A stretch of DNA of 52,343 bases from Theionarchaea archaeon (GTDB lineage: Archaea > Methanobacteriota_B > Thermococci > Methanofastidiosales > SZ-28-30), in assembly GCA_018992565.1 (NCBI GenBank), contig JACVGW010000009.1, forward strand, positions 4,969-57,311, in the 5' to 3' direction. Both the position numbers and the translations under genes were made by a program. The notes beneath the pieces are model-generated. The model did no database searches. It worked only from the letters and a program-made list of their open reading frames with translations, and had not been told where the DNA came from. Below are positions 1 to 52,343 of the stretch, in pieces; within the stretch, counting starts at the first letter, position 1; each line of letters begins with the position of its first letter.

Positions 1-65
1 CCTGAGAGACGAGGGTGCAGCCGGGATTGAGCAATCTTTTTATACACAGACCCCTTCACCATACT

Positions 66-944
66 ATGGAACCTGAAAGAAAGAAAAGAAGTATCGATGT
101 AGGAGGAATTCTCTTTGCGCTCTTTGTCCTGCTCCTGGGAGCTTTCTCACTCTTGCTTGATGTATCACCTTTCAGTGGCATATTCTACTTGCTGAGGTTA
201 TGGCCATTGATACTAGTAGGTGTAGGTATATGGTTGATCTTCAAACATGCACAGCATGAGGGAGTAGGTGCTGTGGTTCTGGCTATACTTCTTGTTGTCG
301 CAATGTACAGCGCTTTCTCTGAAGTGGAGGTACAGTCATTGCGTACCGAAGAGGAGGAGTTTTCTTCGGACCTGTCAGAGTTTGAAGCATCCTTGGACCT
401 ATTGTTTGGTGTATTCTCCGTGGACGCTACTTCAGACAACCTTTATGTCCTTCAGGGATATGAATCCATGGACTCTACCTTCTATGTTGCAGGGGACACT
501 GGGCACCTCGACCTGTCACTGACTGCAGAGTCTTTCATTCCTCTGGCTGGCTCGCACGAGGCAGAAATTCTCCTCACCAGCAACCTGCCATTAGTGGTGG
601 ACGCAGATATTGCCTTTTCAACGGTTGAGTTTGATGCTTCTCGTCTGGAAATAAAGGAGCTCACAATCACTGGAGGACTGTCCAGCCTTAAGCTGATACT
701 GGGCGAGACAAATGCTGACATCTCTTTTTCCATGGGCATGTCATCTGTCACCATCTATATCCCCAGGACAGTGGGCCTGAGGGTTGTCTCCACCGGGCTG
801 ACTTCCTTGTCTGTGCCTTCAGGGTGGATAAAAATCGATGATGGATATATGAGTCCTGACTATGATACCGCTCTCTACAAGATCGAAGTGAATTCCAGTA
901 CGGGGCTGGGAACAATCGTCATAAAATACGTTGAATCGTTCTGA
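66..944 (+). CDS. LiaF-like membrane protein
   Basis: 292 residues. The N-terminal third has three hydrophobic segments (about residues 13-32, 45-60 and 68-86) separated by short loops. The rest is a soluble beta-rich domain with alternating small and hydrophobic residues ending in repeats such as SMGMSSVTIYIPRTVGLRVV, which resembles the LiaF/'toast-rack' beta-helix. The family is associated with envelope-stress sensing in bacteria and has archaeal members of unknown role. I chose the ATG at 66 rather than the in-frame start at 15: a TATA-like stretch (CTTTTTATAC, 36-45) lies about 25 bases before it, which would give a leaderless mRNA. It stands alone. The fold call is moderately sure; the role is not known. 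Confidence 0.6.
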   Translation: MEPERKKRSIDVGGILFALFVLLLGAFSLLLDVSPFSGIFYLLRLWPLILVGVGIWLIFKHAQHEGVGAVVLAILLVVAMYSAFSEVEVQSLRTEEEEFSSDLSEFEASLDLLFGVFSVDATSDNLYVLQGYESMDSTFYVAGDTGHLDLSLTAESFIPLAGSHEAEILLTSNLPLVVDADIAFSTVEFDASRLEIKELTITGGLSSLKLILGETNADISFSMGMSSVTIYIPRTVGLRVVSTGLTSLSVPSGWIKIDDGYMSPDYDTALYKIEVNSSTGLGTIVIKYVESF

Positions 945-1664
945 ACCAGTCAATCCTCTCACACGCTTTCACTGAATGGTCAGGTGAATTCATTCGTCAT
1001 GTCCAGGTGACCTGTAGAACCAATCCTGGAAGAGGCTACAGGGTGCTCTGCTCATGGCAGAAATCGTGCAGCAAGAAAAGTCTTACAGGGGGTTCACATT
1101 TAGAACTGACGCCCATGATGACTCCATCACGGACAAACAGGAAAAACGCGTGAGACTTTTGTTACAGAAGTTCCTGCTCATCTCGAAATGACGCATGAGG
1201 TCAGCAATGACAGGTATGATATACTGGCATAGTGGTTTACATGAAGGAGCATACACTGATCTTAACCCCAGTGGGTAGTGTCGTCAATATTTCGAGTAAC
1301 TCTGGATGCACCGCACAGGCTGTGCCCTGCATCAAGCAGGGAATCTCCTCCGTAGAGACTGATTGATTCTTGGCCTTCTTTCTCATGCTCCTTGAGGTGA
1401 CGTGATACGATTTCTGGGTTTCAATGAATTGGAATTTGATAACACCAGATCTCCCTTACCTTCGGAAGTAGCTGTTATGACGTATGTAGAACCTCTCTGA
1501 ATCAGAGTGCATCAGCTCTCATAAGCTCTATCACTGGTCAATCATTGGATTCATTCATCATCTGCACTACGTGTATCTACTCCTTTTGAAACCTCCAGAT
1601 CCAGCCGAATCACTGGTTACAGAGGACTGATCAAGCACTACTTCTCGGGACCTCATTCGGTGGG
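945..1664. other. Intergenic stretch without a convincing gene
   Basis: About 720 bases hold no ORF with recognisable protein character on either strand. One 45-codon frame starts at 1054 but has no ribosome binding site and no family likeness. I see no tRNA-like fold or repeat array. It could be the remains of a decayed gene. Confidence 0.4.
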
Positions 1665-1796
1665 TCAGTCTTTTGCCAGACTCTCCACAAGGTTCAACCG
1701 CTCTTCTTCTTCAAGGATCATCAGATTGCCGCAATGTGAGCATCTGAGGGCTTTCCTTTTCCTTCCGTCTATCATAACTTCTTCGACTTTCGCCAT
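1665..1796 (-). CDS. Small single-knuckle (CxxC) protein
   Basis: 43 residues on the minus strand. It has one CSHC knuckle in the context RCSHCGNLMILEE and an acidic C-terminal helix rich in Glu. Expression signals are strong: an AGGAGGT ribosome binding site 5 bases before the ATG and a TATA stretch (AAATATATATAAAG) about 50 bases upstream. With only one Cys pair, a zinc site would need a dimer or partner. It is not part of an obvious operon; the flavin reductase-like gene is divergent from it. Function unknown. That it is a real gene rests on its expression signals and clean coding frame. Confidence 0.7.
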   Translation of the reverse strand: MAKVEEVMIDGRKRKALRCSHCGNLMILEEEERLNLVESLAKD

Positions 1797-2009
1797 GAAA
1801 TACCTCCTGGAAATTCGAACTCTGAACGTTCTAATCTTTCAGATTACTTTATATATATTTCGGTCTACTTGGAATATTTCCAATTTACAAGTGGTGGGTT
1901 CGCTTATCTAGAGTGGAATGGTGAAGATTCGCTTCCATTTCTTTTGGTGCAGTCCCCTTGTCCGGAGGAGAGAAGGTATCTATTTATAGAAACCCACTGA
2001 AGAATTTCC

Positions 2010-2561
2010 ATGAAAGTAGTCCGATCTCCTGAAATACTCTTGTACCCCAGTGGTGTGGTTCTGGCCACCTCATCATACCAAGGGAAAGACAATATTATAA
2101 CCCTGGCCTGGATCTCAACAGTCTGTTTTGACCCTCCCCTGGCTGGCTGTGCTATCAGGGACACCAGGTTCTCTCATGAACTGATTAGTAAGAGCAAAGA
2201 GGTTGTTCTCAACATACCCTCTGAGAACCAGGTTCGTGAAACAGATTATTGCGGGCAGGTATCAGGAAGAACAGTTGATAAGTTTGCTGCGTGCAAATTC
2301 ACCAGGCTCCCTGCTTCCAAGGTCAATGCCCCACTCATAAAGGAATGTCCTGTCAACATTGAGTGCAGGGTAATCAAGACTGTTCAACTGGGCACCCATG
2401 ACCTGTTTATTGGGGAAGTGGTTGCAGTAAATGCAGATGAAGAAGTGGTAGAAGAGAGCGGGGTATCATTTGGGAAGTTCAACCCCATTGCCTATGCTAG
2501 AGGTGAGTACTGGACCCTGGGGAACTCCCTGGGGAAGTATGGGTTTTCAAAGAAGCCCTGA
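2010..2561 (+). CDS. Flavin reductase-like (FMN-binding split barrel) protein
   Basis: 183 residues matching the flavoredoxin/flavin-reductase-like family: an N-terminal PSGVVLATSSYQGKDNIITLAW strand pair, then the PPLAGCAIRDTRFSHELI segment typical of FMN-binding split barrels, and a C-terminal FGKFNPIAYARGEYW stretch. Family members bind FMN and move electrons between reduced carriers and flavins or other acceptors; the partner here is unknown. A TATTTATA box at 1981-1988 sits about 22-29 bases before the ATG, so the mRNA is probably leaderless. Its 3' end overlaps the converging gene by 65 bases. Confidence 0.8.
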   Translation: MKVVRSPEILLYPSGVVLATSSYQGKDNIITLAWISTVCFDPPLAGCAIRDTRFSHELISKSKEVVLNIPSENQVRETDYCGQVSGRTVDKFAACKFTRLPASKVNAPLIKECPVNIECRVIKTVQLGTHDLFIGEVVAVNADEEVVEESGVSFGKFNPIAYARGEYWTLGNSLGKYGFSKKP

Positions 2562-3285
2562 GCCACTCTAGGGAAGAATTGATTTCCTCTTGCGTGTCGT
2601 GGGGAGCTTCCAGTGTGTAGGCACCTCTGTACCCTGACCTGGAGATAGCAGAAAAAATAGACGGGAAATCAAGAATCCCCTCCAGGGGCTTGAGGTACCT
2701 CCTCTTTCCATCACGTATCCACTGGCCGTCATAATCTCTCACATGGATGTTATTGATGTGGGGTGCATGGACCAGGACTTCATCCAGGCAGTCATACTTA
2801 CTGGTGTATTCAAGGTCGACCGTAAATAGAGGATTCCGCAGAGTCCTGTTGAAAAAAGAAGCCAGATCAGTAATTTTGATTGCCATATGGGGAATCAGTT
2901 CAACACTCAATGTGACGGAGCACTGCTCAGCATGCTCTTGTAGGGTGTTCACAGTAGCTGCTATATGATCAAGGTTTGGAGACTCATTCAGCGAATTGTA
3001 AGCATGGAGGACAAGAGTGGACGCCTCCACCTTATGGGCCACGTCAATGTCCTGGATGATAAGATCTTTTCCTTTTTCAGTGTCCTCTTCCAGAATGACG
3101 CACGCCTGTTTTGCCCCATGTACAGAAAAAAAAGGATAACCAGTAAACACGGTGGAAACCTCCTTTTTGTCCCAGGCATTGAACAGAAACAGTTCAAAGT
3201 GGTCAGCATCAAGATGAGACAGGAAGGGTTCTACCGTTTCAGGTTCACGGCGCGGTATGCAACACGTGGAACAGCCGACTGTCAT
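2497..3285 (-). CDS. Sugar phosphate isomerase/epimerase-like TIM-barrel protein
   Basis: 262 residues resembling the xylose isomerase-like TIM barrel (AP endonuclease 2 superfamily). Visible features are metal-site-like motifs: FSVHGA near residue 53, VLHAY near 92, LSVELIPH near 126, FTVDLEYT near 153, HVRDYDG near 180 and YTLEAPHD near 223. The acidic and His residues are where the family binds two or three metal ions. The substrate cannot be predicted. A TATA-like CTTATATT lies about 25 bases upstream of the ATG, suggesting a leaderless mRNA. A second TIM barrel of this superfamily lies at 13603-14430. The low-complexity C-terminus (SPGSSPGSSTHL) lies near the overlap with the flavin reductase-like gene. 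Confidence 0.7.
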   Translation of the reverse strand: MTVGCSTCCIPRREPETVEPFLSHLDADHFELFLFNAWDKKEVSTVFTGYPFFSVHGAKQACVILEEDTEKGKDLIIQDIDVAHKVEASTLVLHAYNSLNESPNLDHIAATVNTLQEHAEQCSVTLSVELIPHMAIKITDLASFFNRTLRNPLFTVDLEYTSKYDCLDEVLVHAPHINNIHVRDYDGQWIRDGKRRYLKPLEGILDFPSIFSAISRSGYRGAYTLEAPHDTQEEINSSLEWLRASLKTHTSPGSSPGSSTHL

Positions 3286-3434
3286 GCCGCTTGAAGGGAA
3301 TGGGAATATAAGAACCTTTCACGCGTTGTGAGAATCTGATGGGTCATGTTGCCAGGTACCTTGCTCCCAGCCCACCCGGCCAGCTGGTCACTCTGTAGCA
3401 GAGGCTTTTTAATCAATGCGTCATAGTGTCTTCT

Positions 3435-5690
3435 ATGAAAGGGCTCATACTTCATCCCACCTACAGAACCCACGGCGGAAAGTCATTTGTCCACGTGTAC
3501 GGCAGGCTGGAAAACGGGGAATCATTCCTTGCTATTAATGAGTTTCGTCCCTACTTCTATATCAAGAGGTCAGACTTACATGCTGCCCTCAATGTGGAGC
3601 CACTGGAATTTAAAGAGACTGACATGAAAACATTTTCAGGAGATCTGGTGGTCAGAATTTTCACACAATACCCCAAGGAGGTTGCTGATCTCAGAAGAAC
3701 TCTGGAAAAGAAAGGCATTGAATGTTTTGAGGCTGATATTCGCTTCGCGTATAGGTTTCTTATTGATTATGATTTGAGGGGGTTCTGTAATGTTGAAGGT
3801 GAATACAGGAAAGGAGAACGGGTGGACAGGATCTATGAGAATCCACAGGTGACTCCGGCGGAACCCTGCGATATCCCTGTCACTACAGTGTCACTGGATA
3901 TTGAGGTAGATGAATCCACAGGGGAAATAGTATGCGTCACGTTGTATGATGGTGAGTACTGCACCTTCTTGCTGAACCAGCATTGCGAGAAGGCGGTGAC
4001 CTGTACCTCTGAGGTAGAACTGCTGGGAAGACTGAAAGAAGCACTGCTGGAACACGATCCTGATATTATCACAGGATGGAATGTGGTGGATTTTGACCTG
4101 AAGTATATACAGGACCGATTCAGGCATTACGGGCTCACCTTTGATGCAGGAAGATCGGGAAGCTCTACCAGGTTCAGAGTGGAATCTTCATTTATCAGGG
4201 CATCACGTGCTACTATTGATGGAAGAATGGTTCTCGATGCCATGCATCTCTTGAGGGATTTTTTTATAAAATTAGAGGACTACAAATTAGACACAGCAGG
4301 AAAAGCAATCCTGGGAGAGGGGAAGGTAGACATTGAAAAGGATATAGCTAAGGTCTGGAAAGAAACACCTTCTCTCCTGGTGGAATACAACCAAAAGGAC
4401 ACCAGGCTCGTGTATGATATCATTTGCAAGAAACATCTCATTGAGCTGGCCACGAGAATGACAGGTATCACAGGTCTGCAGCTGGATAGAGTGAAGGCGG
4501 CCATTGCTTCTCTGGACTCACTGTACCTGAGAGAGTCCCGGAAGAAGGGGATTGTGTGCCCCTCTGTGTCAGGAGGGAGCAGAAAGCGAGTGACCGGTGG
4601 GCTGGTACAGGAACCTAAATACGGCATATATGAGTATGTGCTCCTCTTTGATTTCAAGAGCCTGTATCCATCTATCATGGCAACCTTCAACATCGATCCC
4701 TTAACCTATACAGAGAAGGAAACTTCGATAAGAGCACCTAATGGGGCTTATTTTATGGAAGAGCCGGGTATTCTCCCCGAGATCATTCTGACCCTTCTGG
4801 AACGGAGAGGACAGGCTTCAATTTACGAGGAGCAGTATGCCATTAAGATCATAATGAATTCTCTGTTTGGTGTCCTGGGAAACCCCAATTGCAGGTTTTA
4901 TAACTCACGGATCGCCAATGCCATCACATCTTTTGGCCGATATTTCCTGGAAGAAACCACAGAAAAAGTGAAAGCCATGGACTATGAGGTCATCTACGGG
5001 GACACGGATTCTGTATTTGTCGTCTCCAGGGCGAAATCCATGGAAGAGGCCACAGCCATGGGGCAGGCAATTGAAAAGACTATCAATGAGTTTTATGATG
5101 GATACGTCAGGGAGAATTACAATAGGAAGAATTACCTTATGCTGGAGCTGGAACAGGCGTACGAGAAGTTCTTACTGCCAAGACAGCGTCATGAAAAGAG
5201 AGGGGCTAAGAAACGGTATGCAGGGTACCATAATGGGGAAATCGACATTGTGGGATTGGAATACGTCAGGAGGGACTGGACTGAACTGGCAAGGGAGTTC
5301 CAGTACACCATGCTAAAAAAGGTGTTTACAGGAGAGAATTTTGAAGAATACATCAGAAAAACAGTCAAAGAGCTGAAAGCTGGTAACCTGGATCATCTCC
5401 TCATCTATAAGAAGGGCGTCAGGAAGGACCTGGGTGAATATACCAAGACCACTCCTCCTCATGTTAAAGCAGCTCGCAAGATGGATGGGTTTTCTGACAG
5501 GATCATCTCATACGTGATGACCAAACGGGGTCCCGAGCCAGTGGACAACCACCCTGCACGCATTGATTATGACCACTATGTGGAGAAACAGCTCAAGCCC
5601 ATAGCCAACAGCATTCTGCACTTCTACGACAGGAGTTTTTCTGATGTAGTTACAGGGAAAAGACAGACAAGTCTTGAACATTTCATGTAG
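3435..5690 (+). CDS. polB: Archaeal family B DNA polymerase
   Basis: 751 residues. The 3'-5' exonuclease motifs are present: ExoI DIE near residue 155, ExoII NVVDFD near 218, ExoIII YNQKD near 317. Polymerase motif A is DFKSLYPSIM (about 406), motif B is KIIMNSLFG, motif C is YGDTDS (about 521), and KKRY follows at about 591. All catalytic Asp residues are retained, so it should be active as a replicative or repair polymerase. The fingers are odd: between the LLERR motif and motif B only about 14 residues remain, roughly half the usual helical hairpin. An in-frame GTG at 3426 exists; I prefer the ATG at 3435, about 25 bases after a TTTTTAAT box. It is monocistronic. Confidence 0.93.
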   Translation: MKGLILHPTYRTHGGKSFVHVYGRLENGESFLAINEFRPYFYIKRSDLHAALNVEPLEFKETDMKTFSGDLVVRIFTQYPKEVADLRRTLEKKGIECFEADIRFAYRFLIDYDLRGFCNVEGEYRKGERVDRIYENPQVTPAEPCDIPVTTVSLDIEVDESTGEIVCVTLYDGEYCTFLLNQHCEKAVTCTSEVELLGRLKEALLEHDPDIITGWNVVDFDLKYIQDRFRHYGLTFDAGRSGSSTRFRVESSFIRASRATIDGRMVLDAMHLLRDFFIKLEDYKLDTAGKAILGEGKVDIEKDIAKVWKETPSLLVEYNQKDTRLVYDIICKKHLIELATRMTGITGLQLDRVKAAIASLDSLYLRESRKKGIVCPSVSGGSRKRVTGGLVQEPKYGIYEYVLLFDFKSLYPSIMATFNIDPLTYTEKETSIRAPNGAYFMEEPGILPEIILTLLERRGQASIYEEQYAIKIIMNSLFGVLGNPNCRFYNSRIANAITSFGRYFLEETTEKVKAMDYEVIYGDTDSVFVVSRAKSMEEATAMGQAIEKTINEFYDGYVRENYNRKNYLMLELEQAYEKFLLPRQRHEKRGAKKRYAGYHNGEIDIVGLEYVRRDWTELAREFQYTMLKKVFTGENFEEYIRKTVKELKAGNLDHLLIYKKGVRKDLGEYTKTTPPHVKAARKMDGFSDRIISYVMTKRGPEPVDNHPARIDYDHYVEKQLKPIANSILHFYDRSFSDVVTGKRQTSLEHFM

Positions 5691-5866
5691 GAGAATGAGA
5701 ATATCCCTCTCACAAGTGCTATGACTCCTATGAGAGCACGCAGGTGGGTGCAGCACATGAAATTCCAGGTTTATTTCCCATTACAGGCGTTAGAACATAT
5801 CTAATTTTAGGTTCGGACACTTGTCCCCGGAAACCTTTATAAGTCAGAAGCTCCACGTCCTCACTT

Positions 5867-7750
5867 ATGAAACGAATCTACATTGTGTGTTTTATCCTGT
5901 TATTCTCCTTATGGACACCAATGTATGCTGAGGATCAGCATCAGGCCACCATTACGGCGCCTGCGGTGGAGAGGACAGCTGATGGGCTGCGAGGAGTACT
6001 CTCCTACATGACTGTGGTCACCCAGCAAGGGTCAGGGCATATATACATTGATACCTGGCCACTGGCTGAAGTGGATATCCAGGGTTCAGCCCGGCTGGCA
6101 GTTCAGGTGGCCTGTGACGTTGTCCATAAGAACCGAGAGCAGTATGACTTCTTCATTACGGTGCGCTCTGATTCACCCATTATTGGGGGCCCATCGGCCG
6201 GAGGAGCCATGACAGTAGCAATCATTGCCTCACTGCAAGGGTGGGAACTCAGTACTGATGTCGTCATGTCCGGCACTATTAACCCTGATGAAACAGTTGG
6301 CCCTGTAGGAGGGTTGTATCAGAAAGCTCAGGCTGCTTCTGAAGTAGCTCATACGTTCTTGGTCCCTGACGGTCAGACCACCATCGTTGTTGAAGAGCAG
6401 ACGGTCAAGCAACAGGGCCCATTCACCTATGTTACAACCAGTCAGAAGCAACTGGATCTGGTAGAAGAAGGAAAGACCATGGGGCTCCAGGTAGAAGAAG
6501 TATATGATATCAGAGAAGCAGTCTATTACTTCACGGGGCATGAAATTGAGACTCCCCAAGTGGAGGCTGAACCCATGAAAGCGGATTTCATGAAACCCTA
6601 CGCACAACAACAGGTAGAGAGAATTGAAGATGAGTATGAATCAGTGAATGACAGTGTTCAGGAGTATACAGGTTCGTACAAAGGAGACCTGCAGCGTGTG
6701 CTGGAGTCTGCACAGGAACAGATTTCGTTTTCTCATACAACCTATGATGCTGGCAACTACTACACCTCTATGAGTGCCAGTTATGTAGCAGGGCTGTACA
6801 TCACCTATGCACGGAATTTGCTGTTGTACTTTGAAAATCCGTCAGTGGAAGAGATCTTCTCTGACCTTACTCGTGAGATCGACAGTGTCTATACAATGAC
6901 TACTGAAGAACATCCATACGGTATGACTGCTCTCCAGTGTATTGCTGCTGCACAGAACCGCATCTTTGAAGCGCGAGAATATGTGAAGAGAGCTCAGGGA
7001 CAACAGTCAGCCTTCAGCCAGATCGAATATGCTTCGTATGCTGAAAGGAGGATGGAGAGTGCCGAATACTGGCTTGAACTGGCCGAGGAGTATCAGGATG
7101 GGAGTGAGATAAGTCAGGAGGTTCTACGTAATGCTGCTTCTTCCATGCTGAATACAGCAGAACTCTCCCTGGTGTATGCATCATCTATCCTCTCAACAGG
7201 TGACCTCCTGAATGAGGCCCAATCCAGGCTGCAGAATGCACAGGAACAATTCGTGGAGGAAGTGTATGCAGCTTCCCTGTTTTCGGCTGTGGAAAGCAGA
7301 GTCTACTGTGAAGTAGCTTTGATCTCCTATTCTGCTCAGGATGAAGCGCTGGACCAGAAAGTGGATAGAGCACGAGAACGCGCCACAAAGGCAATAGAAA
7401 CGTCCCGACAGCAGGGCATTGAACCCGTTCTGGCAGTGAGTTTCTATGAACTGACCCAGTCCATAGATGACCCTACACAATCGTTGATCTATCTGGGATA
7501 TGCTGAGGAAGTGGCCTCAATGGCCAAGTACATAGAGGCACAACCTTCTCTTTCAGTGGTCACCGGAGAACCTTCAGAAGGAGGCAGCACATCAGGGTCT
7601 GGTACAGAATCATCAACTCCAGAACTTCCAGAGAGTGAGCCTGCGCAACAGAATGACAGCTCTGTGGGGACTCTCGGGATCCTGGGAGCTGGAATAGTAA
7701 TCGGGATACTTGGCTCCTGGTTCGTGATGAGGTTAGCACACAGACAATGA
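5867..7750 (+). CDS. Secreted archaeal S16-like serine protease, membrane-anchored
   Basis: 627 residues. An N-terminal signal peptide (residues 1-21, ending MYAEDQ) is followed by a Lon-like S16 domain: the GGPSAGGAMTVA motif holds the catalytic Ser (about 110) and VGPVGGLYQKAQAA holds the Lys (about 152). A long helical, Glu/Ala-rich region (about 235-560) suggests a coiled or repeat domain. A low-complexity Ser/Gly/Pro linker precedes a final membrane helix (LGILGAGIVIGILGSWFVM) and a short basic tail. The layout puts the protease outside the cell, held by its C-terminus. It matches the archaeal COG1750-type serine protease. A CTTTATAAG box at 5835-5843 sits about 25 bases before the ATG. 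Confidence 0.85.
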   Translation: MKRIYIVCFILLFSLWTPMYAEDQHQATITAPAVERTADGLRGVLSYMTVVTQQGSGHIYIDTWPLAEVDIQGSARLAVQVACDVVHKNREQYDFFITVRSDSPIIGGPSAGGAMTVAIIASLQGWELSTDVVMSGTINPDETVGPVGGLYQKAQAASEVAHTFLVPDGQTTIVVEEQTVKQQGPFTYVTTSQKQLDLVEEGKTMGLQVEEVYDIREAVYYFTGHEIETPQVEAEPMKADFMKPYAQQQVERIEDEYESVNDSVQEYTGSYKGDLQRVLESAQEQISFSHTTYDAGNYYTSMSASYVAGLYITYARNLLLYFENPSVEEIFSDLTREIDSVYTMTTEEHPYGMTALQCIAAAQNRIFEAREYVKRAQGQQSAFSQIEYASYAERRMESAEYWLELAEEYQDGSEISQEVLRNAASSMLNTAELSLVYASSILSTGDLLNEAQSRLQNAQEQFVEEVYAASLFSAVESRVYCEVALISYSAQDEALDQKVDRARERATKAIETSRQQGIEPVLAVSFYELTQSIDDPTQSLIYLGYAEEVASMAKYIEAQPSLSVVTGEPSEGGSTSGSGTESSTPELPESEPAQQNDSSVGTLGILGAGIVIGILGSWFVMRLAHRQ

Positions 7751-8054
7751 TTGGCCGCCAAGATTCACTCCATCTCAGGTATTTTTCTGTTCCTTTTTGG
7801 TTTTGGTTTCTTGAATTACTGATGATGAACTTTTTTGAAGTACTGGTAATGAGTGGTGATTTCGGGTTTACACTAAATGATACACACCAAATGATTAAAT
7901 CATGGAAAGCTCCAAAAGAAATGGAAGTGAGATTGAAGCCCGATCTCGAGGTTGAACGGGGGCACCAGTTGAGTTCATGGGGACGGCTCTCCCTCACTTC
8001 CTTCAATTCAGGGTTCCAGCAGTATCATGAGTTGAAAAAGAGAAGAGGGAGAGA
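7751..8054. other. Intergenic region between convergent genes
   Basis: About 300 bases between the protease and the converging FBP aldolase/phosphatase. ORFs that run through it continue antisense into the flanking genes and show no protein family character. T-rich runs near 7786-7810 (TTTTTCTGTTCCTTTTTGG) could end transcription of the protease gene. Nothing else seen. Confidence 0.4.
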
Positions 8055-9158
8055 CTACTCCATTGATTCAAATCGGTTCTTGAATCTCTCCAGTACCTTG
8101 GGGAGAGTGGTGTACTCCATATCTTCCTGCGGCAACCTGTGTGGTTCAAATGGTCCATGCCTGCGCATGTAGTCTGCAATCTTCTGAGCTTGCCTCCTTG
8201 TCCTGTCAAAGGCAGGATCATCAAACAGGTCAACAGGTCCTATGAGGGTTCCACCAGAGCACTGGAATCCCAGCGCCACCACACGGGGTGGTCCATCAAA
8301 CCGGGTACATCGAGCACTTCTTTGCGCTACAGGCATAATGGGCCCATTGTGGCTTCCTCTCATCCATCCCGACACCAGATGGGGGAACGCAAAGGGTTCC
8401 AGGACTTCACCTAGGGCGGGTAGCCCGGATTGAGCCCTCACAATTGCTACAGGATCATCCTTACCTACATACTCACCTGCTATTAATGACAGCTTTTCTG
8501 TGCTGATACAGGCAACCGGTTCATCTGCAGGAAGTTTTCCTCCCTGTTTGGGATAGACTCTCTTTATCACATATCGGGACTTTGCCCCAATCAAAGCCAG
8601 CATGTCATACATCTCTTCCGGACAGGACATCATGACTTTTTTATGTTCTTTAATGTCCCACACTTCAAACCTGAATCCCTGATGGAAGGAAGGGTCAATG
8701 ATGAGCCCAGCGGTACTGAAGGGATCTGCAAACATTCGAAATATGGGAAGGTTGAAGGCTCCCGGTTCAGTTTTGTCCATTAAAAAGGTTACGACCGGTT
8801 CTGCTTTTCTTTCTGTAAATTCTATCTCTGCAATTCCGGGGCCCATTCCTCGGATATTGCCTGAGAATGCATCTTTTAACAGATCCTGTCCTGCTCCATA
8901 GAGTCTGAGTTCTTTTGCTCTGTTGGCAGCTTTTTCAAATGTGTCCCACGCTAGCTGATGGATCTTGTCTGAGTCCACCCCATGGTGATGAGTCATGATC
9001 AACTCCAGGTCATCTCCGCAGTTGGTCACTACATAGTCTATGAGAAGGTCGGTCTCTTTCAGTGCCTTTTCTGCTGTTTTGATCAGATCTGGATGAACAA
9101 CAGCATGTCCCGGACACGAGCCAACATCAGCTTTAATGAGAGATATGGTCGTTTTCAT
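8055..9158 (-). CDS. fbp: Fructose-1,6-bisphosphate aldolase/phosphatase
   Basis: 367 residues, the usual length of the archaeal bifunctional FBP aldolase/phosphatase (FBPase class V) that runs the unidirectional gluconeogenic step from triose phosphates to fructose 6-phosphate. The N-terminal KADVGSCPGH, the NCGDD metal-binding motif (about 47-51), the PAFD-type C-terminal region and the YVIKRVYPKQGGKLP loop with the Schiff-base Lys and catalytic Tyr are visible. I chose the ATG at 9158, not the in-frame one at 9218: the family begins at MKTTISLIKADVG, and a TTTATATTA box lies about 25 bases upstream. Its presence argues for an autotrophic or gluconeogenic archaeon. Confidence 0.93.
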   Translation of the reverse strand: MKTTISLIKADVGSCPGHAVVHPDLIKTAEKALKETDLLIDYVVTNCGDDLELIMTHHHGVDSDKIHQLAWDTFEKAANRAKELRLYGAGQDLLKDAFSGNIRGMGPGIAEIEFTERKAEPVVTFLMDKTEPGAFNLPIFRMFADPFSTAGLIIDPSFHQGFRFEVWDIKEHKKVMMSCPEEMYDMLALIGAKSRYVIKRVYPKQGGKLPADEPVACISTEKLSLIAGEYVGKDDPVAIVRAQSGLPALGEVLEPFAFPHLVSGWMRGSHNGPIMPVAQRSARCTRFDGPPRVVALGFQCSGGTLIGPVDLFDDPAFDRTRRQAQKIADYMRRHGPFEPHRLPQEDMEYTTLPKVLERFKNRFESME

Positions 9159-9302
9159 ATATGCCCTACCTAGACAGGTAATATAAATCTTATGCATTAA
9201 CGTGAGGAATGAGACCACCCAGCCCTTTCGCTACGATTTCATTGATTGTCACGAGCTGATATTATCAAAGGAAAAAAGAGGGTAAAAGAGGAAATGAAAT
9301 GA

Positions 9303-9761
9303 TTACTTCTGCATGATCTCCAGGACTTCCCCAATATCAGGAAGCTGAGAAATTGGATAGACCTTGACCATGACTACCTTCTGATCTTCATCAATTACCA
9401 CATTTGCCCGTTCAGAAAATCCATCCTTCTCCCTGAACAGCCCATACTTTCCTGAGACTTCACCATGGGGCCAGAAATCGGATAGTAGTTGAATGTTCCT
9501 GATTCCGAGATGATCTGCCCAGGCCTTCTTGCAGGGAACACTATCCACACTCAGCCCGAATGCTCTTGCATGTGCTTTCTCAAGTACATGCCAGTGCTGT
9601 TCCAGAGATTTCATCTGCTCTGCACACACCTTCGTCCAGGCCAGAGGATGGAAGGACAGGAGTACCTTGTTCCCTCTGTTATGAGATAGCTGTATCTCTT
9701 TTCCATTCTGGTCTTTTAATGCAAAATCGGGCGCCTGATCGCCAGGGTTGATTAATGTCAT
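9303..9761 (-). CDS. Peroxiredoxin (AhpC/TSA family)
   Basis: 152 residues of a thioredoxin-fold peroxiredoxin: PGDQAPDFALKDQNG at the N-terminus, and a peroxidatic Cys in FHPLAWTKVCAEQ (about residue 46), where the family's PxxxTxxC pattern is kept. A second Cys lies in VDSVPCKKAW (about 77). The enzyme reduces hydroperoxides using thiols. It starts 8 bases after korB ends, with a GGTGAT ribosome binding site, so it is probably co-transcribed with korAB, whose oxygen-sensitive Fe-S enzyme it may protect (inference). Confidence 0.88.
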   Translation of the reverse strand: MTLINPGDQAPDFALKDQNGKEIQLSHNRGNKVLLSFHPLAWTKVCAEQMKSLEQHWHVLEKAHARAFGLSVDSVPCKKAWADHLGIRNIQLLSDFWPHGEVSGKYGLFREKDGFSERANVVIDEDQKVVMVKVYPISQLPDIGEVLEIMQK

Positions 9762-9769
9762 GGCATCAC

Positions 9770-10606
9770 CTATATAGGCAGTAGATTCCTCATTCTATTG
9801 ATCCTCTCCTCTCTCCTGAGAGAGTCTCTCACCGGATTTCCTCCCCCATACAGCTCCTTGTGATATACTGGCTTTTCCACCTGATAGAACACTCCAATAT
9901 ACAATGGATTTTGAATCCGGGCTGTACTAATAGCTTTTTCCAGTGTATCTGGCGTCTCCTCAAGTATTTTCACCTGTTCATTATACAGCCTGTAGGTATC
10001 ATTATACGTCACACATGGCTGAAGTACCTCTACCAGCGAGAATCCTTCATGTTCTACTGCCTTGACTACCATGTCTGCCAGATGAGCAATCTTCCCCGAA
10101 TAGGATCGTGCAACAAAGGTGGCCCCTGTCTCCAGGATTACAGCCAGAGGATTCAACGGGTCTTCTACACTCCCCTCAGGTGTGGACCCTCCTTTGAACC
10201 CTTTCTTGCTGGTGGGGGTGAACTGGCCTGTTGTCAATCCATATACCTTATTGTCATGAACCACCACCGTAATGTCTGCATTCCTTTTGGCAGCAAAGAG
10301 CACGTGGGCAAGGCCTTCACCATATGCATCGCCATCTCCCACAAAGGTCATAACCTTCAAATCAGGGTTGGCAACCTTCATACCCTCCACAGTGGCTATG
10401 GACCTCCCGTGAATGGAATAGAACCCACTGATCCTCAGGTAGTCAAAGATTTTCCCGTGACATCCAATCCCCGCAGACATCATCAACCTATCTGCACCAA
10501 CTCCTCTCTCAGAGAGTATTTTCACTGCTCTCGTCACTGCATTCATTATGCCAAAATTCCCACATCCGGGGCACCAGGTGTTCTCCGCGTATGTTCCAAG
10601 TTCCAC
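9770..10606 (-). CDS. korB: 2-oxoacid:ferredoxin oxidoreductase, beta subunit
   Basis: 278 residues. CPGCGNFG near residue 13 begins the Cys set for the [4Fe-4S] cluster. The thiamine diphosphate motif is GDGDAYGEGLAHVLFAAKRN...HDNKVYGLTTGQ (about 90-135). With the alpha subunit it oxidises a 2-oxoacid plus CoA to acyl-CoA and CO2 while reducing ferredoxin. The start codon abuts the alpha-subunit stop (one shared base), so the two are translationally coupled. Substrate (2-oxoglutarate, pyruvate or branched) cannot be told; the symbol reflects the two-subunit layout only. Confidence 0.9.
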   Translation of the reverse strand: MELGTYAENTWCPGCGNFGIMNAVTRAVKILSERGVGADRLMMSAGIGCHGKIFDYLRISGFYSIHGRSIATVEGMKVANPDLKVMTFVGDGDAYGEGLAHVLFAAKRNADITVVVHDNKVYGLTTGQFTPTSKKGFKGGSTPEGSVEDPLNPLAVILETGATFVARSYSGKIAHLADMVVKAVEHEGFSLVEVLQPCVTYNDTYRLYNEQVKILEETPDTLEKAISTARIQNPLYIGVFYQVEKPVYHKELYGGGNPVRDSLRREERINRMRNLLPI

Positions 10607-12261
10607 TACACCACCTCCTTTATACGTGATGCCAGTTCCTGTGGATCAAAAGGTCTCCCGTCATACTTTGTGATGACCTCGGAATCAACCCGGGCTTTCT
10701 CCTTCAAGAGGGTGGCAAATTGCCCTGTTGAGCTCTGCTCTATCACCAGAGCTGTATCGTACCCTGCGAACTCCCACACAGGGAAGGGTCTCAGGTACAC
10801 TGGCTGCACGACGGTGGCATCAATGTCCCCTGCTCTCAATGCTTCCAGAACACTCATAGTGGTGCTCCCATAGGTCATGATAACAGGATATCCCGGGTTA
10901 TACACATTCACTGTCGTGATAGTCTTCATGTATGCTGTTAATGTCTCCAGTTTCTTCTTTCGCTTGTCATGCATGGCTGCGATTCTCTCTGCTTTGTCTG
11001 TCGTGATTCCGAGTTCATCATGTTCATAGCTGTTCCACTTTATTACTTCAGATGAGGGTGGAAACAGCAGGGGAGAAATCCCATCATCCGTGATCGTGTA
11101 TCTCTTATATTCACCTGAGCCATGGGAGGAAAAATCTGCCCATGCTGCTCTTTCTGGATCAATAGTGACTGTATGACTGCTTTCTGAGAGGTGCTTGTCC
11201 AGAACAAGCGTCCCGGGAGTCTGGAATTTCCATACCAGCATCAGTAATTCTGCTGCTACGTAGTAAGTTTCTTCAACACTCCCCGGGGCTGCAACAATCC
11301 TGGGGAATTCCCCATGACCCTGGTTCAAGGCAAAGTGTAGATCTCCCTGCTCCGTATAGGTGGGAACTCCTGTTGAAGGACCACTCCTGGAGGAGAGAAC
11401 AAATACTACAGGTGCTTCAGTCATTCCGGCCAGTGAGTAGGTTTCTTCCATGAGAGCAAGCCCCCCTCCACTTGATCCCACCATGGTCTTCGCTCCTGCG
11501 AATGCAGCCCCCACTGCCATGTTGGCCACGGCAATCTCGTTCTCAGGGTGAATAGCCACCACCTGCAGATCCTTCGTATGTCCTGCCAGAAAGTGGAGGA
11601 TAGAGGTAGAAGGAGTCATGGGATAGGCGAAATATATGTCCAGTCCTGCACTGTAAGCACCCAGGGCTGCTGCCTGGTTTCCCGTCAGCACAGACGAGGT
11701 ATGCTCTCCTCTTTCCAGATGGAGTTTTCCCATCACTTCTGAAGGAATCAACTCATAAACTGCCCTGGCGTAGTCAATATTCTTCTCAACTTCCCGGGGA
11801 TATTCCATTCTTATAATGTCCTCCAGCTGGTCTAGAGATACGCCAATGGCAGCAGCCAGCACTGTCACAGAACCCACACCCATTCTCAACATGGTGTTGG
11901 GAGGATACTTTCTGGCTTCTGTTGTCATGGGTATTCCTATGCCTCTCACATCTTCTCCAACCTCATCAGAATTATATACCACAATTCCTTCTGGCTTTAC
12001 CTGAGACTGGTGTTCTGCGTAGCTTCTCTCGTCATGAAGTACCAGGAGATCGGCCTTCATATAGTGACTGGTGATGACGTCTGCTGCTGTGCTCACAACA
12101 GTAAAATTGTGACCTCCCCTGATGAGACTCGGGTAGTCGTCCATTTCAAAAGCAGCTCTGCCCATCCGTGAAAACATGTTCATAGCCACGGTTCCAGCCT
12201 TTTTCACACCTTCACCTGCTTTACCACCCACTAGGTAGGTAAATACTTCATCTTTTTTCAT
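10606..12261 (-). CDS. korA: 2-oxoacid:ferredoxin oxidoreductase, fused gamma-alpha subunit
   Basis: 551 residues. The first ~180 form a gamma domain (LVGGKAGEGVKKAG, then DDYPSLIRGGHNF), followed by the alpha domain (LTGNQAAALGAYSAGLDIYFAYPMTPSTSIL at about 192-222, then EETYSLAGMTEAPVVF). Fused gamma-alpha plus a separate beta is the common archaeal two-subunit form. No delta ferredoxin subunit lies nearby, so the complex probably hands electrons straight to free ferredoxin. A GGTGAT ribosome binding site precedes the ATG. It lies 41 bases behind the superoxide-reductase-like/b561 gene with a T-run between them. Confidence 0.9.
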   Translation of the reverse strand: MKKDEVFTYLVGGKAGEGVKKAGTVAMNMFSRMGRAAFEMDDYPSLIRGGHNFTVVSTAADVITSHYMKADLLVLHDERSYAEHQSQVKPEGIVVYNSDEVGEDVRGIGIPMTTEARKYPPNTMLRMGVGSVTVLAAAIGVSLDQLEDIIRMEYPREVEKNIDYARAVYELIPSEVMGKLHLERGEHTSSVLTGNQAAALGAYSAGLDIYFAYPMTPSTSILHFLAGHTKDLQVVAIHPENEIAVANMAVGAAFAGAKTMVGSSGGGLALMEETYSLAGMTEAPVVFVLSSRSGPSTGVPTYTEQGDLHFALNQGHGEFPRIVAAPGSVEETYYVAAELLMLVWKFQTPGTLVLDKHLSESSHTVTIDPERAAWADFSSHGSGEYKRYTITDDGISPLLFPPSSEVIKWNSYEHDELGITTDKAERIAAMHDKRKKKLETLTAYMKTITTVNVYNPGYPVIMTYGSTTMSVLEALRAGDIDATVVQPVYLRPFPVWEFAGYDTALVIEQSSTGQFATLLKEKARVDSEVITKYDGRPFDPQELASRIKEVV

Positions 12262-12302
12262 AGTATCACCTTCAGGACGAAAAAAGTGTAGGTGCCCGTT
12301 TC

Positions 12303-13133
12303 CTATATCAGCCCTGCAGAGAGTATCCCGGATGCAGCCGTGACGATAAGCAGCACAAGTGTCACTCTACTGAACCATATGTGCATCCCGCGAATTCCCG
12401 GACTGGGAGGTCTCCTTTTCAATGACACCATTCCCACTACAGGAGTCAGAATGGCAAGGAGAAGAGTCACTATTCCCAGATACGCGTGGTACACTCTGAA
12501 ATGAGGCCCTCCACGTGCAGATACCATGTACAATGCCAGTAACAGACCCACTACAACGAGAATGACACCCAGGACTCCCACTGCTTTGTGAACACGCAAC
12601 CAGGATGTCTTTGGCGTCTTGTTCATTGCACTGGTGGCTGCCACAAGTGCCAGTACCAGCCCCGACACCATTAGTGCTGCATGAAATGGCCAGAATTCAG
12701 GGACAGCAGTCACAGTGAGAGGTCCACCAATAATCAGCGATCCAGAAATAGACCCTCCCAGGTTACAGTCAGCTGTCACTTCCACAGTGTCTCCAGGACG
12801 AGCAGGCAGAAGAAATTCATACGTAAATTGGGAATCAGTGGGCTGGCTTTCGTATTCATAGGTTGCCACAGTGCCATTCAGGCTGACGTGTATCAGGTTC
12901 ACGTAGTGGGTTGCAGGGTCGGATACTCTATGCGAGAGCGTGACCCGTAGTGTCTGGGAATCTGCGTCATAGTCAAGCACAATGTCAGAAGGTGGATGAG
13001 CCAGCACAGGTAACACTGTGACCAGAAAGGCAAGACACAGAATACTCAACACACGTTGCAGCCGGGGAGAAGGCTTCGACCTACCTGTCTGATACACAGA
13101 TGATTTCCTGCCGAATACAGAATGTTGATTCAT
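12303..13133 (-). CDS. Superoxide-reductase-like domain fused to cytochrome b561-like membrane domain
   Basis: 276 residues. After a signal/anchor helix (about 26-45, ending VLAHPPSD), residues ~50-140 resemble the desulfoferrodoxin/superoxide reductase fold: LSHRVSDP, THYVNLIHVSLNG, FTYEFLLPARPGDTVEVTADCNLGGS. The His of LSH, the His of THY and the Cys of DCN fall where SOR iron ligands lie, but the usual CNLHG His is Gly. Residues ~150-276 hold four to five membrane helices with His residues (FWPFHAALM, LRVHKAVG, RVYHAYLG, MHIWFSRV), as in b561/ferric-reductase-like haem proteins. A GGAGGG site precedes the ATG, 13 bases after the ferritin-like gene, suggesting an oxygen- or iron-handling operon. 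Function is inferred. Confidence 0.6.
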   Translation of the reverse strand: MNQHSVFGRKSSVYQTGRSKPSPRLQRVLSILCLAFLVTVLPVLAHPPSDIVLDYDADSQTLRVTLSHRVSDPATHYVNLIHVSLNGTVATYEYESQPTDSQFTYEFLLPARPGDTVEVTADCNLGGSISGSLIIGGPLTVTAVPEFWPFHAALMVSGLVLALVAATSAMNKTPKTSWLRVHKAVGVLGVILVVVGLLLALYMVSARGGPHFRVYHAYLGIVTLLLAILTPVVGMVSLKRRPPSPGIRGMHIWFSRVTLVLLIVTAASGILSAGLI

Positions 13134-13146
13134 GTGACCCTCCGTA

Positions 13147-13434
13147 TCACTTCTTCTCTGTGAGTTCTTCCACTTCCTGCCGTCCTTCTTCCAGCTCTCG
13201 CACCTGTTCCTCGTCCATTCTCAGCAGCATGGTCTGGAACTCTCCGACGTGAGTCTTTTCTTCCCCTGCAATGTCCAGGAGAATCGTCTTGATATCCTCA
13301 TCCTTGGCCATTGCAGCCATTTGTTCGTACAGGTTTATGGCATCTAATTCTGCAATCACTGCTGCCCTCAAAATTTCTTTATCCAGGTCTTCTCTTTTCA
13401 CTTTGTCCAAATTAATTGGTATTGCTGACAACAT
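13147..13434 (-). CDS. Short ferritin-like/encapsulated-ferritin-type protein
   Basis: 95 residues. Two antiparallel helices carry a diiron-type pattern: RAAVIAELDAINLYEQMA (Glu, Glu) and IAGEEKTHVGEFQTML (ExxH). One such pair per chain is the hallmark of encapsulated ferritins, which dimerise to make a ferroxidase site. No encapsulin shell gene lies nearby, so it may act alone. The C-terminus is Glu-rich. It has a GGAGG ribosome binding site and a GTTTATATC TATA box upstream, and leads the operon with the superoxide-reductase-like membrane protein. Iron oxidation or storage is inferred. Confidence 0.8.
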   Translation of the reverse strand: MLSAIPINLDKVKREDLDKEILRAAVIAELDAINLYEQMAAMAKDEDIKTILLDIAGEEKTHVGEFQTMLLRMDEEQVRELEEGRQEVEELTEKK

Positions 13435-13602
13435 TTTCTTCCTCCTACTGTGATATAAACATCCATCGTTTTAAACTTTCTCATGATTATTCTGCAGAAG
13501 ACGCTCTTTTCAAAAATAGTGACGTTACTTGATAGGGTTTGGAGCATAATAGCAGGCCAAAAGTCTTTTGCCAGATACATCCCGGTGTCTCACCGCAACA
13601 GT

Positions 13603-14430
13603 CTACTCCAGGTATTTTCGTATAGACAGCATGGCTGTTACCAGATCCTCCCAGTTACCAGATGAAAGCCCCCCTTCAGGTTCCATTGTCACCAGTCCGG
13701 AGTATCCCCAGCTTTCAATAGTATCCAGTGCTTCCCAAAACCCAAATGGCGAGTTGTTCAGTACCCAGGCAGCATTTTCCAGGGTTCCCCGAAGGTGTAC
13801 ATTGATGATGCGATCTCTTACTGATTCAAACGCTTTGAGTTCGTTGTATTTTGCTGCCCATCTCATGTCCAGTGTTATCCATTCAAAGTGTTCAACCAAT
13901 CCACGAGGAGTTGTGCTTTCAATGTGGGTGGGGACGTTCTCTACACTCGCTTTGACAGCAAAGGACGGCGTGACTTCACCTAACCACTTTCCCAGAGCAG
14001 CCATATCAAGGTTTCGTTTCCATGTATCCCACAAATGAAAAACACAAACACCTGCCTGAAGAGTCTCTGCCAGAACAAGGGATTGTTCCACCATTTCTTT
14101 TCCTTTCTTCTGGTCCTGGCTGTTGCCACACAATAAAATGCCCACATCTCTATTAGCATGAACAGAAAAAACGGGCAATCCCTCTAGATGAGAGAGCAGG
14201 TCCTCTGTTGTATATTTGAGACTTTTTTCCCAGGCAATGCGCCTGTCTCCAGTGACATCGTCTCTGGGAGGATGCTCTTTGCTCCATTCGGCCAGATGCT
14301 GCACCTCGAATCCATCCACTGCTCTATCCTTCAAGAGGCTTTTCATCACAGTGAGTGTGGTTTGCAGGTCGTAGTACGGAGTTCTCATGATGGCAGTGGT
14401 AGGGGCTGAGGAGATTGCCAGATTGAACAT
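13603..14430 (-). CDS. Sugar phosphate isomerase-like TIM-barrel protein
   Basis: 275 residues of the AP endonuclease 2/xylose isomerase-like superfamily. Metal-ligand-type motifs in order: VDGFEVQHLAEW (about 38-49), VFSVHAN, VCVFHLWDTW, VKASVENVPTH, ITLDMRW, IINVHLRG and GLVTMEPEG. Substrate unknown. A GAGTATATTA box about 25 bases upstream of the ATG suggests a leaderless mRNA. It differs clearly from the other TIM barrel at 2497-3285. No neighbours hint at a pathway. Confidence 0.7.
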   Translation of the reverse strand: MFNLAISSAPTTAIMRTPYYDLQTTLTVMKSLLKDRAVDGFEVQHLAEWSKEHPPRDDVTGDRRIAWEKSLKYTTEDLLSHLEGLPVFSVHANRDVGILLCGNSQDQKKGKEMVEQSLVLAETLQAGVCVFHLWDTWKRNLDMAALGKWLGEVTPSFAVKASVENVPTHIESTTPRGLVEHFEWITLDMRWAAKYNELKAFESVRDRIINVHLRGTLENAAWVLNNSPFGFWEALDTIESWGYSGLVTMEPEGGLSSGNWEDLVTAMLSIRKYLE

Positions 14431-14918
14431 GTATTCCCCATACTACAGGGTAATATACTCTTTTCCTCTCCTTCCTGATGCCAGCACGTAATCAGAGCCA
14501 CAGAGGGTTAAGGAGCGTTTCACAAACAAGGTTTTCTAACTGAGTCTTCCTGGATCTTTCATATTCACATAATATGATATTAATGCCGTCTAAAAGGAGA
14601 AGAGTGAGTGTTCTGTAACGGAAGAACCATCTTATTGAGAACCAACGCTTTACTTTCTGTGAAGAGACCGGATTCTTCCACTACATTTATATACCCTATG
14701 CACGTATGTACTGATGACCGGGAGGGTAAATCCCCGAGAGGCTCAACAAACTATTGCCCCCATAAATCTTCTTTTCAAACACAATAGCCTCTAGAGGAGA
14801 GCCCATATCCCGGTTGTTACCACAGATGATCATGCATGATTTACAGTCAGTAACCTATACCAGCAGTGGTCCTTGAGTCTTTTCCTCTGTGAGAATCTTC
14901 TCTATCTCTATTGTGCAG
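14431..14918. other. Intergenic region with a possible leaderless mini-ORF
   Basis: About 490 bases. A good TATA stretch (CATTTATATACC, 14685-14696) is followed 18 bases after its end by an ATG at 14714 that opens a 26-codon frame ending at 14794 (starts MTGRVNPREAQQ). The spacing fits a leaderless transcript, but the peptide has no recognisable family. The CTGATGA at 14711-14717 also resembles a C box of a C/D RNA, but I do not see a matching D box in place. Nothing else is supported. Confidence 0.3.
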
Positions 14919-15317
14919 TTATTCTTCTTGTTCTAAGGATTCATAGACATATCGTCCTTTCTTATTCCTGCTCTCTCGCTTTCCCAGTTTGCCTTTCCTG
15001 ACCAGATCTTCCAGGATTCTCTCCACGCGCTCCTTGTCATTGACCTTGTACTTGTTATTGAGAGCAGCAATGGAGAGAGATTCCTTCTGCAGTCTGTTGA
15101 GGAAGTAGCTTGCCAGTTGCTCATCATCTCGTTCATCTGGGAGTACACTCACTACCTTATCAGGCTCAGCGGCCACTTTTGAAGGCCGAGGTTCGCTTAT
15201 AGTACGTTCCCTCTCGATCATTGAAAAGATTACGTCCCGGGGAGTCATCTCCAATAATTCTGATACGTCATTCAGTGTCTTATTTCCATGACTCAGGATA
15301 TCCTTTATATCTGACAT
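14919..15317 (-). CDS. Winged-helix DNA-binding-like protein
   Basis: 132 residues from the ATG at 15317, chosen because it has a CAGGTGATACC ribosome binding site; the longer frame starting at 15347 lacks one. Residues ~75-120 read as a winged helix (SLSIAALNNKYKVNDKERVERILEDLVRKGKLGKRE), ending in a basic wing (SRNKKGRYVYESL). The N-terminal part is helical and acidic. A TTTATATCCC box lies about 45 bases upstream. Its target is unknown; it faces away from the thioredoxin-RqcH operon and could regulate it (inference). Confidence 0.6.
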   Translation of the reverse strand: MSDIKDILSHGNKTLNDVSELLEMTPRDVIFSMIERERTISEPRPSKVAAEPDKVVSVLPDERDDEQLASYFLNRLQKESLSIAALNNKYKVNDKERVERILEDLVRKGKLGKRESRNKKGRYVYESLEQEE

Positions 15318-15511
15318 GGTATCACCTGATTTACTTCTGAATCTCATTCCTGCAGTCGAGGGATATAAAGCATTCCATATACTACAGGGAGAGATTCAGG
15401 TATACCTGTACGTGTCTCTTCTCCCAGGTTTAAAAGCATTATGGATCATCCAGCCTTCTCTCTGCAGGAGTGAACGCCAACATTTATAAACCACAGAGAA
15501 AACAGCCTTCA

Positions 15512-15931
15512 ATGAACAAACTGGTATATCTTTCCATAATCATTATTGCACTGGGAGCTGTCTATTTTCTGTTTCCACAGGAACAATCGTCGTCTACTGA
15601 GGTTACAACCCTGGAAGAAGCAGTTCTGATGGCCAGGGAAGAGAATAAACTTGTATTTCTCTACATCAATTCCCAGAACTGTCCCTACTGCCGTATGCTG
15701 GAAGAGGAATTCTCAGAATCCGAGGAATTTCAAAGAGTGATACATGAGGAGTACATATGGATAACCCTGGACTTTACAAAGAACCTCAACCTGGCTCGAC
15801 GATTTGGCCTCCAGGGTCCCCCCGCCATGATAATTCTGGACCAGAACGGTACAGCCATTACGGGTATACCGGGATATCCTCCGGAGGGCGTCCGGGATGT
15901 CATTGCCATGCTGAAAGAGGTCTCGCAATGA
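15512..15931 (+). CDS. Membrane-anchored thioredoxin-like protein
   Basis: 139 residues from the ATG at 15512. An N-terminal membrane helix (about residues 4-20) precedes a thioredoxin fold with the active site SQNCPYCRMLEEEF (about 54-57, CPYC) and the cis-Pro region GPPAMIILDQNG. It resembles the thioredoxin_7/SoxW-like thiol-disulphide family and should act outside the cell. The start was chosen by the ATTTATAAA box about 22 bases upstream (leaderless); an in-frame ATG at 15470 precedes that box. Its stop overlaps the rqcH start in ATGA, so the two are coupled. Confidence 0.82.
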   Translation: MNKLVYLSIIIIALGAVYFLFPQEQSSSTEVTTLEEAVLMAREENKLVFLYINSQNCPYCRMLEEEFSESEEFQRVIHEEYIWITLDFTKNLNLARRFGLQGPPAMIILDQNGTAITGIPGYPPEGVRDVIAMLKEVSQ

Positions 15932-17703
15932 GTTTCTCAAGTTTTGATGTCCGCGAAATGGTAGAAGAACTCCAGGAAGTCGTGGGCATGCGTTGTAACA
16001 CAGTTTATCAAATCGGCAATCTGGTGAGAATCAAACTCTTCGGGAAGGGAAGAAAAGATCTGGCGATCACGAATGAAGCGTTCTATAATACCAGATATCC
16101 GCGTCAGGCTCCCCAGAAAGCCACTAATTTTGCCATGCTTCTCAGAAAGTACCTGAAGGGATGCTGGCTGTACCAGATCAACCAGGTGAATTTTGATCGG
16201 GTTGTGGAATTCCATTTTGGGTACAGTGAAGAATCCCACTTTGTCCTGGTGGCAGAGCTCTTTGGGAAGGGAAATATCATCCTGCATTCACACAATGAGA
16301 TTATTGGAGTGCTGCGCAAGGAGAAATGGAAGGACCGCATACTCTACCCTCACAAAGAGTATTCATATCCTCCTACCAGGTTGTCTATTGACCTGCCTCT
16401 TGCAGAGTTTGAAAAGCTGAACATCCAGACGGAAAAGGATCTGGCAGTGAACTTCAACTTGGGGAACCTGTATGCCAGAGAAGTCTTCCTGAGAGCAAAG
16501 AGCCCGTCTGCAGAGGATTTGTATGAAGCACTGCATTCTTTTGAAAAGAATCCAAATATCCTTGAGAACAACAGTGTGCTCCCCTATGATTTACTGGTGT
16601 ACAAAGACTGTGAAAAGGAGTTTTTCCCTACCTTCACTGAAGCTGTGGATGAATTCTACAGACGGAAGGAAGACCTTTCTGTGGGGGAAGAAACTGAATC
16701 CCAGGAAGATAAAATTCTCAGGTTACAAAAAGAGGCTATCAAAGATTTTGAGGCAAAGAGAGACTTGTATAAGACATGTGGGGATCTCATATACCAAAAC
16801 TACACCCTGGTGGAGGATGTCTTGAAGACTCTCATGGAAGCCAGAAAGACACATCCCTGGGAGGAGATTATATCCATTGTACAAAAAAGTGACCATAAAA
16901 TTGCTCAGAAGATTATGGATATTGATTATCGTAATGCAAAAGTCGTAGTCGGGTTGAGTGAGCCTGTAACTCTTGATTTAACCCTGAATATTAATGAAAA
17001 TGCGGCAGACTACTATGAAAGGGCCAAAAAAATGGAAAGAAAGATTGAGGGTGCCAAAAAGGCAATGAAAAAACCGAAGAAAATTGAAAAAGTACCTCTT
17101 CCGAAACGGACTATTCTGCGGAAGAGAGAATGGTTCGAGAAGTTCCACTGGTGCCTGTCTTCAGAGGGTCATCTCATCTTGGGAGGAAGGGATACCAGAA
17201 CTAATGAGTTACTGGTCAAGAAGTACATGGAACCTACTGATGTGTATGTTCACGCAGATATTCAGGGCGCCACTTCAGTGGTTGTGAAGAAGGGGAAGGA
17301 AGCATCAACATACACTCTGGAAGAGGCAGCACAATTCGCAGCTGCCTACTCCCGTGCCTGGAACCACTTTGGATCTCTGGAGTGCTACTGGGTGAATCCT
17401 GAACAGGTGACCAAGAGCCCACCGTCAGGGGAGTATTTGACTCCCGGGGCATTCTTCATTGCAGGATCCAAGAATTTCATGAAAGTGGACCTGGGTATTG
17501 CCCTGGGACTTCATGATGACAAAATCATGGGCGGTCCTGAGTCTGCAGTGAAGACTCATACGTCAGCCCACGTAGTTGTGGGATTTGGAGATGAGAAAAA
17601 GGAACGACTGGCCAAACAGATTGGGAAGATATTAGACTATCCAGACATTGATGAAATCATAAGAGCCCTTCCTGGGAAGGGCAGAATTCTCAGCAGGAAG
17701 TGA
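15928..17703 (+). CDS. rqcH: RqcH / NFACT family ribosome quality control protein
   Basis: 591 residues. The NFACT-N domain starts at MSFSSFDVREMVEEL (with the conserved DVR), followed by a central coiled-coil with Lys-rich helices (about 270-410) and the NFACT-R domain (KFHWCLSSEGHLILGGRDTRTNELLVKKY, then DVYVHADIQGA). Bacterial and archaeal RqcH and eukaryotic NEMF/Rqc2 bind stalled 60S/50S subunits and add C-terminal Ala tails. The longer frame from 15757 overlaps the thioredoxin; the ATG at 15928 overlaps its stop and fits the family start. Confidence 0.92.
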   Translation: MSFSSFDVREMVEELQEVVGMRCNTVYQIGNLVRIKLFGKGRKDLAITNEAFYNTRYPRQAPQKATNFAMLLRKYLKGCWLYQINQVNFDRVVEFHFGYSEESHFVLVAELFGKGNIILHSHNEIIGVLRKEKWKDRILYPHKEYSYPPTRLSIDLPLAEFEKLNIQTEKDLAVNFNLGNLYAREVFLRAKSPSAEDLYEALHSFEKNPNILENNSVLPYDLLVYKDCEKEFFPTFTEAVDEFYRRKEDLSVGEETESQEDKILRLQKEAIKDFEAKRDLYKTCGDLIYQNYTLVEDVLKTLMEARKTHPWEEIISIVQKSDHKIAQKIMDIDYRNAKVVVGLSEPVTLDLTLNINENAADYYERAKKMERKIEGAKKAMKKPKKIEKVPLPKRTILRKREWFEKFHWCLSSEGHLILGGRDTRTNELLVKKYMEPTDVYVHADIQGATSVVVKKGKEASTYTLEEAAQFAAAYSRAWNHFGSLECYWVNPEQVTKSPPSGEYLTPGAFFIAGSKNFMKVDLGIALGLHDDKIMGGPESAVKTHTSAHVVVGFGDEKKERLAKQIGKILDYPDIDEIIRALPGKGRILSRK

Positions 17704-17932
17704 CTGCCTGCAGCAACAGATGGCACGTAAATTCAAACCTCGATGGATACATACAGAACACGTTGTTACAGCAACGGGAGGAGCACTCTTCCATGGCACT
17801 GGGGGTATCATGGGTTGTTATAATGATCCCTCACAGAAGATTTCTACATGGTCACTTCAAGGCTGCCCCGCACCACGTTGAGAATCCCCATATGTTTATA
17901 TCAACTCGAATGAATAAAGAACCGTTGATACT

Positions 17933-18391
17933 ATGAGAGAGATCAACTTTCGTGATACAGACACTGCCGTGAGAGATAACGTGAAGGAACTTGAAGGTTC
18001 CATTGAATACTGTTATCAGTGCGGTACCTGTACAGCATCCTGTCCCGTTTTTGAGGTTCATCCCGATTATAACCCACGAAAGATTATTCGAATGCTCGTA
18101 CTGGGAATGCAGGACGTTGTAAGAGAAGACTTCGTATGGTTATGCAGTTCCTGCTATGCCTGTCAGGAGAGATGTCCTCAGGGTGTTCTGATACCACGCG
18201 TTATGAGGATTCTCACAAACATGGCCTTCTCTGAGGGATATGTGCCTCACGGTGTTGGTGTGCAGTATCAAAAGGTCAAGAATGATGGAGTTCTCTACAC
18301 CCCATCTTCCTATGACAACAGAAAGAGGAAGAGCCTCCACCTGGAGGAAATTAATGAAGAATACGATGTTGCAGAGATCTTTGGGGGCTGA
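17933..18391 (+). CDS. hdrC: Heterodisulfide reductase subunit C-like Fe-S protein
   Basis: 152 residues with two [4Fe-4S] ferredoxin motifs: CYQCGTCTASCPV (about 22-34) and CSSCYACQERCPQ (about 66-78). It passes electrons between HdrA and HdrB. A GTTTATATC box (17894-17902) lies about 30 bases before the ATG. Two bases separate its stop from hdrB. The order hdrC-hdrB-hdrA-mvhD marks one operon. Confidence 0.9.
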   Translation: MREINFRDTDTAVRDNVKELEGSIEYCYQCGTCTASCPVFEVHPDYNPRKIIRMLVLGMQDVVREDFVWLCSSCYACQERCPQGVLIPRVMRILTNMAFSEGYVPHGVGVQYQKVKNDGVLYTPSSYDNRKRKSLHLEEINEEYDVAEIFGG

Positions 18392-18393
18392 CT

Positions 18394-19224
18394 ATGGACT
18401 ATGCTCTCTACACTGGGTGTACCACCCCTGTGATTGCACCGCACTATGAAGTATCTGCCAGGAGAGTCTGTGAATCTCTCAATATTGACCTCGAACTGCT
18501 GCATGCACCCTGTTGTGGCAATCCTCTAAAACCAGTAAACGAGAAGGAAGCTGTAACCATGGCTCTGTATGTTTTGAGTCTTGCTGGCAGAGCCCCTTTG
18601 ATGACCCTGTGCAGTGCATGCACGTCATCTCTGTTGGAAGCTAAGAAAAGGGCGGATACGGAGGCCCTGGAGAGGCTACATGTAGATAGGGAGAAAATCG
18701 AGAGGTTACAGGTCAAGCATTTTATACAGGTTTTGGTCGAGGAGTATGGACTGGAGCCTCTCAGGGATAGAATAGAAATTCCTCTGGACTGCAGAGTGGC
18801 TGTGCACTATGGATGCCATTTTCATCGTCCTTCTTCCCTGTATTCTGAGGACCCAGAATATCCCCATTTACTGGATGACCTGGTGGAAATCTGCGGAGCC
18901 TGTTCAGTTCCCTACAGGAGAAAATCCATGTGCTGTGGTTCTCCTGTGATGGGAGTGGACTTTGATGTTTCAGTGCAGATGACTGCCAAGAAACTGCAGG
19001 ATATCAAAGGAAAGGCAGATATTATGGTTATTACCTGTTCGGGATGTGGGTTCATGTTTGATAGAAAGCAGAAGAGTGTAGAATCTCTTACCGGGGAATT
19101 GAATATTCCTGTCCTGTACTATTCTCAGTTCCTTGGGTTAGCCCTGGGGATTCCTCCCGAGAAATTGGGATTTGAAATCAACAGGGTGCCGGTGAAATCG
19201 TTCTTGGAGAAGGTGCTTTCATGA
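18394..19224 (+). CDS. hdrB: Heterodisulfide reductase subunit B-like protein
   Basis: 276 residues with two CCG domains: GCT...APCCGNPL...LCSAC (first half) and GCHFH...MCCGSPV...CSGCG (second half). In methanogens these bind two noncubane [4Fe-4S] clusters and reduce the CoM-S-S-CoB heterodisulphide; HdrB-like proteins also occur in non-methanogens with other disulphide or unknown acceptors. The acceptor here is not clear from the window. It overlaps hdrA by 4 bases. Confidence 0.9.
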   Translation: MDYALYTGCTTPVIAPHYEVSARRVCESLNIDLELLHAPCCGNPLKPVNEKEAVTMALYVLSLAGRAPLMTLCSACTSSLLEAKKRADTEALERLHVDREKIERLQVKHFIQVLVEEYGLEPLRDRIEIPLDCRVAVHYGCHFHRPSSLYSEDPEYPHLLDDLVEICGACSVPYRRKSMCCGSPVMGVDFDVSVQMTAKKLQDIKGKADIMVITCSGCGFMFDRKQKSVESLTGELNIPVLYYSQFLGLALGIPPEKLGFEINRVPVKSFLEKVLS

Positions 19225-21902
19225 GGTCAGCCATTATTGGTGCGGGTGTAGCAGGGGTGAGGGCTGCAGTAGAACTGGACAGCAGGGGTGCCAGTGTCTT
19301 ACTCATTGAGAAGAATTATTACATTGGCGGGAAATTGACAGAATTGTCCAGGTTATACCCGGTCTGCGAATTGTATTATGCTCCTCGGTTTTTCTCCCAG
19401 TTGAATGACTCTCCCAATGTAGAAATCATGACAGGGTCTGAAATCGTGAATATAGAAAGAAATGAGAAAGACATGTACGTCTTGACAATCCGGAAGACTC
19501 CCCGGTACGTCACTGAAGCCTGCACGCTCTGCCTGAAGTGTGTGGAAGTCTGCTCCCGTGGGGCTGTCCAGAAGCCTCCTTTTCAATCCGTACCTCAAAT
19601 AATGGTTATTGACAGGGAAACATGTGGAGACTGCAGGATGTGTCAGGAGAGTTGCCCGGAACATGCCATCACCTTCAATGAGAAGGAAGAGATTGTCAGG
19701 AGAGAAGTGAAGGACATCATATTCTGTACAGGCTCAGAGTTGGTTGATCCAGGAGTGTATAGCGAGCTTGGATATGGACGGTTCCCGGATGTTATTACGT
19801 CCATGGAACTGGAGAAAATGCTTCATCCGTCCTTTGAATCAAAATTTACCAGACCTTCAGATGGGAAAAGACCTCAAAGAATTGCATTTCTCCAATGCGT
19901 GGGCTCACGAGATTCTGTACGAGGGGAGCCTTACTGTTCCCGCGTCTGCTGCATGCAGGCACTGAATGAAGCCAGGATTATCAGAGAGAGGTATCCTGAT
20001 ACTGAGACGGTTATATTTTTCATCGATCTGCAGTGCGCAGGAAAGAGGTGGGAGGAGTTTTGTGAGAAGGCCAGGAGGATGGGGGTCACCTGTATCAGGT
20101 ATCGAATACCTTCAGTGTATGAGGAGGACGGAAGAATCACTATATCCTATGCAGACGATGGACTGACAACCCTGAAGGTGGATCTGGTGGTACTGTCCAC
20201 AGGTATTGCCCCTCCTGCGCGGACGTATGGGCTGCCCAGGAATGAGGTTGGATTTCCCACAGAAAAGGCATGTGGATTCTTCTTACACCCGGCAGATATC
20301 ACTGAATCTGTTCAGGAGGCCCTGGCGTCTCTTTCCAGAATCCCCGGGTGCTCTTCCAGTGAGCCTGTGCATACCTGTGAGCCCGGGCTTGAAATCATCA
20401 TATGCAGGTGCGGCAATGATTATTCGCAGCTTTCAGATGCGCTGAGGAATCGAGGGCATACAGTCCGTGAGGTTGACAACGTTTGTAAAGCAATACCACA
20501 TGGGCTCCTGAGAAAGGAGAGAACAGTGGTGGGTGCGTGTGCTCTCCATGAACACCTGTTCATGAAGCTGGCTCGAGCAGGTGCCTCCTTTGTGGAAGTC
20601 ATTCCATTGCGGGAAATGAATTGGACAGCAGGAGATCTAACCCAAAGAGAGAAGCTCATACAGATGGCAGTGGCCAGCCTGGAGCGGTTGGATACTTCGA
20701 GAGTTGTATGGTCACAGACAGATACGCTCCCCGCCGTGGTGGTCATTGGCGGTGGGGTGGCAGGGTTAACAGCAGCACTTGATCTGGCAGATACGTATAA
20801 AGTCTTCATCATTGAGAAGAGCCCACGCCTGGGTGGGAGAGCCCTCACTATCCAGTATTCTCTGGGATACAGTCCCCAGGAAATTGTACAGGACCTGATA
20901 ACCAGAGCTGAAACTCATTCCAACATTGACATTTTGACAGGAACTGAGATCACCACTCTGACAGGAGAACCGGGCAGGTTTACTGTGGGAACGGCCCGGG
21001 ATGACATTGACTGTGGAGCCATAATACTGGCAGCAGGTGCAGATGAATTCCAGCACCAGTACAGCCACCCGAAGATCATCACACAGATGGAGCTCGAAGA
21101 GAGAATCCGGAAGAATGATATTCCGCAGCTGGTGGTCATGGTCCAGTGTGTGGGTTCGAGAACGCAGGAACATCCCTGGTGTTCTGCCGTCTGCTGTTCA
21201 AAAGCTGTCTCCAATAGCCTCAAGATCCTGGAGAAAACACAGTCTCAAATTCTCATCCTGTACAGAGATATGCGAACGTATGGATTTCAGGATGTCTCCT
21301 ACAGGAAGGCCAGGGAAAAAGGGGTCATATTCCTGCAACAAGATGAGATGCCCGTAATACGGGTGGACACTTCTTTATCTGTGGTGTATGAAGATCCTGT
21401 TCTGCATACAAGAATAGTCATTGAACCTGATCTGCTTGTTTTGAGTACTGGTATCACGCCAAAAGAGGAATCTGGTGAACTGGCAAAGATTTTGGGGGTC
21501 TCTCTGGATCAAAATGGATTTTTCAGGGAATTACATCCACTATTCTATCCAACAGACTCTGTAAGGAAAGGAATTTTTATATGTGGGCTCTGTCATTCTC
21601 CCCAGAACGTCATGGAGACCATGATACAGGCTAAGGCTGCAGCCTCCAGGGCGAGAACCTTCCTTTCTTCAGAATATGAGACGCATACTGCAATCACTGT
21701 TGATAGAGAGGTATGTACTGGCTGTTCTATTTGTGTGGAGGTGTGTCCATTCGGAGCTCTTTCTCTTGAGTCAGGTACCCTTTCTGTTGAGATGAGTCTC
21801 TGCAAGGACTGCGGTCTCTGTGTGGGCTCCTGTCCGGTGAGCGCTTTGAGCCAAACTGCACTCTCTGACGAGCAGGTTCTGGGAATGGTGGGGGCCCTAT
21901 GA
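19221..21902 (+). CDS. hdrA: Fused HdrA'-HdrA flavoprotein
   Basis: 893 residues. The first half has a GAGVAGVRAA FAD motif, an inserted ferredoxin pair (CTLCLKCVEVC, CGDCRMCQESC) and QCVGSRD...YCSRVCC. From ~390 a second, fuller HdrA begins with the family's N-terminal domain (IIICRCGNDYSQL, VGACALHEHLF, EMNWTAGD), then a FAD motif GGGVAGLTAALDL, QCVGSRTQEHPWCSAVCC, and a C-terminal ferredoxin (CTGCSICVEVCPFGAL, CKDCGLCVGSCPVSAL). HdrA carries the FAD that splits electron pairs in flavin-based bifurcation. Here two HdrA units sit in one chain, as if a heterodimer had been fused. It overlaps both neighbours by 4 bases. Confidence 0.9.
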   Translation: MRSAIIGAGVAGVRAAVELDSRGASVLLIEKNYYIGGKLTELSRLYPVCELYYAPRFFSQLNDSPNVEIMTGSEIVNIERNEKDMYVLTIRKTPRYVTEACTLCLKCVEVCSRGAVQKPPFQSVPQIMVIDRETCGDCRMCQESCPEHAITFNEKEEIVRREVKDIIFCTGSELVDPGVYSELGYGRFPDVITSMELEKMLHPSFESKFTRPSDGKRPQRIAFLQCVGSRDSVRGEPYCSRVCCMQALNEARIIRERYPDTETVIFFIDLQCAGKRWEEFCEKARRMGVTCIRYRIPSVYEEDGRITISYADDGLTTLKVDLVVLSTGIAPPARTYGLPRNEVGFPTEKACGFFLHPADITESVQEALASLSRIPGCSSSEPVHTCEPGLEIIICRCGNDYSQLSDALRNRGHTVREVDNVCKAIPHGLLRKERTVVGACALHEHLFMKLARAGASFVEVIPLREMNWTAGDLTQREKLIQMAVASLERLDTSRVVWSQTDTLPAVVVIGGGVAGLTAALDLADTYKVFIIEKSPRLGGRALTIQYSLGYSPQEIVQDLITRAETHSNIDILTGTEITTLTGEPGRFTVGTARDDIDCGAIILAAGADEFQHQYSHPKIITQMELEERIRKNDIPQLVVMVQCVGSRTQEHPWCSAVCCSKAVSNSLKILEKTQSQILILYRDMRTYGFQDVSYRKAREKGVIFLQQDEMPVIRVDTSLSVVYEDPVLHTRIVIEPDLLVLSTGITPKEESGELAKILGVSLDQNGFFRELHPLFYPTDSVRKGIFICGLCHSPQNVMETMIQAKAAASRARTFLSSEYETHTAITVDREVCTGCSICVEVCPFGALSLESGTLSVEMSLCKDCGLCVGSCPVSALSQTALSDEQVLGMVGAL

Positions 21903-22282
21903 GGATAGTGGCTTTTGTCTGCAACTGGTGTGCCCGGGCTGGCGTGGAACTGGCACACTATGAACGGATTGACTATCCCGATGTTGGACTTATTTATGTT
22001 AATTGCACAGGGAGAATCGATGTCCAGTTGATTCTACAGACTCTGGAAAAAGCAGATGGCATCCTGATTTGCGCATGCCATCTGGGAGATGACCACTACG
22101 GGACAGGTAACTATAAGACACTAAAGAAAGTGTTGCTGACAAGGAAAATACTGGAACAGCAGGGTATCAATCCGGAGAGACTTCGTCTCGAATGGATTTC
22201 CTCCACAGAGGCTGAAAAATTCGTTGAAGCAGTCAAAAAGATGCAAGAGATCCTTGAAGAAGATACCTTTCCAGAGCGTTAG
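21899..22282 (+). CDS. mvhD: MvhD/FlpD-like [2Fe-2S] electron adaptor
   Basis: 127 residues of the MvhD family, which links HdrA to an electron-donating dehydrogenase or hydrogenase. Motifs: FVCNWCARAGVELA at the start, VNCTGRID near residue 36 and CACHLGDDHYGTGN near 58. The family usually reads GCHPGDCHY; the second Cys is Asp here, so cluster binding may differ. It overlaps hdrA by 4 bases and ends the operon. No hydrogenase or formate dehydrogenase lies beside it, so the donor is encoded elsewhere. Confidence 0.85.
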   Translation: MRIVAFVCNWCARAGVELAHYERIDYPDVGLIYVNCTGRIDVQLILQTLEKADGILICACHLGDDHYGTGNYKTLKKVLLTRKILEQQGINPERLRLEWISSTEAEKFVEAVKKMQEILEEDTFPER

Positions 22283-22540
22283 AAATTCCCCTCATCCGGG
22301 TGGGCATTCACCTGTGTTATAGAGGGAAAGAGGGTTGCCATCCTCTACTTTCTGAATCGTCTACCTGGCGTCTTGCAGTCCCTGTTCAGATGTCTCCTAT
22401 CCCCGTGAGAGGTTCTCTCCTGTTGTCATAGAACATGTGTCAGTTGGATCAGACCTCGCAGAAACAGTCAGAGCTACCAGTAAGGATGCAGTTTGAGGGA
22501 AAGACCTGCATCCCGCTGTTATCTTCATTGGAACCAGCAG

Positions 22541-22972
22541 TCAGCTTTCACTTCGGTCTCTCTTGCTCAGATACAGGATATCTTCACCTACAAGATATCC
22601 CATCCTCTGAAACAGATTGAGAGAAGGCACATTATCTTCGTATATCAGGATCCCAATTACCTCAGCACCTCTCTTTCTCAGAGCATCCTCGGCACCCGTA
22701 ATGAGGATCTGGGCAATTCCCTGCCTTCGATGTTCAGGAAGAACAGCCAGCCTGTTGATCCATCCCTTCCTCCCATCGAAGGTGGCAATAATACATCCCA
22801 CCAGTTCACCTTCCAGGAAAGCCCCCAGGAAGAAATCAGGATTCTCTTCCATCTGTCTGCATATTTCTTCTCTGCTGTCTCTGCCTCCAGGCCTGAATGG
22901 CAATCCTGCCTTTTCCCAGAGGGATACGAGGTGATCGTAATGCTCCGGCAAGAGTACTCTTATCTCGATCAT
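22541..22972 (-). CDS. GNAT family N-acetyltransferase
   Basis: 143 residues. The acetyl-CoA-binding motif is INRLAVLPEHRRQGIAQILITGAEDALRKRG (about 78-108), then IYEDNVPSLNLFQRMGY, both classic for GNAT. The substrate is unknown; a RimI-like protein acetyltransferase is possible. I chose the ATG at 22972 because a TTTTTAAAG box lies about 25 bases upstream; the in-frame start at 22987 is too close to it. It is divergent from the NIF3-like gene. Confidence 0.88.
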   Translation of the reverse strand: MIEIRVLLPEHYDHLVSLWEKAGLPFRPGGRDSREEICRQMEENPDFFLGAFLEGELVGCIIATFDGRKGWINRLAVLPEHRRQGIAQILITGAEDALRKRGAEVIGILIYEDNVPSLNLFQRMGYLVGEDILYLSKRDRSES

Positions 22973-23046
22973 CCTGTCCACTGTCAAGTATACCTTTAAA
23001 AATATTCACATGCAGGAGGAGAAAACGAATTGCACCAGGTGATTTC

Positions 23047-23790
23047 ATGAACCTTGAAACGGTTACTGAATTTCTGGATGGATATTTGCGGACACAAGAA
23101 ATCGAGGATGACTGCAATAATGGACTGCAGGTTGAATGTGAAACAGACATCAGGAAAATCGGATTTTCTGTTGATGCTTCAATGGAATTATTCAACCGAG
23201 GTAAAACCGATGAGTGTCAATTGCTCATTGTTCATCATGGGCTGATCTGGGGAGGTATCTCCTATATCAGAGGATATCAATACAGGAGAATCAGAGAGCT
23301 ACTCAGGAATAATATAGGATTGTATGCAGCTCATCTCCCTCTGGACGTACATCCAGAAGTGGGGAACAACGTTGTCCTTGCCAGGTTACTGGGATTGAAG
23401 ATATCAGGCGACTTTTTCACCTACAAGAATGTGAATCTTGGATTGCTCTGTCAAACCAATGTCGCCAGAGAAGAACTCATTGGGAGAATAAAGCAGGAGG
23501 TGGGAGACTGTACTGTACTGGACTTCGGACCTGATCACGTTGAAACGGTGGGCGTAGTAACTGGGTCCGGCATGCAGGCTCTTGAATCAGCAGCCCAGTC
23601 CGGATGTGACACCTTCATAACGGGGGAGTCCAAGCATGCATCGTACCATGTGGCAAAGGAATTGAAGATCAATGTTGTCTATGCAGGTCATTACCAGACG
23701 GAGACTCTGGGAGTCAAAGCACTTATGAAGAAAGTGAGTGCCACCTGTGAAGCAGAACCAGTATTTTATGATATACCAACAGGATTTTAA
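23047..23790 (+). CDS. NIF3-like dinuclear metal-centre protein
   Basis: 247 residues of the NIF3/YbgI family: DDCNNGLQVE near residue 22, LLIVHHGLIWGG (the HH metal ligands, about 61-72), LYAAHLPLDVHPEVGNN (about 95), and a C-terminal GESKHASYHVAKELKINVVYAGHYQTE with further His/Glu ligands. The family is widespread and its biochemical role is still debated (GTP cyclohydrolase-like fold). A CAGGTGATTT site precedes the ATG at 23047; the longer frame from 22897 runs antisense into the acetyltransferase. Confidence 0.88.
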   Translation: MNLETVTEFLDGYLRTQEIEDDCNNGLQVECETDIRKIGFSVDASMELFNRGKTDECQLLIVHHGLIWGGISYIRGYQYRRIRELLRNNIGLYAAHLPLDVHPEVGNNVVLARLLGLKISGDFFTYKNVNLGLLCQTNVAREELIGRIKQEVGDCTVLDFGPDHVETVGVVTGSGMQALESAAQSGCDTFITGESKHASYHVAKELKINVVYAGHYQTETLGVKALMKKVSATCEAEPVFYDIPTGF

Positions 23791-23836
23791 GGATTGGATG
23801 TGGAGAGTGCAGGATTCCAGAAAGCCTCAGCGTAGT

Positions 23837-24298
23837 CTATGTCCTGTATTTTTCCTTCAAGGTCAGTAACCATTTTGCCAACCCCACTTTCTCTATCTGT
23901 CTGTTCGTATCTATGATTGACTTTCTGGCTTCAGGAAGAGTCCCTTTCTGAAGGTTCTTGCAGGGAAAACAATCACATTGATAGCAGAAGTCTACTCCCT
24001 TTCGTATGCAGCAGTCACGAGGTGGACAGTCTTTCCACCAGGACCATCCTCCCCCGAACCTGCATCCCTTACATGGTTCAGTCTGCGAAGCAATCCATTT
24101 CAGTCCTTTGGTGAACTCATGGTAGTCACAGGTCTCATATGCTTCCGCCATGAGCTTCAGCGATCCGGTTCTTTCAACGAATGTCAGGAGTGTATTGGCC
24201 GCCTCGACTATTGTCCCTTTATGGTAAGAGCAGAGGGCACAGTAGTGTCTCCCGCAATATGAAACATATTGATACTCACCTTCCAACATTTTTTTCAC
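23837..24298 (-). CDS. DUF3795-like cysteine-rich protein
   Basis: 153 residues with about 15 Cys, in patterns YCGRHYCALCSYHKG (about 14-28), EPCKGCRFGGGW, CPPRDCCIRKG and FCYQCDCFPCKNLQ. This matches the Cys-rich DUF3795-type proteins common in anaerobic bacteria and archaea; they probably bind zinc or Fe-S, and the role is unknown. A second ATG three codons in is also possible. It is not evidently part of an operon. Confidence 0.75.
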   Translation of the reverse strand: MKKMLEGEYQYVSYCGRHYCALCSYHKGTIVEAANTLLTFVERTGSLKLMAEAYETCDYHEFTKGLKWIASQTEPCKGCRFGGGWSWWKDCPPRDCCIRKGVDFCYQCDCFPCKNLQKGTLPEARKSIIDTNRQIEKVGLAKWLLTLKEKYRT

Positions 24299-24345
24299 CG
24301 TTGACGACTACACAGACCCTCCTTAAGAATGTGTGCCCTCTCTGT

Positions 24346-24948
24346 CTAGCTGATGTACTGGGCGAAGAGGCTGACCAGGAAAGGAACCAACAGGGTTATG
24401 ATCACTCCACTGATAACAGCCAGTACGCCCACAGTCTTGGATGTGCATTGAATGATGACAGGTAATGTTGTGTCCATAGAGGTTGCCCCACCAGAGGCTA
24501 GAGGTGCCAACCTGCTGATCCGGGCCAAAATGGGGCAGGTGACAACAGTCAGGATCTCTCTGAAGATATTGGACAGGAAAGCCAGAGTCCCCAGCGTGGT
24601 GCCCACTGCCTGGGTGAGGATAATGCTTGACAAGGTGTAGTAGCCCATTCCAGAGGCGACGGCCAATGATTCATACAGAGCTACATCCGTGAGAACCGAG
24701 GCTACCATTCCTCCCAGCAAGCTCCCTGCAGTAATGGCCAGAGGTAACACAAGGATTTTCGCACCCATTCTTTTCAGATCTGCCAGTACTTCCTTGTTTC
24801 CCCCCACGTCTATTCCCACCAGAAAGAGCAAGGCGATTAATAACCACCGTGAACAGAGACCCACACCACCCAGAGCAGCCTCAGGAAGTATGTTGAAGAA
24901 CCCAAGAGCGACTCCCATGACCAGAGCACACACAATCAGTGCTATCAC
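24346..24948 (-). CDS. lysO: LysO-like lysine exporter, C-terminal half (DUF340)
   Basis: 200 residues of membrane protein with about six helices, including FLVGIDVGGNKEVLADLKRMG, SGMGYYTLSSIILTQAVG and GGATSMDTTLPVI, the conserved core of the LysO/YbjE (DUF340) family that exports lysine in E. coli. It starts at a GTG whose last two bases form the stop of the upstream N-terminal-half gene (GTGA overlap), so the transporter is split into two coupled genes. A longer frame to 25371 only runs out of frame through the partner gene. Confidence 0.8.
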   Translation of the reverse strand: MIALIVCALVMGVALGFFNILPEAALGGVGLCSRWLLIALLFLVGIDVGGNKEVLADLKRMGAKILVLPLAITAGSLLGGMVASVLTDVALYESLAVASGMGYYTLSSIILTQAVGTTLGTLAFLSNIFREILTVVTCPILARISRLAPLASGGATSMDTTLPVIIQCTSKTVGVLAVISGVIITLLVPFLVSLFAQYIS

Positions 24949-25220
24949 GACATCACACCTGCCTTCTCCACAGCCAGCACAGCCAGCACACTCCCTGAAA
25001 TAGTGACTACTGCAAACAGAGCCGCGTATACACCAATCGTGGACAAATTCCCCATAATCGACTTGTTCATCCCAATTTGCAGTCCCATAAATAGAATCAA
25101 AAGAAAAATCACTGCAGTATACCCCTTTTGTATGAGAATCTTGTGGGATTCCTTGAGAGGGAGGATTCTCCCTATAATGATGCCGCAGACCAGTGAAAGA
25201 ATAATATCTATCATAGTCAT
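24945..25220 (-). CDS. lysO: LysO-like exporter, N-terminal half
   Basis: 91 residues with three helices: IILSLVCGIIIGRIL, GYTAVIFLLILFMGLQIGMN and GVYAALFAVVTISGSVLA. They match the N-terminal part of LysO, and the protein ends where the C-terminal-half gene begins. The pair is likely one two-chain transporter, because the junction is a tight translational overlap rather than a random frameshift. An A/T box (CCTTAAAAAC) lies about 20 bases before the start; the ATG two codons in (25214) is an alternative. Confidence 0.75.
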   Translation of the reverse strand: MTMIDIILSLVCGIIIGRILPLKESHKILIQKGYTAVIFLLILFMGLQIGMNKSIMGNLSTIGVYAALFAVVTISGSVLAVLAVEKAGVMS

Positions 25221-25310
25221 TGGTCTTTGCCAGTGTTTTTAAGGGTTCATGTAGTGTAGAAAGCTCGACTTCCCGCAAAGGTTTATCTTCCTGTGAGATA
25301 CTAGACTCCC

Positions 25311-26516
25311 ATGATAGACCAGTACAGAAAGACCCATTCCCGATCCTGGAAATTCCATCAGAGGGCAGCAAAGGTCTTGCCCGGTGGAGATACCAGGTCA
25401 GTCACCTATTTCGATCCGTATCCCTGCTTCATTGAGTCTGGTTCTGGATGCAGGATCTATGATGTGGATGGAAATGAGTATCTGGACTTTCTCAATAATT
25501 ATACGGCCCTCATTCTGGGCCACGCCCATCCGCAGGTGGTGGCCAGAGTCACTCACCAGATCAAGAAAGGCACCGTCTATCCGGCACCCATTGAGGTTCA
25601 GACGGTGCTGGCAGAGGTCCTCACCAGGAGAATTTCTTCCTGCAAGAAGATTAGATTCTGCAATTCAGGTACTGAAGCCAATATTCAGGCTCTTCGAGCT
25701 GCAAGAGCATTCACAAAGAGAAAGAAAGTGGTAAAAGTGTACCGGGGATACCATGGCAGTTTTGATTTTGATGACTCTGTTGATATTACCTTTAACGACC
25801 TGGAAAAGGCGGAAGGAATCATAAGAGAGAACAAGGATGAGATTGCCTGCGTTATCATCGAACCTATCCTGGGCAAAGGAATGATACCTGCCACAAGAGA
25901 GTTCCTTTGCGGGCTGAGGGAGGTTACAGCTCAGTATGATATACTCCTTATCCTGGATGAAGTGGTGACCTTCAGATTGGATCTCGGAGGTGTGCAGAGC
26001 GTATACAAGGTCGAACCCGACATCACGGTGCTGGGAAAAGTGATTGGAGGAGGATTTCCGGTGGGGGCCTTCGGAGGAAGAGAGGACATACTGATGCAAT
26101 TCTCTCCCCAGGAAGATGGGTTTATCCCGCACTCAGGAACCTTCAATGGAAATCCCGTTACCATGGCTGCTGGACTGGAGACACTGAAGATACTGGATGG
26201 TCCTGCAATTAAGAGGCTGAACGACATGGGAGAGCACCTGAAAAAGGACCTCAATACTCTCCTGGAAGGTAAGGCATGCATATCAGGGATGGGTTCTCTT
26301 CTGCACTTCCAGGCTGCTGAAACACCTGCGTCAAGTGCTGAAGAATTCGAAACCCAGGATAGAGACTTCTTCAGGAACCTGCACATCCTCACGCTGTTGA
26401 ATGGGATATACATGGCGCCCAGGGGGCTCTTCAATGTGTCTTTGCCCATGGGCGATACGGAGTTGGGTCAATTTACTGGATGTATCGAAGGGATCATTGA
26501 TGATATAGCTCCTTAA
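25311..26516 (+). CDS. Class III aminotransferase, glutamate-1-semialdehyde aminomutase-like
   Basis: 401 residues of a PLP enzyme of fold type I: FCNSGTEANIQALRAAR (phosphate-binding), YHGSFD, LILDEVVTFRLDLGG (the PLP-binding Asp) and the Schiff-base Lys in ITVLGKVIGGGFPVGAFGG (about 243). Overall it is closest in look to GSA aminomutases, but no haem biosynthesis gene lies nearby and the LGKVIGGG context also occurs in other class III enzymes, so its substrate is open. It is divergent from the lysO pair; a GGTTTATCTT box lies about 30 bases upstream. Confidence 0.85.
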   Translation: MIDQYRKTHSRSWKFHQRAAKVLPGGDTRSVTYFDPYPCFIESGSGCRIYDVDGNEYLDFLNNYTALILGHAHPQVVARVTHQIKKGTVYPAPIEVQTVLAEVLTRRISSCKKIRFCNSGTEANIQALRAARAFTKRKKVVKVYRGYHGSFDFDDSVDITFNDLEKAEGIIRENKDEIACVIIEPILGKGMIPATREFLCGLREVTAQYDILLILDEVVTFRLDLGGVQSVYKVEPDITVLGKVIGGGFPVGAFGGREDILMQFSPQEDGFIPHSGTFNGNPVTMAAGLETLKILDGPAIKRLNDMGEHLKKDLNTLLEGKACISGMGSLLHFQAAETPASSAEEFETQDRDFFRNLHILTLLNGIYMAPRGLFNVSLPMGDTELGQFTGCIEGIIDDIAP

Positions 26517-26657
26517 TGAGGAAATCCTGGCTTGATATCAGGCGTAATTCCTGAAGATTGTGTATTATCGGATTTCAAAAGAAGGTGCATTCTGAATTCA
26601 AGAAACACATATAAACATACCTTATTTACACTGTGAACAGAGGCTTTCACACCCTCT

Positions 26658-26717
26658 GAGGAGTCGGAAATATAAGGATTTTGAGATGTGCAGTCCTCTT
26701 TCGGATTTCGACTCCTC
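26658..26717. repeat. Imperfect inverted repeat / long hairpin
   Basis: Arm GAGGAGTCGGAAAT (26658-26671) pairs with ATTTCGACTCCTC (26705-26717), with one unpaired base and a 33-base loop that has some inner pairing. It lies 140 bases after the aminotransferase gene. It could be a terminator, a structured RNA or the footprint of a small mobile element. Confidence 0.55.
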
Positions 26718-27333
26718 ATTTCCTGTGGTTTTTCTTGCTCAAAGATTCAGAGTGTTACGGTGCAGTGCTCTATATGCTCCAGTTCTGTTGAAGATGCTTG
26801 ATTCTGATATGTTGATGTGTAGCATTTGATTTTTTATACAAGAAAGAGACACATGCAAAAAAGAAATGGATCCCTGTATGATGGATATGCAGATAGTCTT
26901 CAAGAGTCTAGGTTGTGCGGAGAAAAATCACTTCAAGGCCTTTTTGCTCGCGATAGACTCCGGAGAACGAAAGGCTGCATCTCAATGGGAGCCCGCCGCA
27001 ATAGGCACCAGTGGCTGTTAGTGTGCCCATGCGCCTGCAACCGACATTTCCTTTTCCTCCAGGGTATATGTGGTTCTCACTTTCCATGAGATACGTCTCC
27101 TCTTATCTTCCAAAATCCGCACTACTGTTTCTCGGGATCCTAAAGAGAAACAAGTATCTCTCGATCATGTGTATTATTCTTAAGGTTTTGTGACAGTGAT
27201 GTTGCAGTTTTTTTTTCAGAGTCCAGAATCGGGCAGGAAAACGAAATCCAGAACCCAGAGATCAGGAACCTCGGCCCTTTTCACTATCTTTTTACATAAT
27301 ACTTTTCACAAATAATCACTCTTCATCGGGGAT

Positions 27334-27389
27334 AACTCATATAAATTGCACGATCTAGCATATCGTGCCTCTTGATTGAAGAAATCAAG
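27334..27389 (+). promoter_or_regulatory. CATATAA-type promoter box with two hairpins
   Basis: AACTCATATAAA at 27334-27345 matches the promoter boxes of the peptide-maturation genes downstream. It is followed at once by an inverted repeat GCACGAT/ATCGTGC (27348-27354, 27362-27368) and a hairpin CTTGATT/AATCAAG (27371-27377, 27383-27389, five-base loop). No good ORF follows. It suggests a regulated RNA or the surviving promoter of a lost gene. Confidence 0.4.
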
Positions 27390-27605
27390 GATAGGCCGGC
27401 CCTTCTGGGGCGCTTACTGCGTCTTACAGTCTCTTCATGTTTTCCCTCTGTGAAGATATTGGTGAGCTCCCAAGGGCCACAGCCTATTTCTCTGTTGAAA
27501 TGGTGATTTCGCAACAAACGCATCGGATTCTGTCCCAAATGCTACAGACAGAAGGGAAAGGTAGTGGCGGCCTTTTCAGAGCCAGACATCAAGCAGACTC
27601 CATAC

Positions 27606-28235
27606 TTACTCAATATAGGTGAGAATCTGTTGAACTGATTTGCGTGGCGGAGAATCAGGGTTATGATCGGGAATTCCAACAGGAACGAGGGCCAGTATCT
27701 CCCATGGCTCATGAATATTGAGAAGTCTTTCCAGTTCATCATGGGCATAGTATGGGATGCGAACCCAGCATGAACCATATCCACAGTCGAGAGCTGTCAG
27801 CAGGAGATTCTGAACTGCAGCCCCAACGCTCTGGACACTGACGAATCCCCCGTATCGATCAATGGCTCTATCTCTGAGGGCGCGTTCTTCTTGAAATATA
27901 CGGAAATTTGGATCTCTCTCCAGGGAAAAGGGCATGACCAGCACTGCAAAGACCAGAGGTGCAGTCGAGAAAACCAATGAGGAGGCAATGCGCCGGGCCG
28001 CAGATTTATTATCTGTGTGGTTGAAGAAGGCAACTCCCTCGTCATGGATAATGCGTCTCATCTCATCTCTATATCCCTTGTTTGTTATAGCGATAAACCG
28101 CCACGGCTGCAGGTTTCCACCACTTGGCGCCAGGGAAGCTGCGTGAATCATTTTTTCAATATCTTTTCTGGGCACAGGATCGGACTTGAATCGCCGGATG
28201 CTTCGCCTTTCACGTATGACAACTTGAAGATCCAT
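27606..28235 (-). CDS. Nitroreductase family protein
   Basis: 209 residues of the FMN-dependent nitroreductase fold: RRSIRRFKSDPVPRKDIEKMIHAASLAPSGGNLQPWRFI at the N-terminus holds the FMN-binding Arg and the ASGGN loop, and LLLTALDCGYGSCWVRIP with LALVPVGIPDHNP comes near the C-terminus. Such enzymes reduce nitro compounds, quinones or enones, or (in RiPP clusters) oxidise azolines to azoles. It sits 470 bases from the radical SAM cluster, divergently, so a link to the peptides is possible but not shown. Confidence 0.85.
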   Translation of the reverse strand: MDLQVVIRERRSIRRFKSDPVPRKDIEKMIHAASLAPSGGNLQPWRFIAITNKGYRDEMRRIIHDEGVAFFNHTDNKSAARRIASSLVFSTAPLVFAVLVMPFSLERDPNFRIFQEERALRDRAIDRYGGFVSVQSVGAAVQNLLLTALDCGYGSCWVRIPYYAHDELERLLNIHEPWEILALVPVGIPDHNPDSPPRKSVQQILTYIE

Positions 28236-28647
28236 ATAGACACCTACGAAGACACATCACTCCCAGTGCCGCTTTGTTGACCTGTGATATTCTGAAGAGT
28301 GATAGAGCTCCAGCAATCCACGTATCCGTAAATGAATTGTGGTCTCCATCTTGGGCACAAGAGGTACTCGACAGAATCCAGATGCATTCATATAGGTTTG
28401 CCATACTTCAAGAGCAGTTACTTTTGAGGTGGAGCCCATGAAAGGACTAGTCTTTGATCCACGCAGGATACATCCCCTGTGAGACCCTGCGCTCTTCTGC
28501 CGGCTCTGCTTATCCGTTCTCACGCACACAGAGACTCTCTCCCGGATGAGTCGCCGTTTTTCCATGACGTTACCATGAGCACAGCCTGACTCCCACGTAA
28601 TTTCAGCAGTTAATTTCCAAAAAAAACGACCTTTTATCCCTGAAAAC
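28236..28647. other. Divergent intergenic region before the peptide locus
   Basis: About 410 bases between the nitroreductase start and the first promoter of the peptide locus. Minus-strand ORFs here lack start signals and family character. The right end holds the promoter for the PqqD-radical SAM-methyltransferase operon. Nothing else is supported. Confidence 0.4.
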
Positions 28648-28658
28648 TCATATAAACT
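28645..28658 (+). promoter_or_regulatory. TATA promoter box of the PqqD-rSAM-A operon
   Basis: AAACTCATATAAAC lies about 50 bases before the start at 28708, with a core shared by other promoters of this locus (see 36004, 36537, 39564 and 42138). Confidence 0.7.
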
Positions 28659-28707
28659 TTCCTGACAAGAAGTCACATCTATGTGCTCTGTAATAAGAGG
28701 TGAAAAC

Positions 28708-29292
28708 ATGAAACCTTCGGACATAAATGCAGACAAGGAGTATCTAGCATGGGATGAGAACTGCATCTGGTTGTGTAGAGAAAATGATGCTATCATTACG
28801 AGAATCCATTCAATTGGAGCGCAGCTCACCGTGAGGGTCAATGCAGAAGGGGTAAGCCTCTGGAAATTGTGTGATGGAACTCGGACTCTTGAAGACATCA
28901 TTACTTTCCTGGAAGATGAGTACTATACCCCACGTGAAATCCTGATACGAGACGTGGCATGTGCAGTGGAAGCTCTTTCAGGAATGGGATTGATTGTCAC
29001 GAGAAAGGAAAAGAAGCAGTCTTTCCAGCATATCTACAGTGTAGAAAACCATGTACGCTGGGCAGATGATGTAATACTCAGAGAAGAGGATGGAGAACTC
29101 ATATTGATGAACCTGAGTACCAGTCATGTATATGAGTTGCCTCATAAATTCCTGCCTATACTAGAAGAATGCAAAAAAGGCCACACAATAGCAGAAATCC
29201 AGAATCAGGTGGGAGAAGGGTGTGATGTAGTGAACTACGTGCTTGAATATCTGGACAACCTTGGTCTGATTGTTGTCAATTCCCAAGAGTGA
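28708..29292 (+). CDS. Tandem PqqD-domain peptide-binding protein
   Basis: 194 residues in two related halves. The first is a PqqD-type winged helix: GVSLWKLCDGTRTLEDIITF, then YYTPREILIRDVACAVEALSGMGLIV (about 45-100). The second starts with a similar strand (HVRWADDVILREEDGELILMN) and ends VNYVLEYLDNLGLIVV. In known RiPP pathways PqqD (RRE) domains bind the leader peptide and hand it to a radical SAM enzyme. I chose the ATG at 28708 with an AGAGGTGA ribosome binding site over the ATG at 28681. It is six bases ahead of rSAM-A. A paralog lies at 41261-41887. Confidence 0.8.
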   Translation: MKPSDINADKEYLAWDENCIWLCRENDAIITRIHSIGAQLTVRVNAEGVSLWKLCDGTRTLEDIITFLEDEYYTPREILIRDVACAVEALSGMGLIVTRKEKKQSFQHIYSVENHVRWADDVILREEDGELILMNLSTSHVYELPHKFLPILEECKKGHTIAEIQNQVGEGCDVVNYVLEYLDNLGLIVVNSQE

Positions 29293-29297
29293 CTATC

Positions 29298-30656
29298 ATG
29301 AGAGTCAGTCTTTTCACACAGCTTTTGAAGATGGATGAAGGGAGGTATCTTCTTCTCAATCCCGTCTCTGGGAACATACGTGTTGTAGATAATGAAGTCG
29401 CAGACTTCCTTTCAGAATATAGTGAGACAGGATTGGATGGAGAGAGAATTGAAGGGCGGTTACTGGAAATACTCAAAAGAGAGGGGTATATCACTGATTT
29501 TACTGAAGAAGAGGAGAAAAATAGAATACTAGATGCAAGTAGTGCTGTATCACAACGTCCTGTTTATGCGCATGCGATTATCATCACCTATAGATGTAAC
29601 CTTGAATGTTCATACTGCATCAACAGTTCTTTGCTCGGTAGCGCTCCTTCCTGGCTGAATAAGAGAATCTCCAGAGATTCTGTTGACAAGGCCTTCGCCG
29701 TCATGAAGGATATGAAGGAAAAAACGGTAAGACGTCATCCCATTTACGTGACAGGAGGGGAGCCCCTCCTTCCAGAAAACAGAGCGATTGTGGAGTATAT
29801 ACTGGATCTTTCTGCGCATTCAGGGGACAAGGTAGCTGCAAACACCAATGGATATTACCTTGCTCAATATGCTGATCTCTTTGAAAAGTATGGGACCTTC
29901 ACCATGGCGGGAGTCACGCTTGATGGCCCCCCCACTGTGCACGACAGAAGAAGGAAGACAGGACAGGGCCCGGGTTCCTTCTGGAGAATCGTTGAAGGAA
30001 TTGAGGCCATCAGGCCCCTTTCAATACATGTAGGCATTCGGGTCAATGTTGATAAAACGAATATTGATGCTCTTCCCGAACTTGTTGCCTTTTTTGAAGA
30101 GCGCGGATGGGCAGACGACAAGCATTTCTCGTTTTGTGTGTGCAGAGTTCTCAGGACAGGTACTCCACATGATGCCTGTCTCCTGACTCCGCTCGAGGCC
30201 ATACAGAAGATAATTACCATGCATACAGAAGGTGTGCTACCTCGGTACATGAAATATGAATGTTCTTACAGCAACCCCGGGACTCTCTGGGGCACCTTGC
30301 AGGGAAAAGGACCGCTTCGTCCCCGATTGTACTATTGTCCGGGTCTCGGTGAGACCTTCATATATGATCCTCATGGTGATATCTATGGTTGTCCACAGCT
30401 GGTGGGAAATCCGGAATACAGAATCGGAACATATGCCCCTCACTTCAAGCTGGAGCCCTTTCTTGATACGCTTAAGGCGAGGACGCCGTTGAACATGGCT
30501 GAATGCAGGGAGTGTACGTACGCTCTCTTATGTGGCGGAGGATGTGGCTACAATGCCCACATTGAACATGGCTCTTTCATGTCACCATATTGCGAGGAAA
30601 CTGAGGCCTTCCTCACGTACTGGGTCCCCTTCTACCTCAAAAGACTCATTCAGTAG
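29298..30656 (+). CDS. Radical SAM/SPASM peptide maturase rSAM-A
   Basis: 452 residues. The N-terminal ~90 form a small domain typical of this locus (EGRYLLLNPVSGNIRVVD, then LKREGYITDF). The radical SAM cluster motif CNLECSYC is at residues 100-107, a GGEP motif (VTGGEPLLPENR) follows, and a C-terminal SPASM domain (YYCPGLGETFIYDPHGDIYGCPQ, CRECTYALLCGGGCGYNA, then a late Cys) binds two auxiliary [4Fe-4S] clusters. Such enzymes install crosslinks on peptides. The ATG at 29298 has a GAGTGA site; a GTG at 29289 is an alternative. It is in an operon with the tandem PqqD and a methyltransferase; no precursor gene adjoins it. Confidence 0.9.
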   Translation: MRVSLFTQLLKMDEGRYLLLNPVSGNIRVVDNEVADFLSEYSETGLDGERIEGRLLEILKREGYITDFTEEEEKNRILDASSAVSQRPVYAHAIIITYRCNLECSYCINSSLLGSAPSWLNKRISRDSVDKAFAVMKDMKEKTVRRHPIYVTGGEPLLPENRAIVEYILDLSAHSGDKVAANTNGYYLAQYADLFEKYGTFTMAGVTLDGPPTVHDRRRKTGQGPGSFWRIVEGIEAIRPLSIHVGIRVNVDKTNIDALPELVAFFEERGWADDKHFSFCVCRVLRTGTPHDACLLTPLEAIQKIITMHTEGVLPRYMKYECSYSNPGTLWGTLQGKGPLRPRLYYCPGLGETFIYDPHGDIYGCPQLVGNPEYRIGTYAPHFKLEPFLDTLKARTPLNMAECRECTYALLCGGGCGYNAHIEHGSFMSPYCEETEAFLTYWVPFYLKRLIQ

Positions 30657-30679
30657 TTGAAAGCAGTCAAGCGACGAAC

Positions 30680-31381
30680 ATGGCAGAGGTATCACAGAGA
30701 CCCTGGGAAGCTGCGTACAGTAAGGGAGTAGGCATAGTGGAGAGACCTGCGTTTCTTACCTATCTGGCAGCTGAGATGATGAAGAGGGAAACCCTCAAGA
30801 GCGTACTGGATATTGGCTGTGCCGCAGGCAGAAATTCAGTCTTCCTGGCGAGAGAAGGATTTGATGTCGTGGGCATTGAACCACAGTCAACTATTCTGGA
30901 AGTAGCACGCAGCAAAGTATCTGATGAGGGTGCAAAGCCACGGCTTCTGCTGGGAGACCTGGTTGATCTTCCCTTCAAGGAGTCATCATTTGATGCTGTC
31001 CTGTGTTTATATGTCCTCATGTTCCTCCCAGTGGTGAAATTGGCCACGTGCGTGCGGAATATTTTTCAAGTCCTTCGGGACTCAGGAATGGCATTTTTTG
31101 CTTTCTATTCTCCTGAAGACGCAAGTTTTGAAATGGGAGAATGTCTCCATGAGAACACCATACGATGGGACAGGAGGATGGGCCCCTGGGCAGGAATTGA
31201 AGCACACTATTTCACTCACGAGGAAATTCTTCACCTTTTCAACACAGTTGAGATTCTATCTCTTCACCTGGTAACGCAGAGGGAAACACATGATGGAGTA
31301 CCCCATGTACATAGGTTCTGGCAGGTTATTTGCAGAAAAGACTCCACAACCTGTACTCCCGTGAAAGAGAGAACAGGGTGA
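30680..31381 (+). CDS. Class I SAM-dependent methyltransferase
   Basis: 233 residues with motif I VLDIGCAAGRNSVFLAREGFDVVGIE (about 42-66), motif II/post-I LPFKESSFDAVLCLYVLMFLP, and motif III QVLRDSGMAFFAFYSPE. It follows rSAM-A by 23 bases on the same strand, so it may methylate the modified peptide or act in the same pathway (inference). There is no clear ribosome binding site at the ATG. The substrate is unknown. Confidence 0.85.
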   Translation: MAEVSQRPWEAAYSKGVGIVERPAFLTYLAAEMMKRETLKSVLDIGCAAGRNSVFLAREGFDVVGIEPQSTILEVARSKVSDEGAKPRLLLGDLVDLPFKESSFDAVLCLYVLMFLPVVKLATCVRNIFQVLRDSGMAFFAFYSPEDASFEMGECLHENTIRWDRRMGPWAGIEAHYFTHEEILHLFNTVEILSLHLVTQRETHDGVPHVHRFWQVICRKDSTTCTPVKERTG

Positions 31382-31403
31382 AAGGGTTATGCTGGAAAAG
31401 TCC

Positions 31404-32570
31404 TCAGAGGCTTCTTCTTCCTGGTGGTACAGAACATTGCGGATCTGGCATGAATGGATCACCATAGTATCCGTAGGAAATGCATGAGGCCCCTCCAGAG
31501 CAGAGGTATGGAGCATTGGTATTGAAATAGCAGGTCTGGCACTTCCCTTTGACGTGCTTTGACTTCCGTCGGAGTTTCCACAGGAGAGGGTGGCCCCATA
31601 TGTCCTGGATGTCTTGTGTCAGGATATTGCCTATAGGAATGGGAAGTCTCCGACATGGATAGACACTACCATCTTCCATGACATTGATGATATTCTTACC
31701 AATGTTGCCACCGATTCCGCATGAAACTCCATTCTTGGCGTGATTTGATGTATCAGCAGGGTCTTGGTATATGACAGGCCAGTCACATCGAGAGCGAGTG
31801 AGCACGGGCTTGGGAATAAGGGGCGCAGCTTCTCTCGTCATGGAATCAAGATCGTCGCTGAGGTTCCTGTATAGAGCATACGTCTCCTGAGAAGTCAGCA
31901 TTGTGTTCAGCATCTCTTTCCCCCTTCCCCAGGGCACGAGGCGAGTCACTGTCAATACATCCACATCTAGTTCCTTTGCCAGGGCCATAATGTGGAAGGC
32001 ATCTTTGTAGTTGCCCTTATGAACAACAAAGTGCATATGGACCTCCAGTGATGTGAGAGTCAGTGTCCTGATAGCCTGTATCGCTTCCTGGAATCTCCCG
32101 CTGCCCCGAATTCTATCATGGGTTTCAGCCGAAACACCGTCCACACTGATTTGAATATAATTGACAGCTCTGTTTTCCTCGAGTCTATCAGCAAGTGTCC
32201 TGGTGGTGGTAGATCCATTGGACAGGACTGCAACATGGACGGGAGTCAGGTGATCTTCAACATAATCCTGCAAGTAGGCAAGGATATCCCAGAAGTGAGG
32301 TGAAATTGTGGGCTCCCCTCCAGATATCCAGATATAGGGAGTTCTTCCCCACTTCTTCATGGTTGTCAGGAACTTGTCAATCACGAGCATACACTGATCA
32401 AGTGGCATGTCATAGTGCGGTTCATCTTCATTGTAGCAATGTCTGCAGCGCAGGTTACACCGACCGGTGATCTGAAATTGCATAACAAAGAACTTCCTCC
32501 TGTCAGTTCTCTCAGTTGTCCTGATATCTCTCTTTCTCGAGACGTAACCTGGTTCACTCGGTTCTCTCAT
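31404..32570 (-). CDS. PqqE-like radical SAM/SPASM protein rSAM-B
   Basis: 388 residues. CNLRCRHC at residues 38-45 is the radical SAM motif, SGGEPTISPHFWDIL follows, and the C-terminus is a PqqE-like SPASM (CGIGGNIGKNIINVMEDGSVYPCRRLPI, CQTCYFNTNAPYLCSGGASC, final DPQC). Unlike the larger enzymes here it lacks the N-terminal YLLxN domain. It overlaps rSAM-C by 17 bases and follows peptide P1 on the same strand, so P1-rSAM-C-rSAM-B is probably one operon. Its close paralog is rSAM-E (38118-39323). An internal ATG at 32483 with AGGAGG 12 bases upstream is a possible alternative start. Confidence 0.88.
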   Translation of the reverse strand: MREPSEPGYVSRKRDIRTTERTDRRKFFVMQFQITGRCNLRCRHCYNEDEPHYDMPLDQCMLVIDKFLTTMKKWGRTPYIWISGGEPTISPHFWDILAYLQDYVEDHLTPVHVAVLSNGSTTTRTLADRLEENRAVNYIQISVDGVSAETHDRIRGSGRFQEAIQAIRTLTLTSLEVHMHFVVHKGNYKDAFHIMALAKELDVDVLTVTRLVPWGRGKEMLNTMLTSQETYALYRNLSDDLDSMTREAAPLIPKPVLTRSRCDWPVIYQDPADTSNHAKNGVSCGIGGNIGKNIINVMEDGSVYPCRRLPIPIGNILTQDIQDIWGHPLLWKLRRKSKHVKGKCQTCYFNTNAPYLCSGGASCISYGYYGDPFMPDPQCSVPPGRRSL

Positions 32571-33939
32571 GAGGTATTCCCTCTCTCCATTTTCCTCTCA
32601 TCTCGTAAAGAAACTGCAGGTATGAATTGACCCAGGAGTCTGTGATGTCTCGCGGTAGTGGGCATATTGGATTCTCAAAAGACCCCGTTGTCTGGAAAGC
32701 TTCGTATGCGCAGCCTGAGCCGCAGAGCAACCCATACTTACATCTCCTGCACTGCTCAATACGTGCTACATTCCTGGTTCTCATTTTCTGACGTTCTTCG
32801 TCATAGAGTTCGAATGTTGGGGAATATCTGCCGATTTCATGTTGCAGGACAGTGCACGAATAGATTATCCCTTCAGGGTCAAATACAAATCCGTATGGCG
32901 TATAGCAGCAGTTGACAGACAGCAGGTCCTCTCTTGCTTCGAATTTTCGAGACGCAGAGAGCTTCAACCATGAGTCAAAGAAATTTGTGAAGGTATTATA
33001 GAAGTTGAAGAGTCGAGTTGAAGGAAATTTCCTGTGTAATTCCATGAGTCTTTCCAGCATGTCATACCATTTCAAAAAATAGGGATATTCTGAGCTCACG
33101 AATTTTATTGTACTGACTACAAATGAGAGATGCCTGTCTTCATGCCATCCTCGAGATATCACAAAGTCTGCAACCTCAGGCAAATACTCTATGTTCTGGC
33201 TATCTGCATTGAACTTCAGTACTATGTTCACATGTTTACGTGCTTCCTCTATATTCTGCACGATAGACTCAAATGTCCCACTGCCATCTCTTCTGATTCG
33301 TCGTTTGTCATGAATTCGCTGAGGACCATCCAGGGATACCTTAACCGGTATCTGATATTTTCTCAGCAGCGGAAGATATACATCCATATCCACTCCATTT
33401 GTGGTTATGCTGAGAAGGTTCATCTTCCTCTTTGCAGCCTCATGAAGAATTGAAGAGACTATGTCTTCATGTGCGGGCAGCAGAGGTTCCCCTCCTGTCA
33501 GGGACAATTGGGAAGAGGTGATCCCTTCCTGATCAAAGAGCTTATCAAGGGCAGCACTGAACAAATCAATGGGCAGCTTCTTTGAGGGTGAGTCATTCTT
33601 TATATCAGATCGTAATCTCCGGAAGCAGTAGACGCACTTCAGCTGGCAATCGTAGGAAGGTATTGCAATACATACTGCTATCTTCCTCCATGTCGCTGCC
33701 TCTTTTTGGTGCAGATCTTCTACGAGTGCTTCATCCTCGCGATAGTCTTCGACTATGTAATGATTTCTTTTTAGGAATTCTTGAGTATCTTCCTGTCCTC
33801 CCCCGGTTCTATCGGCGTCTGGGCATGTGAGTACTCTAATGACATCCTCATCGACTTCGTGCATCGTTCCTCGAAGGAAGTTCATTAGGAGATACTTCCC
33901 TTCCGAGACTTTACAGTAATGAGTGTACGGGCTGATCAT
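32554..33939 (-). CDS. Radical SAM/SPASM peptide maturase rSAM-C
   Basis: 461 residues. It has the N-terminal domain KYLLMNFLRGTMHEVDED, the radical SAM motif CQLKCVYC at about 98-105, TGGEPLLPAHED, and a SPASM region (NCCYTPYGFVFDPEGIIYSC, CRRCKYGLLCGSGCAYEA, NPICP). The ATG at 33939 has GGAGGAG just upstream, so I reject the TTG at 33954. It lies 36 bases downstream of peptide P1, behind a U-tract, and is most likely P1's main modifying enzyme. Confidence 0.9.
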   Translation of the reverse strand: MISPYTHYCKVSEGKYLLMNFLRGTMHEVDEDVIRVLTCPDADRTGGGQEDTQEFLKRNHYIVEDYREDEALVEDLHQKEAATWRKIAVCIAIPSYDCQLKCVYCFRRLRSDIKNDSPSKKLPIDLFSAALDKLFDQEGITSSQLSLTGGEPLLPAHEDIVSSILHEAAKRKMNLLSITTNGVDMDVYLPLLRKYQIPVKVSLDGPQRIHDKRRIRRDGSGTFESIVQNIEEARKHVNIVLKFNADSQNIEYLPEVADFVISRGWHEDRHLSFVVSTIKFVSSEYPYFLKWYDMLERLMELHRKFPSTRLFNFYNTFTNFFDSWLKLSASRKFEAREDLLSVNCCYTPYGFVFDPEGIIYSCTVLQHEIGRYSPTFELYDEERQKMRTRNVARIEQCRRCKYGLLCGSGCAYEAFQTTGSFENPICPLPRDITDSWVNSYLQFLYEMRGKWREGIPHERTE

Positions 33940-33952
33940 CCTACTCTCCTCC

Positions 33953-33965
33953 AAAAAAAGAAAAA
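33953..33965 (-). terminator. U-tract between peptide P1 and rSAM-C
   Basis: On the minus strand the RNA reads UUUUUCUUUUUUU here, 10 bases after the P1 stop. Archaeal termination uses such U-runs. Partial stopping would give more precursor message than enzyme message, as is common in RiPP operons. Confidence 0.55.
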
Positions 33966-33975
33966 TGTGGCAAGG

Positions 33976-34125
33976 CTAAAACCACACCATGCTACAATGG
34001 CACTCCTGGCCTAGGCACGCACAGCATGCGCAGCCACAAATACCGCACGGATTGTTATCTGGGGTAGTGCCTTCGATGTTAATGGTTATTCCTTGCCACG
34101 TTTTGCCTACTTCCTTGATTTTCAT
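33976..34125 (-). CDS. Cysteine-rich RiPP precursor peptide P1
   Basis: 49 residues on the minus strand, too short for most gene callers. It has a leader-like N-terminus (MKIKEVGKTWQGITINIEG, no Cys in the first 26 residues), then a core with eight Cys in 18 residues: PCGICGCACCACLGQECHC, ending SMVWF. Cys positions are 27, 30, 32, 34, 35, 37, 42 and 44. A GGTGAG ribosome binding site sits 4 bases before the ATG, with a CTTATAAG box about 40 bases upstream. It lies directly before rSAM-C and rSAM-B. A modified thioether-type peptide is the likeliest product; a metallothionein-like metal binder is the main alternative. Confidence 0.8.
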   Translation of the reverse strand: MKIKEVGKTWQGITINIEGTTPDNNPCGICGCACCACLGQECHCSMVWF

Positions 34126-34161
34126 GTTCTCACCTTCAATTATATGTGAGAGACCAAAGTG

Positions 34162-34178
34162 CTTCTTATAAGTTTTGT
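34162..34178 (-). promoter_or_regulatory. TATA promoter of the P1-rSAM-C-rSAM-B operon
   Basis: On the minus strand ACAAAACTTATAAGAAG lies about 40 bases before the P1 start, at the right spacing for a short leader with a ribosome binding site. Confidence 0.65.
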
Positions 34179-34507
34179 ACGGTCCAAAGGCAGTTTTTTT
34201 GCAGGGGAACTTCCATGAATTAGTTACTGGGTTCTCCCTTTACAGGAAAAGAGCTTTCATACAACAGAGCTGGAAAACACCACAGCACACAATGGAATCT
34301 ATGCCTCAGAAAGAGCAGTTGCATTCTTGACAACTGTACCTCTTATGAGGCATGTTCCCAAAGATAATTCTCTTATTAGAGGTATCAAGATGAAAAAAGC
34401 ACTAATTGAGTAGATTTGATGTCCGATGTGTGGCAGCCAATTGGGACCGGTACACGTCTTGAAATGTGAAGGGATTGAAGGCCAGTCCATGCAGTGGATT
34501 AATCCCT
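34179..34507. other. Intergenic region with hairpin and CxxC relic
   Basis: Between regulator R1 and peptide P1. It holds the hairpin at 34301-34353. A plus-strand frame beginning around 34421 reads CPMCGSQLGPVHVLKCEGIEG; it has a stop just upstream and no start codon, so it looks like a decayed zinc-ribbon gene. There is no intact gene. Confidence 0.4.
34301..34353. repeat. Strong imperfect hairpin
   Basis: Arms 34301-34321 and 34331-34353: ATGCCTCA pairs with TGAGGCAT, CAGTTG pairs with CAACTG, and the middle AAGAG pairs with CTCTT with small bulges. The loop is about nine bases. It lies downstream of R1 on R1's strand and upstream of the P1 promoter. It may be a terminator, a small RNA or a mobile-element remnant. 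Confidence 0.55.
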
Positions 34508-35473
34508 TCAAAGGTTCTTTGCTATATGATATTCAATGATAGCATGTTCTTCACTGTGGATTATCTCTTTTTTCAGCAGCTTATTTGTCAATGAGAGCAG
34601 ACAGGGTTGGAACCCCTGGAATCCTTTGAAGTCGTTGCTTCTGACAATGTCCTTCTTCAGATGTGCGAGCACAAATAGTCTGTCTGAAACTCTGAAGAAA
34701 AGACTTGATGTAGGAATCTGGGAAAACAGGTCTATGATAAAGTCCTCGTACTCTGTTCGAAAACAGAAGAGGTAGGGATCATATTCTGAGATTCCTTCAG
34801 GGAAGTAACTGGTGGTGACAGTGCAGCACGTGGGCAATTTTGCCAGGAACTTGTAAACCTTCGCTGTAGTGATCAAATGCTCTCTCATTACGGGAATGAA
34901 CGTTTTCCTCAGGTTATGCCTGAAATACGTCAGTAGGTTCTCATCTTCTGAATCCCACTCTGCGGTCTCATTCCAATGTGTCCTTATGGCACATTGGGGG
35001 TTATATCTCAGAGGGCTAAAATCGTCTATCTTATTCCTGATGGTTTCAAGCGCTTGATTCCATGAGCAGTCTGGAGCGTAGGACATGTAGTAATCGGAAC
35101 GAGGAGCTTCTACCAGGATTTCCCCACTAATGTCCACTCTTTCTTTTGAAATAATCCATGAATTTGCAAACCCAGTCATTTTCGCATGATAGGATATATT
35201 TGAGTCTTTTTCAAGACGTGTGTACGTTTCGAGAGGATCCTTTGCACTACAAAAAGAAATGTATTCCTTCATGTTAGCATATGAACGCTTCCTGACATGA
35301 GGACCCAGTATGTGACTTCCTTCCATTGCTTCTTCTATTCTCCTGCTCGCGGTGCGGGGATCCACGCCAAGAGCAGCTGCTATCTCTTTCTTCTTGATTC
35401 GAGGGTTCTTGAACCACAGAATTTCATACAGCCTCCTATACTGCTTCATCCTATCCTCAAGACTGATGAGCAT
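34508..35473 (-). CDS. HTH regulator R1 of the peptide locus
   Basis: 321 residues. An N-terminal helix-turn-helix (YEILWFKNPRIKKKEIAAALGVDPRTASRRIEEA, about 14-48) is followed by RKRSYANMKEY and a ~260-residue domain I cannot assign. A conserved CCTVTTSYFPEGIS-YDPYLF block lies near residue 230. It is about half identical to R2 (45883-46848) over its whole length and of equal length. It lies upstream of P1 on the same strand, suggesting local control. Start: the ATG at 35473 with a GGGAGG site, not the GTG at 35479. The C-terminal domain may sense a ligand or the peptide (inference). Confidence 0.75.
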   Translation of the reverse strand: MLISLEDRMKQYRRLYEILWFKNPRIKKKEIAAALGVDPRTASRRIEEAMEGSHILGPHVRKRSYANMKEYISFCSAKDPLETYTRLEKDSNISYHAKMTGFANSWIISKERVDISGEILVEAPRSDYYMSYAPDCSWNQALETIRNKIDDFSPLRYNPQCAIRTHWNETAEWDSEDENLLTYFRHNLRKTFIPVMREHLITTAKVYKFLAKLPTCCTVTTSYFPEGISEYDPYLFCFRTEYEDFIIDLFSQIPTSSLFFRVSDRLFVLAHLKKDIVRSNDFKGFQGFQPCLLSLTNKLLKKEIIHSEEHAIIEYHIAKNL

Positions 35474-36003
35474 TTTCACTTCCTCCCTTCTTCGAAACAG
35501 GAATGCTACTACTGATCTGCAGATAAACCATCGAATGAGATAGATATCATGCTGCTCATGCCATCTGAGTCTTTTCCAGGTTCTTCTTCTCTCAGTCTCC
35601 AGCTCCTCACTTCACTCGGTTTTGATTGTATATGTTGAATTCCTACTATTAGATGTAGTAGCTAGTGTTTCTTTTCCTTTTGATATTTATATCTATTTCC
35701 CAAACCTCATTGGTATTTTTTTTTAAAGGGAGATTTTGTAGGGATTTCCTTCAACCAAGACTCTTTCAAAGGGATTTGATGAATTTATTCCCCCTCTTAC
35801 AGTCACAAAGGTGAGGAGGTCACACACATCGTTCCACACGGATCATGGATCTCAGCTCGTATTTGCTATAGTTGCCCAGTATCTCATCTCAGCGTAATCG
35901 CTGATAGAGAAACAGGGAGGCATAGACTACGAGAATAAAAGAACATGTGTCTTGAACCGTTGAGACTGAACCTGCTGCAAAAAATTACGTTCTGAGCATT
36001 AAG
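35474..36003. other. Intergenic region between R1 and P2
   Basis: A/T-rich, about 530 bases. It holds an A/T promoter-like stretch for R1 on the minus strand (AGATATAAATATC near 35683-35695), an inverted repeat CTACTA/TAGTAG (35643-35661), and a short plus-strand frame (about 35829-35900, FHTDHGSQLV) that resembles the DDE integrase motif of insertion sequences, possibly a relic. There is no intact gene. Confidence 0.4.
35643..35661 (-). promoter_or_regulatory. Inverted repeat near the R1 promoter
   Basis: CTACTA (35643-35648) and TAGTAG (35656-35661) lie about 25 bases past the R1 TATA stretch and upstream of its start. This is a plausible operator for autoregulation, but the arms are short. 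Confidence 0.3.
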
Positions 36004-36016
36004 AAATCATATAAAC
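36004..36016 (+). promoter_or_regulatory. TATA promoter box of peptide P2
   Basis: AAATCATATAAAC ends 124 bases before the P2 start codon. The P3 box (42138-42150) is identical in these 13 bases and lies at exactly the same distance from its start. Confidence 0.7.
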
Positions 36017-36139
36017 TACAGGAACCACTATCAATAGAAAGTAATTCTTCAAGATGCCCGCCCGATTCTCCAACTTTTTGCATCCTGAAATAGTGGGCTC
36101 CTGTAAGAATAGTGAAAAACAGAAAAGAGGTGATACAGC

Positions 36140-36304
36140 ATGAAAGCAATCTCACTAAACAAGAAGCTGTGGACAGATGTGACTATGGACAGTCTCGATT
36201 TTGTGTCTCCAGACTGTGAGGGACCTCTGATCAATGGTTGCGGAGGAGGCGGCTGCTATTTCAGTCCGTGTCCGCCCTGGATTTGGCCATGTAACTTCTT
36301 TTAG
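36140..36304 (+). CDS. Cysteine-rich RiPP precursor peptide P2
   Basis: 54 residues. The leader is MKAISLNKKLW followed by DV, M and LDFVSPDC; the core runs from about residue 25 with Cys at 26, 34, 39, 44 and 51, a poly-Gly turn (NGCGGGGCYF) and a Pro/Trp-rich tail (PCPPWIWPCNFF). A GAGGTGAT ribosome binding site precedes the ATG. The first 26 residues match P3 at 22 positions, while the cores differ, as expected of a RiPP precursor family. A T-run follows the stop. rSAM-D lies 337 bases downstream with its own promoter. Confidence 0.88.
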   Translation: MKAISLNKKLWTDVTMDSLDFVSPDCEGPLINGCGGGGCYFSPCPPWIWPCNFF

Positions 36305-36309
36305 ATTCA

Positions 36310-36329
36310 CTTTTTTTCTCTTTTTCTTC
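36310..36329 (+). terminator. T-run terminator after peptide P2
   Basis: CTTTTTTTCTCTTTTTCTTC starts six bases after the P2 stop, as expected for archaeal U-tract termination. It separates P2 from rSAM-D, which has its own promoter. Confidence 0.65.
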
Positions 36330-36536
36330 TGAGAGTTGTTGAGGGATTCTGTGTGGATGCTAATTCTGAAAGTTCCAGGAAGGTACTATCGGGTTTCAAT
36401 AGTCTTTCCTTGTCAAAAGTCATCAAGAAAGGAGGGAACCCGCTTTCACTTATTCTTCCTCCTCCTGAAACCAGAAGGGGGAGAGGCAACATGCATGAGA
36501 ATTTTTCCCGGAAAAAATACGCATTCCAGTGGCTGA

Positions 36537-36549
36537 CAAATCATATAAG
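36537..36549 (+). promoter_or_regulatory. TATA promoter box of rSAM-D
   Basis: AAATCATATAAGT lies about 92 bases before the rSAM-D start; it shares the TCATATAA core with the P2, P3, rSAM-F and PqqD boxes. Confidence 0.65.
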
Positions 36550-36631
36550 TATGAAGTGCCATCCCTCACCATACTGGAGGACAGCCACCCTCTTGTCCAC
36601 AGGAGAAGAAGAGCTTCCCATCAGTGTTGGA

Positions 36632-36833
36632 GTGAATATCATGAGAATGAGCACATACTGCATTGCAGTACAGGCAGATGAGGATGAATACCTGCTCATC
36701 AATTCCTTAACAGGAGCTGTTGATGTTGTGGATACTGATGTTATCAACCTACTCCAGACTGACCTCTCTCAGGGCGATCCTTCAATCCTCAACTTTCTTC
36801 AAGAGAGAGGACATATTACAGATGCCTCTTCTC
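36632..36833 (+). repeat. Near-identical N-terminal segment shared with rSAM-H
   Basis: From GTGAATATCATG onward, 101 bases are identical to the start of rSAM-H (inverted copy at 45095-45296). Similarity continues at a lower level to about codon 64, then stops. Residues 1-39 are the same in both proteins. Confidence 0.85.
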
Positions 36834-37993
36834 AAGAGGAATTCAGCCACATGGAAGACTTCTATAGAGGAGTTCGTCCAGGAATCTGCAACCGTAAGAG
36901 ACACATCATCATACCAACGTACAAGTGTAACCTGCGGTGTACGTATTGTTGGGAAAGCGCCCTATATAAGAATGGAGCATCCTGGATGGAGAAGACTCTC
37001 TCTTTCCAGGAGGTTGATTCACTCTTTGAGGCCGTTGGAGAACTCGACAAGGGAGTACAGCAGCTGGAACCTCTCATATACTTTGGAGGAGAACCTATGC
37101 TCCCCGAGAATGTAAATCTCATAGCCCATATGATGAAAGAAGGCACAGAAAGGGGATACGAGCACTATTTCGTGACCAATGGCGTCACTATTCCGGACTA
37201 TCTGGACTTGTTAGTATCCCATCCAATTAAAGGTATTCAGATAACAGTGGATGGAATGCAGTCAACTCATGATTCGCGAAGGAAGGGTCCAAGGGGCGAA
37301 GGTTCCTTTCATCGGATTGTGGAGGGAGTGGAGCTTCTGAGAGATCACAGCATCAAGACATATATCCGGGTGAATGTTGATAAACTGAACATCAATTCTA
37401 TTGGGGAGCTGGCTTCTTTCTTTAAAGAATATGGATGGCATGATGATGCTTATCTTACCATGTATCTTGCTCCTGTCTTCCCACATGGATGTGGCGGTTA
37501 CTCCAAAGCGTTCACTCGAGAAGCATCCATATCAGGTCTTATATCTCTGTGGAACAACCATGATGTATGGGACGTCTTCAAGAAAGGAATCAGTGATTTT
37601 CATCCGGTCGAGTCTGCTCTCAGGGGTGAGGCGTGGAGCCCTCAGTTCTTCAACTGCGGCGCTCATTGTGACCAGCTCTTCTTTGATGCTCACGGCAGCA
37701 TATACACGTGCTGGGAAGCTGTGGGAGAAACCCAGCATTGCGTGGGGCGGTTTATTCCTCACCTGCAGTTCAATGAAAACTACAAGAAATGGATGGAGAG
37801 GACTGTCTTCACTATTGAAAAGTGCAGGAGCTGTGAACTTGCTTTCCTCTGTGGAGGAGGATGCGCTTATGATGCTTATGAGCAGCATCATACGATCTCA
37901 GAACCAACCTGCGGGCATGCTGAGAAAGTGTTAAGAGAATACATTCCCTTCTACTACAACTATGTGCTTCGAGGCAATTCACATTCGAAGTGA
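36641..37993 (+). CDS. Radical SAM/SPASM peptide maturase rSAM-D
   Basis: 450 residues. The N-terminal domain is MRMSTYCIAVQADEDEYLLI and onward (residues 1-65), identical to rSAM-H for 39 residues. The radical SAM motif CNLRCTYC is at 96-103, followed by FGGEPMLPENV and a SPASM domain (FNCGAHCDQLFFDAHGSIYTC, CRSCELAFLCGGGCAYDA, final TC). The start is the ATG at 36641 with a GGAGTGA site; an upstream in-frame region back to 36353 reads through noncoding sequence. Predicted to act on P2, and perhaps P3, through the shared N-terminal domain. Confidence 0.9.
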   Translation: MRMSTYCIAVQADEDEYLLINSLTGAVDVVDTDVINLLQTDLSQGDPSILNFLQERGHITDASSQEEFSHMEDFYRGVRPGICNRKRHIIIPTYKCNLRCTYCWESALYKNGASWMEKTLSFQEVDSLFEAVGELDKGVQQLEPLIYFGGEPMLPENVNLIAHMMKEGTERGYEHYFVTNGVTIPDYLDLLVSHPIKGIQITVDGMQSTHDSRRKGPRGEGSFHRIVEGVELLRDHSIKTYIRVNVDKLNINSIGELASFFKEYGWHDDAYLTMYLAPVFPHGCGGYSKAFTREASISGLISLWNNHDVWDVFKKGISDFHPVESALRGEAWSPQFFNCGAHCDQLFFDAHGSIYTCWEAVGETQHCVGRFIPHLQFNENYKKWMERTVFTIEKCRSCELAFLCGGGCAYDAYEQHHTISEPTCGHAEKVLREYIPFYYNYVLRGNSHSK

Positions 37994-38117
37994 TTTATGG
38001 GAATTATTTTCGCTGGATTCAATGGAGGTGAAGAGGGATAATGTGCTTTGCAGTCTGAGCCAGACGAAAGCAATCTGGTATCATACATGGGTTCCAACTA
38101 CTTTCTATGGTGAATGA

Positions 38118-39323
38118 CTAGTGAAGAACGTGATTCTCCCTATCTGTACCTGCAGGTGCCTGAGAGGGGTCCACGGGACATTGCGGGTCTGGCTGGAAGG
38201 GGTCATTGTACACTGCATACGCAATACAGGATGCACCTCCGCTGCAGATACGGGGAGCTTCTACGTTGAAAAAGCACTCCTGACACTTGCCCTGGACAAA
38301 TCTGTGTTTTCTCCGGAATTTCCACAACAGGGGATGCTGCCAGATCGTCATGAGATCCTCTTCAAAGACATTCCCTATTTTGATGGGCATCCGCCTGCAG
38401 GGGTACACATCCCCATTTTCCTGAATATTGATATACGATCGCCCCACTCCACATCTGAAGCCATTCTTGGTGGAGGCCTCAGGAGTGGAAGGATCAGGGT
38501 AAATAATAGGCCAGTCACACCGAGCTCGAGAAATGAGGGCCCCTGGTGAGTCATCAGCATCCATGATTTCATCCAGATCATCACTGAGGCTCTTAAAAAG
38601 GTTCTTGACTTGTTCTGGAGAGAGCATCTTCTCATAGAGCTTTCCCCCCCTTCCCCAGGGGACGAGGCGGGTCACTGTCAGTACGTCTGCCCCCAGCGCT
38701 TTTGCTACGTCGGGCATGGTGAAAGCATCATCATAATTATCTCTGTGAACCACAAAATGAATGTGGGTTTCTATTGCAGTTGGGGTTAGCAGCTCAAGTG
38801 CAGCAACTGCTTTCTCAAAACTTCCTTTCCCGCGTATAGCATCGTGTGTTTCAGCTCGTGCTCCGTCCAGGCTTATCTGTACATATATGTCTAAGGGGTG
38901 CTCCTCAAGTCTTTTGACGAATTCCTCTGTGAAGTTGATTCCGTTGGAGAGAACAGCCACTAATGAATGCGCATTTATTAAGTCCGAGTGGATCTTAATG
39001 TAGTCAAGGATGTGCCAGAACTGTGGATGGAGAGTAGGCTCACCGCCAGTCAGCCAGATAACGGGTGTTCTTTTCCATAGGCAACACAAAGCAAAGAATT
39101 GGTCAAGTATGTTTTCACAGCTCTCTACAGGCATATCCTGATGATCTTCTGCATCATCATAGCAGTGCGTGCAGCGGAGGTTGCATCGTCCGGTAATTGA
39201 AAGTTGCAGTATGAAACCTGCTTCCTCTCTTTTTTCAGAATGTGAACCTTCACCATATATTTCGTCCACTTTATCACCACATGATTTTTCCTGACTGTCA
39301 TTCTCAGCAGATTTCTGCAGCAT
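38118..39323 (-). CDS. PqqE-like radical SAM/SPASM protein rSAM-E
   Basis: 401 residues from the ATG at 39323. CNLRCTHC is at 47-54, then LTGGEPTLHPQFWHIL, LTVTRLVPWGRGGK, and a PqqE-like SPASM (CGVGRSYINIQENGDVYPCRRMPI, CQECFFNVEAPRICSGGASC, DPQCPV). It is a close paralog of rSAM-B, with the same motifs and spacing. The N-terminal ~35 residues are poorly conserved and the start is uncertain: the frame reaches a TTG at 39389, and neither start has a good ribosome binding site. It converges with rSAM-D and is divergent from rSAM-F. Confidence 0.85.
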   Translation of the reverse strand: MLQKSAENDSQEKSCGDKVDEIYGEGSHSEKREEAGFILQLSITGRCNLRCTHCYDDAEDHQDMPVESCENILDQFFALCCLWKRTPVIWLTGGEPTLHPQFWHILDYIKIHSDLINAHSLVAVLSNGINFTEEFVKRLEEHPLDIYVQISLDGARAETHDAIRGKGSFEKAVAALELLTPTAIETHIHFVVHRDNYDDAFTMPDVAKALGADVLTVTRLVPWGRGGKLYEKMLSPEQVKNLFKSLSDDLDEIMDADDSPGALISRARCDWPIIYPDPSTPEASTKNGFRCGVGRSYINIQENGDVYPCRRMPIKIGNVFEEDLMTIWQHPLLWKFRRKHRFVQGKCQECFFNVEAPRICSGGASCIAYAVYNDPFQPDPQCPVDPSQAPAGTDRENHVLH

Positions 39324-39563
39324 GGTTCTATATGGTTTGGCAAGAGGAGAAATGCTGCTTTTCTTTTGCGCCCTCTTGCAGCTTTCCAAAAGAAAAGAAC
39401 AGGCAATAGGGGAATATTTCGTCTGTCAGTAAGGACTCTCTTACCAATATCTGTTTTTATTTTGTTGCGATAGTTATCTGTTGAAAGAATACTATTTGAA
39501 GAAGCCACTCCCGTAAAATTTCCGTTATGCCCCCTGTAGAAAAAACATACAGTCACTGTTTCA

Positions 39564-39577
39564 TAAACTCATATAAG
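39564..39577 (+). promoter_or_regulatory. TATA promoter box of the rSAM-F operon
   Basis: ATAAACTCATATAA(G) lies about 120 bases before the rSAM-F start and has the same core as the PqqD-rSAM-A promoter. Confidence 0.6.
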
Positions 39578-39698
39578 GTTGGTTAGACACTTCTACATAA
39601 CTGAGAAGAAGGATGCTGGGACAGCCCAGTTTGTGCTTCAGGAAGACTTTCAGGGCAAGAATGAAGGAGACCTCATGAGAATGAAGGAGCGTGAGAGT

Positions 39699-41114
39699 AT
39701 GAAACCTCTAAAGAAAAGCATTGTCATTGATTTGAAAGATGGAGATTATCTTCTTATCAATCCGTATCGAGGACTCGGTGATGTTGTAGATAAGGAGACT
39801 CTCAAAGAGCTTTCTTCTCAAGATGTAGAGATTTCCAATGGGACCATGCAGGCTCTTGCACGGAGAGGACATCTGGTAGAGGATGGAGAAGAGGACGACC
39901 TTATTCAGGCATTGAGAAGACGTGCCAACAAAATGCACACAGAGTCGAAAAAGATCAAAGGTCATGGGATAGTAATAACATATGACTGCAATCTCCGCTG
40001 TCCTTATTGTTACGAGAGACATCTGTTTGCAAAAGAACAGAAGCGCCGTGCCACTATGAGCAGGAAAACTGTAGATATGCTTTTTGAAACAATACAGGTT
40101 ATTGATTCAGAAGACAACGATGGAGGGGCCTCGGAGAATCGAGAAGAGAACCCCATGACGCTCATAGGAGGAGAACCTCTGCAGAAAGAGAACTTCTCCA
40201 TCGTTGAATACATACTCAAAAAAGGTGCAGAGCTGGGATACCCCTTTTCTATTGTTACCAATGGGGCTGATCTCTCCCATTTTGCTCCCCTCTTATCTCA
40301 ATATGACATCAAGAAGATCCAGATTACTATTGACGGCGTCAAGGAAGTGCACGATAAGAGACGATACCGAAAAGGTAATCGAGGCAGCTTTGATGATATA
40401 GTAAAGGGTATAGATGAAGCGCATAAGAATGGTCTTCCTGTGGTTATTAGAATTAATGCTGATTCTGACAATATCGACAGAGTCCCGGAATTTGCAGAGT
40501 TCTACATGGACAAGGGATGGTATCCAGACATACCAGCTCACGTATCAAATGTAACAGCCTCGGAGTGTCTGATGTACTCTCCCCTCATTACTGCTGAGCA
40601 GTTTACTAAAAAGACTATTGATCTCTTCCTGAAAGATGAGAGGATGAAAGTCTTCCGGCATTCACTCCTGACTCACAACGATCTCTTGAGACATCTCGTA
40701 AGGGACGAGGAGTTTAGCTTGAAGTTCTGGTATTGTGGTGCTCAAGTATCAATGCTGATGTATGACCCACTGGGGGACATATATCCCTGCTTTGAAGCCG
40801 TCGGCCATGATAGTCAGAAGATTGGAGAATATATTCCAGAATTGAAGTTCAATGAGACCATGAACCAATGGCAGAGTCGAACAGTATTCACCATTCCTGA
40901 GTGCCTGGAATGTAACCTGGCATTTATCTGTGGCGGAGGATGTGCATACGGTGCGATAAGGACTATGGGGTCACTGAACAAGCCCTATTGCGACAGGATG
41001 AAATTCATCATTGAACATGAATTTCCCTATGTATATCACCTGATGAAGACGGAAGAGGGGGGTTTCAAAAAAGCAGAGTCACAGGGCGGAATTCAGAAGC
41101 CCTCGCATCCTTGA
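39699..41114 (+). CDS. Radical SAM/SPASM peptide maturase rSAM-F
   Basis: 471 residues. N-terminal domain DGDYLLINPYRGLGDVVD, radical SAM motif CNLRCPYC at 97-104, GGEPLQKENFSIVEY, and SPASM (WYCGAQVSMLMYDPLGDIYPC, CLECNLAFICGGGCAYGA, NKPYC). The hydrophilic C-terminal tail is longer than in its paralogs. I chose the ATG at 39699 because it aligns with paralog starts and has AAGGAG nine bases upstream; the ATGs at 39675 and 39681 are possible. It lies ahead of the second tandem PqqD gene and P3 on the same strand. Confidence 0.88.
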   Translation: MKPLKKSIVIDLKDGDYLLINPYRGLGDVVDKETLKELSSQDVEISNGTMQALARRGHLVEDGEEDDLIQALRRRANKMHTESKKIKGHGIVITYDCNLRCPYCYERHLFAKEQKRRATMSRKTVDMLFETIQVIDSEDNDGGASENREENPMTLIGGEPLQKENFSIVEYILKKGAELGYPFSIVTNGADLSHFAPLLSQYDIKKIQITIDGVKEVHDKRRYRKGNRGSFDDIVKGIDEAHKNGLPVVIRINADSDNIDRVPEFAEFYMDKGWYPDIPAHVSNVTASECLMYSPLITAEQFTKKTIDLFLKDERMKVFRHSLLTHNDLLRHLVRDEEFSLKFWYCGAQVSMLMYDPLGDIYPCFEAVGHDSQKIGEYIPELKFNETMNQWQSRTVFTIPECLECNLAFICGGGCAYGAIRTMGSLNKPYCDRMKFIIEHEFPYVYHLMKTEEGGFKKAESQGGIQKPSHP

Positions 41115-41260
41115 TTGCATTCTAAAAGGCACTTCAGAGTAGGACAATTATCCAGAGAAGAGAAAAACGTGCATTTCGGTGGTCAACAATCACATACGTT
41201 GTGGGGATTCAACCTGCAGGGAGATGTGACAGACCAGTCAGGTGAGGAGGTTGATTCAAT

Positions 41261-41887
41261 ATGAAAGAAAATCAACAAAAGTATGTCCGATGGTCAGAAA
41301 ATTGTGTCTGGCAACCAGTTGGAGAAATGCTTTTCATTGCGAAAGTTCTCCACCATAATGAAGGACTCACCCCAGCCCGGGAGAAGAATGACGGCAAGAA
41401 GTTGAATGGAGCAGGAAAAGACATCTGGGACCTTTGTGACGGTACCAGAACCATGGAGGAGATTGTGAATCAATTGATGGAAGAGTATACAGGTGACCCT
41501 GAAGAGATTCACAGTGATGTACAGAATGCAGTCTCAAAACTCATAGAAGAAGAATTCCTGGTTTGGGGAGAGAAATCAGAGAAATGTCACCCCCTTGAGA
41601 TTAAGATGAAGGAGTATCCGACCTGGGATGGCAATGTGTTGTGGAACCAGGTTGATAATGAAGTTGTTGTCATTAATAATGTAACAGGACTGGACTATGG
41701 GTTCAGGGACGACGTGGCTGAGACATGGAAGCTCTGCAGTGGGAAGCAGTCGCTGGACGAAATCCTCAGTATACTAGAGGAAAGAGGAATCATCAATGAA
41801 GAAAATCCGCCTGTTCGATTCAAACTATTGATCAAGCAATTCATCAACATTGGCGTTGTCACCATGAGAAAGGAGCCTGGTTCCTGA
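41261..41887 (+). CDS. Second tandem PqqD-domain protein
   Basis: 208 residues, paralogous to 28708-29292. Both halves begin with a Trp-Asx-rich strand (YVRWSENCVW and TWDGNVLWNQVDNEVVVINN). The first PqqD block is GAGKDIWDLCDGTRTMEEIVNQ, then DVQNAVSKLIEEEFLVW; the second is ETWKLCSGKQSLDEILSI, then FKLLIKQFINIGVV. It is likely a leader-binding carrier that serves rSAM-F and perhaps other enzymes. A GAGGTT site precedes the ATG. It lies 146 bases after rSAM-F with only a weak promoter-like stretch between. Confidence 0.82.
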   Translation: MKENQQKYVRWSENCVWQPVGEMLFIAKVLHHNEGLTPAREKNDGKKLNGAGKDIWDLCDGTRTMEEIVNQLMEEYTGDPEEIHSDVQNAVSKLIEEEFLVWGEKSEKCHPLEIKMKEYPTWDGNVLWNQVDNEVVVINNVTGLDYGFRDDVAETWKLCSGKQSLDEILSILEERGIINEENPPVRFKLLIKQFINIGVVTMRKEPGS

Positions 41888-42137
41888 ATGGGAACTGGAA
41901 TATGAAGCGGATCATGACATATTAGAACGTGACCGTCTTCCAGAGCAGAGGATACTACACATTTATTACTTATTTTGGGAACCCGTAAGCCGCACGACGC
42001 TTTCTGATTTCATAATAGACAAGGAATATTCCTATTTCACAGAGAAAATTCACTTTGCAGAGTATTTTCTAGAGGTGAAAGTACATTTCAGAAGCGTTGG
42101 TTTTCAACAAGAAAATTAGTGCTCTTTAATCGCAAAA

Positions 42138-42150
42138 AAATCATATAAAC
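42138..42150 (+). promoter_or_regulatory. TATA promoter box of peptide P3
   Basis: AAATCATATAAAC is identical to the P2 box and ends 124 bases before the P3 ATG, the same distance as for P2. Confidence 0.7.
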
Positions 42151-42273
42151 ATGACGTTAGAAGGAGAACCGAGGAATATTCCTGGATGCACTGAAGCACC
42201 GCTGAGGGCAGAGTGCCCGATACGTGGTGAGTTTTGAAGTGCAAGAAAACCATGAACCAGGAGGTGATATATC

Positions 42274-42441
42274 ATGAAGGCAATTTCACTGAACAAGAAG
42301 CTATGGAGAGATGTGGCCATGGGTGATCTTGATTTCGTATCTCCAGACTGTGATGTACCGCTGGTGACTGGCTGTGGGTCTATACCGTGCCCCTCCCTTT
42401 GCATACTGCATTGCTATCCCCATATGTGTATTCACTTCTGA
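42274..42441 (+). CDS. Cysteine-rich RiPP precursor peptide P3
   Basis: 55 residues. The leader MKAISLNKKLW is identical to P2, with SPDC at 23-26; Cys lie at 26, 34, 39, 43, 47 and 52. The first three Cys match P2 exactly (motif PDC-x7-C-x4-C) and the tail differs (CPSLCILHCYPHMCIHF), with His residues added. A GGAGGTGAT ribosome binding site, the strongest of the three, precedes the ATG. It converges with rSAM-G and follows the second tandem PqqD gene. Confidence 0.88.
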   Translation: MKAISLNKKLWRDVAMGDLDFVSPDCDVPLVTGCGSIPCPSLCILHCYPHMCIHF

Positions 42442-42598
42442 GCAACAGCTTTTTACAACATCCCTGCCCCCATATCGCCCATTGCAGCTTTTGCGGTAGG
42501 GATGGTAACCTGTGATGCATTGCGAGAGACACAAAGAAAACTTCACAGCAACTCAGAACCCACAAGACTGAAGAATGATTCCAATGAAAGATGTTGTA

Positions 42599-43957
42599 TT
42601 ATTCTCCCGGGATATTTTCCTGGGTTCTTTTTCTTTCTCCCTGAATCATTTTCCCGAACAAGGGATAATAGACATCTACTGCTTGGTTTGAGAACTCGCA
42701 ATCAGGCTTCAGAAGGTCCCCCTTGGTCTGGGCAGCATAGTTGCCACAACCTCCCCCACAGATCATGGCATACCTGCAGTGTCTGCAAGATTTCATATTG
42801 AAAATTGTTCTTTCTTTCCATTGATTGAATCGCTCATTGAAGGTGACCTCAGGATAGTATGTGCCAACTGCCTCTTCTTTATTGCCTAGAGTGTCAGTAC
42901 AGAGGTAGATATCTCCGAAAGGATCGAACCATGTCTGCGATAGATAGGAACGGCAGTAACTCATTTGGGGAAGCCACTTATCTACAAAACCAAGTTTTTG
43001 GGCTATTGGACCTAACCCTCTCAGGAAAACGTCTCTGAGAACCTCATCCCCCAACAAGAACTGCAGGTCTTCTTTTTTCAGGTTATGCATAAAATTGTAG
43101 CAACCTCCTGGTGTATGATGGCGAACTGGCGAGAGGTAGATCATATTGTCTCTCTGATCCCATCCTTTCTCGTGGGCAAATTCCATAAAACTGGGCAATG
43201 TCCTCACTGTGGAATGATCAATATTGACTCTCACATACACAGTAAAGCCTGCTTCTGCGAGCTGATCTATAGATTCAACAATCTGGCAAAAAGAACCAGT
43301 TCCATCAGCTCTTTTCTTCCTCCTGTTGTGGATTTCCTCTATTCCATCTACTGTGATTTGGAGTGATGTGATCTTGCTCTCAAGGAGGAGAGGGAGAAAG
43401 AGGCTGCTCTCCAATCCATTGGTTACAATAATGAAGGATTTATCACAGCGCGTTCCTCTTGTCAGGATGTACTCGATGAGTTCATAGTTGCTTGAGATGA
43501 GAGGTTCTCCACCCAGTAAATGTATGGGTGCTCTTGTATGAGGATTCAGAGTTTCCATTGCCTTGAAAGCTGCATCCACCTGCGAATGAGTCATTTTTCG
43601 CTGTAACCAGGGTTCATCTCGTGTGAAGACAGATGAAACATAGCAGTAGTCACACCGCATGTTGCAGTCATACGTGGGTATAAGAGCAAACAGTGTGTGG
43701 TCTCTGTGCAGACTTTGAATTGATTCCAGGCTCTTGAATGCTTTTTCAGTTTCCTCTTTTGGAGAGAGTTCTGTGAGAAACCCCTGGGAAACGAGAGCAG
43801 ACACTTCTTCTGAAGTCTCTTGTTCAGGATTCACACCATTGAGGATTCGCAGTATTTCCTCTGGGCCAAAGAGGATAGCCCCTGTGAATGTATTAACAAA
43901 AAGAAATTCTCTGTTCTGGAGAGGTATCACCAGGACGTATCGACTACGTCTGAGCAA
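42599..43957 (-). CDS. Radical SAM/SPASM peptide maturase rSAM-G
   Basis: 452 residues from a TTG at 43957, chosen because it has a strong GGAGGGAGG site and aligns with paralog starts; the longer frame to 44161 would overlap rSAM-H by over 200 bases. N-terminal domain REFLFVNTFTGAILFGPEE, radical SAM motif CNMRCDYC at 98-105, LGGEPLISSNYE, and SPASM (SYCRSYLSQTWFDPFGDIYLC, CRHCRYAMICGGGCGNYA, final DC). It overlaps rSAM-H by 14 bases, so the two are coupled. It converges with P3, its likely substrate together with rSAM-H. Confidence 0.88.
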   Translation of the reverse strand: MLRRSRYVLVIPLQNREFLFVNTFTGAILFGPEEILRILNGVNPEQETSEEVSALVSQGFLTELSPKEETEKAFKSLESIQSLHRDHTLFALIPTYDCNMRCDYCYVSSVFTRDEPWLQRKMTHSQVDAAFKAMETLNPHTRAPIHLLGGEPLISSNYELIEYILTRGTRCDKSFIIVTNGLESSLFLPLLLESKITSLQITVDGIEEIHNRRKKRADGTGSFCQIVESIDQLAEAGFTVYVRVNIDHSTVRTLPSFMEFAHEKGWDQRDNMIYLSPVRHHTPGGCYNFMHNLKKEDLQFLLGDEVLRDVFLRGLGPIAQKLGFVDKWLPQMSYCRSYLSQTWFDPFGDIYLCTDTLGNKEEAVGTYYPEVTFNERFNQWKERTIFNMKSCRHCRYAMICGGGCGNYAAQTKGDLLKPDCEFSNQAVDVYYPLFGKMIQGERKRTQENIPGE

Positions 43958-45287
43958 GGTCCTCCCTCCGTGATCTATATAGATGGGGGACGACCACATT
44001 GAGAATTTCATGATATTCCAAGCAGAGAGGCCTGTCAAGTGACCCATATTTCTCCAGAGCTGCAAACCCACACCCCCCACCACATAAGAGAGCATACTTG
44101 CATTCTTTACATTCTGGAATGGTGAATATCGTTCTTTCTCTCCATTGACTGTATTTTTCATTCCACTTTAGTTCAGGATCGTACCTGCCGACTCTTCCAG
44201 CTTCGTCACCCACATGTTCAAAACAGACGTAGAGATCTCCGAAGGGATCATAAATAATCATGTCGTCGTTTGCCTCGCAGTACCAGAAGCGGGGAGCCCC
44301 TAATTCTCCCTTGAGGAAGAGCCTTTCAAGTACTGCGATTCCTTTGTGGTCAAAAGAAACGGTGTTCAACTCTTGGTGAGAAGTTGCGTTGGAAACAACA
44401 GCCGTATACACATCCTTCCTTTGCATGGAATGCTTGTAAGTGCCACAGGTTTTCTCGAAGATAGGTGAGAAGTGCATGGAAAGGAGAGGATTATCCACCC
44501 ATCCTTTTTTCCTGGCGAAATCTACTACTTCAGAGAGGGCACCAAGATTTTCACTATCAAGATTTGTCCTGAGAAAGACTCTCAGATTCTCCTTGAGTGC
44601 TGCGTCTATTCCAGCTGCAATCTGGTCAAAAGATCCAGTACCATCCTTTCTTATTCGTCGTTTATCATGGAGGTTCTTTGGTCCGTCAATGGTGACCTGA
44701 AGGGTGACATTCCGGCCCCGCAGCAGGTCCATATACTGACATAGTGATACCCCATTTGTGAGTATGATGAAGGAATGTCCAAGCGATTCTCCCCTTTCCA
44801 GGATTTCTTCGACTGCCGGCATAGTTTTTTCCATCAACGGCTCTCCACCATACAGGGCGATTCTACCTTTCTCAGTTCCATCAACTTCAGCAATGGCCTC
44901 GAATACCTTATCAATAAGTTCCTGACTGATGACTGTGCTCAACCACTGGGTTCCTTTTTTCCGGAGATCTGAAAGAAAGCAGTATGGGCACACCAGGTTG
45001 CAATCATAGGTTGGAATGATCATATGTGTATGCAGGTTCTTCCTGTTTTCTGTAAACCTCTCATAGAGAGTTCGTATGTCTTCGAATTCCTCTTCAGGAG
45101 ATGCTTGCGTTATATGTCCTCTCTCATGAAGGAAGTTGAGGATTGAAGGCTCCCCCTGGGAGAGGTCACTCTGAAGCAGGTTGATAACATCAGTGTCCAC
45201 AACATCAACAGCTCCTGTTAAGGAATTGATGAGCAGGTATTCATCCTCATCTGCCTGTACTGCAATGCAGTATGTGCTCATTCTCAT
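43944..45287 (-). CDS. Radical SAM/SPASM peptide maturase rSAM-H
   Basis: 447 residues. The first 39 residues are identical to rSAM-D and the first ~64 very similar. Radical SAM motif CNLVCPYC at 96-103, YGGEPLMEKTM, and SPASM (WYCEANDDMIIYDPFGDLYVC, CKECKYALLCGGGCGFAA, RPLC). The ATG at 45287 has an AAGGTGA site; the longer frame to 45368 is not needed. An ACATATAAG box lies about 120 bases upstream on the minus strand. A 17-codon upstream mini-ORF (starting MKELLVNVFS, at 45358) lies in the leader. Confidence 0.9.
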   Translation of the reverse strand: MRMSTYCIAVQADEDEYLLINSLTGAVDVVDTDVINLLQSDLSQGEPSILNFLHERGHITQASPEEEFEDIRTLYERFTENRKNLHTHMIIPTYDCNLVCPYCFLSDLRKKGTQWLSTVISQELIDKVFEAIAEVDGTEKGRIALYGGEPLMEKTMPAVEEILERGESLGHSFIILTNGVSLCQYMDLLRGRNVTLQVTIDGPKNLHDKRRIRKDGTGSFDQIAAGIDAALKENLRVFLRTNLDSENLGALSEVVDFARKKGWVDNPLLSMHFSPIFEKTCGTYKHSMQRKDVYTAVVSNATSHQELNTVSFDHKGIAVLERLFLKGELGAPRFWYCEANDDMIIYDPFGDLYVCFEHVGDEAGRVGRYDPELKWNEKYSQWRERTIFTIPECKECKYALLCGGGCGFAALEKYGSLDRPLCLEYHEILNVVVPHLYRSRREDLAQT

Positions 45288-45296
45288 GATATTCAC
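45095..45296 (-). repeat. Near-identical N-terminal segment shared with rSAM-D
   Basis: Inverted copy of 36632-36833; see that entry. Identity is total for the nine bases before the start plus the first 92 coding bases. Confidence 0.85.
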
Positions 45297-45780
45297 CTTT
45301 TTCTTCATCCAGCCCGCACCAGTCCTACGGAAAAGACATTTACGAGGAGTTCTTTCATGAAAAGTCAACCTATTATTATCCTTGCAACAATAAACATCAG
45401 AGAATACTTATATGTATTTCCAGGGCACGAAATGTATTTATTTTCTGGCAAAGGATCAAGAAGGGTTCCCTGTGATCTAATTCGTATCTCCACCTGGCAT
45501 CCGTATTCACCTCCAGGTATGAGAAAGAAGTGCCAGGGCCCTATCCTTTCACTGCATGTTCCCGTCCCGGGGTCTGGAGGAGACAGTCTGATGTAGGACA
45601 TGAGGCATATGAACAAGTTGTATTGTCACTATCCTCATTGGTTCTGTTCGTGTGTTCAACTTGGATTCTTTCATTCTCAGGACGTAGTCCTCACACCCTT
45701 TGTGTGGAACTGCTCCCTTCTACAGCTCCCACCTTTTCCAACCCCCCTTGCATGGGTTGTCCTTCTTCTATTGACATAGT
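45297..45780. other. Divergent intergenic region between rSAM-H and R2
   Basis: Holds the rSAM-H promoter box (ACATATAAG, minus, about 45408-45416) and its leader. The ORFs across 45530-45814 and 45365-45616 lack start signals and family likeness. There is no sign of a further precursor gene. Confidence 0.45.
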
Positions 45781-45783
45781 TAG

Positions 45784-45840
45784 ATTCTCATTCGATAAGT
45801 TTATAAGGTCTTGATAAGAATATTCTTAACGAATGAGAAT
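45784..45840 (+). promoter_or_regulatory. R2 promoter flanked by an 11-bp inverted repeat, with a central palindrome
   Basis: ATTCTCATTCG (45784-45794) and CGAATGAGAAT (45830-45840) are perfect inverted repeats. Between them lie a TATA box (GTTTATAAGG, 45799-45808) and a perfect 14-base palindrome TAAGAATATTCTTA (45815-45828). The start codon of R2 is 43 bases past the second arm. This is a strong candidate operator for autoregulation or metal-type repression. Confidence 0.75.
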
Positions 45841-45882
45841 GATCTCACAAAACAGAATGTTTTAAAGGAGGACTGAGCGTTA

Positions 45883-46848
45883 ATGGATACAAGTAAAGAA
45901 GTCAGGAGGAGACATTACCGTGCGATCTACGAACTTTTCTGGTCAGAGAACGCCCGAATCCACCTGAAGGATATTGCATCGAGACTCCGGGTCAATCCCC
46001 GTACGGCACGGAGAAGAGTAGAAGAAGCTTTTAGCCAGGGCTACGTTACAGGACCTCAGCTCAGGAAACGGTCATATGCGAATATGAAGGAATATGTTTG
46101 CTTCGTCAATTGTGAAAACCCCACTGAAGCATATCTCGATCTTAGCCAGGATGCAGCCGTTGTATATCACGCACGACTGGCAGGATTCGCCAGTTTATGG
46201 GTTAGTTCAACAAGAAAAGTGACCATTGATGGCACTCCCGTGATTAAAGGCCTGCGTTCAGACTATCATGTGTCATTTGCGCCCTATCGTTCATGGGAAA
46301 AGGCAATAGAAGTCATGCGGGGAAAGATTGAATCCTTTCATCCAGAGTGTTATGAACCCACATCGCACATTAGCTCCCACTGGGATGAAACCATAACGTG
46401 GGATGAAGAAGATGAAAAGCTCTTTCGATACTTCGAGTCTGACTTGAGGAGGATTTTCGTACCTGTCATGAAGAAACATCTCATCAGCACAGGGAAAATC
46501 TACCAGTTCCTGGAAAGACTTCCTCAATGCTGTACTGTCACAACAAGCTTCTTTCCAGAGGGGATCTCAGCTTACGACCCTTATCTCTTTGTTTTTGGGA
46601 CTGAATATGAGGATTTCATCGTTGATCTCTTTTCACAGATGCCGACATCAGCTTTCTTTTTCAAGGTCTCAGACATGCTCTTTCTTCATGCGCATGTAAA
46701 GAAGGACTTGATGAGATGCGAGGATTTGGGTGCTCCTAGCATACGTCAGCTGCCCATCCCGGGTCTCATCAGTGAACTCCTCAAGAAGGGAATCATTGAG
46801 AGTGAAGAACACGCTGTGGTTGAGTATCACTGGACAAAGAGTCTCTAG
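45883..46848 (+). CDS. HTH regulator R2 of the peptide locus
   Basis: 321 residues, paralog of R1 with the same layout: HTH (YELFWSENARIHLKDIASRLRVNPRTARRRVEEA, about 14-48), RKRSYANMKEY, then the unassigned C-terminal domain with CCTVTTSFFPEGIS-YDPYLF and TEYEDFIVDLFSQMPTS. A GGAGG site lies 11 bases before the ATG. It is divergent from rSAM-H-rSAM-G. Two near-equal regulators, each beside one arm of the cluster, suggest module-specific control by related signals. Confidence 0.78.
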   Translation: MDTSKEVRRRHYRAIYELFWSENARIHLKDIASRLRVNPRTARRRVEEAFSQGYVTGPQLRKRSYANMKEYVCFVNCENPTEAYLDLSQDAAVVYHARLAGFASLWVSSTRKVTIDGTPVIKGLRSDYHVSFAPYRSWEKAIEVMRGKIESFHPECYEPTSHISSHWDETITWDEEDEKLFRYFESDLRRIFVPVMKKHLISTGKIYQFLERLPQCCTVTTSFFPEGISAYDPYLFVFGTEYEDFIVDLFSQMPTSAFFFKVSDMLFLHAHVKKDLMRCEDLGAPSIRQLPIPGLISELLKKGIIESEEHAVVEYHWTKSL

Positions 46849-47001
46849 CAGCCATGGTTTTACAGGGTACGGAGAGGTATGTACTAGACGGTTCAGGTAC
46901 ATGAGCATGAGTCCAGGTACCCGAACAAGAGGAGAGAACAGGTGAATGTTTATAAATGTCCTGTATTAAGGACGAGGAATGGAAAAATCGGTGGAAAAAT
47001 C

Positions 47002-47616
47002 ATGACAGAGCAGATATTAGTAAAAGTCCTGGAAGATCCGAGACAGATAGAGCTGTTTGAGGATCCTCCCTACGGCCGCATCCTGGCTATCCTGCGGAAT
47101 GGAGAACTCAACATAAAGGAGATACACAAGCGCTTCAATAAGAATTATGAGGACAAGAAAGCCCTTTCCTCTATCTACAGATATGTTGAGAAGCTGGTAG
47201 AACTGGACCTGGTTTATGTGAGCAAAGAAGTGAAAAAGAGGAAACATCTCACTGAAAGTTACTACTCAAGGACTGGTAAATTCTTTGTCTTTAGTGATAG
47301 AGATATTCTCAAGGCTGCAGCCGAACTACTCTCGCAAATGTATGGTCTCGATAAAGAGAAAGAACGAGAGCTTGAAGGACTCCTTGAGGAATATGATGGA
47401 AAAATATTGCGACACGACAGTGATTTCTACAGGGACTGTTCCCAGGCAATTCTTGAGATGGAAAAAGAATATGGATTCAAGATCCTTGCAGGGGCGACAT
47501 ATGTTATCCACCAGATACTTTATCCCAGGAAATACCCTGAACTAGGCAAGGATGTATTTGAATTCCTTGAGAGTGCAGAAAATCCTTCAGCACTTCTTCC
47601 AGAGACGTCCACGTGA
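47002..47616 (+). CDS. Winged-helix regulator (ArsR/MarR-like)
   Basis: 204 residues. Residues ~20-80 read as a winged helix (YGRILAILRNGELNIKEIHKRFNKNYEDKKALSSIYRYVEKLVELDLVYVSKEV), followed by SYYSRTGKFFVFSDR and a helical, acidic C-terminal domain. Start: the ATG at 47002 with GGTGG upstream; the longer frame from 46942 overlaps the GTTTATAAATG promoter box. It follows R2 on the same strand with its own promoter. Its target is unknown. Confidence 0.72.
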   Translation: MTEQILVKVLEDPRQIELFEDPPYGRILAILRNGELNIKEIHKRFNKNYEDKKALSSIYRYVEKLVELDLVYVSKEVKKRKHLTESYYSRTGKFFVFSDRDILKAAAELLSQMYGLDKEKERELEGLLEEYDGKILRHDSDFYRDCSQAILEMEKEYGFKILAGATYVIHQILYPRKYPELGKDVFEFLESAENPSALLPETST

Positions 47617-47815
47617 TCTCTACATGGAAATATTACATTCTCAGTAGAGTGATGTCACCTTCAGGGCAGGAAGGCCAACTCAGGGAAGTTTACATCCAGC
47701 TCTGCCTCGTCTTTGATCCACTGATTGTTCTTTATATAATCGTCACTGCATTTCTTTTATTACGAGCCACAGCTGCTATGATGGTGTCAGATTTTCAGAG
47801 GATTGCCACCAAATT

Positions 47816-48694
47816 CTACGATATCCAGCTCATGACACTGTCTTGAATTGACCACTCACCGTCCTCTTTGACAAGGAATACGTAATACCCTGCCCCGTAT
47901 AGCCAGTCGCATTGTCCTCCCAGGTAGACGACAGCTTTGTTCATATCAGAATTAAACCCTACCCGGGAAAAGGTGAGAATGCCCTGCGCGTCGGGATATC
48001 GCGAATAGAATTCGCTCCAGCCACCGGATTCCTGGAAAATCTCGCTGAATTCGTCTGGCTCAAGGAGGAGCACATCCTTCTGGATATCGAAGTTGTCCAC
48101 AAGGGGATATGATTCTTCGTTCTTGTCAATGAAATCATCGATCATCTCCTGGGTGAGGGAGGGCATGTCGTCCCTCACCCATTCGAGAATGTCTAATAAG
48201 CCAGAGTCGCCGAACGTGTCTGGAGTGGTGTACTTGTCAATCACAATCACTTCCACCTCATCATAGTCCCGAAAACAGGAAGCAATCATACCAAATCCCT
48301 TTTCGATCAGTGTACTGTATACATTGTACTCTTCTGCTAGTACTTCGTTTGTCGGAGACGGAGTAGAAGGTGGTGGAGGCGTATACCCACAGGACTCAGA
48401 ATGTTCCTCAATGAGATGATCATATACGCATTCCCCATTTATGCAGGTCATTGCCCATAGTTCTGTCGAAATGCAGGCGTTCTCGCATACTACATCCCGA
48501 CAGGGATCATATCCACAGCTTGGTGAATTTTCTTCCACAATTTGAGAGTCTACACATTCTCCATTAACGCATTCCTGTTTCCACAAGGTTTCTCCCCTGC
48601 ACACATCACCACAGGTGACGTCCTTGCAGGGATCCTGCCCAATGCATGAAAGCACCAATACGATAGAAATAATGAGCCCATACACATGTTTCAT
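47816..48694 (-). CDS. Secreted lipoprotein with tandem Cys-rich repeats
   Basis: 292 residues. Signal peptide with a lipobox (IVLVLSCIG, Cys about 17), then two ~42-residue repeats, each DPC-x-DV-x-C-x3-C...W-x3-C-x-NGEC-x(7)-EE-x-S-x-SCGY (about 20-103). A Pro-rich linker (PPPPSTPSPT) leads to a C-terminal globular domain (about 115-292) with an acidic start and aromatic end, unassigned. The ATG at 48694 lies about 25 bases after a CTTTATATGAG box (leaderless); the longer frame to 48820 is not supported. Probably lies outside the cell and is disulphide-bonded. Confidence 0.78.
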   Translation of the reverse strand: MKHVYGLIISIVLVLSCIGQDPCKDVTCGDVCRGETLWKQECVNGECVDSQIVEENSPSCGYDPCRDVVCENACISTELWAMTCINGECVYDHLIEEHSESCGYTPPPPSTPSPTNEVLAEEYNVYSTLIEKGFGMIASCFRDYDEVEVIVIDKYTTPDTFGDSGLLDILEWVRDDMPSLTQEMIDDFIDKNEESYPLVDNFDIQKDVLLLEPDEFSEIFQESGGWSEFYSRYPDAQGILTFSRVGFNSDMNKAVVYLGGQCDWLYGAGYYVFLVKEDGEWSIQDSVMSWIS

Positions 48695-48957
48695 GGTAAT
48701 GGTAGTGCGTGGACTCATATAAAGGTTGCTGGCTCTTAACATATTCTTTTCCGCTTCTTCAGTGCACTGATCCAGGGAATCTCTTTTCATGCATTCCTGG
48801 CAGAACTGCCAGTTCTTCAACTGCGCATTTGATTCTCAAAGCCTACATAGAAATCCTTTAGAACGTGCCAGTTGTCTTCAATGAATGCTGCAGGAAGAAT
48901 GCAGTCCAGGGTTCTCTACAGAAGAGAAGAAAAATAGAATGAGAAAAAGAAGGAAAT

Positions 48958-49932
48958 TCATCTCTTCACAAGTAACCGCTTCATCATTCTCCCATGGATA
49001 CGTGCGACAGCATTGAACAGATGAAGGCTTCCAGTCAGTAGCACAATCCCAATGACCGGGTATATGATAGTGTACGATGCAGTGCCGAACCATGCAAGAC
49101 CAAGTTGTGCCCACGTATCTTCAAACAATTCAGTTGCTACAGGAACATACAGTATCTCGGGGAGTGGTGACACTGTCAGAGCTGTTGCTGCAGAGACTAG
49201 TACTGCAATCCCTGTAAAGTAGATGATCCCTAGAGGGAATATCAAGAACAGGCATCCTCCGGAGGTGTACAGTCTGGGGTCTCTGAGAATACTCGTCATT
49301 TTTCGCCATGTTGGTGTCGAAGTGAAGCCCCGTAGGTTCTTCAGGTCGTTCAGAGAATTTGCTATTTTCTGTCGAGTTGGTTCTGTTGTCATGAGCTTCC
49401 TCTTCTTTCGAGGCATTCGTATGCCCAGGAAAGCTTCACTTAGCCTCCCCTGGAACCATGAGAGTGCAAAAATGCTGAGGAGAAACAGAATTCCAAGAGG
49501 TATTCCCACTAATGTTATGACCAGTACCGCAACCAGCATTGCAGCCACAGCAAGATACGAGAAGTAGGCGATACCGAGAGGGAATTGCAGCAACAGATAT
49601 ACCAGATTGAGATAGGTCTTGGGTTCCAGGTAAACACCGAATATCTGGTAGAGCAGAGAGCGCTTTTCCTTTTTGGTCGTATTTTCTCTTCCTTTCACTG
49701 GCTCCAATTTGCGGTACTCTTCAGCAATATCCAGAGGTGATCCGTACTCCTCAATAGCAAGGTTGAGGGCTTCCTGGTCAGGACTTTTCTTTCTGGATGT
49801 GATATCTTCTATACTGGATTCCAGGTGTTCTTCAGCATCATCAAGAGCGTCTGCAATTAGGGCAGGATCGAGCCCCTTTAAGGCGTGCTCCAAATCTTTC
49901 AGGTAGTGGTCGATGGATTCGTACTCACTCAT
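48958..49932 (-). CDS. HAAS-domain membrane protein, partner of PadR
   Basis: 324 residues. The N-terminal ~75 form a helical HAAS-type domain (YLKDLEHALKGLDPALIADALDDAEEHLESSIED, then EEYGSPLDIAEEYRKL), followed by six or so membrane helices (about 110-160 and 245-310) with a basic loop of ~60 residues between them. PadR-HAAS pairs are usual in bacteria and archaea, where the membrane protein affects the regulator. The ATG at 49932 overlaps the PadR stop and has GGGAGGTGAG upstream. The longer frame to 49974 lies inside PadR. Confidence 0.75.
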   Translation of the reverse strand: MSEYESIDHYLKDLEHALKGLDPALIADALDDAEEHLESSIEDITSRKKSPDQEALNLAIEEYGSPLDIAEEYRKLEPVKGRENTTKKEKRSLLYQIFGVYLEPKTYLNLVYLLLQFPLGIAYFSYLAVAAMLVAVLVITLVGIPLGILFLLSIFALSWFQGRLSEAFLGIRMPRKKRKLMTTEPTRQKIANSLNDLKNLRGFTSTPTWRKMTSILRDPRLYTSGGCLFLIFPLGIIYFTGIAVLVSAATALTVSPLPEILYVPVATELFEDTWAQLGLAWFGTASYTIIYPVIGIVLLTGSLHLFNAVARIHGRMMKRLLVKR

Positions 49933-50398
49933 TAGTCTCACCTCCCAGGATTTTTTCCACAAAATCTCTCGCACTGTACCAGGATTCCTTCCATATTTTC
50001 AGAGTTGCCTCTCCCTTGGCAGTTATCCAGTAATATCTCCGAGCAGGACCGGAGTCTGATGCACGTATCTTGCTCTCCAGAAGCCCCTCTTTTTGCAGCA
50101 TCCTCAATACAGGGTAGATAGTCCCCTGCTTCAACGTGACGTTCCCATTCTCTCTCGTTTCCATCTTCTTCCATATCAGGTAACCGTACAGGGGTTCTCT
50201 CGACGTGCTGATAATGGACAGGAGCACGAGTGAGATGATTCCTGAAATTAAGCTCTTTTCAAACTTTGGATCTCTTTCAGTTCTTTCTTCTTCCACTCTG
50301 TCATCTCCTGTCTTTTCCCCGCTCTTGTGCCCTGTCTCTGTTTCGTTTCTGGCTTGAGATCTAAAGGGTATTGTGGGATTCACTATATTGTATGTCAT
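49925..50398 (-). CDS. PadR-family transcriptional regulator
   Basis: 157 residues. The PadR winged helix is YGYLIWKKMETRENGNVTLKQGTIYPVLRMLQKEGLLESK, then GPARRYYWITAKGEATLKIWKES. The first ~45 residues are a charged extension not usual in the family. The start at 50398 fits a leaderless mRNA, as GTTATATACT lies about 25-30 bases upstream. It overlaps the HAAS membrane gene by 8 bases. Autoregulation is likely through the repeat at its start. Confidence 0.85.
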   Translation of the reverse strand: MTYNIVNPTIPFRSQARNETETGHKSGEKTGDDRVEEERTERDPKFEKSLISGIISLVLLSIISTSREPLYGYLIWKKMETRENGNVTLKQGTIYPVLRMLQKEGLLESKIRASDSGPARRYYWITAKGEATLKIWKESWYSARDFVEKILGGETNE

Positions 50399-50420
50399 TT
50401 AGTACTGTGTACAATACAAT
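50387..50420 (-). promoter_or_regulatory. Inverted repeat at the PadR promoter/start
   Basis: ATTGTAT (50387-50393) and ATACAAT (50414-50420) are inverted repeats between the TATA box and the first codons of padR, a plausible operator for its own product. Confidence 0.45.
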
Positions 50421-50546
50421 AGTATATAACCATTTCGGTCTTGATCTCACGGTAGTTGATTGTACCATCAGGTGCTGCCTGATTTCAGAATGAATAGGCT
50501 GGTCATGGTAAAGAGCATATTCTTTCTTGAGACGTCTCATTCATCG

Positions 50547-51299
50547 TTATTTTGTTGCCCAAATGCAGTATGTGCTGCTGTACTCTGATTTTCCATACAT
50601 TCTTGCGTCTCTTTCTAGCTTCAGTATTTTCATGCGGAATGCGCGGCTTAATTCATCGTCTTCGATGTTGGAAATGTAGTGAAGCATGTTTTCAATGTAC
50701 TCTTCGAACGTATCGGATAATTCTCTCTCAGAGATTTTCTCATGGTAGACATCTTTGAATCCTGTGTCTCTCAAGGTCTCACAAACCCATTCAGGAGGTA
50801 CTTCCTCATGATGGTGATCTCCAACTAGCTCAGCCACTGCCTTGTAGGTCCTCCAGGCATCCTGGGCAATTTCATCTGCTTTAGTTCTCACTGCAGCTGA
50901 TTCGAGAGGGTAGTAATCAATGATGAGGAGAATACCGCCCGGGTTGAGGACCCTGAAGAATTCTTTGAAGACCTGTTGTACCTTGAAAGGGGTCTCTGCA
51001 GGGATAGAGCTAATAGTGGAATGAGAGACAATAGTATCAATGGAGGAGTCCTGCAGGAAATCCATACTGGCAAGGGTTCCCTTCACAACCTCAACTGGTG
51101 ATGAAAGGTTGGCATCTTCAATCTTCTTTGTTGCACTATCTGCCGGATCTATGTCAACACTGATGACTTTTCCATTCGTTCTCTGTGCCAGTTCAAGAGT
51201 TACATTTCCTCCCCCCATTGCAGCATCAAGTACTCTCAGATTATTGTTCTCAAGCTTCTGAAAGAGTTGATCCAGTACATTGACTATTTTTTCTTTCAC
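50547..51299 (-). CDS. Class I SAM-dependent methyltransferase
   Basis: 250 residues. Motif I is VLDAAMGGGNVTLELAQ (about 24-40), then VISVDIDP, VSHSTISSIP and RVLNPGGILLIIDYYP. The C-terminal ~100 residues are acidic and helical, with a DHHHEEVPPEW stretch. It starts at a GTG with a GGTGG site upstream. The substrate is unknown; it is apparently unlinked to the peptide locus. A gap of 148 bases separates it from padR. Confidence 0.8.
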   Translation of the reverse strand: MKEKIVNVLDQLFQKLENNNLRVLDAAMGGGNVTLELAQRTNGKVISVDIDPADSATKKIEDANLSSPVEVVKGTLASMDFLQDSSIDTIVSHSTISSIPAETPFKVQQVFKEFFRVLNPGGILLIIDYYPLESAAVRTKADEIAQDAWRTYKAVAELVGDHHHEEVPPEWVCETLRDTGFKDVYHEKISERELSDTFEEYIENMLHYISNIEDDELSRAFRMKILKLERDARMYGKSEYSSTYCIWATK

Positions 51300-51452
51300 G
51301 TTTACACCACCGTATCGAAGGATTGACTAGTGAGAGGGGTTGCTGCTCTGGAGACACACTGCTGGGTTGGAGCATTTCTCGTCTCTGTGCATTCAATGGG
51401 CTGGCAGATAGTACTCATCACTAATTTTATGATGTGTCATGAATATTCAAGT

Positions 51453-51866
51453 TTACTCGAGGATCTTTTTCATCCTTTCAAGGCTGGATTCCATATTTTT
51501 TTCCATTTCTTTTGAGATCTTGATCTTATCAAAAAGCTTCCCCAGGACCCCTGGAATATCATAGTCCATTACCATCTCAATTTCAGTTGCCTGCCCAGCA
51601 GGCTTGAGGCTCCAGGAGCCTGCAGCAACGAAGTCTCCCATGGATTTCCATGCGATCTTTTCGTTCTCAATATTTTCAGTCATTTCAGTATCAAATTCCA
51701 TGGCTCTTCCCGCCATTTCCATTGTCCAGTGAGCTGTCTTGTCTCCTGTCATCTTGATCTCCTTGGCACCCTGCATGAACTTGGTATACCCTTCTATGTC
51801 AGAACAGAGAGCAAAGACTTTCTCTACAGGGGCCTTGACTTGTGAGGTCTTTTCAATTCTTGCCAA
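51453..51866 (-). CDS. SRPBCC/polyketide cyclase-like protein
   Basis: 137 residues of the START/SRPBCC fold: IEKTSQVKAPVEKVFALCSDIEGYTKFMQGAKEI at the N-terminus, ENEKIAWKSMGDF and AGSWSLKPAGQATEIEMVMDYDIP, ending in a long amphipathic helix. These proteins bind hydrophobic ligands; the role is unknown. It starts at a TTG with a strong GGAGGTGAT site eight bases upstream. No ATG in frame fits. Confidence 0.78.
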   Translation of the reverse strand: MARIEKTSQVKAPVEKVFALCSDIEGYTKFMQGAKEIKMTGDKTAHWTMEMAGRAMEFDTEMTENIENEKIAWKSMGDFVAAGSWSLKPAGQATEIEMVMDYDIPGVLGKLFDKIKISKEMEKNMESSLERMKKILE

Positions 51867-52343
51867 TATATCACCTCCTTTTCTATGGTTCTGTTCTCTT
51901 TTCAGAAGAAGACTACAGTAAGCTTCTCTGTCTGCCTTCCAAGGATCAGGAGCAGCCAGAGTGACACTTCTTCCGCAATGAGATCTTGCAGTTCACAGCA
52001 AGAACCACTCTGACTGACATGGGCAGTCTTCTTTATAAGTTTTTGGGTTTTCTTTTCAAAATACTTCAATTCTCTAAAATAAGACCTTTTTATAGTGATT
52101 TGTATTTTGCGGATATGAATTATTAAGAATTTTGTTTCAAGTTGTCTTTTGACCTAAAATTAGAGCAGAAATTCTTCATTAAATCTGGATTCGCTTTATC
52201 TCTTTCGTAAATCTACCTGTTGACCTGTAGTGTTCTTGTAGCAAGAGTTTTTCAGTGATTGGAACAAAGAGTATGTGATGTAACCCTTCAGAAAGTCTCA
52301 TAGACTATGTTGCATTATCTGCAGAGGAATTCTATGTGTGAAA
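51867..52343. other. Intergenic region at the window end
   Basis: A/T-rich, no ORF with gene character. A CTTATAAAG-type box on the minus strand near 52031-52040 may serve the SRPBCC gene. Long A/T stretches (52060-52150) could hold promoters for genes beyond the window. Confidence 0.4.

Follow-up and report, generated by a model that had tools for sequence, protein, structure and literature searches.

A 19.1-kb region in the genome of a Theionarchaea MAG (154 contigs, 2.8 Mb) can, taken as a whole, with high confidence be explained as an accessory RiPP biosynthesis island made from two modules. It is by inference that binding events, a sequence of steps, a product chemistry, export and a biological role are assigned to this system. 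In the window, i.e. the whole stretch of 52,343 nucleotides that was analyzed, eight radical SAM enzymes lie within 27.6–45.3 kb together with two tandem-RRE (PqqD-type) proteins, three ORFs for Cys-rich peptides and a methyltransferase (Table 1). This gene content is directly shown. From 116 PF04055 matches per 2.8 Mb, about 0.75 radical SAM genes would be expected in the roughly 18 kb that contain the eight. ORFs of 20 aa or longer number 348 across the 20-kb stretch.

The initial annotation, made from the sequence alone, had claimed a composite archaeal RiPP locus with SPASM maturases, RRE proteins and Cys-rich precursors, and this is supported. The eight radical SAM ORFs with CxxxCxxC and SPASM motifs within about 18 kb, the two doubled PqqD-type proteins, the methyltransferase and the three short Cys-rich peptides were all confirmed. 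The two regulators it named are paralogues (53% identical) but only partly island members, as the one at 45883–46848 lies outside. The extent has to be changed by adding the nitroreductase gene and dropping this regulator. A "repeated module duplication" held in part: there is no simple tandem copy, but two different modules, relatives at other loci and RRE exchange between paralogues.

Table 1. Features of the accessory island and its edge; positions refer to the window.
Feature	Position	Strand	Evidence and remarks
Accessory island	26719–45785		19.1 kb; in the sister Theionarchaea genome these flanks lie 0.59 kb apart
Nitroreductase-family flavoenzyme, probable tailoring enzyme	27606–28235	-	PF00881, E=8e-33
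Tandem-RRE (double PqqD) protein 1	28681–29292	+	PF05402; full-length alignment with the family of alignment A2; 4-nt overlap with next gene
rSAM-1, SPASM maturase, N-terminal RRE	29289–30656	+	PF04055, 3+7 Cys; best NCBIfam CefB/TIGR04463, under cut-off
Class I SAM methyltransferase	30680–31381	+	Pfam Methyltransf_25/11
S1, short SPASM rSAM without own RRE	31404–32570	-	PF04055 + PF13186, 3+7 Cys
rSAM-2, SPASM maturase, N-terminal RRE	32554–33954	-	Downstream of P1; profile matches, 3+7 Cys
P1 putative precursor, 49 aa	33976–34125	-	Leader ...GKTWQGITI..., Cys-rich core CGICGCACCACLGQECHC; GGTGA few nt before ATG
Winged-HTH regulator	34508–35479	-	Weak HTH_24 match; paralogues elsewhere in genome; dedicated role not shown
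Leader repeat copy 1 (SD site + P2 leader)	36127–36243	+	117-nt direct repeat, 79% identical to 42261–42377
P2 putative precursor, 54 aa	36140–36304	+	Leader MKAISLNKKLWTDV..., core GCGGGGCYFSPCPPWIWPCNFF; SD AGAGGTGA
RRE-coding tract of C1, also found in C2	36632–36844	+	213-nt inverted repeat, 92% identical, partner 45084–45296
C1, SPASM maturase, N-terminal RRE	36641–37993	+	Downstream of P2; 3+7 Cys; trees
S2, short SPASM rSAM without RRE	38118–39389	-	3+7 Cys; homologue fused to tandem RRE in sister
A, SPASM maturase, N-terminal RRE	39699–41114	+	ORF opens 39579; homologues begin ~39699
Tandem-RRE protein 2	41261–41887	+	PF05402, 3.5e-18; AF2 pLDDT 85, pTM 0.82
Leader repeat copy 2 (SD site + P3 leader)	42261–42377	+	Other copy of 117-nt direct repeat
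P3 putative precursor, 55 aa	42274–42441	+	Leader MKAISLNKKLWRDV..., core GCGSIPCPSLCILHCYPHMCIHF; SD GGAGGTGA
B, SPASM maturase, N-terminal RRE	42599–43957	-	TTG start overlapping C2 end; 3+7 Cys
C2, SPASM maturase, N-terminal RRE	43944–45287	-	AF2 pLDDT 87, pTM 0.87; residues 1–81 modelled as bbb-aaa
RRE-coding tract of C2	45084–45296	-	Other arm of inverted repeat
Winged-HTH regulator at island edge, outside island	45883–46848	+	Orthologue at same site of island-less sister genome

The island is missing from the sister species at the corresponding site. Its flanks match one sister contig (G001:C23, L120) with 75–80% nucleotide identity up to position 26505 (weakly to 26718) and again from 45786 on, and apart from the regulator paralogue blastn against the sister revealed no further alignment inside the island. 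Since the G+C content is only slightly below that of the flanks, no tRNAs occur in the window and no integrase was noticed there, gain and loss of the island cannot be distinguished. Neither a peptidase nor a dedicated transporter was seen within it.

All eight radical SAM enzymes exhibit the three Cys of the CxxxCxxC core and all seven C-terminal SPASM Cys. They form two classes, long enzymes with their own N-terminal RRE (rSAM-1, rSAM-2, A, B, C1 and C2) and short ones without an RRE (S1 and S2), with the CxxxCxxC of S1 starting at residue 38. Starts of C1, A, B and C2 were corrected with the help of homologues and upstream sequence. CefB (NF038107) is the best NCBIfam match of all six long enzymes, N-terminal domain included, but with 110–168 bits they do not reach its cut-off of 600 bits; enzymes of C154 and C71 in the source genome come closer (388 and 378 bits). 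Likewise not reached were the cut-offs of PapB (NF047865, at most 132 of 340 bits) and SCIFF (TIGR03974, at most 100 of 425 bits) and, by the S enzymes, those of TIGR04053 and ACGX (TIGR04340) (137–158 bits compared to 395/400). No single family is matched above its cut-off, and peptide or protein maturases prevail among the nearest models (CefB, TIGR04463, PapB) and structures (CteB, TigE, anSME and SuiB, with SkfB and PqqE being those nearest the S family). Foldseek with the C2 model gave CteB as best match (7.5e-21), followed by TigE (2.2e-17), and also listed the epimerase EpeE. Membership in a known non-peptide enzyme family, which would have refuted the initial annotation, is therefore not indicated, the best matches being peptide-maturase models and structures. 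Orthologues of A adjoin a tandem RRE in C97, C30, C62 and G001:C1, and the catalytic part of B is 57% identical to C30_B.

In both tandem PqqD proteins the best Pfam stretch covers the first half only. The general PqqD model PF05402 is met, but the cut-off for PqqD of PQQ biosynthesis (TIGR03859, 46 bits) is not reached with 41.3 and 26.3 bits. Two complete bbb-aaa RRE domains are predicted by the AlphaFold model of the second protein, if the bbb-aaa winged helix is applied as RRE definition (PMC12710340), and Foldseek found the TbiB1-leader complex as best match (TMt 0.82–0.84). The RRE folds of this protein and of the C2 N-terminus are thus confident model predictions. In the sister species one gene (L109:10302-12152) encodes a tandem RRE fused to an S enzyme homologous to S2. 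Two modules occur, and the double-RRE protein pairs with a short radical SAM enzyme that lacks an RRE, the sister having the two fused. This fusion is shown; binding and function are inferred. A Rhodothermaceae match of the tandem-PqqD query (L082) was dropped as a member due to partial query coverage and a different neighbourhood.

The peptide ORFs are very likely genuine genes. In the 115 genomes of the class that were searched, the P2/P3 leader family occurs at six places (E=4e-27 to 2e-14), five of them in the source genome and one in the sister, and no convincing precursor of this family was found elsewhere. Three further loci of the source genome have paralogues with the common leader next to radical SAM genes. 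Absence of the small ORFs from related genomes was a further possible refutation and does not apply, as P2/P3-family precursors recur near radical SAM genes both at other sites of the source genome and in the sister. Weak profile matches in Thermococci and other orders (E 0.007–0.08) were discarded as stop-containing frames, parts of long ORFs or short partial matches, as was a match at G001:C1:308760 located inside a radical SAM ORF. For P1–P3 themselves the sister offers no orthologue, hence the evidence for conservation comes from paralogues and the C29 module. There, the syntenic sister pair of precursors shares 38 of 50 residues, 20 of 35 substitutions are located at third codon positions and dN/dS is 0.18–0.32, showing purifying selection on this orthologous pair. 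A GGTGA ribosome-binding site precedes 7/7 precursors tested compared to 139 of 6,318 control ORFs (2.2%).

The leaders share the motif K-x-W-x-x-hydrophobic. A loose pattern gave nine real matches, seven of them precursors, compared to 1–4 in control sequence; the motif was, however, defined post hoc with the sequences already seen. Published recognition sequences of PqqD-clade RREs are W/Y/LxxP/L/I and KPxWxxP (PMC12710340). To the former, P1 (WQGI) and the C29 precursor (WTEI) fit exactly, P2 and P3 (WTDV/WRDV) nearly, and those of C97 (WTDA) and C30 (WADG) only partially. Leader-RRE recognition is inferred and rests only on this motif resemblance and on the co-inheritance of leader and RRE, without product, expression or binding data.

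Between C1 and C2 the RRE was exchanged, by swapping or conversion. Their RREs are alike in 57 of 60 residues, and identity per 20 codons amounts to 100, 93 and 88% before falling to 33–60%. The catalytic domains have different closest relatives, and the RRE tree conflicts with the catalytic tree with support on both. The catalytic part of C1 groups with the C29/G001:C18 enzyme, which is likewise encoded downstream of its precursor. P2 and P3 carry the leader that matches the shared C1/C2 RRE.

The methyltransferase is 27% identical to one in the sister tandem-PqqD/S locus L081. A nitroreductase adjoining an S-type radical SAM gene in C140 (L044) is 63% identical to that of the island, and one adjoining S in L081 is 41% identical. 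A palindrome at 45784–45840 lies upstream of the regulator at 45883 only. As it does not recur with both arms elsewhere in the window and no operator common to the cluster was found, we do not claim co-regulation by the paralogous regulators.

In the proposed mechanism, P1, P2 and P3 are the precursors, each with a variable Cys-rich core behind a short N-terminal leader that bears the K-x-W-x-x-hydrophobic motif. The leader would be captured by the RREs that rSAM-1, rSAM-2, A, B, C1 and C2 carry at their own N-terminus, for which no binding data exist. S1 and S2, by analogy to the service of PqqD to PqqE, would be supplied in trans by the tandem-RRE protein. The bound core may then be oxidatively modified by several radical SAM enzymes successively, with Cys-to-carbon thioether cross-links of the ranthipeptide or sactipeptide sort as the likeliest inferred outcome. 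Methyltransferase and flavin nitroreductase may tailor the core, and the leader would be cleaved off by an unlinked protease. Together with its RRE the leader would act as an exchangeable address label, with the same leader in P2 and P3 and the same RRE in C1 and C2 but different cores and catalytic domains.

The thioether or C–C cross-link signature named in the initial annotation remains an inference, and it is possible that the SPASM enzymes form C–C cross-links (cyclophanes), epimerise or otherwise modify the peptides, the Cys being structural (metal or disulfide) and the product no thioether peptide. In favor of this, the cyclophane formers YhhB, FxsB, GrrM and XyeB are among the model matches and EpeE among the structures, and the P2 and P3 cores contain aromatic and proline residues. 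Also in its favor, several maturases serve one module, so that more than one chemistry is likely. In contrast, the top models (CefB, TIGR04463, PapB, Clo7bot) and the top structure (CteB) belong to Cys-rich-peptide or thioether enzymes, and Cys and Gly abound in the cores. It appears unlikely that the mature peptides are metallophores or carriers of metals or cofactors (methanobactin-like, or PQQ-like in redox) instead of antagonistic or signalling compounds. CxxC and CGC clusters could bind metals, the S enzymes are PqqE/SkfB-like, and genes for immunity or export were not seen. However, the strong core variation among paralogues and the presence or absence between sister species are more in line with a variable secondary metabolite than with a core cofactor, nor was any gene for a metal transporter noticed within the island.

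That the small ORFs arose by chance and the enzymes act on another substrate, such as a protein or a small-molecule cofactor, can practically be ruled out. Short ORFs come easily, as the 348 in 20 kb illustrate, but the family recurs beside radical SAM genes, its orthologous pair is under purifying selection, and SD sites and a common leader are present, all of which speaks against this explanation. The likeness of the C1 and C2 RREs could also be an artefact of assembly or ancestry instead of domain exchange, which we regard as very improbable. The genome is a MAG in which a single contig carries both inverted repeats at a distance of 8.2 kb, and the sequence alone does not rule out that the segment between them was inverted. 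Yet the gene order at both copies is as in related modules, with the precursor followed by a C1-type enzyme in C29 and G001:C18, and with a C2-type enzyme and B pointing towards the precursor in C30; on this basis an assembly inversion was judged unlikely. In addition, identity declines gradually (100, 93, 88%) before it drops to background, and the two trees conflict with support.

For a bolder reading of the address-label mechanism the arguments appear balanced. A matched, homogenised leader/RRE label would have been moved by recombination among divergent catalytic domains, so that one label recruits A, B, C and, via the tandem-RRE adaptor, S to fast-changing Cys-rich cores, a combinatorial radical-RiPP system in Theionarchaea. 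In SPASM protein number, Theionarchaea are a strong outlier with 67 in the source genome and 35 in the sister species, compared to 0–5 in 24 relatives from other families; this comparison rests on SPASM protein counts, not on PF04055 counts. If the bolder reading is true, this archaeal genome of 2.8 Mb, with its tens of SPASM enzymes, would hold a large undescribed peptide-chemistry repertoire.

As archaeal RiPPs, the putative products join the haloarchaeal lanthipeptides, of which, as stated by a study that predicted archaeal ranthipeptide and sactipeptide clusters in bulk without mention of Theionarchaea (PMC12144867), only two had been experimentally validated before it. No paper linking Theionarchaea with biosynthetic gene clusters was found in the literature searched. 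Similar to SCIFF (CteA-CteB) and other ranthipeptide systems (PapA-PapB), the island combines Cys-rich precursors with SPASM enzymes bearing an N-terminal RRE, CteB being the nearest solved structure by sequence and fold. CteB- and PapB-type ranthipeptide examples use one maturase. The island, in contrast, has six long and two short maturases with scores far under the curated cut-offs, including that of the best match of the long enzymes, the "Cys-every-fifth" maturase CefB (NF038107), which together with TIGR04463 is another close known system. A separate RRE for the S enzymes is shared with PqqD-PqqE and streptosactin StsC-StsB, and the leader motif resembles KPxWxxP of StsA (PMC12710340), but the RRE protein of the island is a tandem of two RREs, fused to S in the sister. 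The Foldseek alignment of the tandem RRE covers 221 columns of the cyanobactin oxidase ThcOx, and a flavin nitroreductase-type enzyme recurs with the S/tandem-RRE genes. ThcOx is one chain (solved, ~460 residues), whereas tandem RRE and nitroreductase are separate genes in the island, where a YcaO protein was also not noticed. The maturation logic is thus already known. Unusual is the combination of several maturases per precursor, a tandem RRE inferred to serve a radical SAM enzyme without RRE, the two being fused in the sister, and a recent exchange of the RRE between maturases whose precursors have a common leader. Due to this combination the idea of a portable RRE/leader address label is directly testable, which bears on hybrid RiPP design.

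The window is part of a 57-kb contig in a MAG of 2.8 Mb and 154 contigs; another species of the genus, Theionarchaea archaeon SZ_20-22.3, is its sister. All eight radical SAM genes placed by the initial annotation were found at their positions, and each of the enzymes carries CxxxCxxC and seven C-terminal SPASM cysteines. With 116 PF04055 matches in the genome, about 0.75 radical SAM genes would be expected per 18 kb. Since this genome has 67 SPASM (TIGR04085) matches and the sister 35, compared to 0–5 in each of 24 further genomes from the class, the locus is part of a lineage-wide SPASM expansion, of which it is the densest patch observed. No paper on Theionarchaea together with biosynthetic gene clusters was found in the literature searched, and the group goes unmentioned in an archaeal RiPP survey (PMC12144867).

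Modules of the window and related loci
Unit	Location	Genes
Module I	27.6-34.1 kb	nitroreductase, tandem RRE, rSAM-1, methyltransferase, then convergent S1, rSAM-2, P1
Module II	36.1-45.3 kb	P2, C1, S2, A, tandem RRE, P3, then convergent B, C2
Module II relative	C30	tandem RRE, A, precursor, S, B, C
Module II relative	C97	tandem RRE, A, precursor, truncated B
Module II relative	C29 and syntenic sister partner	precursor, C, D
Module II relative	C62 and syntenic sister partner	tandem RRE, A, E
Module I-like locus	C140	S, rSAM, candidate precursor, methyltransferase, tandem RRE, S, nitroreductase

The nitroreductases of C140 and the window are 63% identical. The leader MKAISLNKKLWxDV is common to the precursors P2 and P3. 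Members of their family occupy five sites in this genome (E 4e-27 to 4e-20) and one in the sister (E 2e-14); none of the other 113 genomes searched gave a convincing match. The sister copy is syntenic with that of C29; 38 of 50 residues are identical in this pair, with 11, 4 and 20 substitutions at codon positions 1, 2 and 3 and a dN/dS of 0.18 (NG86) to 0.32 (YN00). GGTGA lies shortly before the start of all seven precursors (P1, P2, P3, C97, C29, C30 and the sister's G001:C18), compared to 139 of 6,318 other small ORFs. The P1 leader is unlike that of P2 and P3, yet retains K-x-W-x-G-I, which is also present in the C140 candidate and, with G before W, in the sister's G001:C10 candidate.

Further peptide ORFs were observed elsewhere. 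A 38-aa precursor candidate with GTG start, MEPMNMTILIEAEEQIMEPLCITEGTGSWCCKICHPYV, unrelated to the main family, occurs at L056:3190-3306(+) and L112:10109-10225(-); it is conserved at 36 of 38 positions between the two Theionarchaea genomes, with two SPASM enzymes downstream and the same neighbour order in both. In both genomes, tandem CALEVQPTF repeats (four copies at L039:10549-10725(-), six at sister L110:9883-10110(-)) occur in a peptide ORF directly 5' of a SPASM enzyme pair; this ORF may be a multi-core precursor, or else simply repetitive DNA. At L055:9290-11272 three short ORFs, MKCEKVE...CPPxPCxCxNI, surround one CefB-like SPASM enzyme; at L057:2045-5686 two Cys/Gly-rich ORFs, ..LAELVEPGISISGSS.. 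and ..AKLIESGNTDDAVILGECVLGGEPLNGDC.., flank a SPASM pair; and an 82-aa ORF adjoining a radical SAM gene (L045:10347-10595(-)) contains two QGPCGGCD motifs.

The tandem-RRE protein at 41261 is predicted to form two bbb-aaa domains (AlphaFold, pLDDT 85, pTM 0.82); Foldseek ranked the TbiB1 RRE-leader complex at the top, followed by ThcOx, with TigE, PqqD, SuiB and CteB lower. One bbb-aaa fold is also predicted for residues 1-81 of the long enzyme C2, preceding barrel and SPASM (pLDDT 87, pTM 0.87; closest structures CteB and TigE). As at most 68 residues precede CxxxCxxC in the short S enzymes (closest structures SkfB and PqqE), we infer that these lack room for an RRE and linker. In the sister, a tandem RRE is fused to an S enzyme with 44% identity to S2 (L109:10302-12152); residues 251-610 of the fusion match the same models as the S enzymes. 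The fusion belongs to the cluster L109:5954-12152, which also encodes three SPASM enzymes and a candidate Cys-rich precursor. Among 115 genomes from the phylum, two have full-length tandem RREs of this family.

The first 60 residues of the long enzymes C1 and C2 match at 57 positions, compared to only 34.5% identity in their catalytic parts. Their first 20 codons are identical in DNA, the next two 20-codon blocks reach 93% and 88%, and beyond them identity falls to background; the common tract forms a 213-nt inverted repeat. The catalytic tree places C1 with the C29/G001:C18 enzymes (support 100/99) and C2 with the C30 enzyme (100/99); the RRE tree instead pairs C1 with C2 (96/92). P2 and P3, the precursors beside C1 and C2, have a 117-nt block with SD site and leader in common (79%), and their cores differ. 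These data support recent recombination; they do not demonstrate that a matched label is under selection. The simplest reading, an inference, would be RRE gene conversion or transfer, with one leader retained by both precursors.

Both flanks of the island align to a single sister contig at 75-80%, and the gap between the last alignable stretches measures 19.1 kb here versus 0.59 kb in the sister. Gain here and loss in the sister are both possible, and two genomes cannot decide between them. The initial annotation had grouped the regulator at 45883 with the cluster, which did not hold: because the sister keeps this gene beside the same point, it falls outside the island. Upstream of it, in a region aligning to the sister, lies a palindrome, ATTCTCATTCG...CGAATGAGAAT (45784-45840), likely the regulator's own operator. 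More copies of this regulator family occur elsewhere in the window's genome, at L064:10327-11995 (two, in tandem), L020:398-1360 and L066:3600-4538. Near the island site the sister has an aldo/keto reductase-like gene (L120:9655-10644), and none was seen at the corresponding place in the window.

The best-supported account, which we consider very likely, is that an RRE in cis or in trans would bind the precursor leader, and several SPASM enzymes would then modify the Cys-rich core. Among the families shown, no scanned window enzyme passed a curated subfamily cut-off, so no subfamily membership is claimed. PqqD-clade RREs are reported to recognize W/Y/LxxP/L/I and KPxWxxP (PMC12710340); the K-x-W motif of the precursors, which was defined post hoc, resembles these sequences. 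Thioether cross-linking is inferred to be the likeliest chemistry, since the models and the structure closest to these SPASM enzymes represent thioether or Cys-rich-peptide enzymes.
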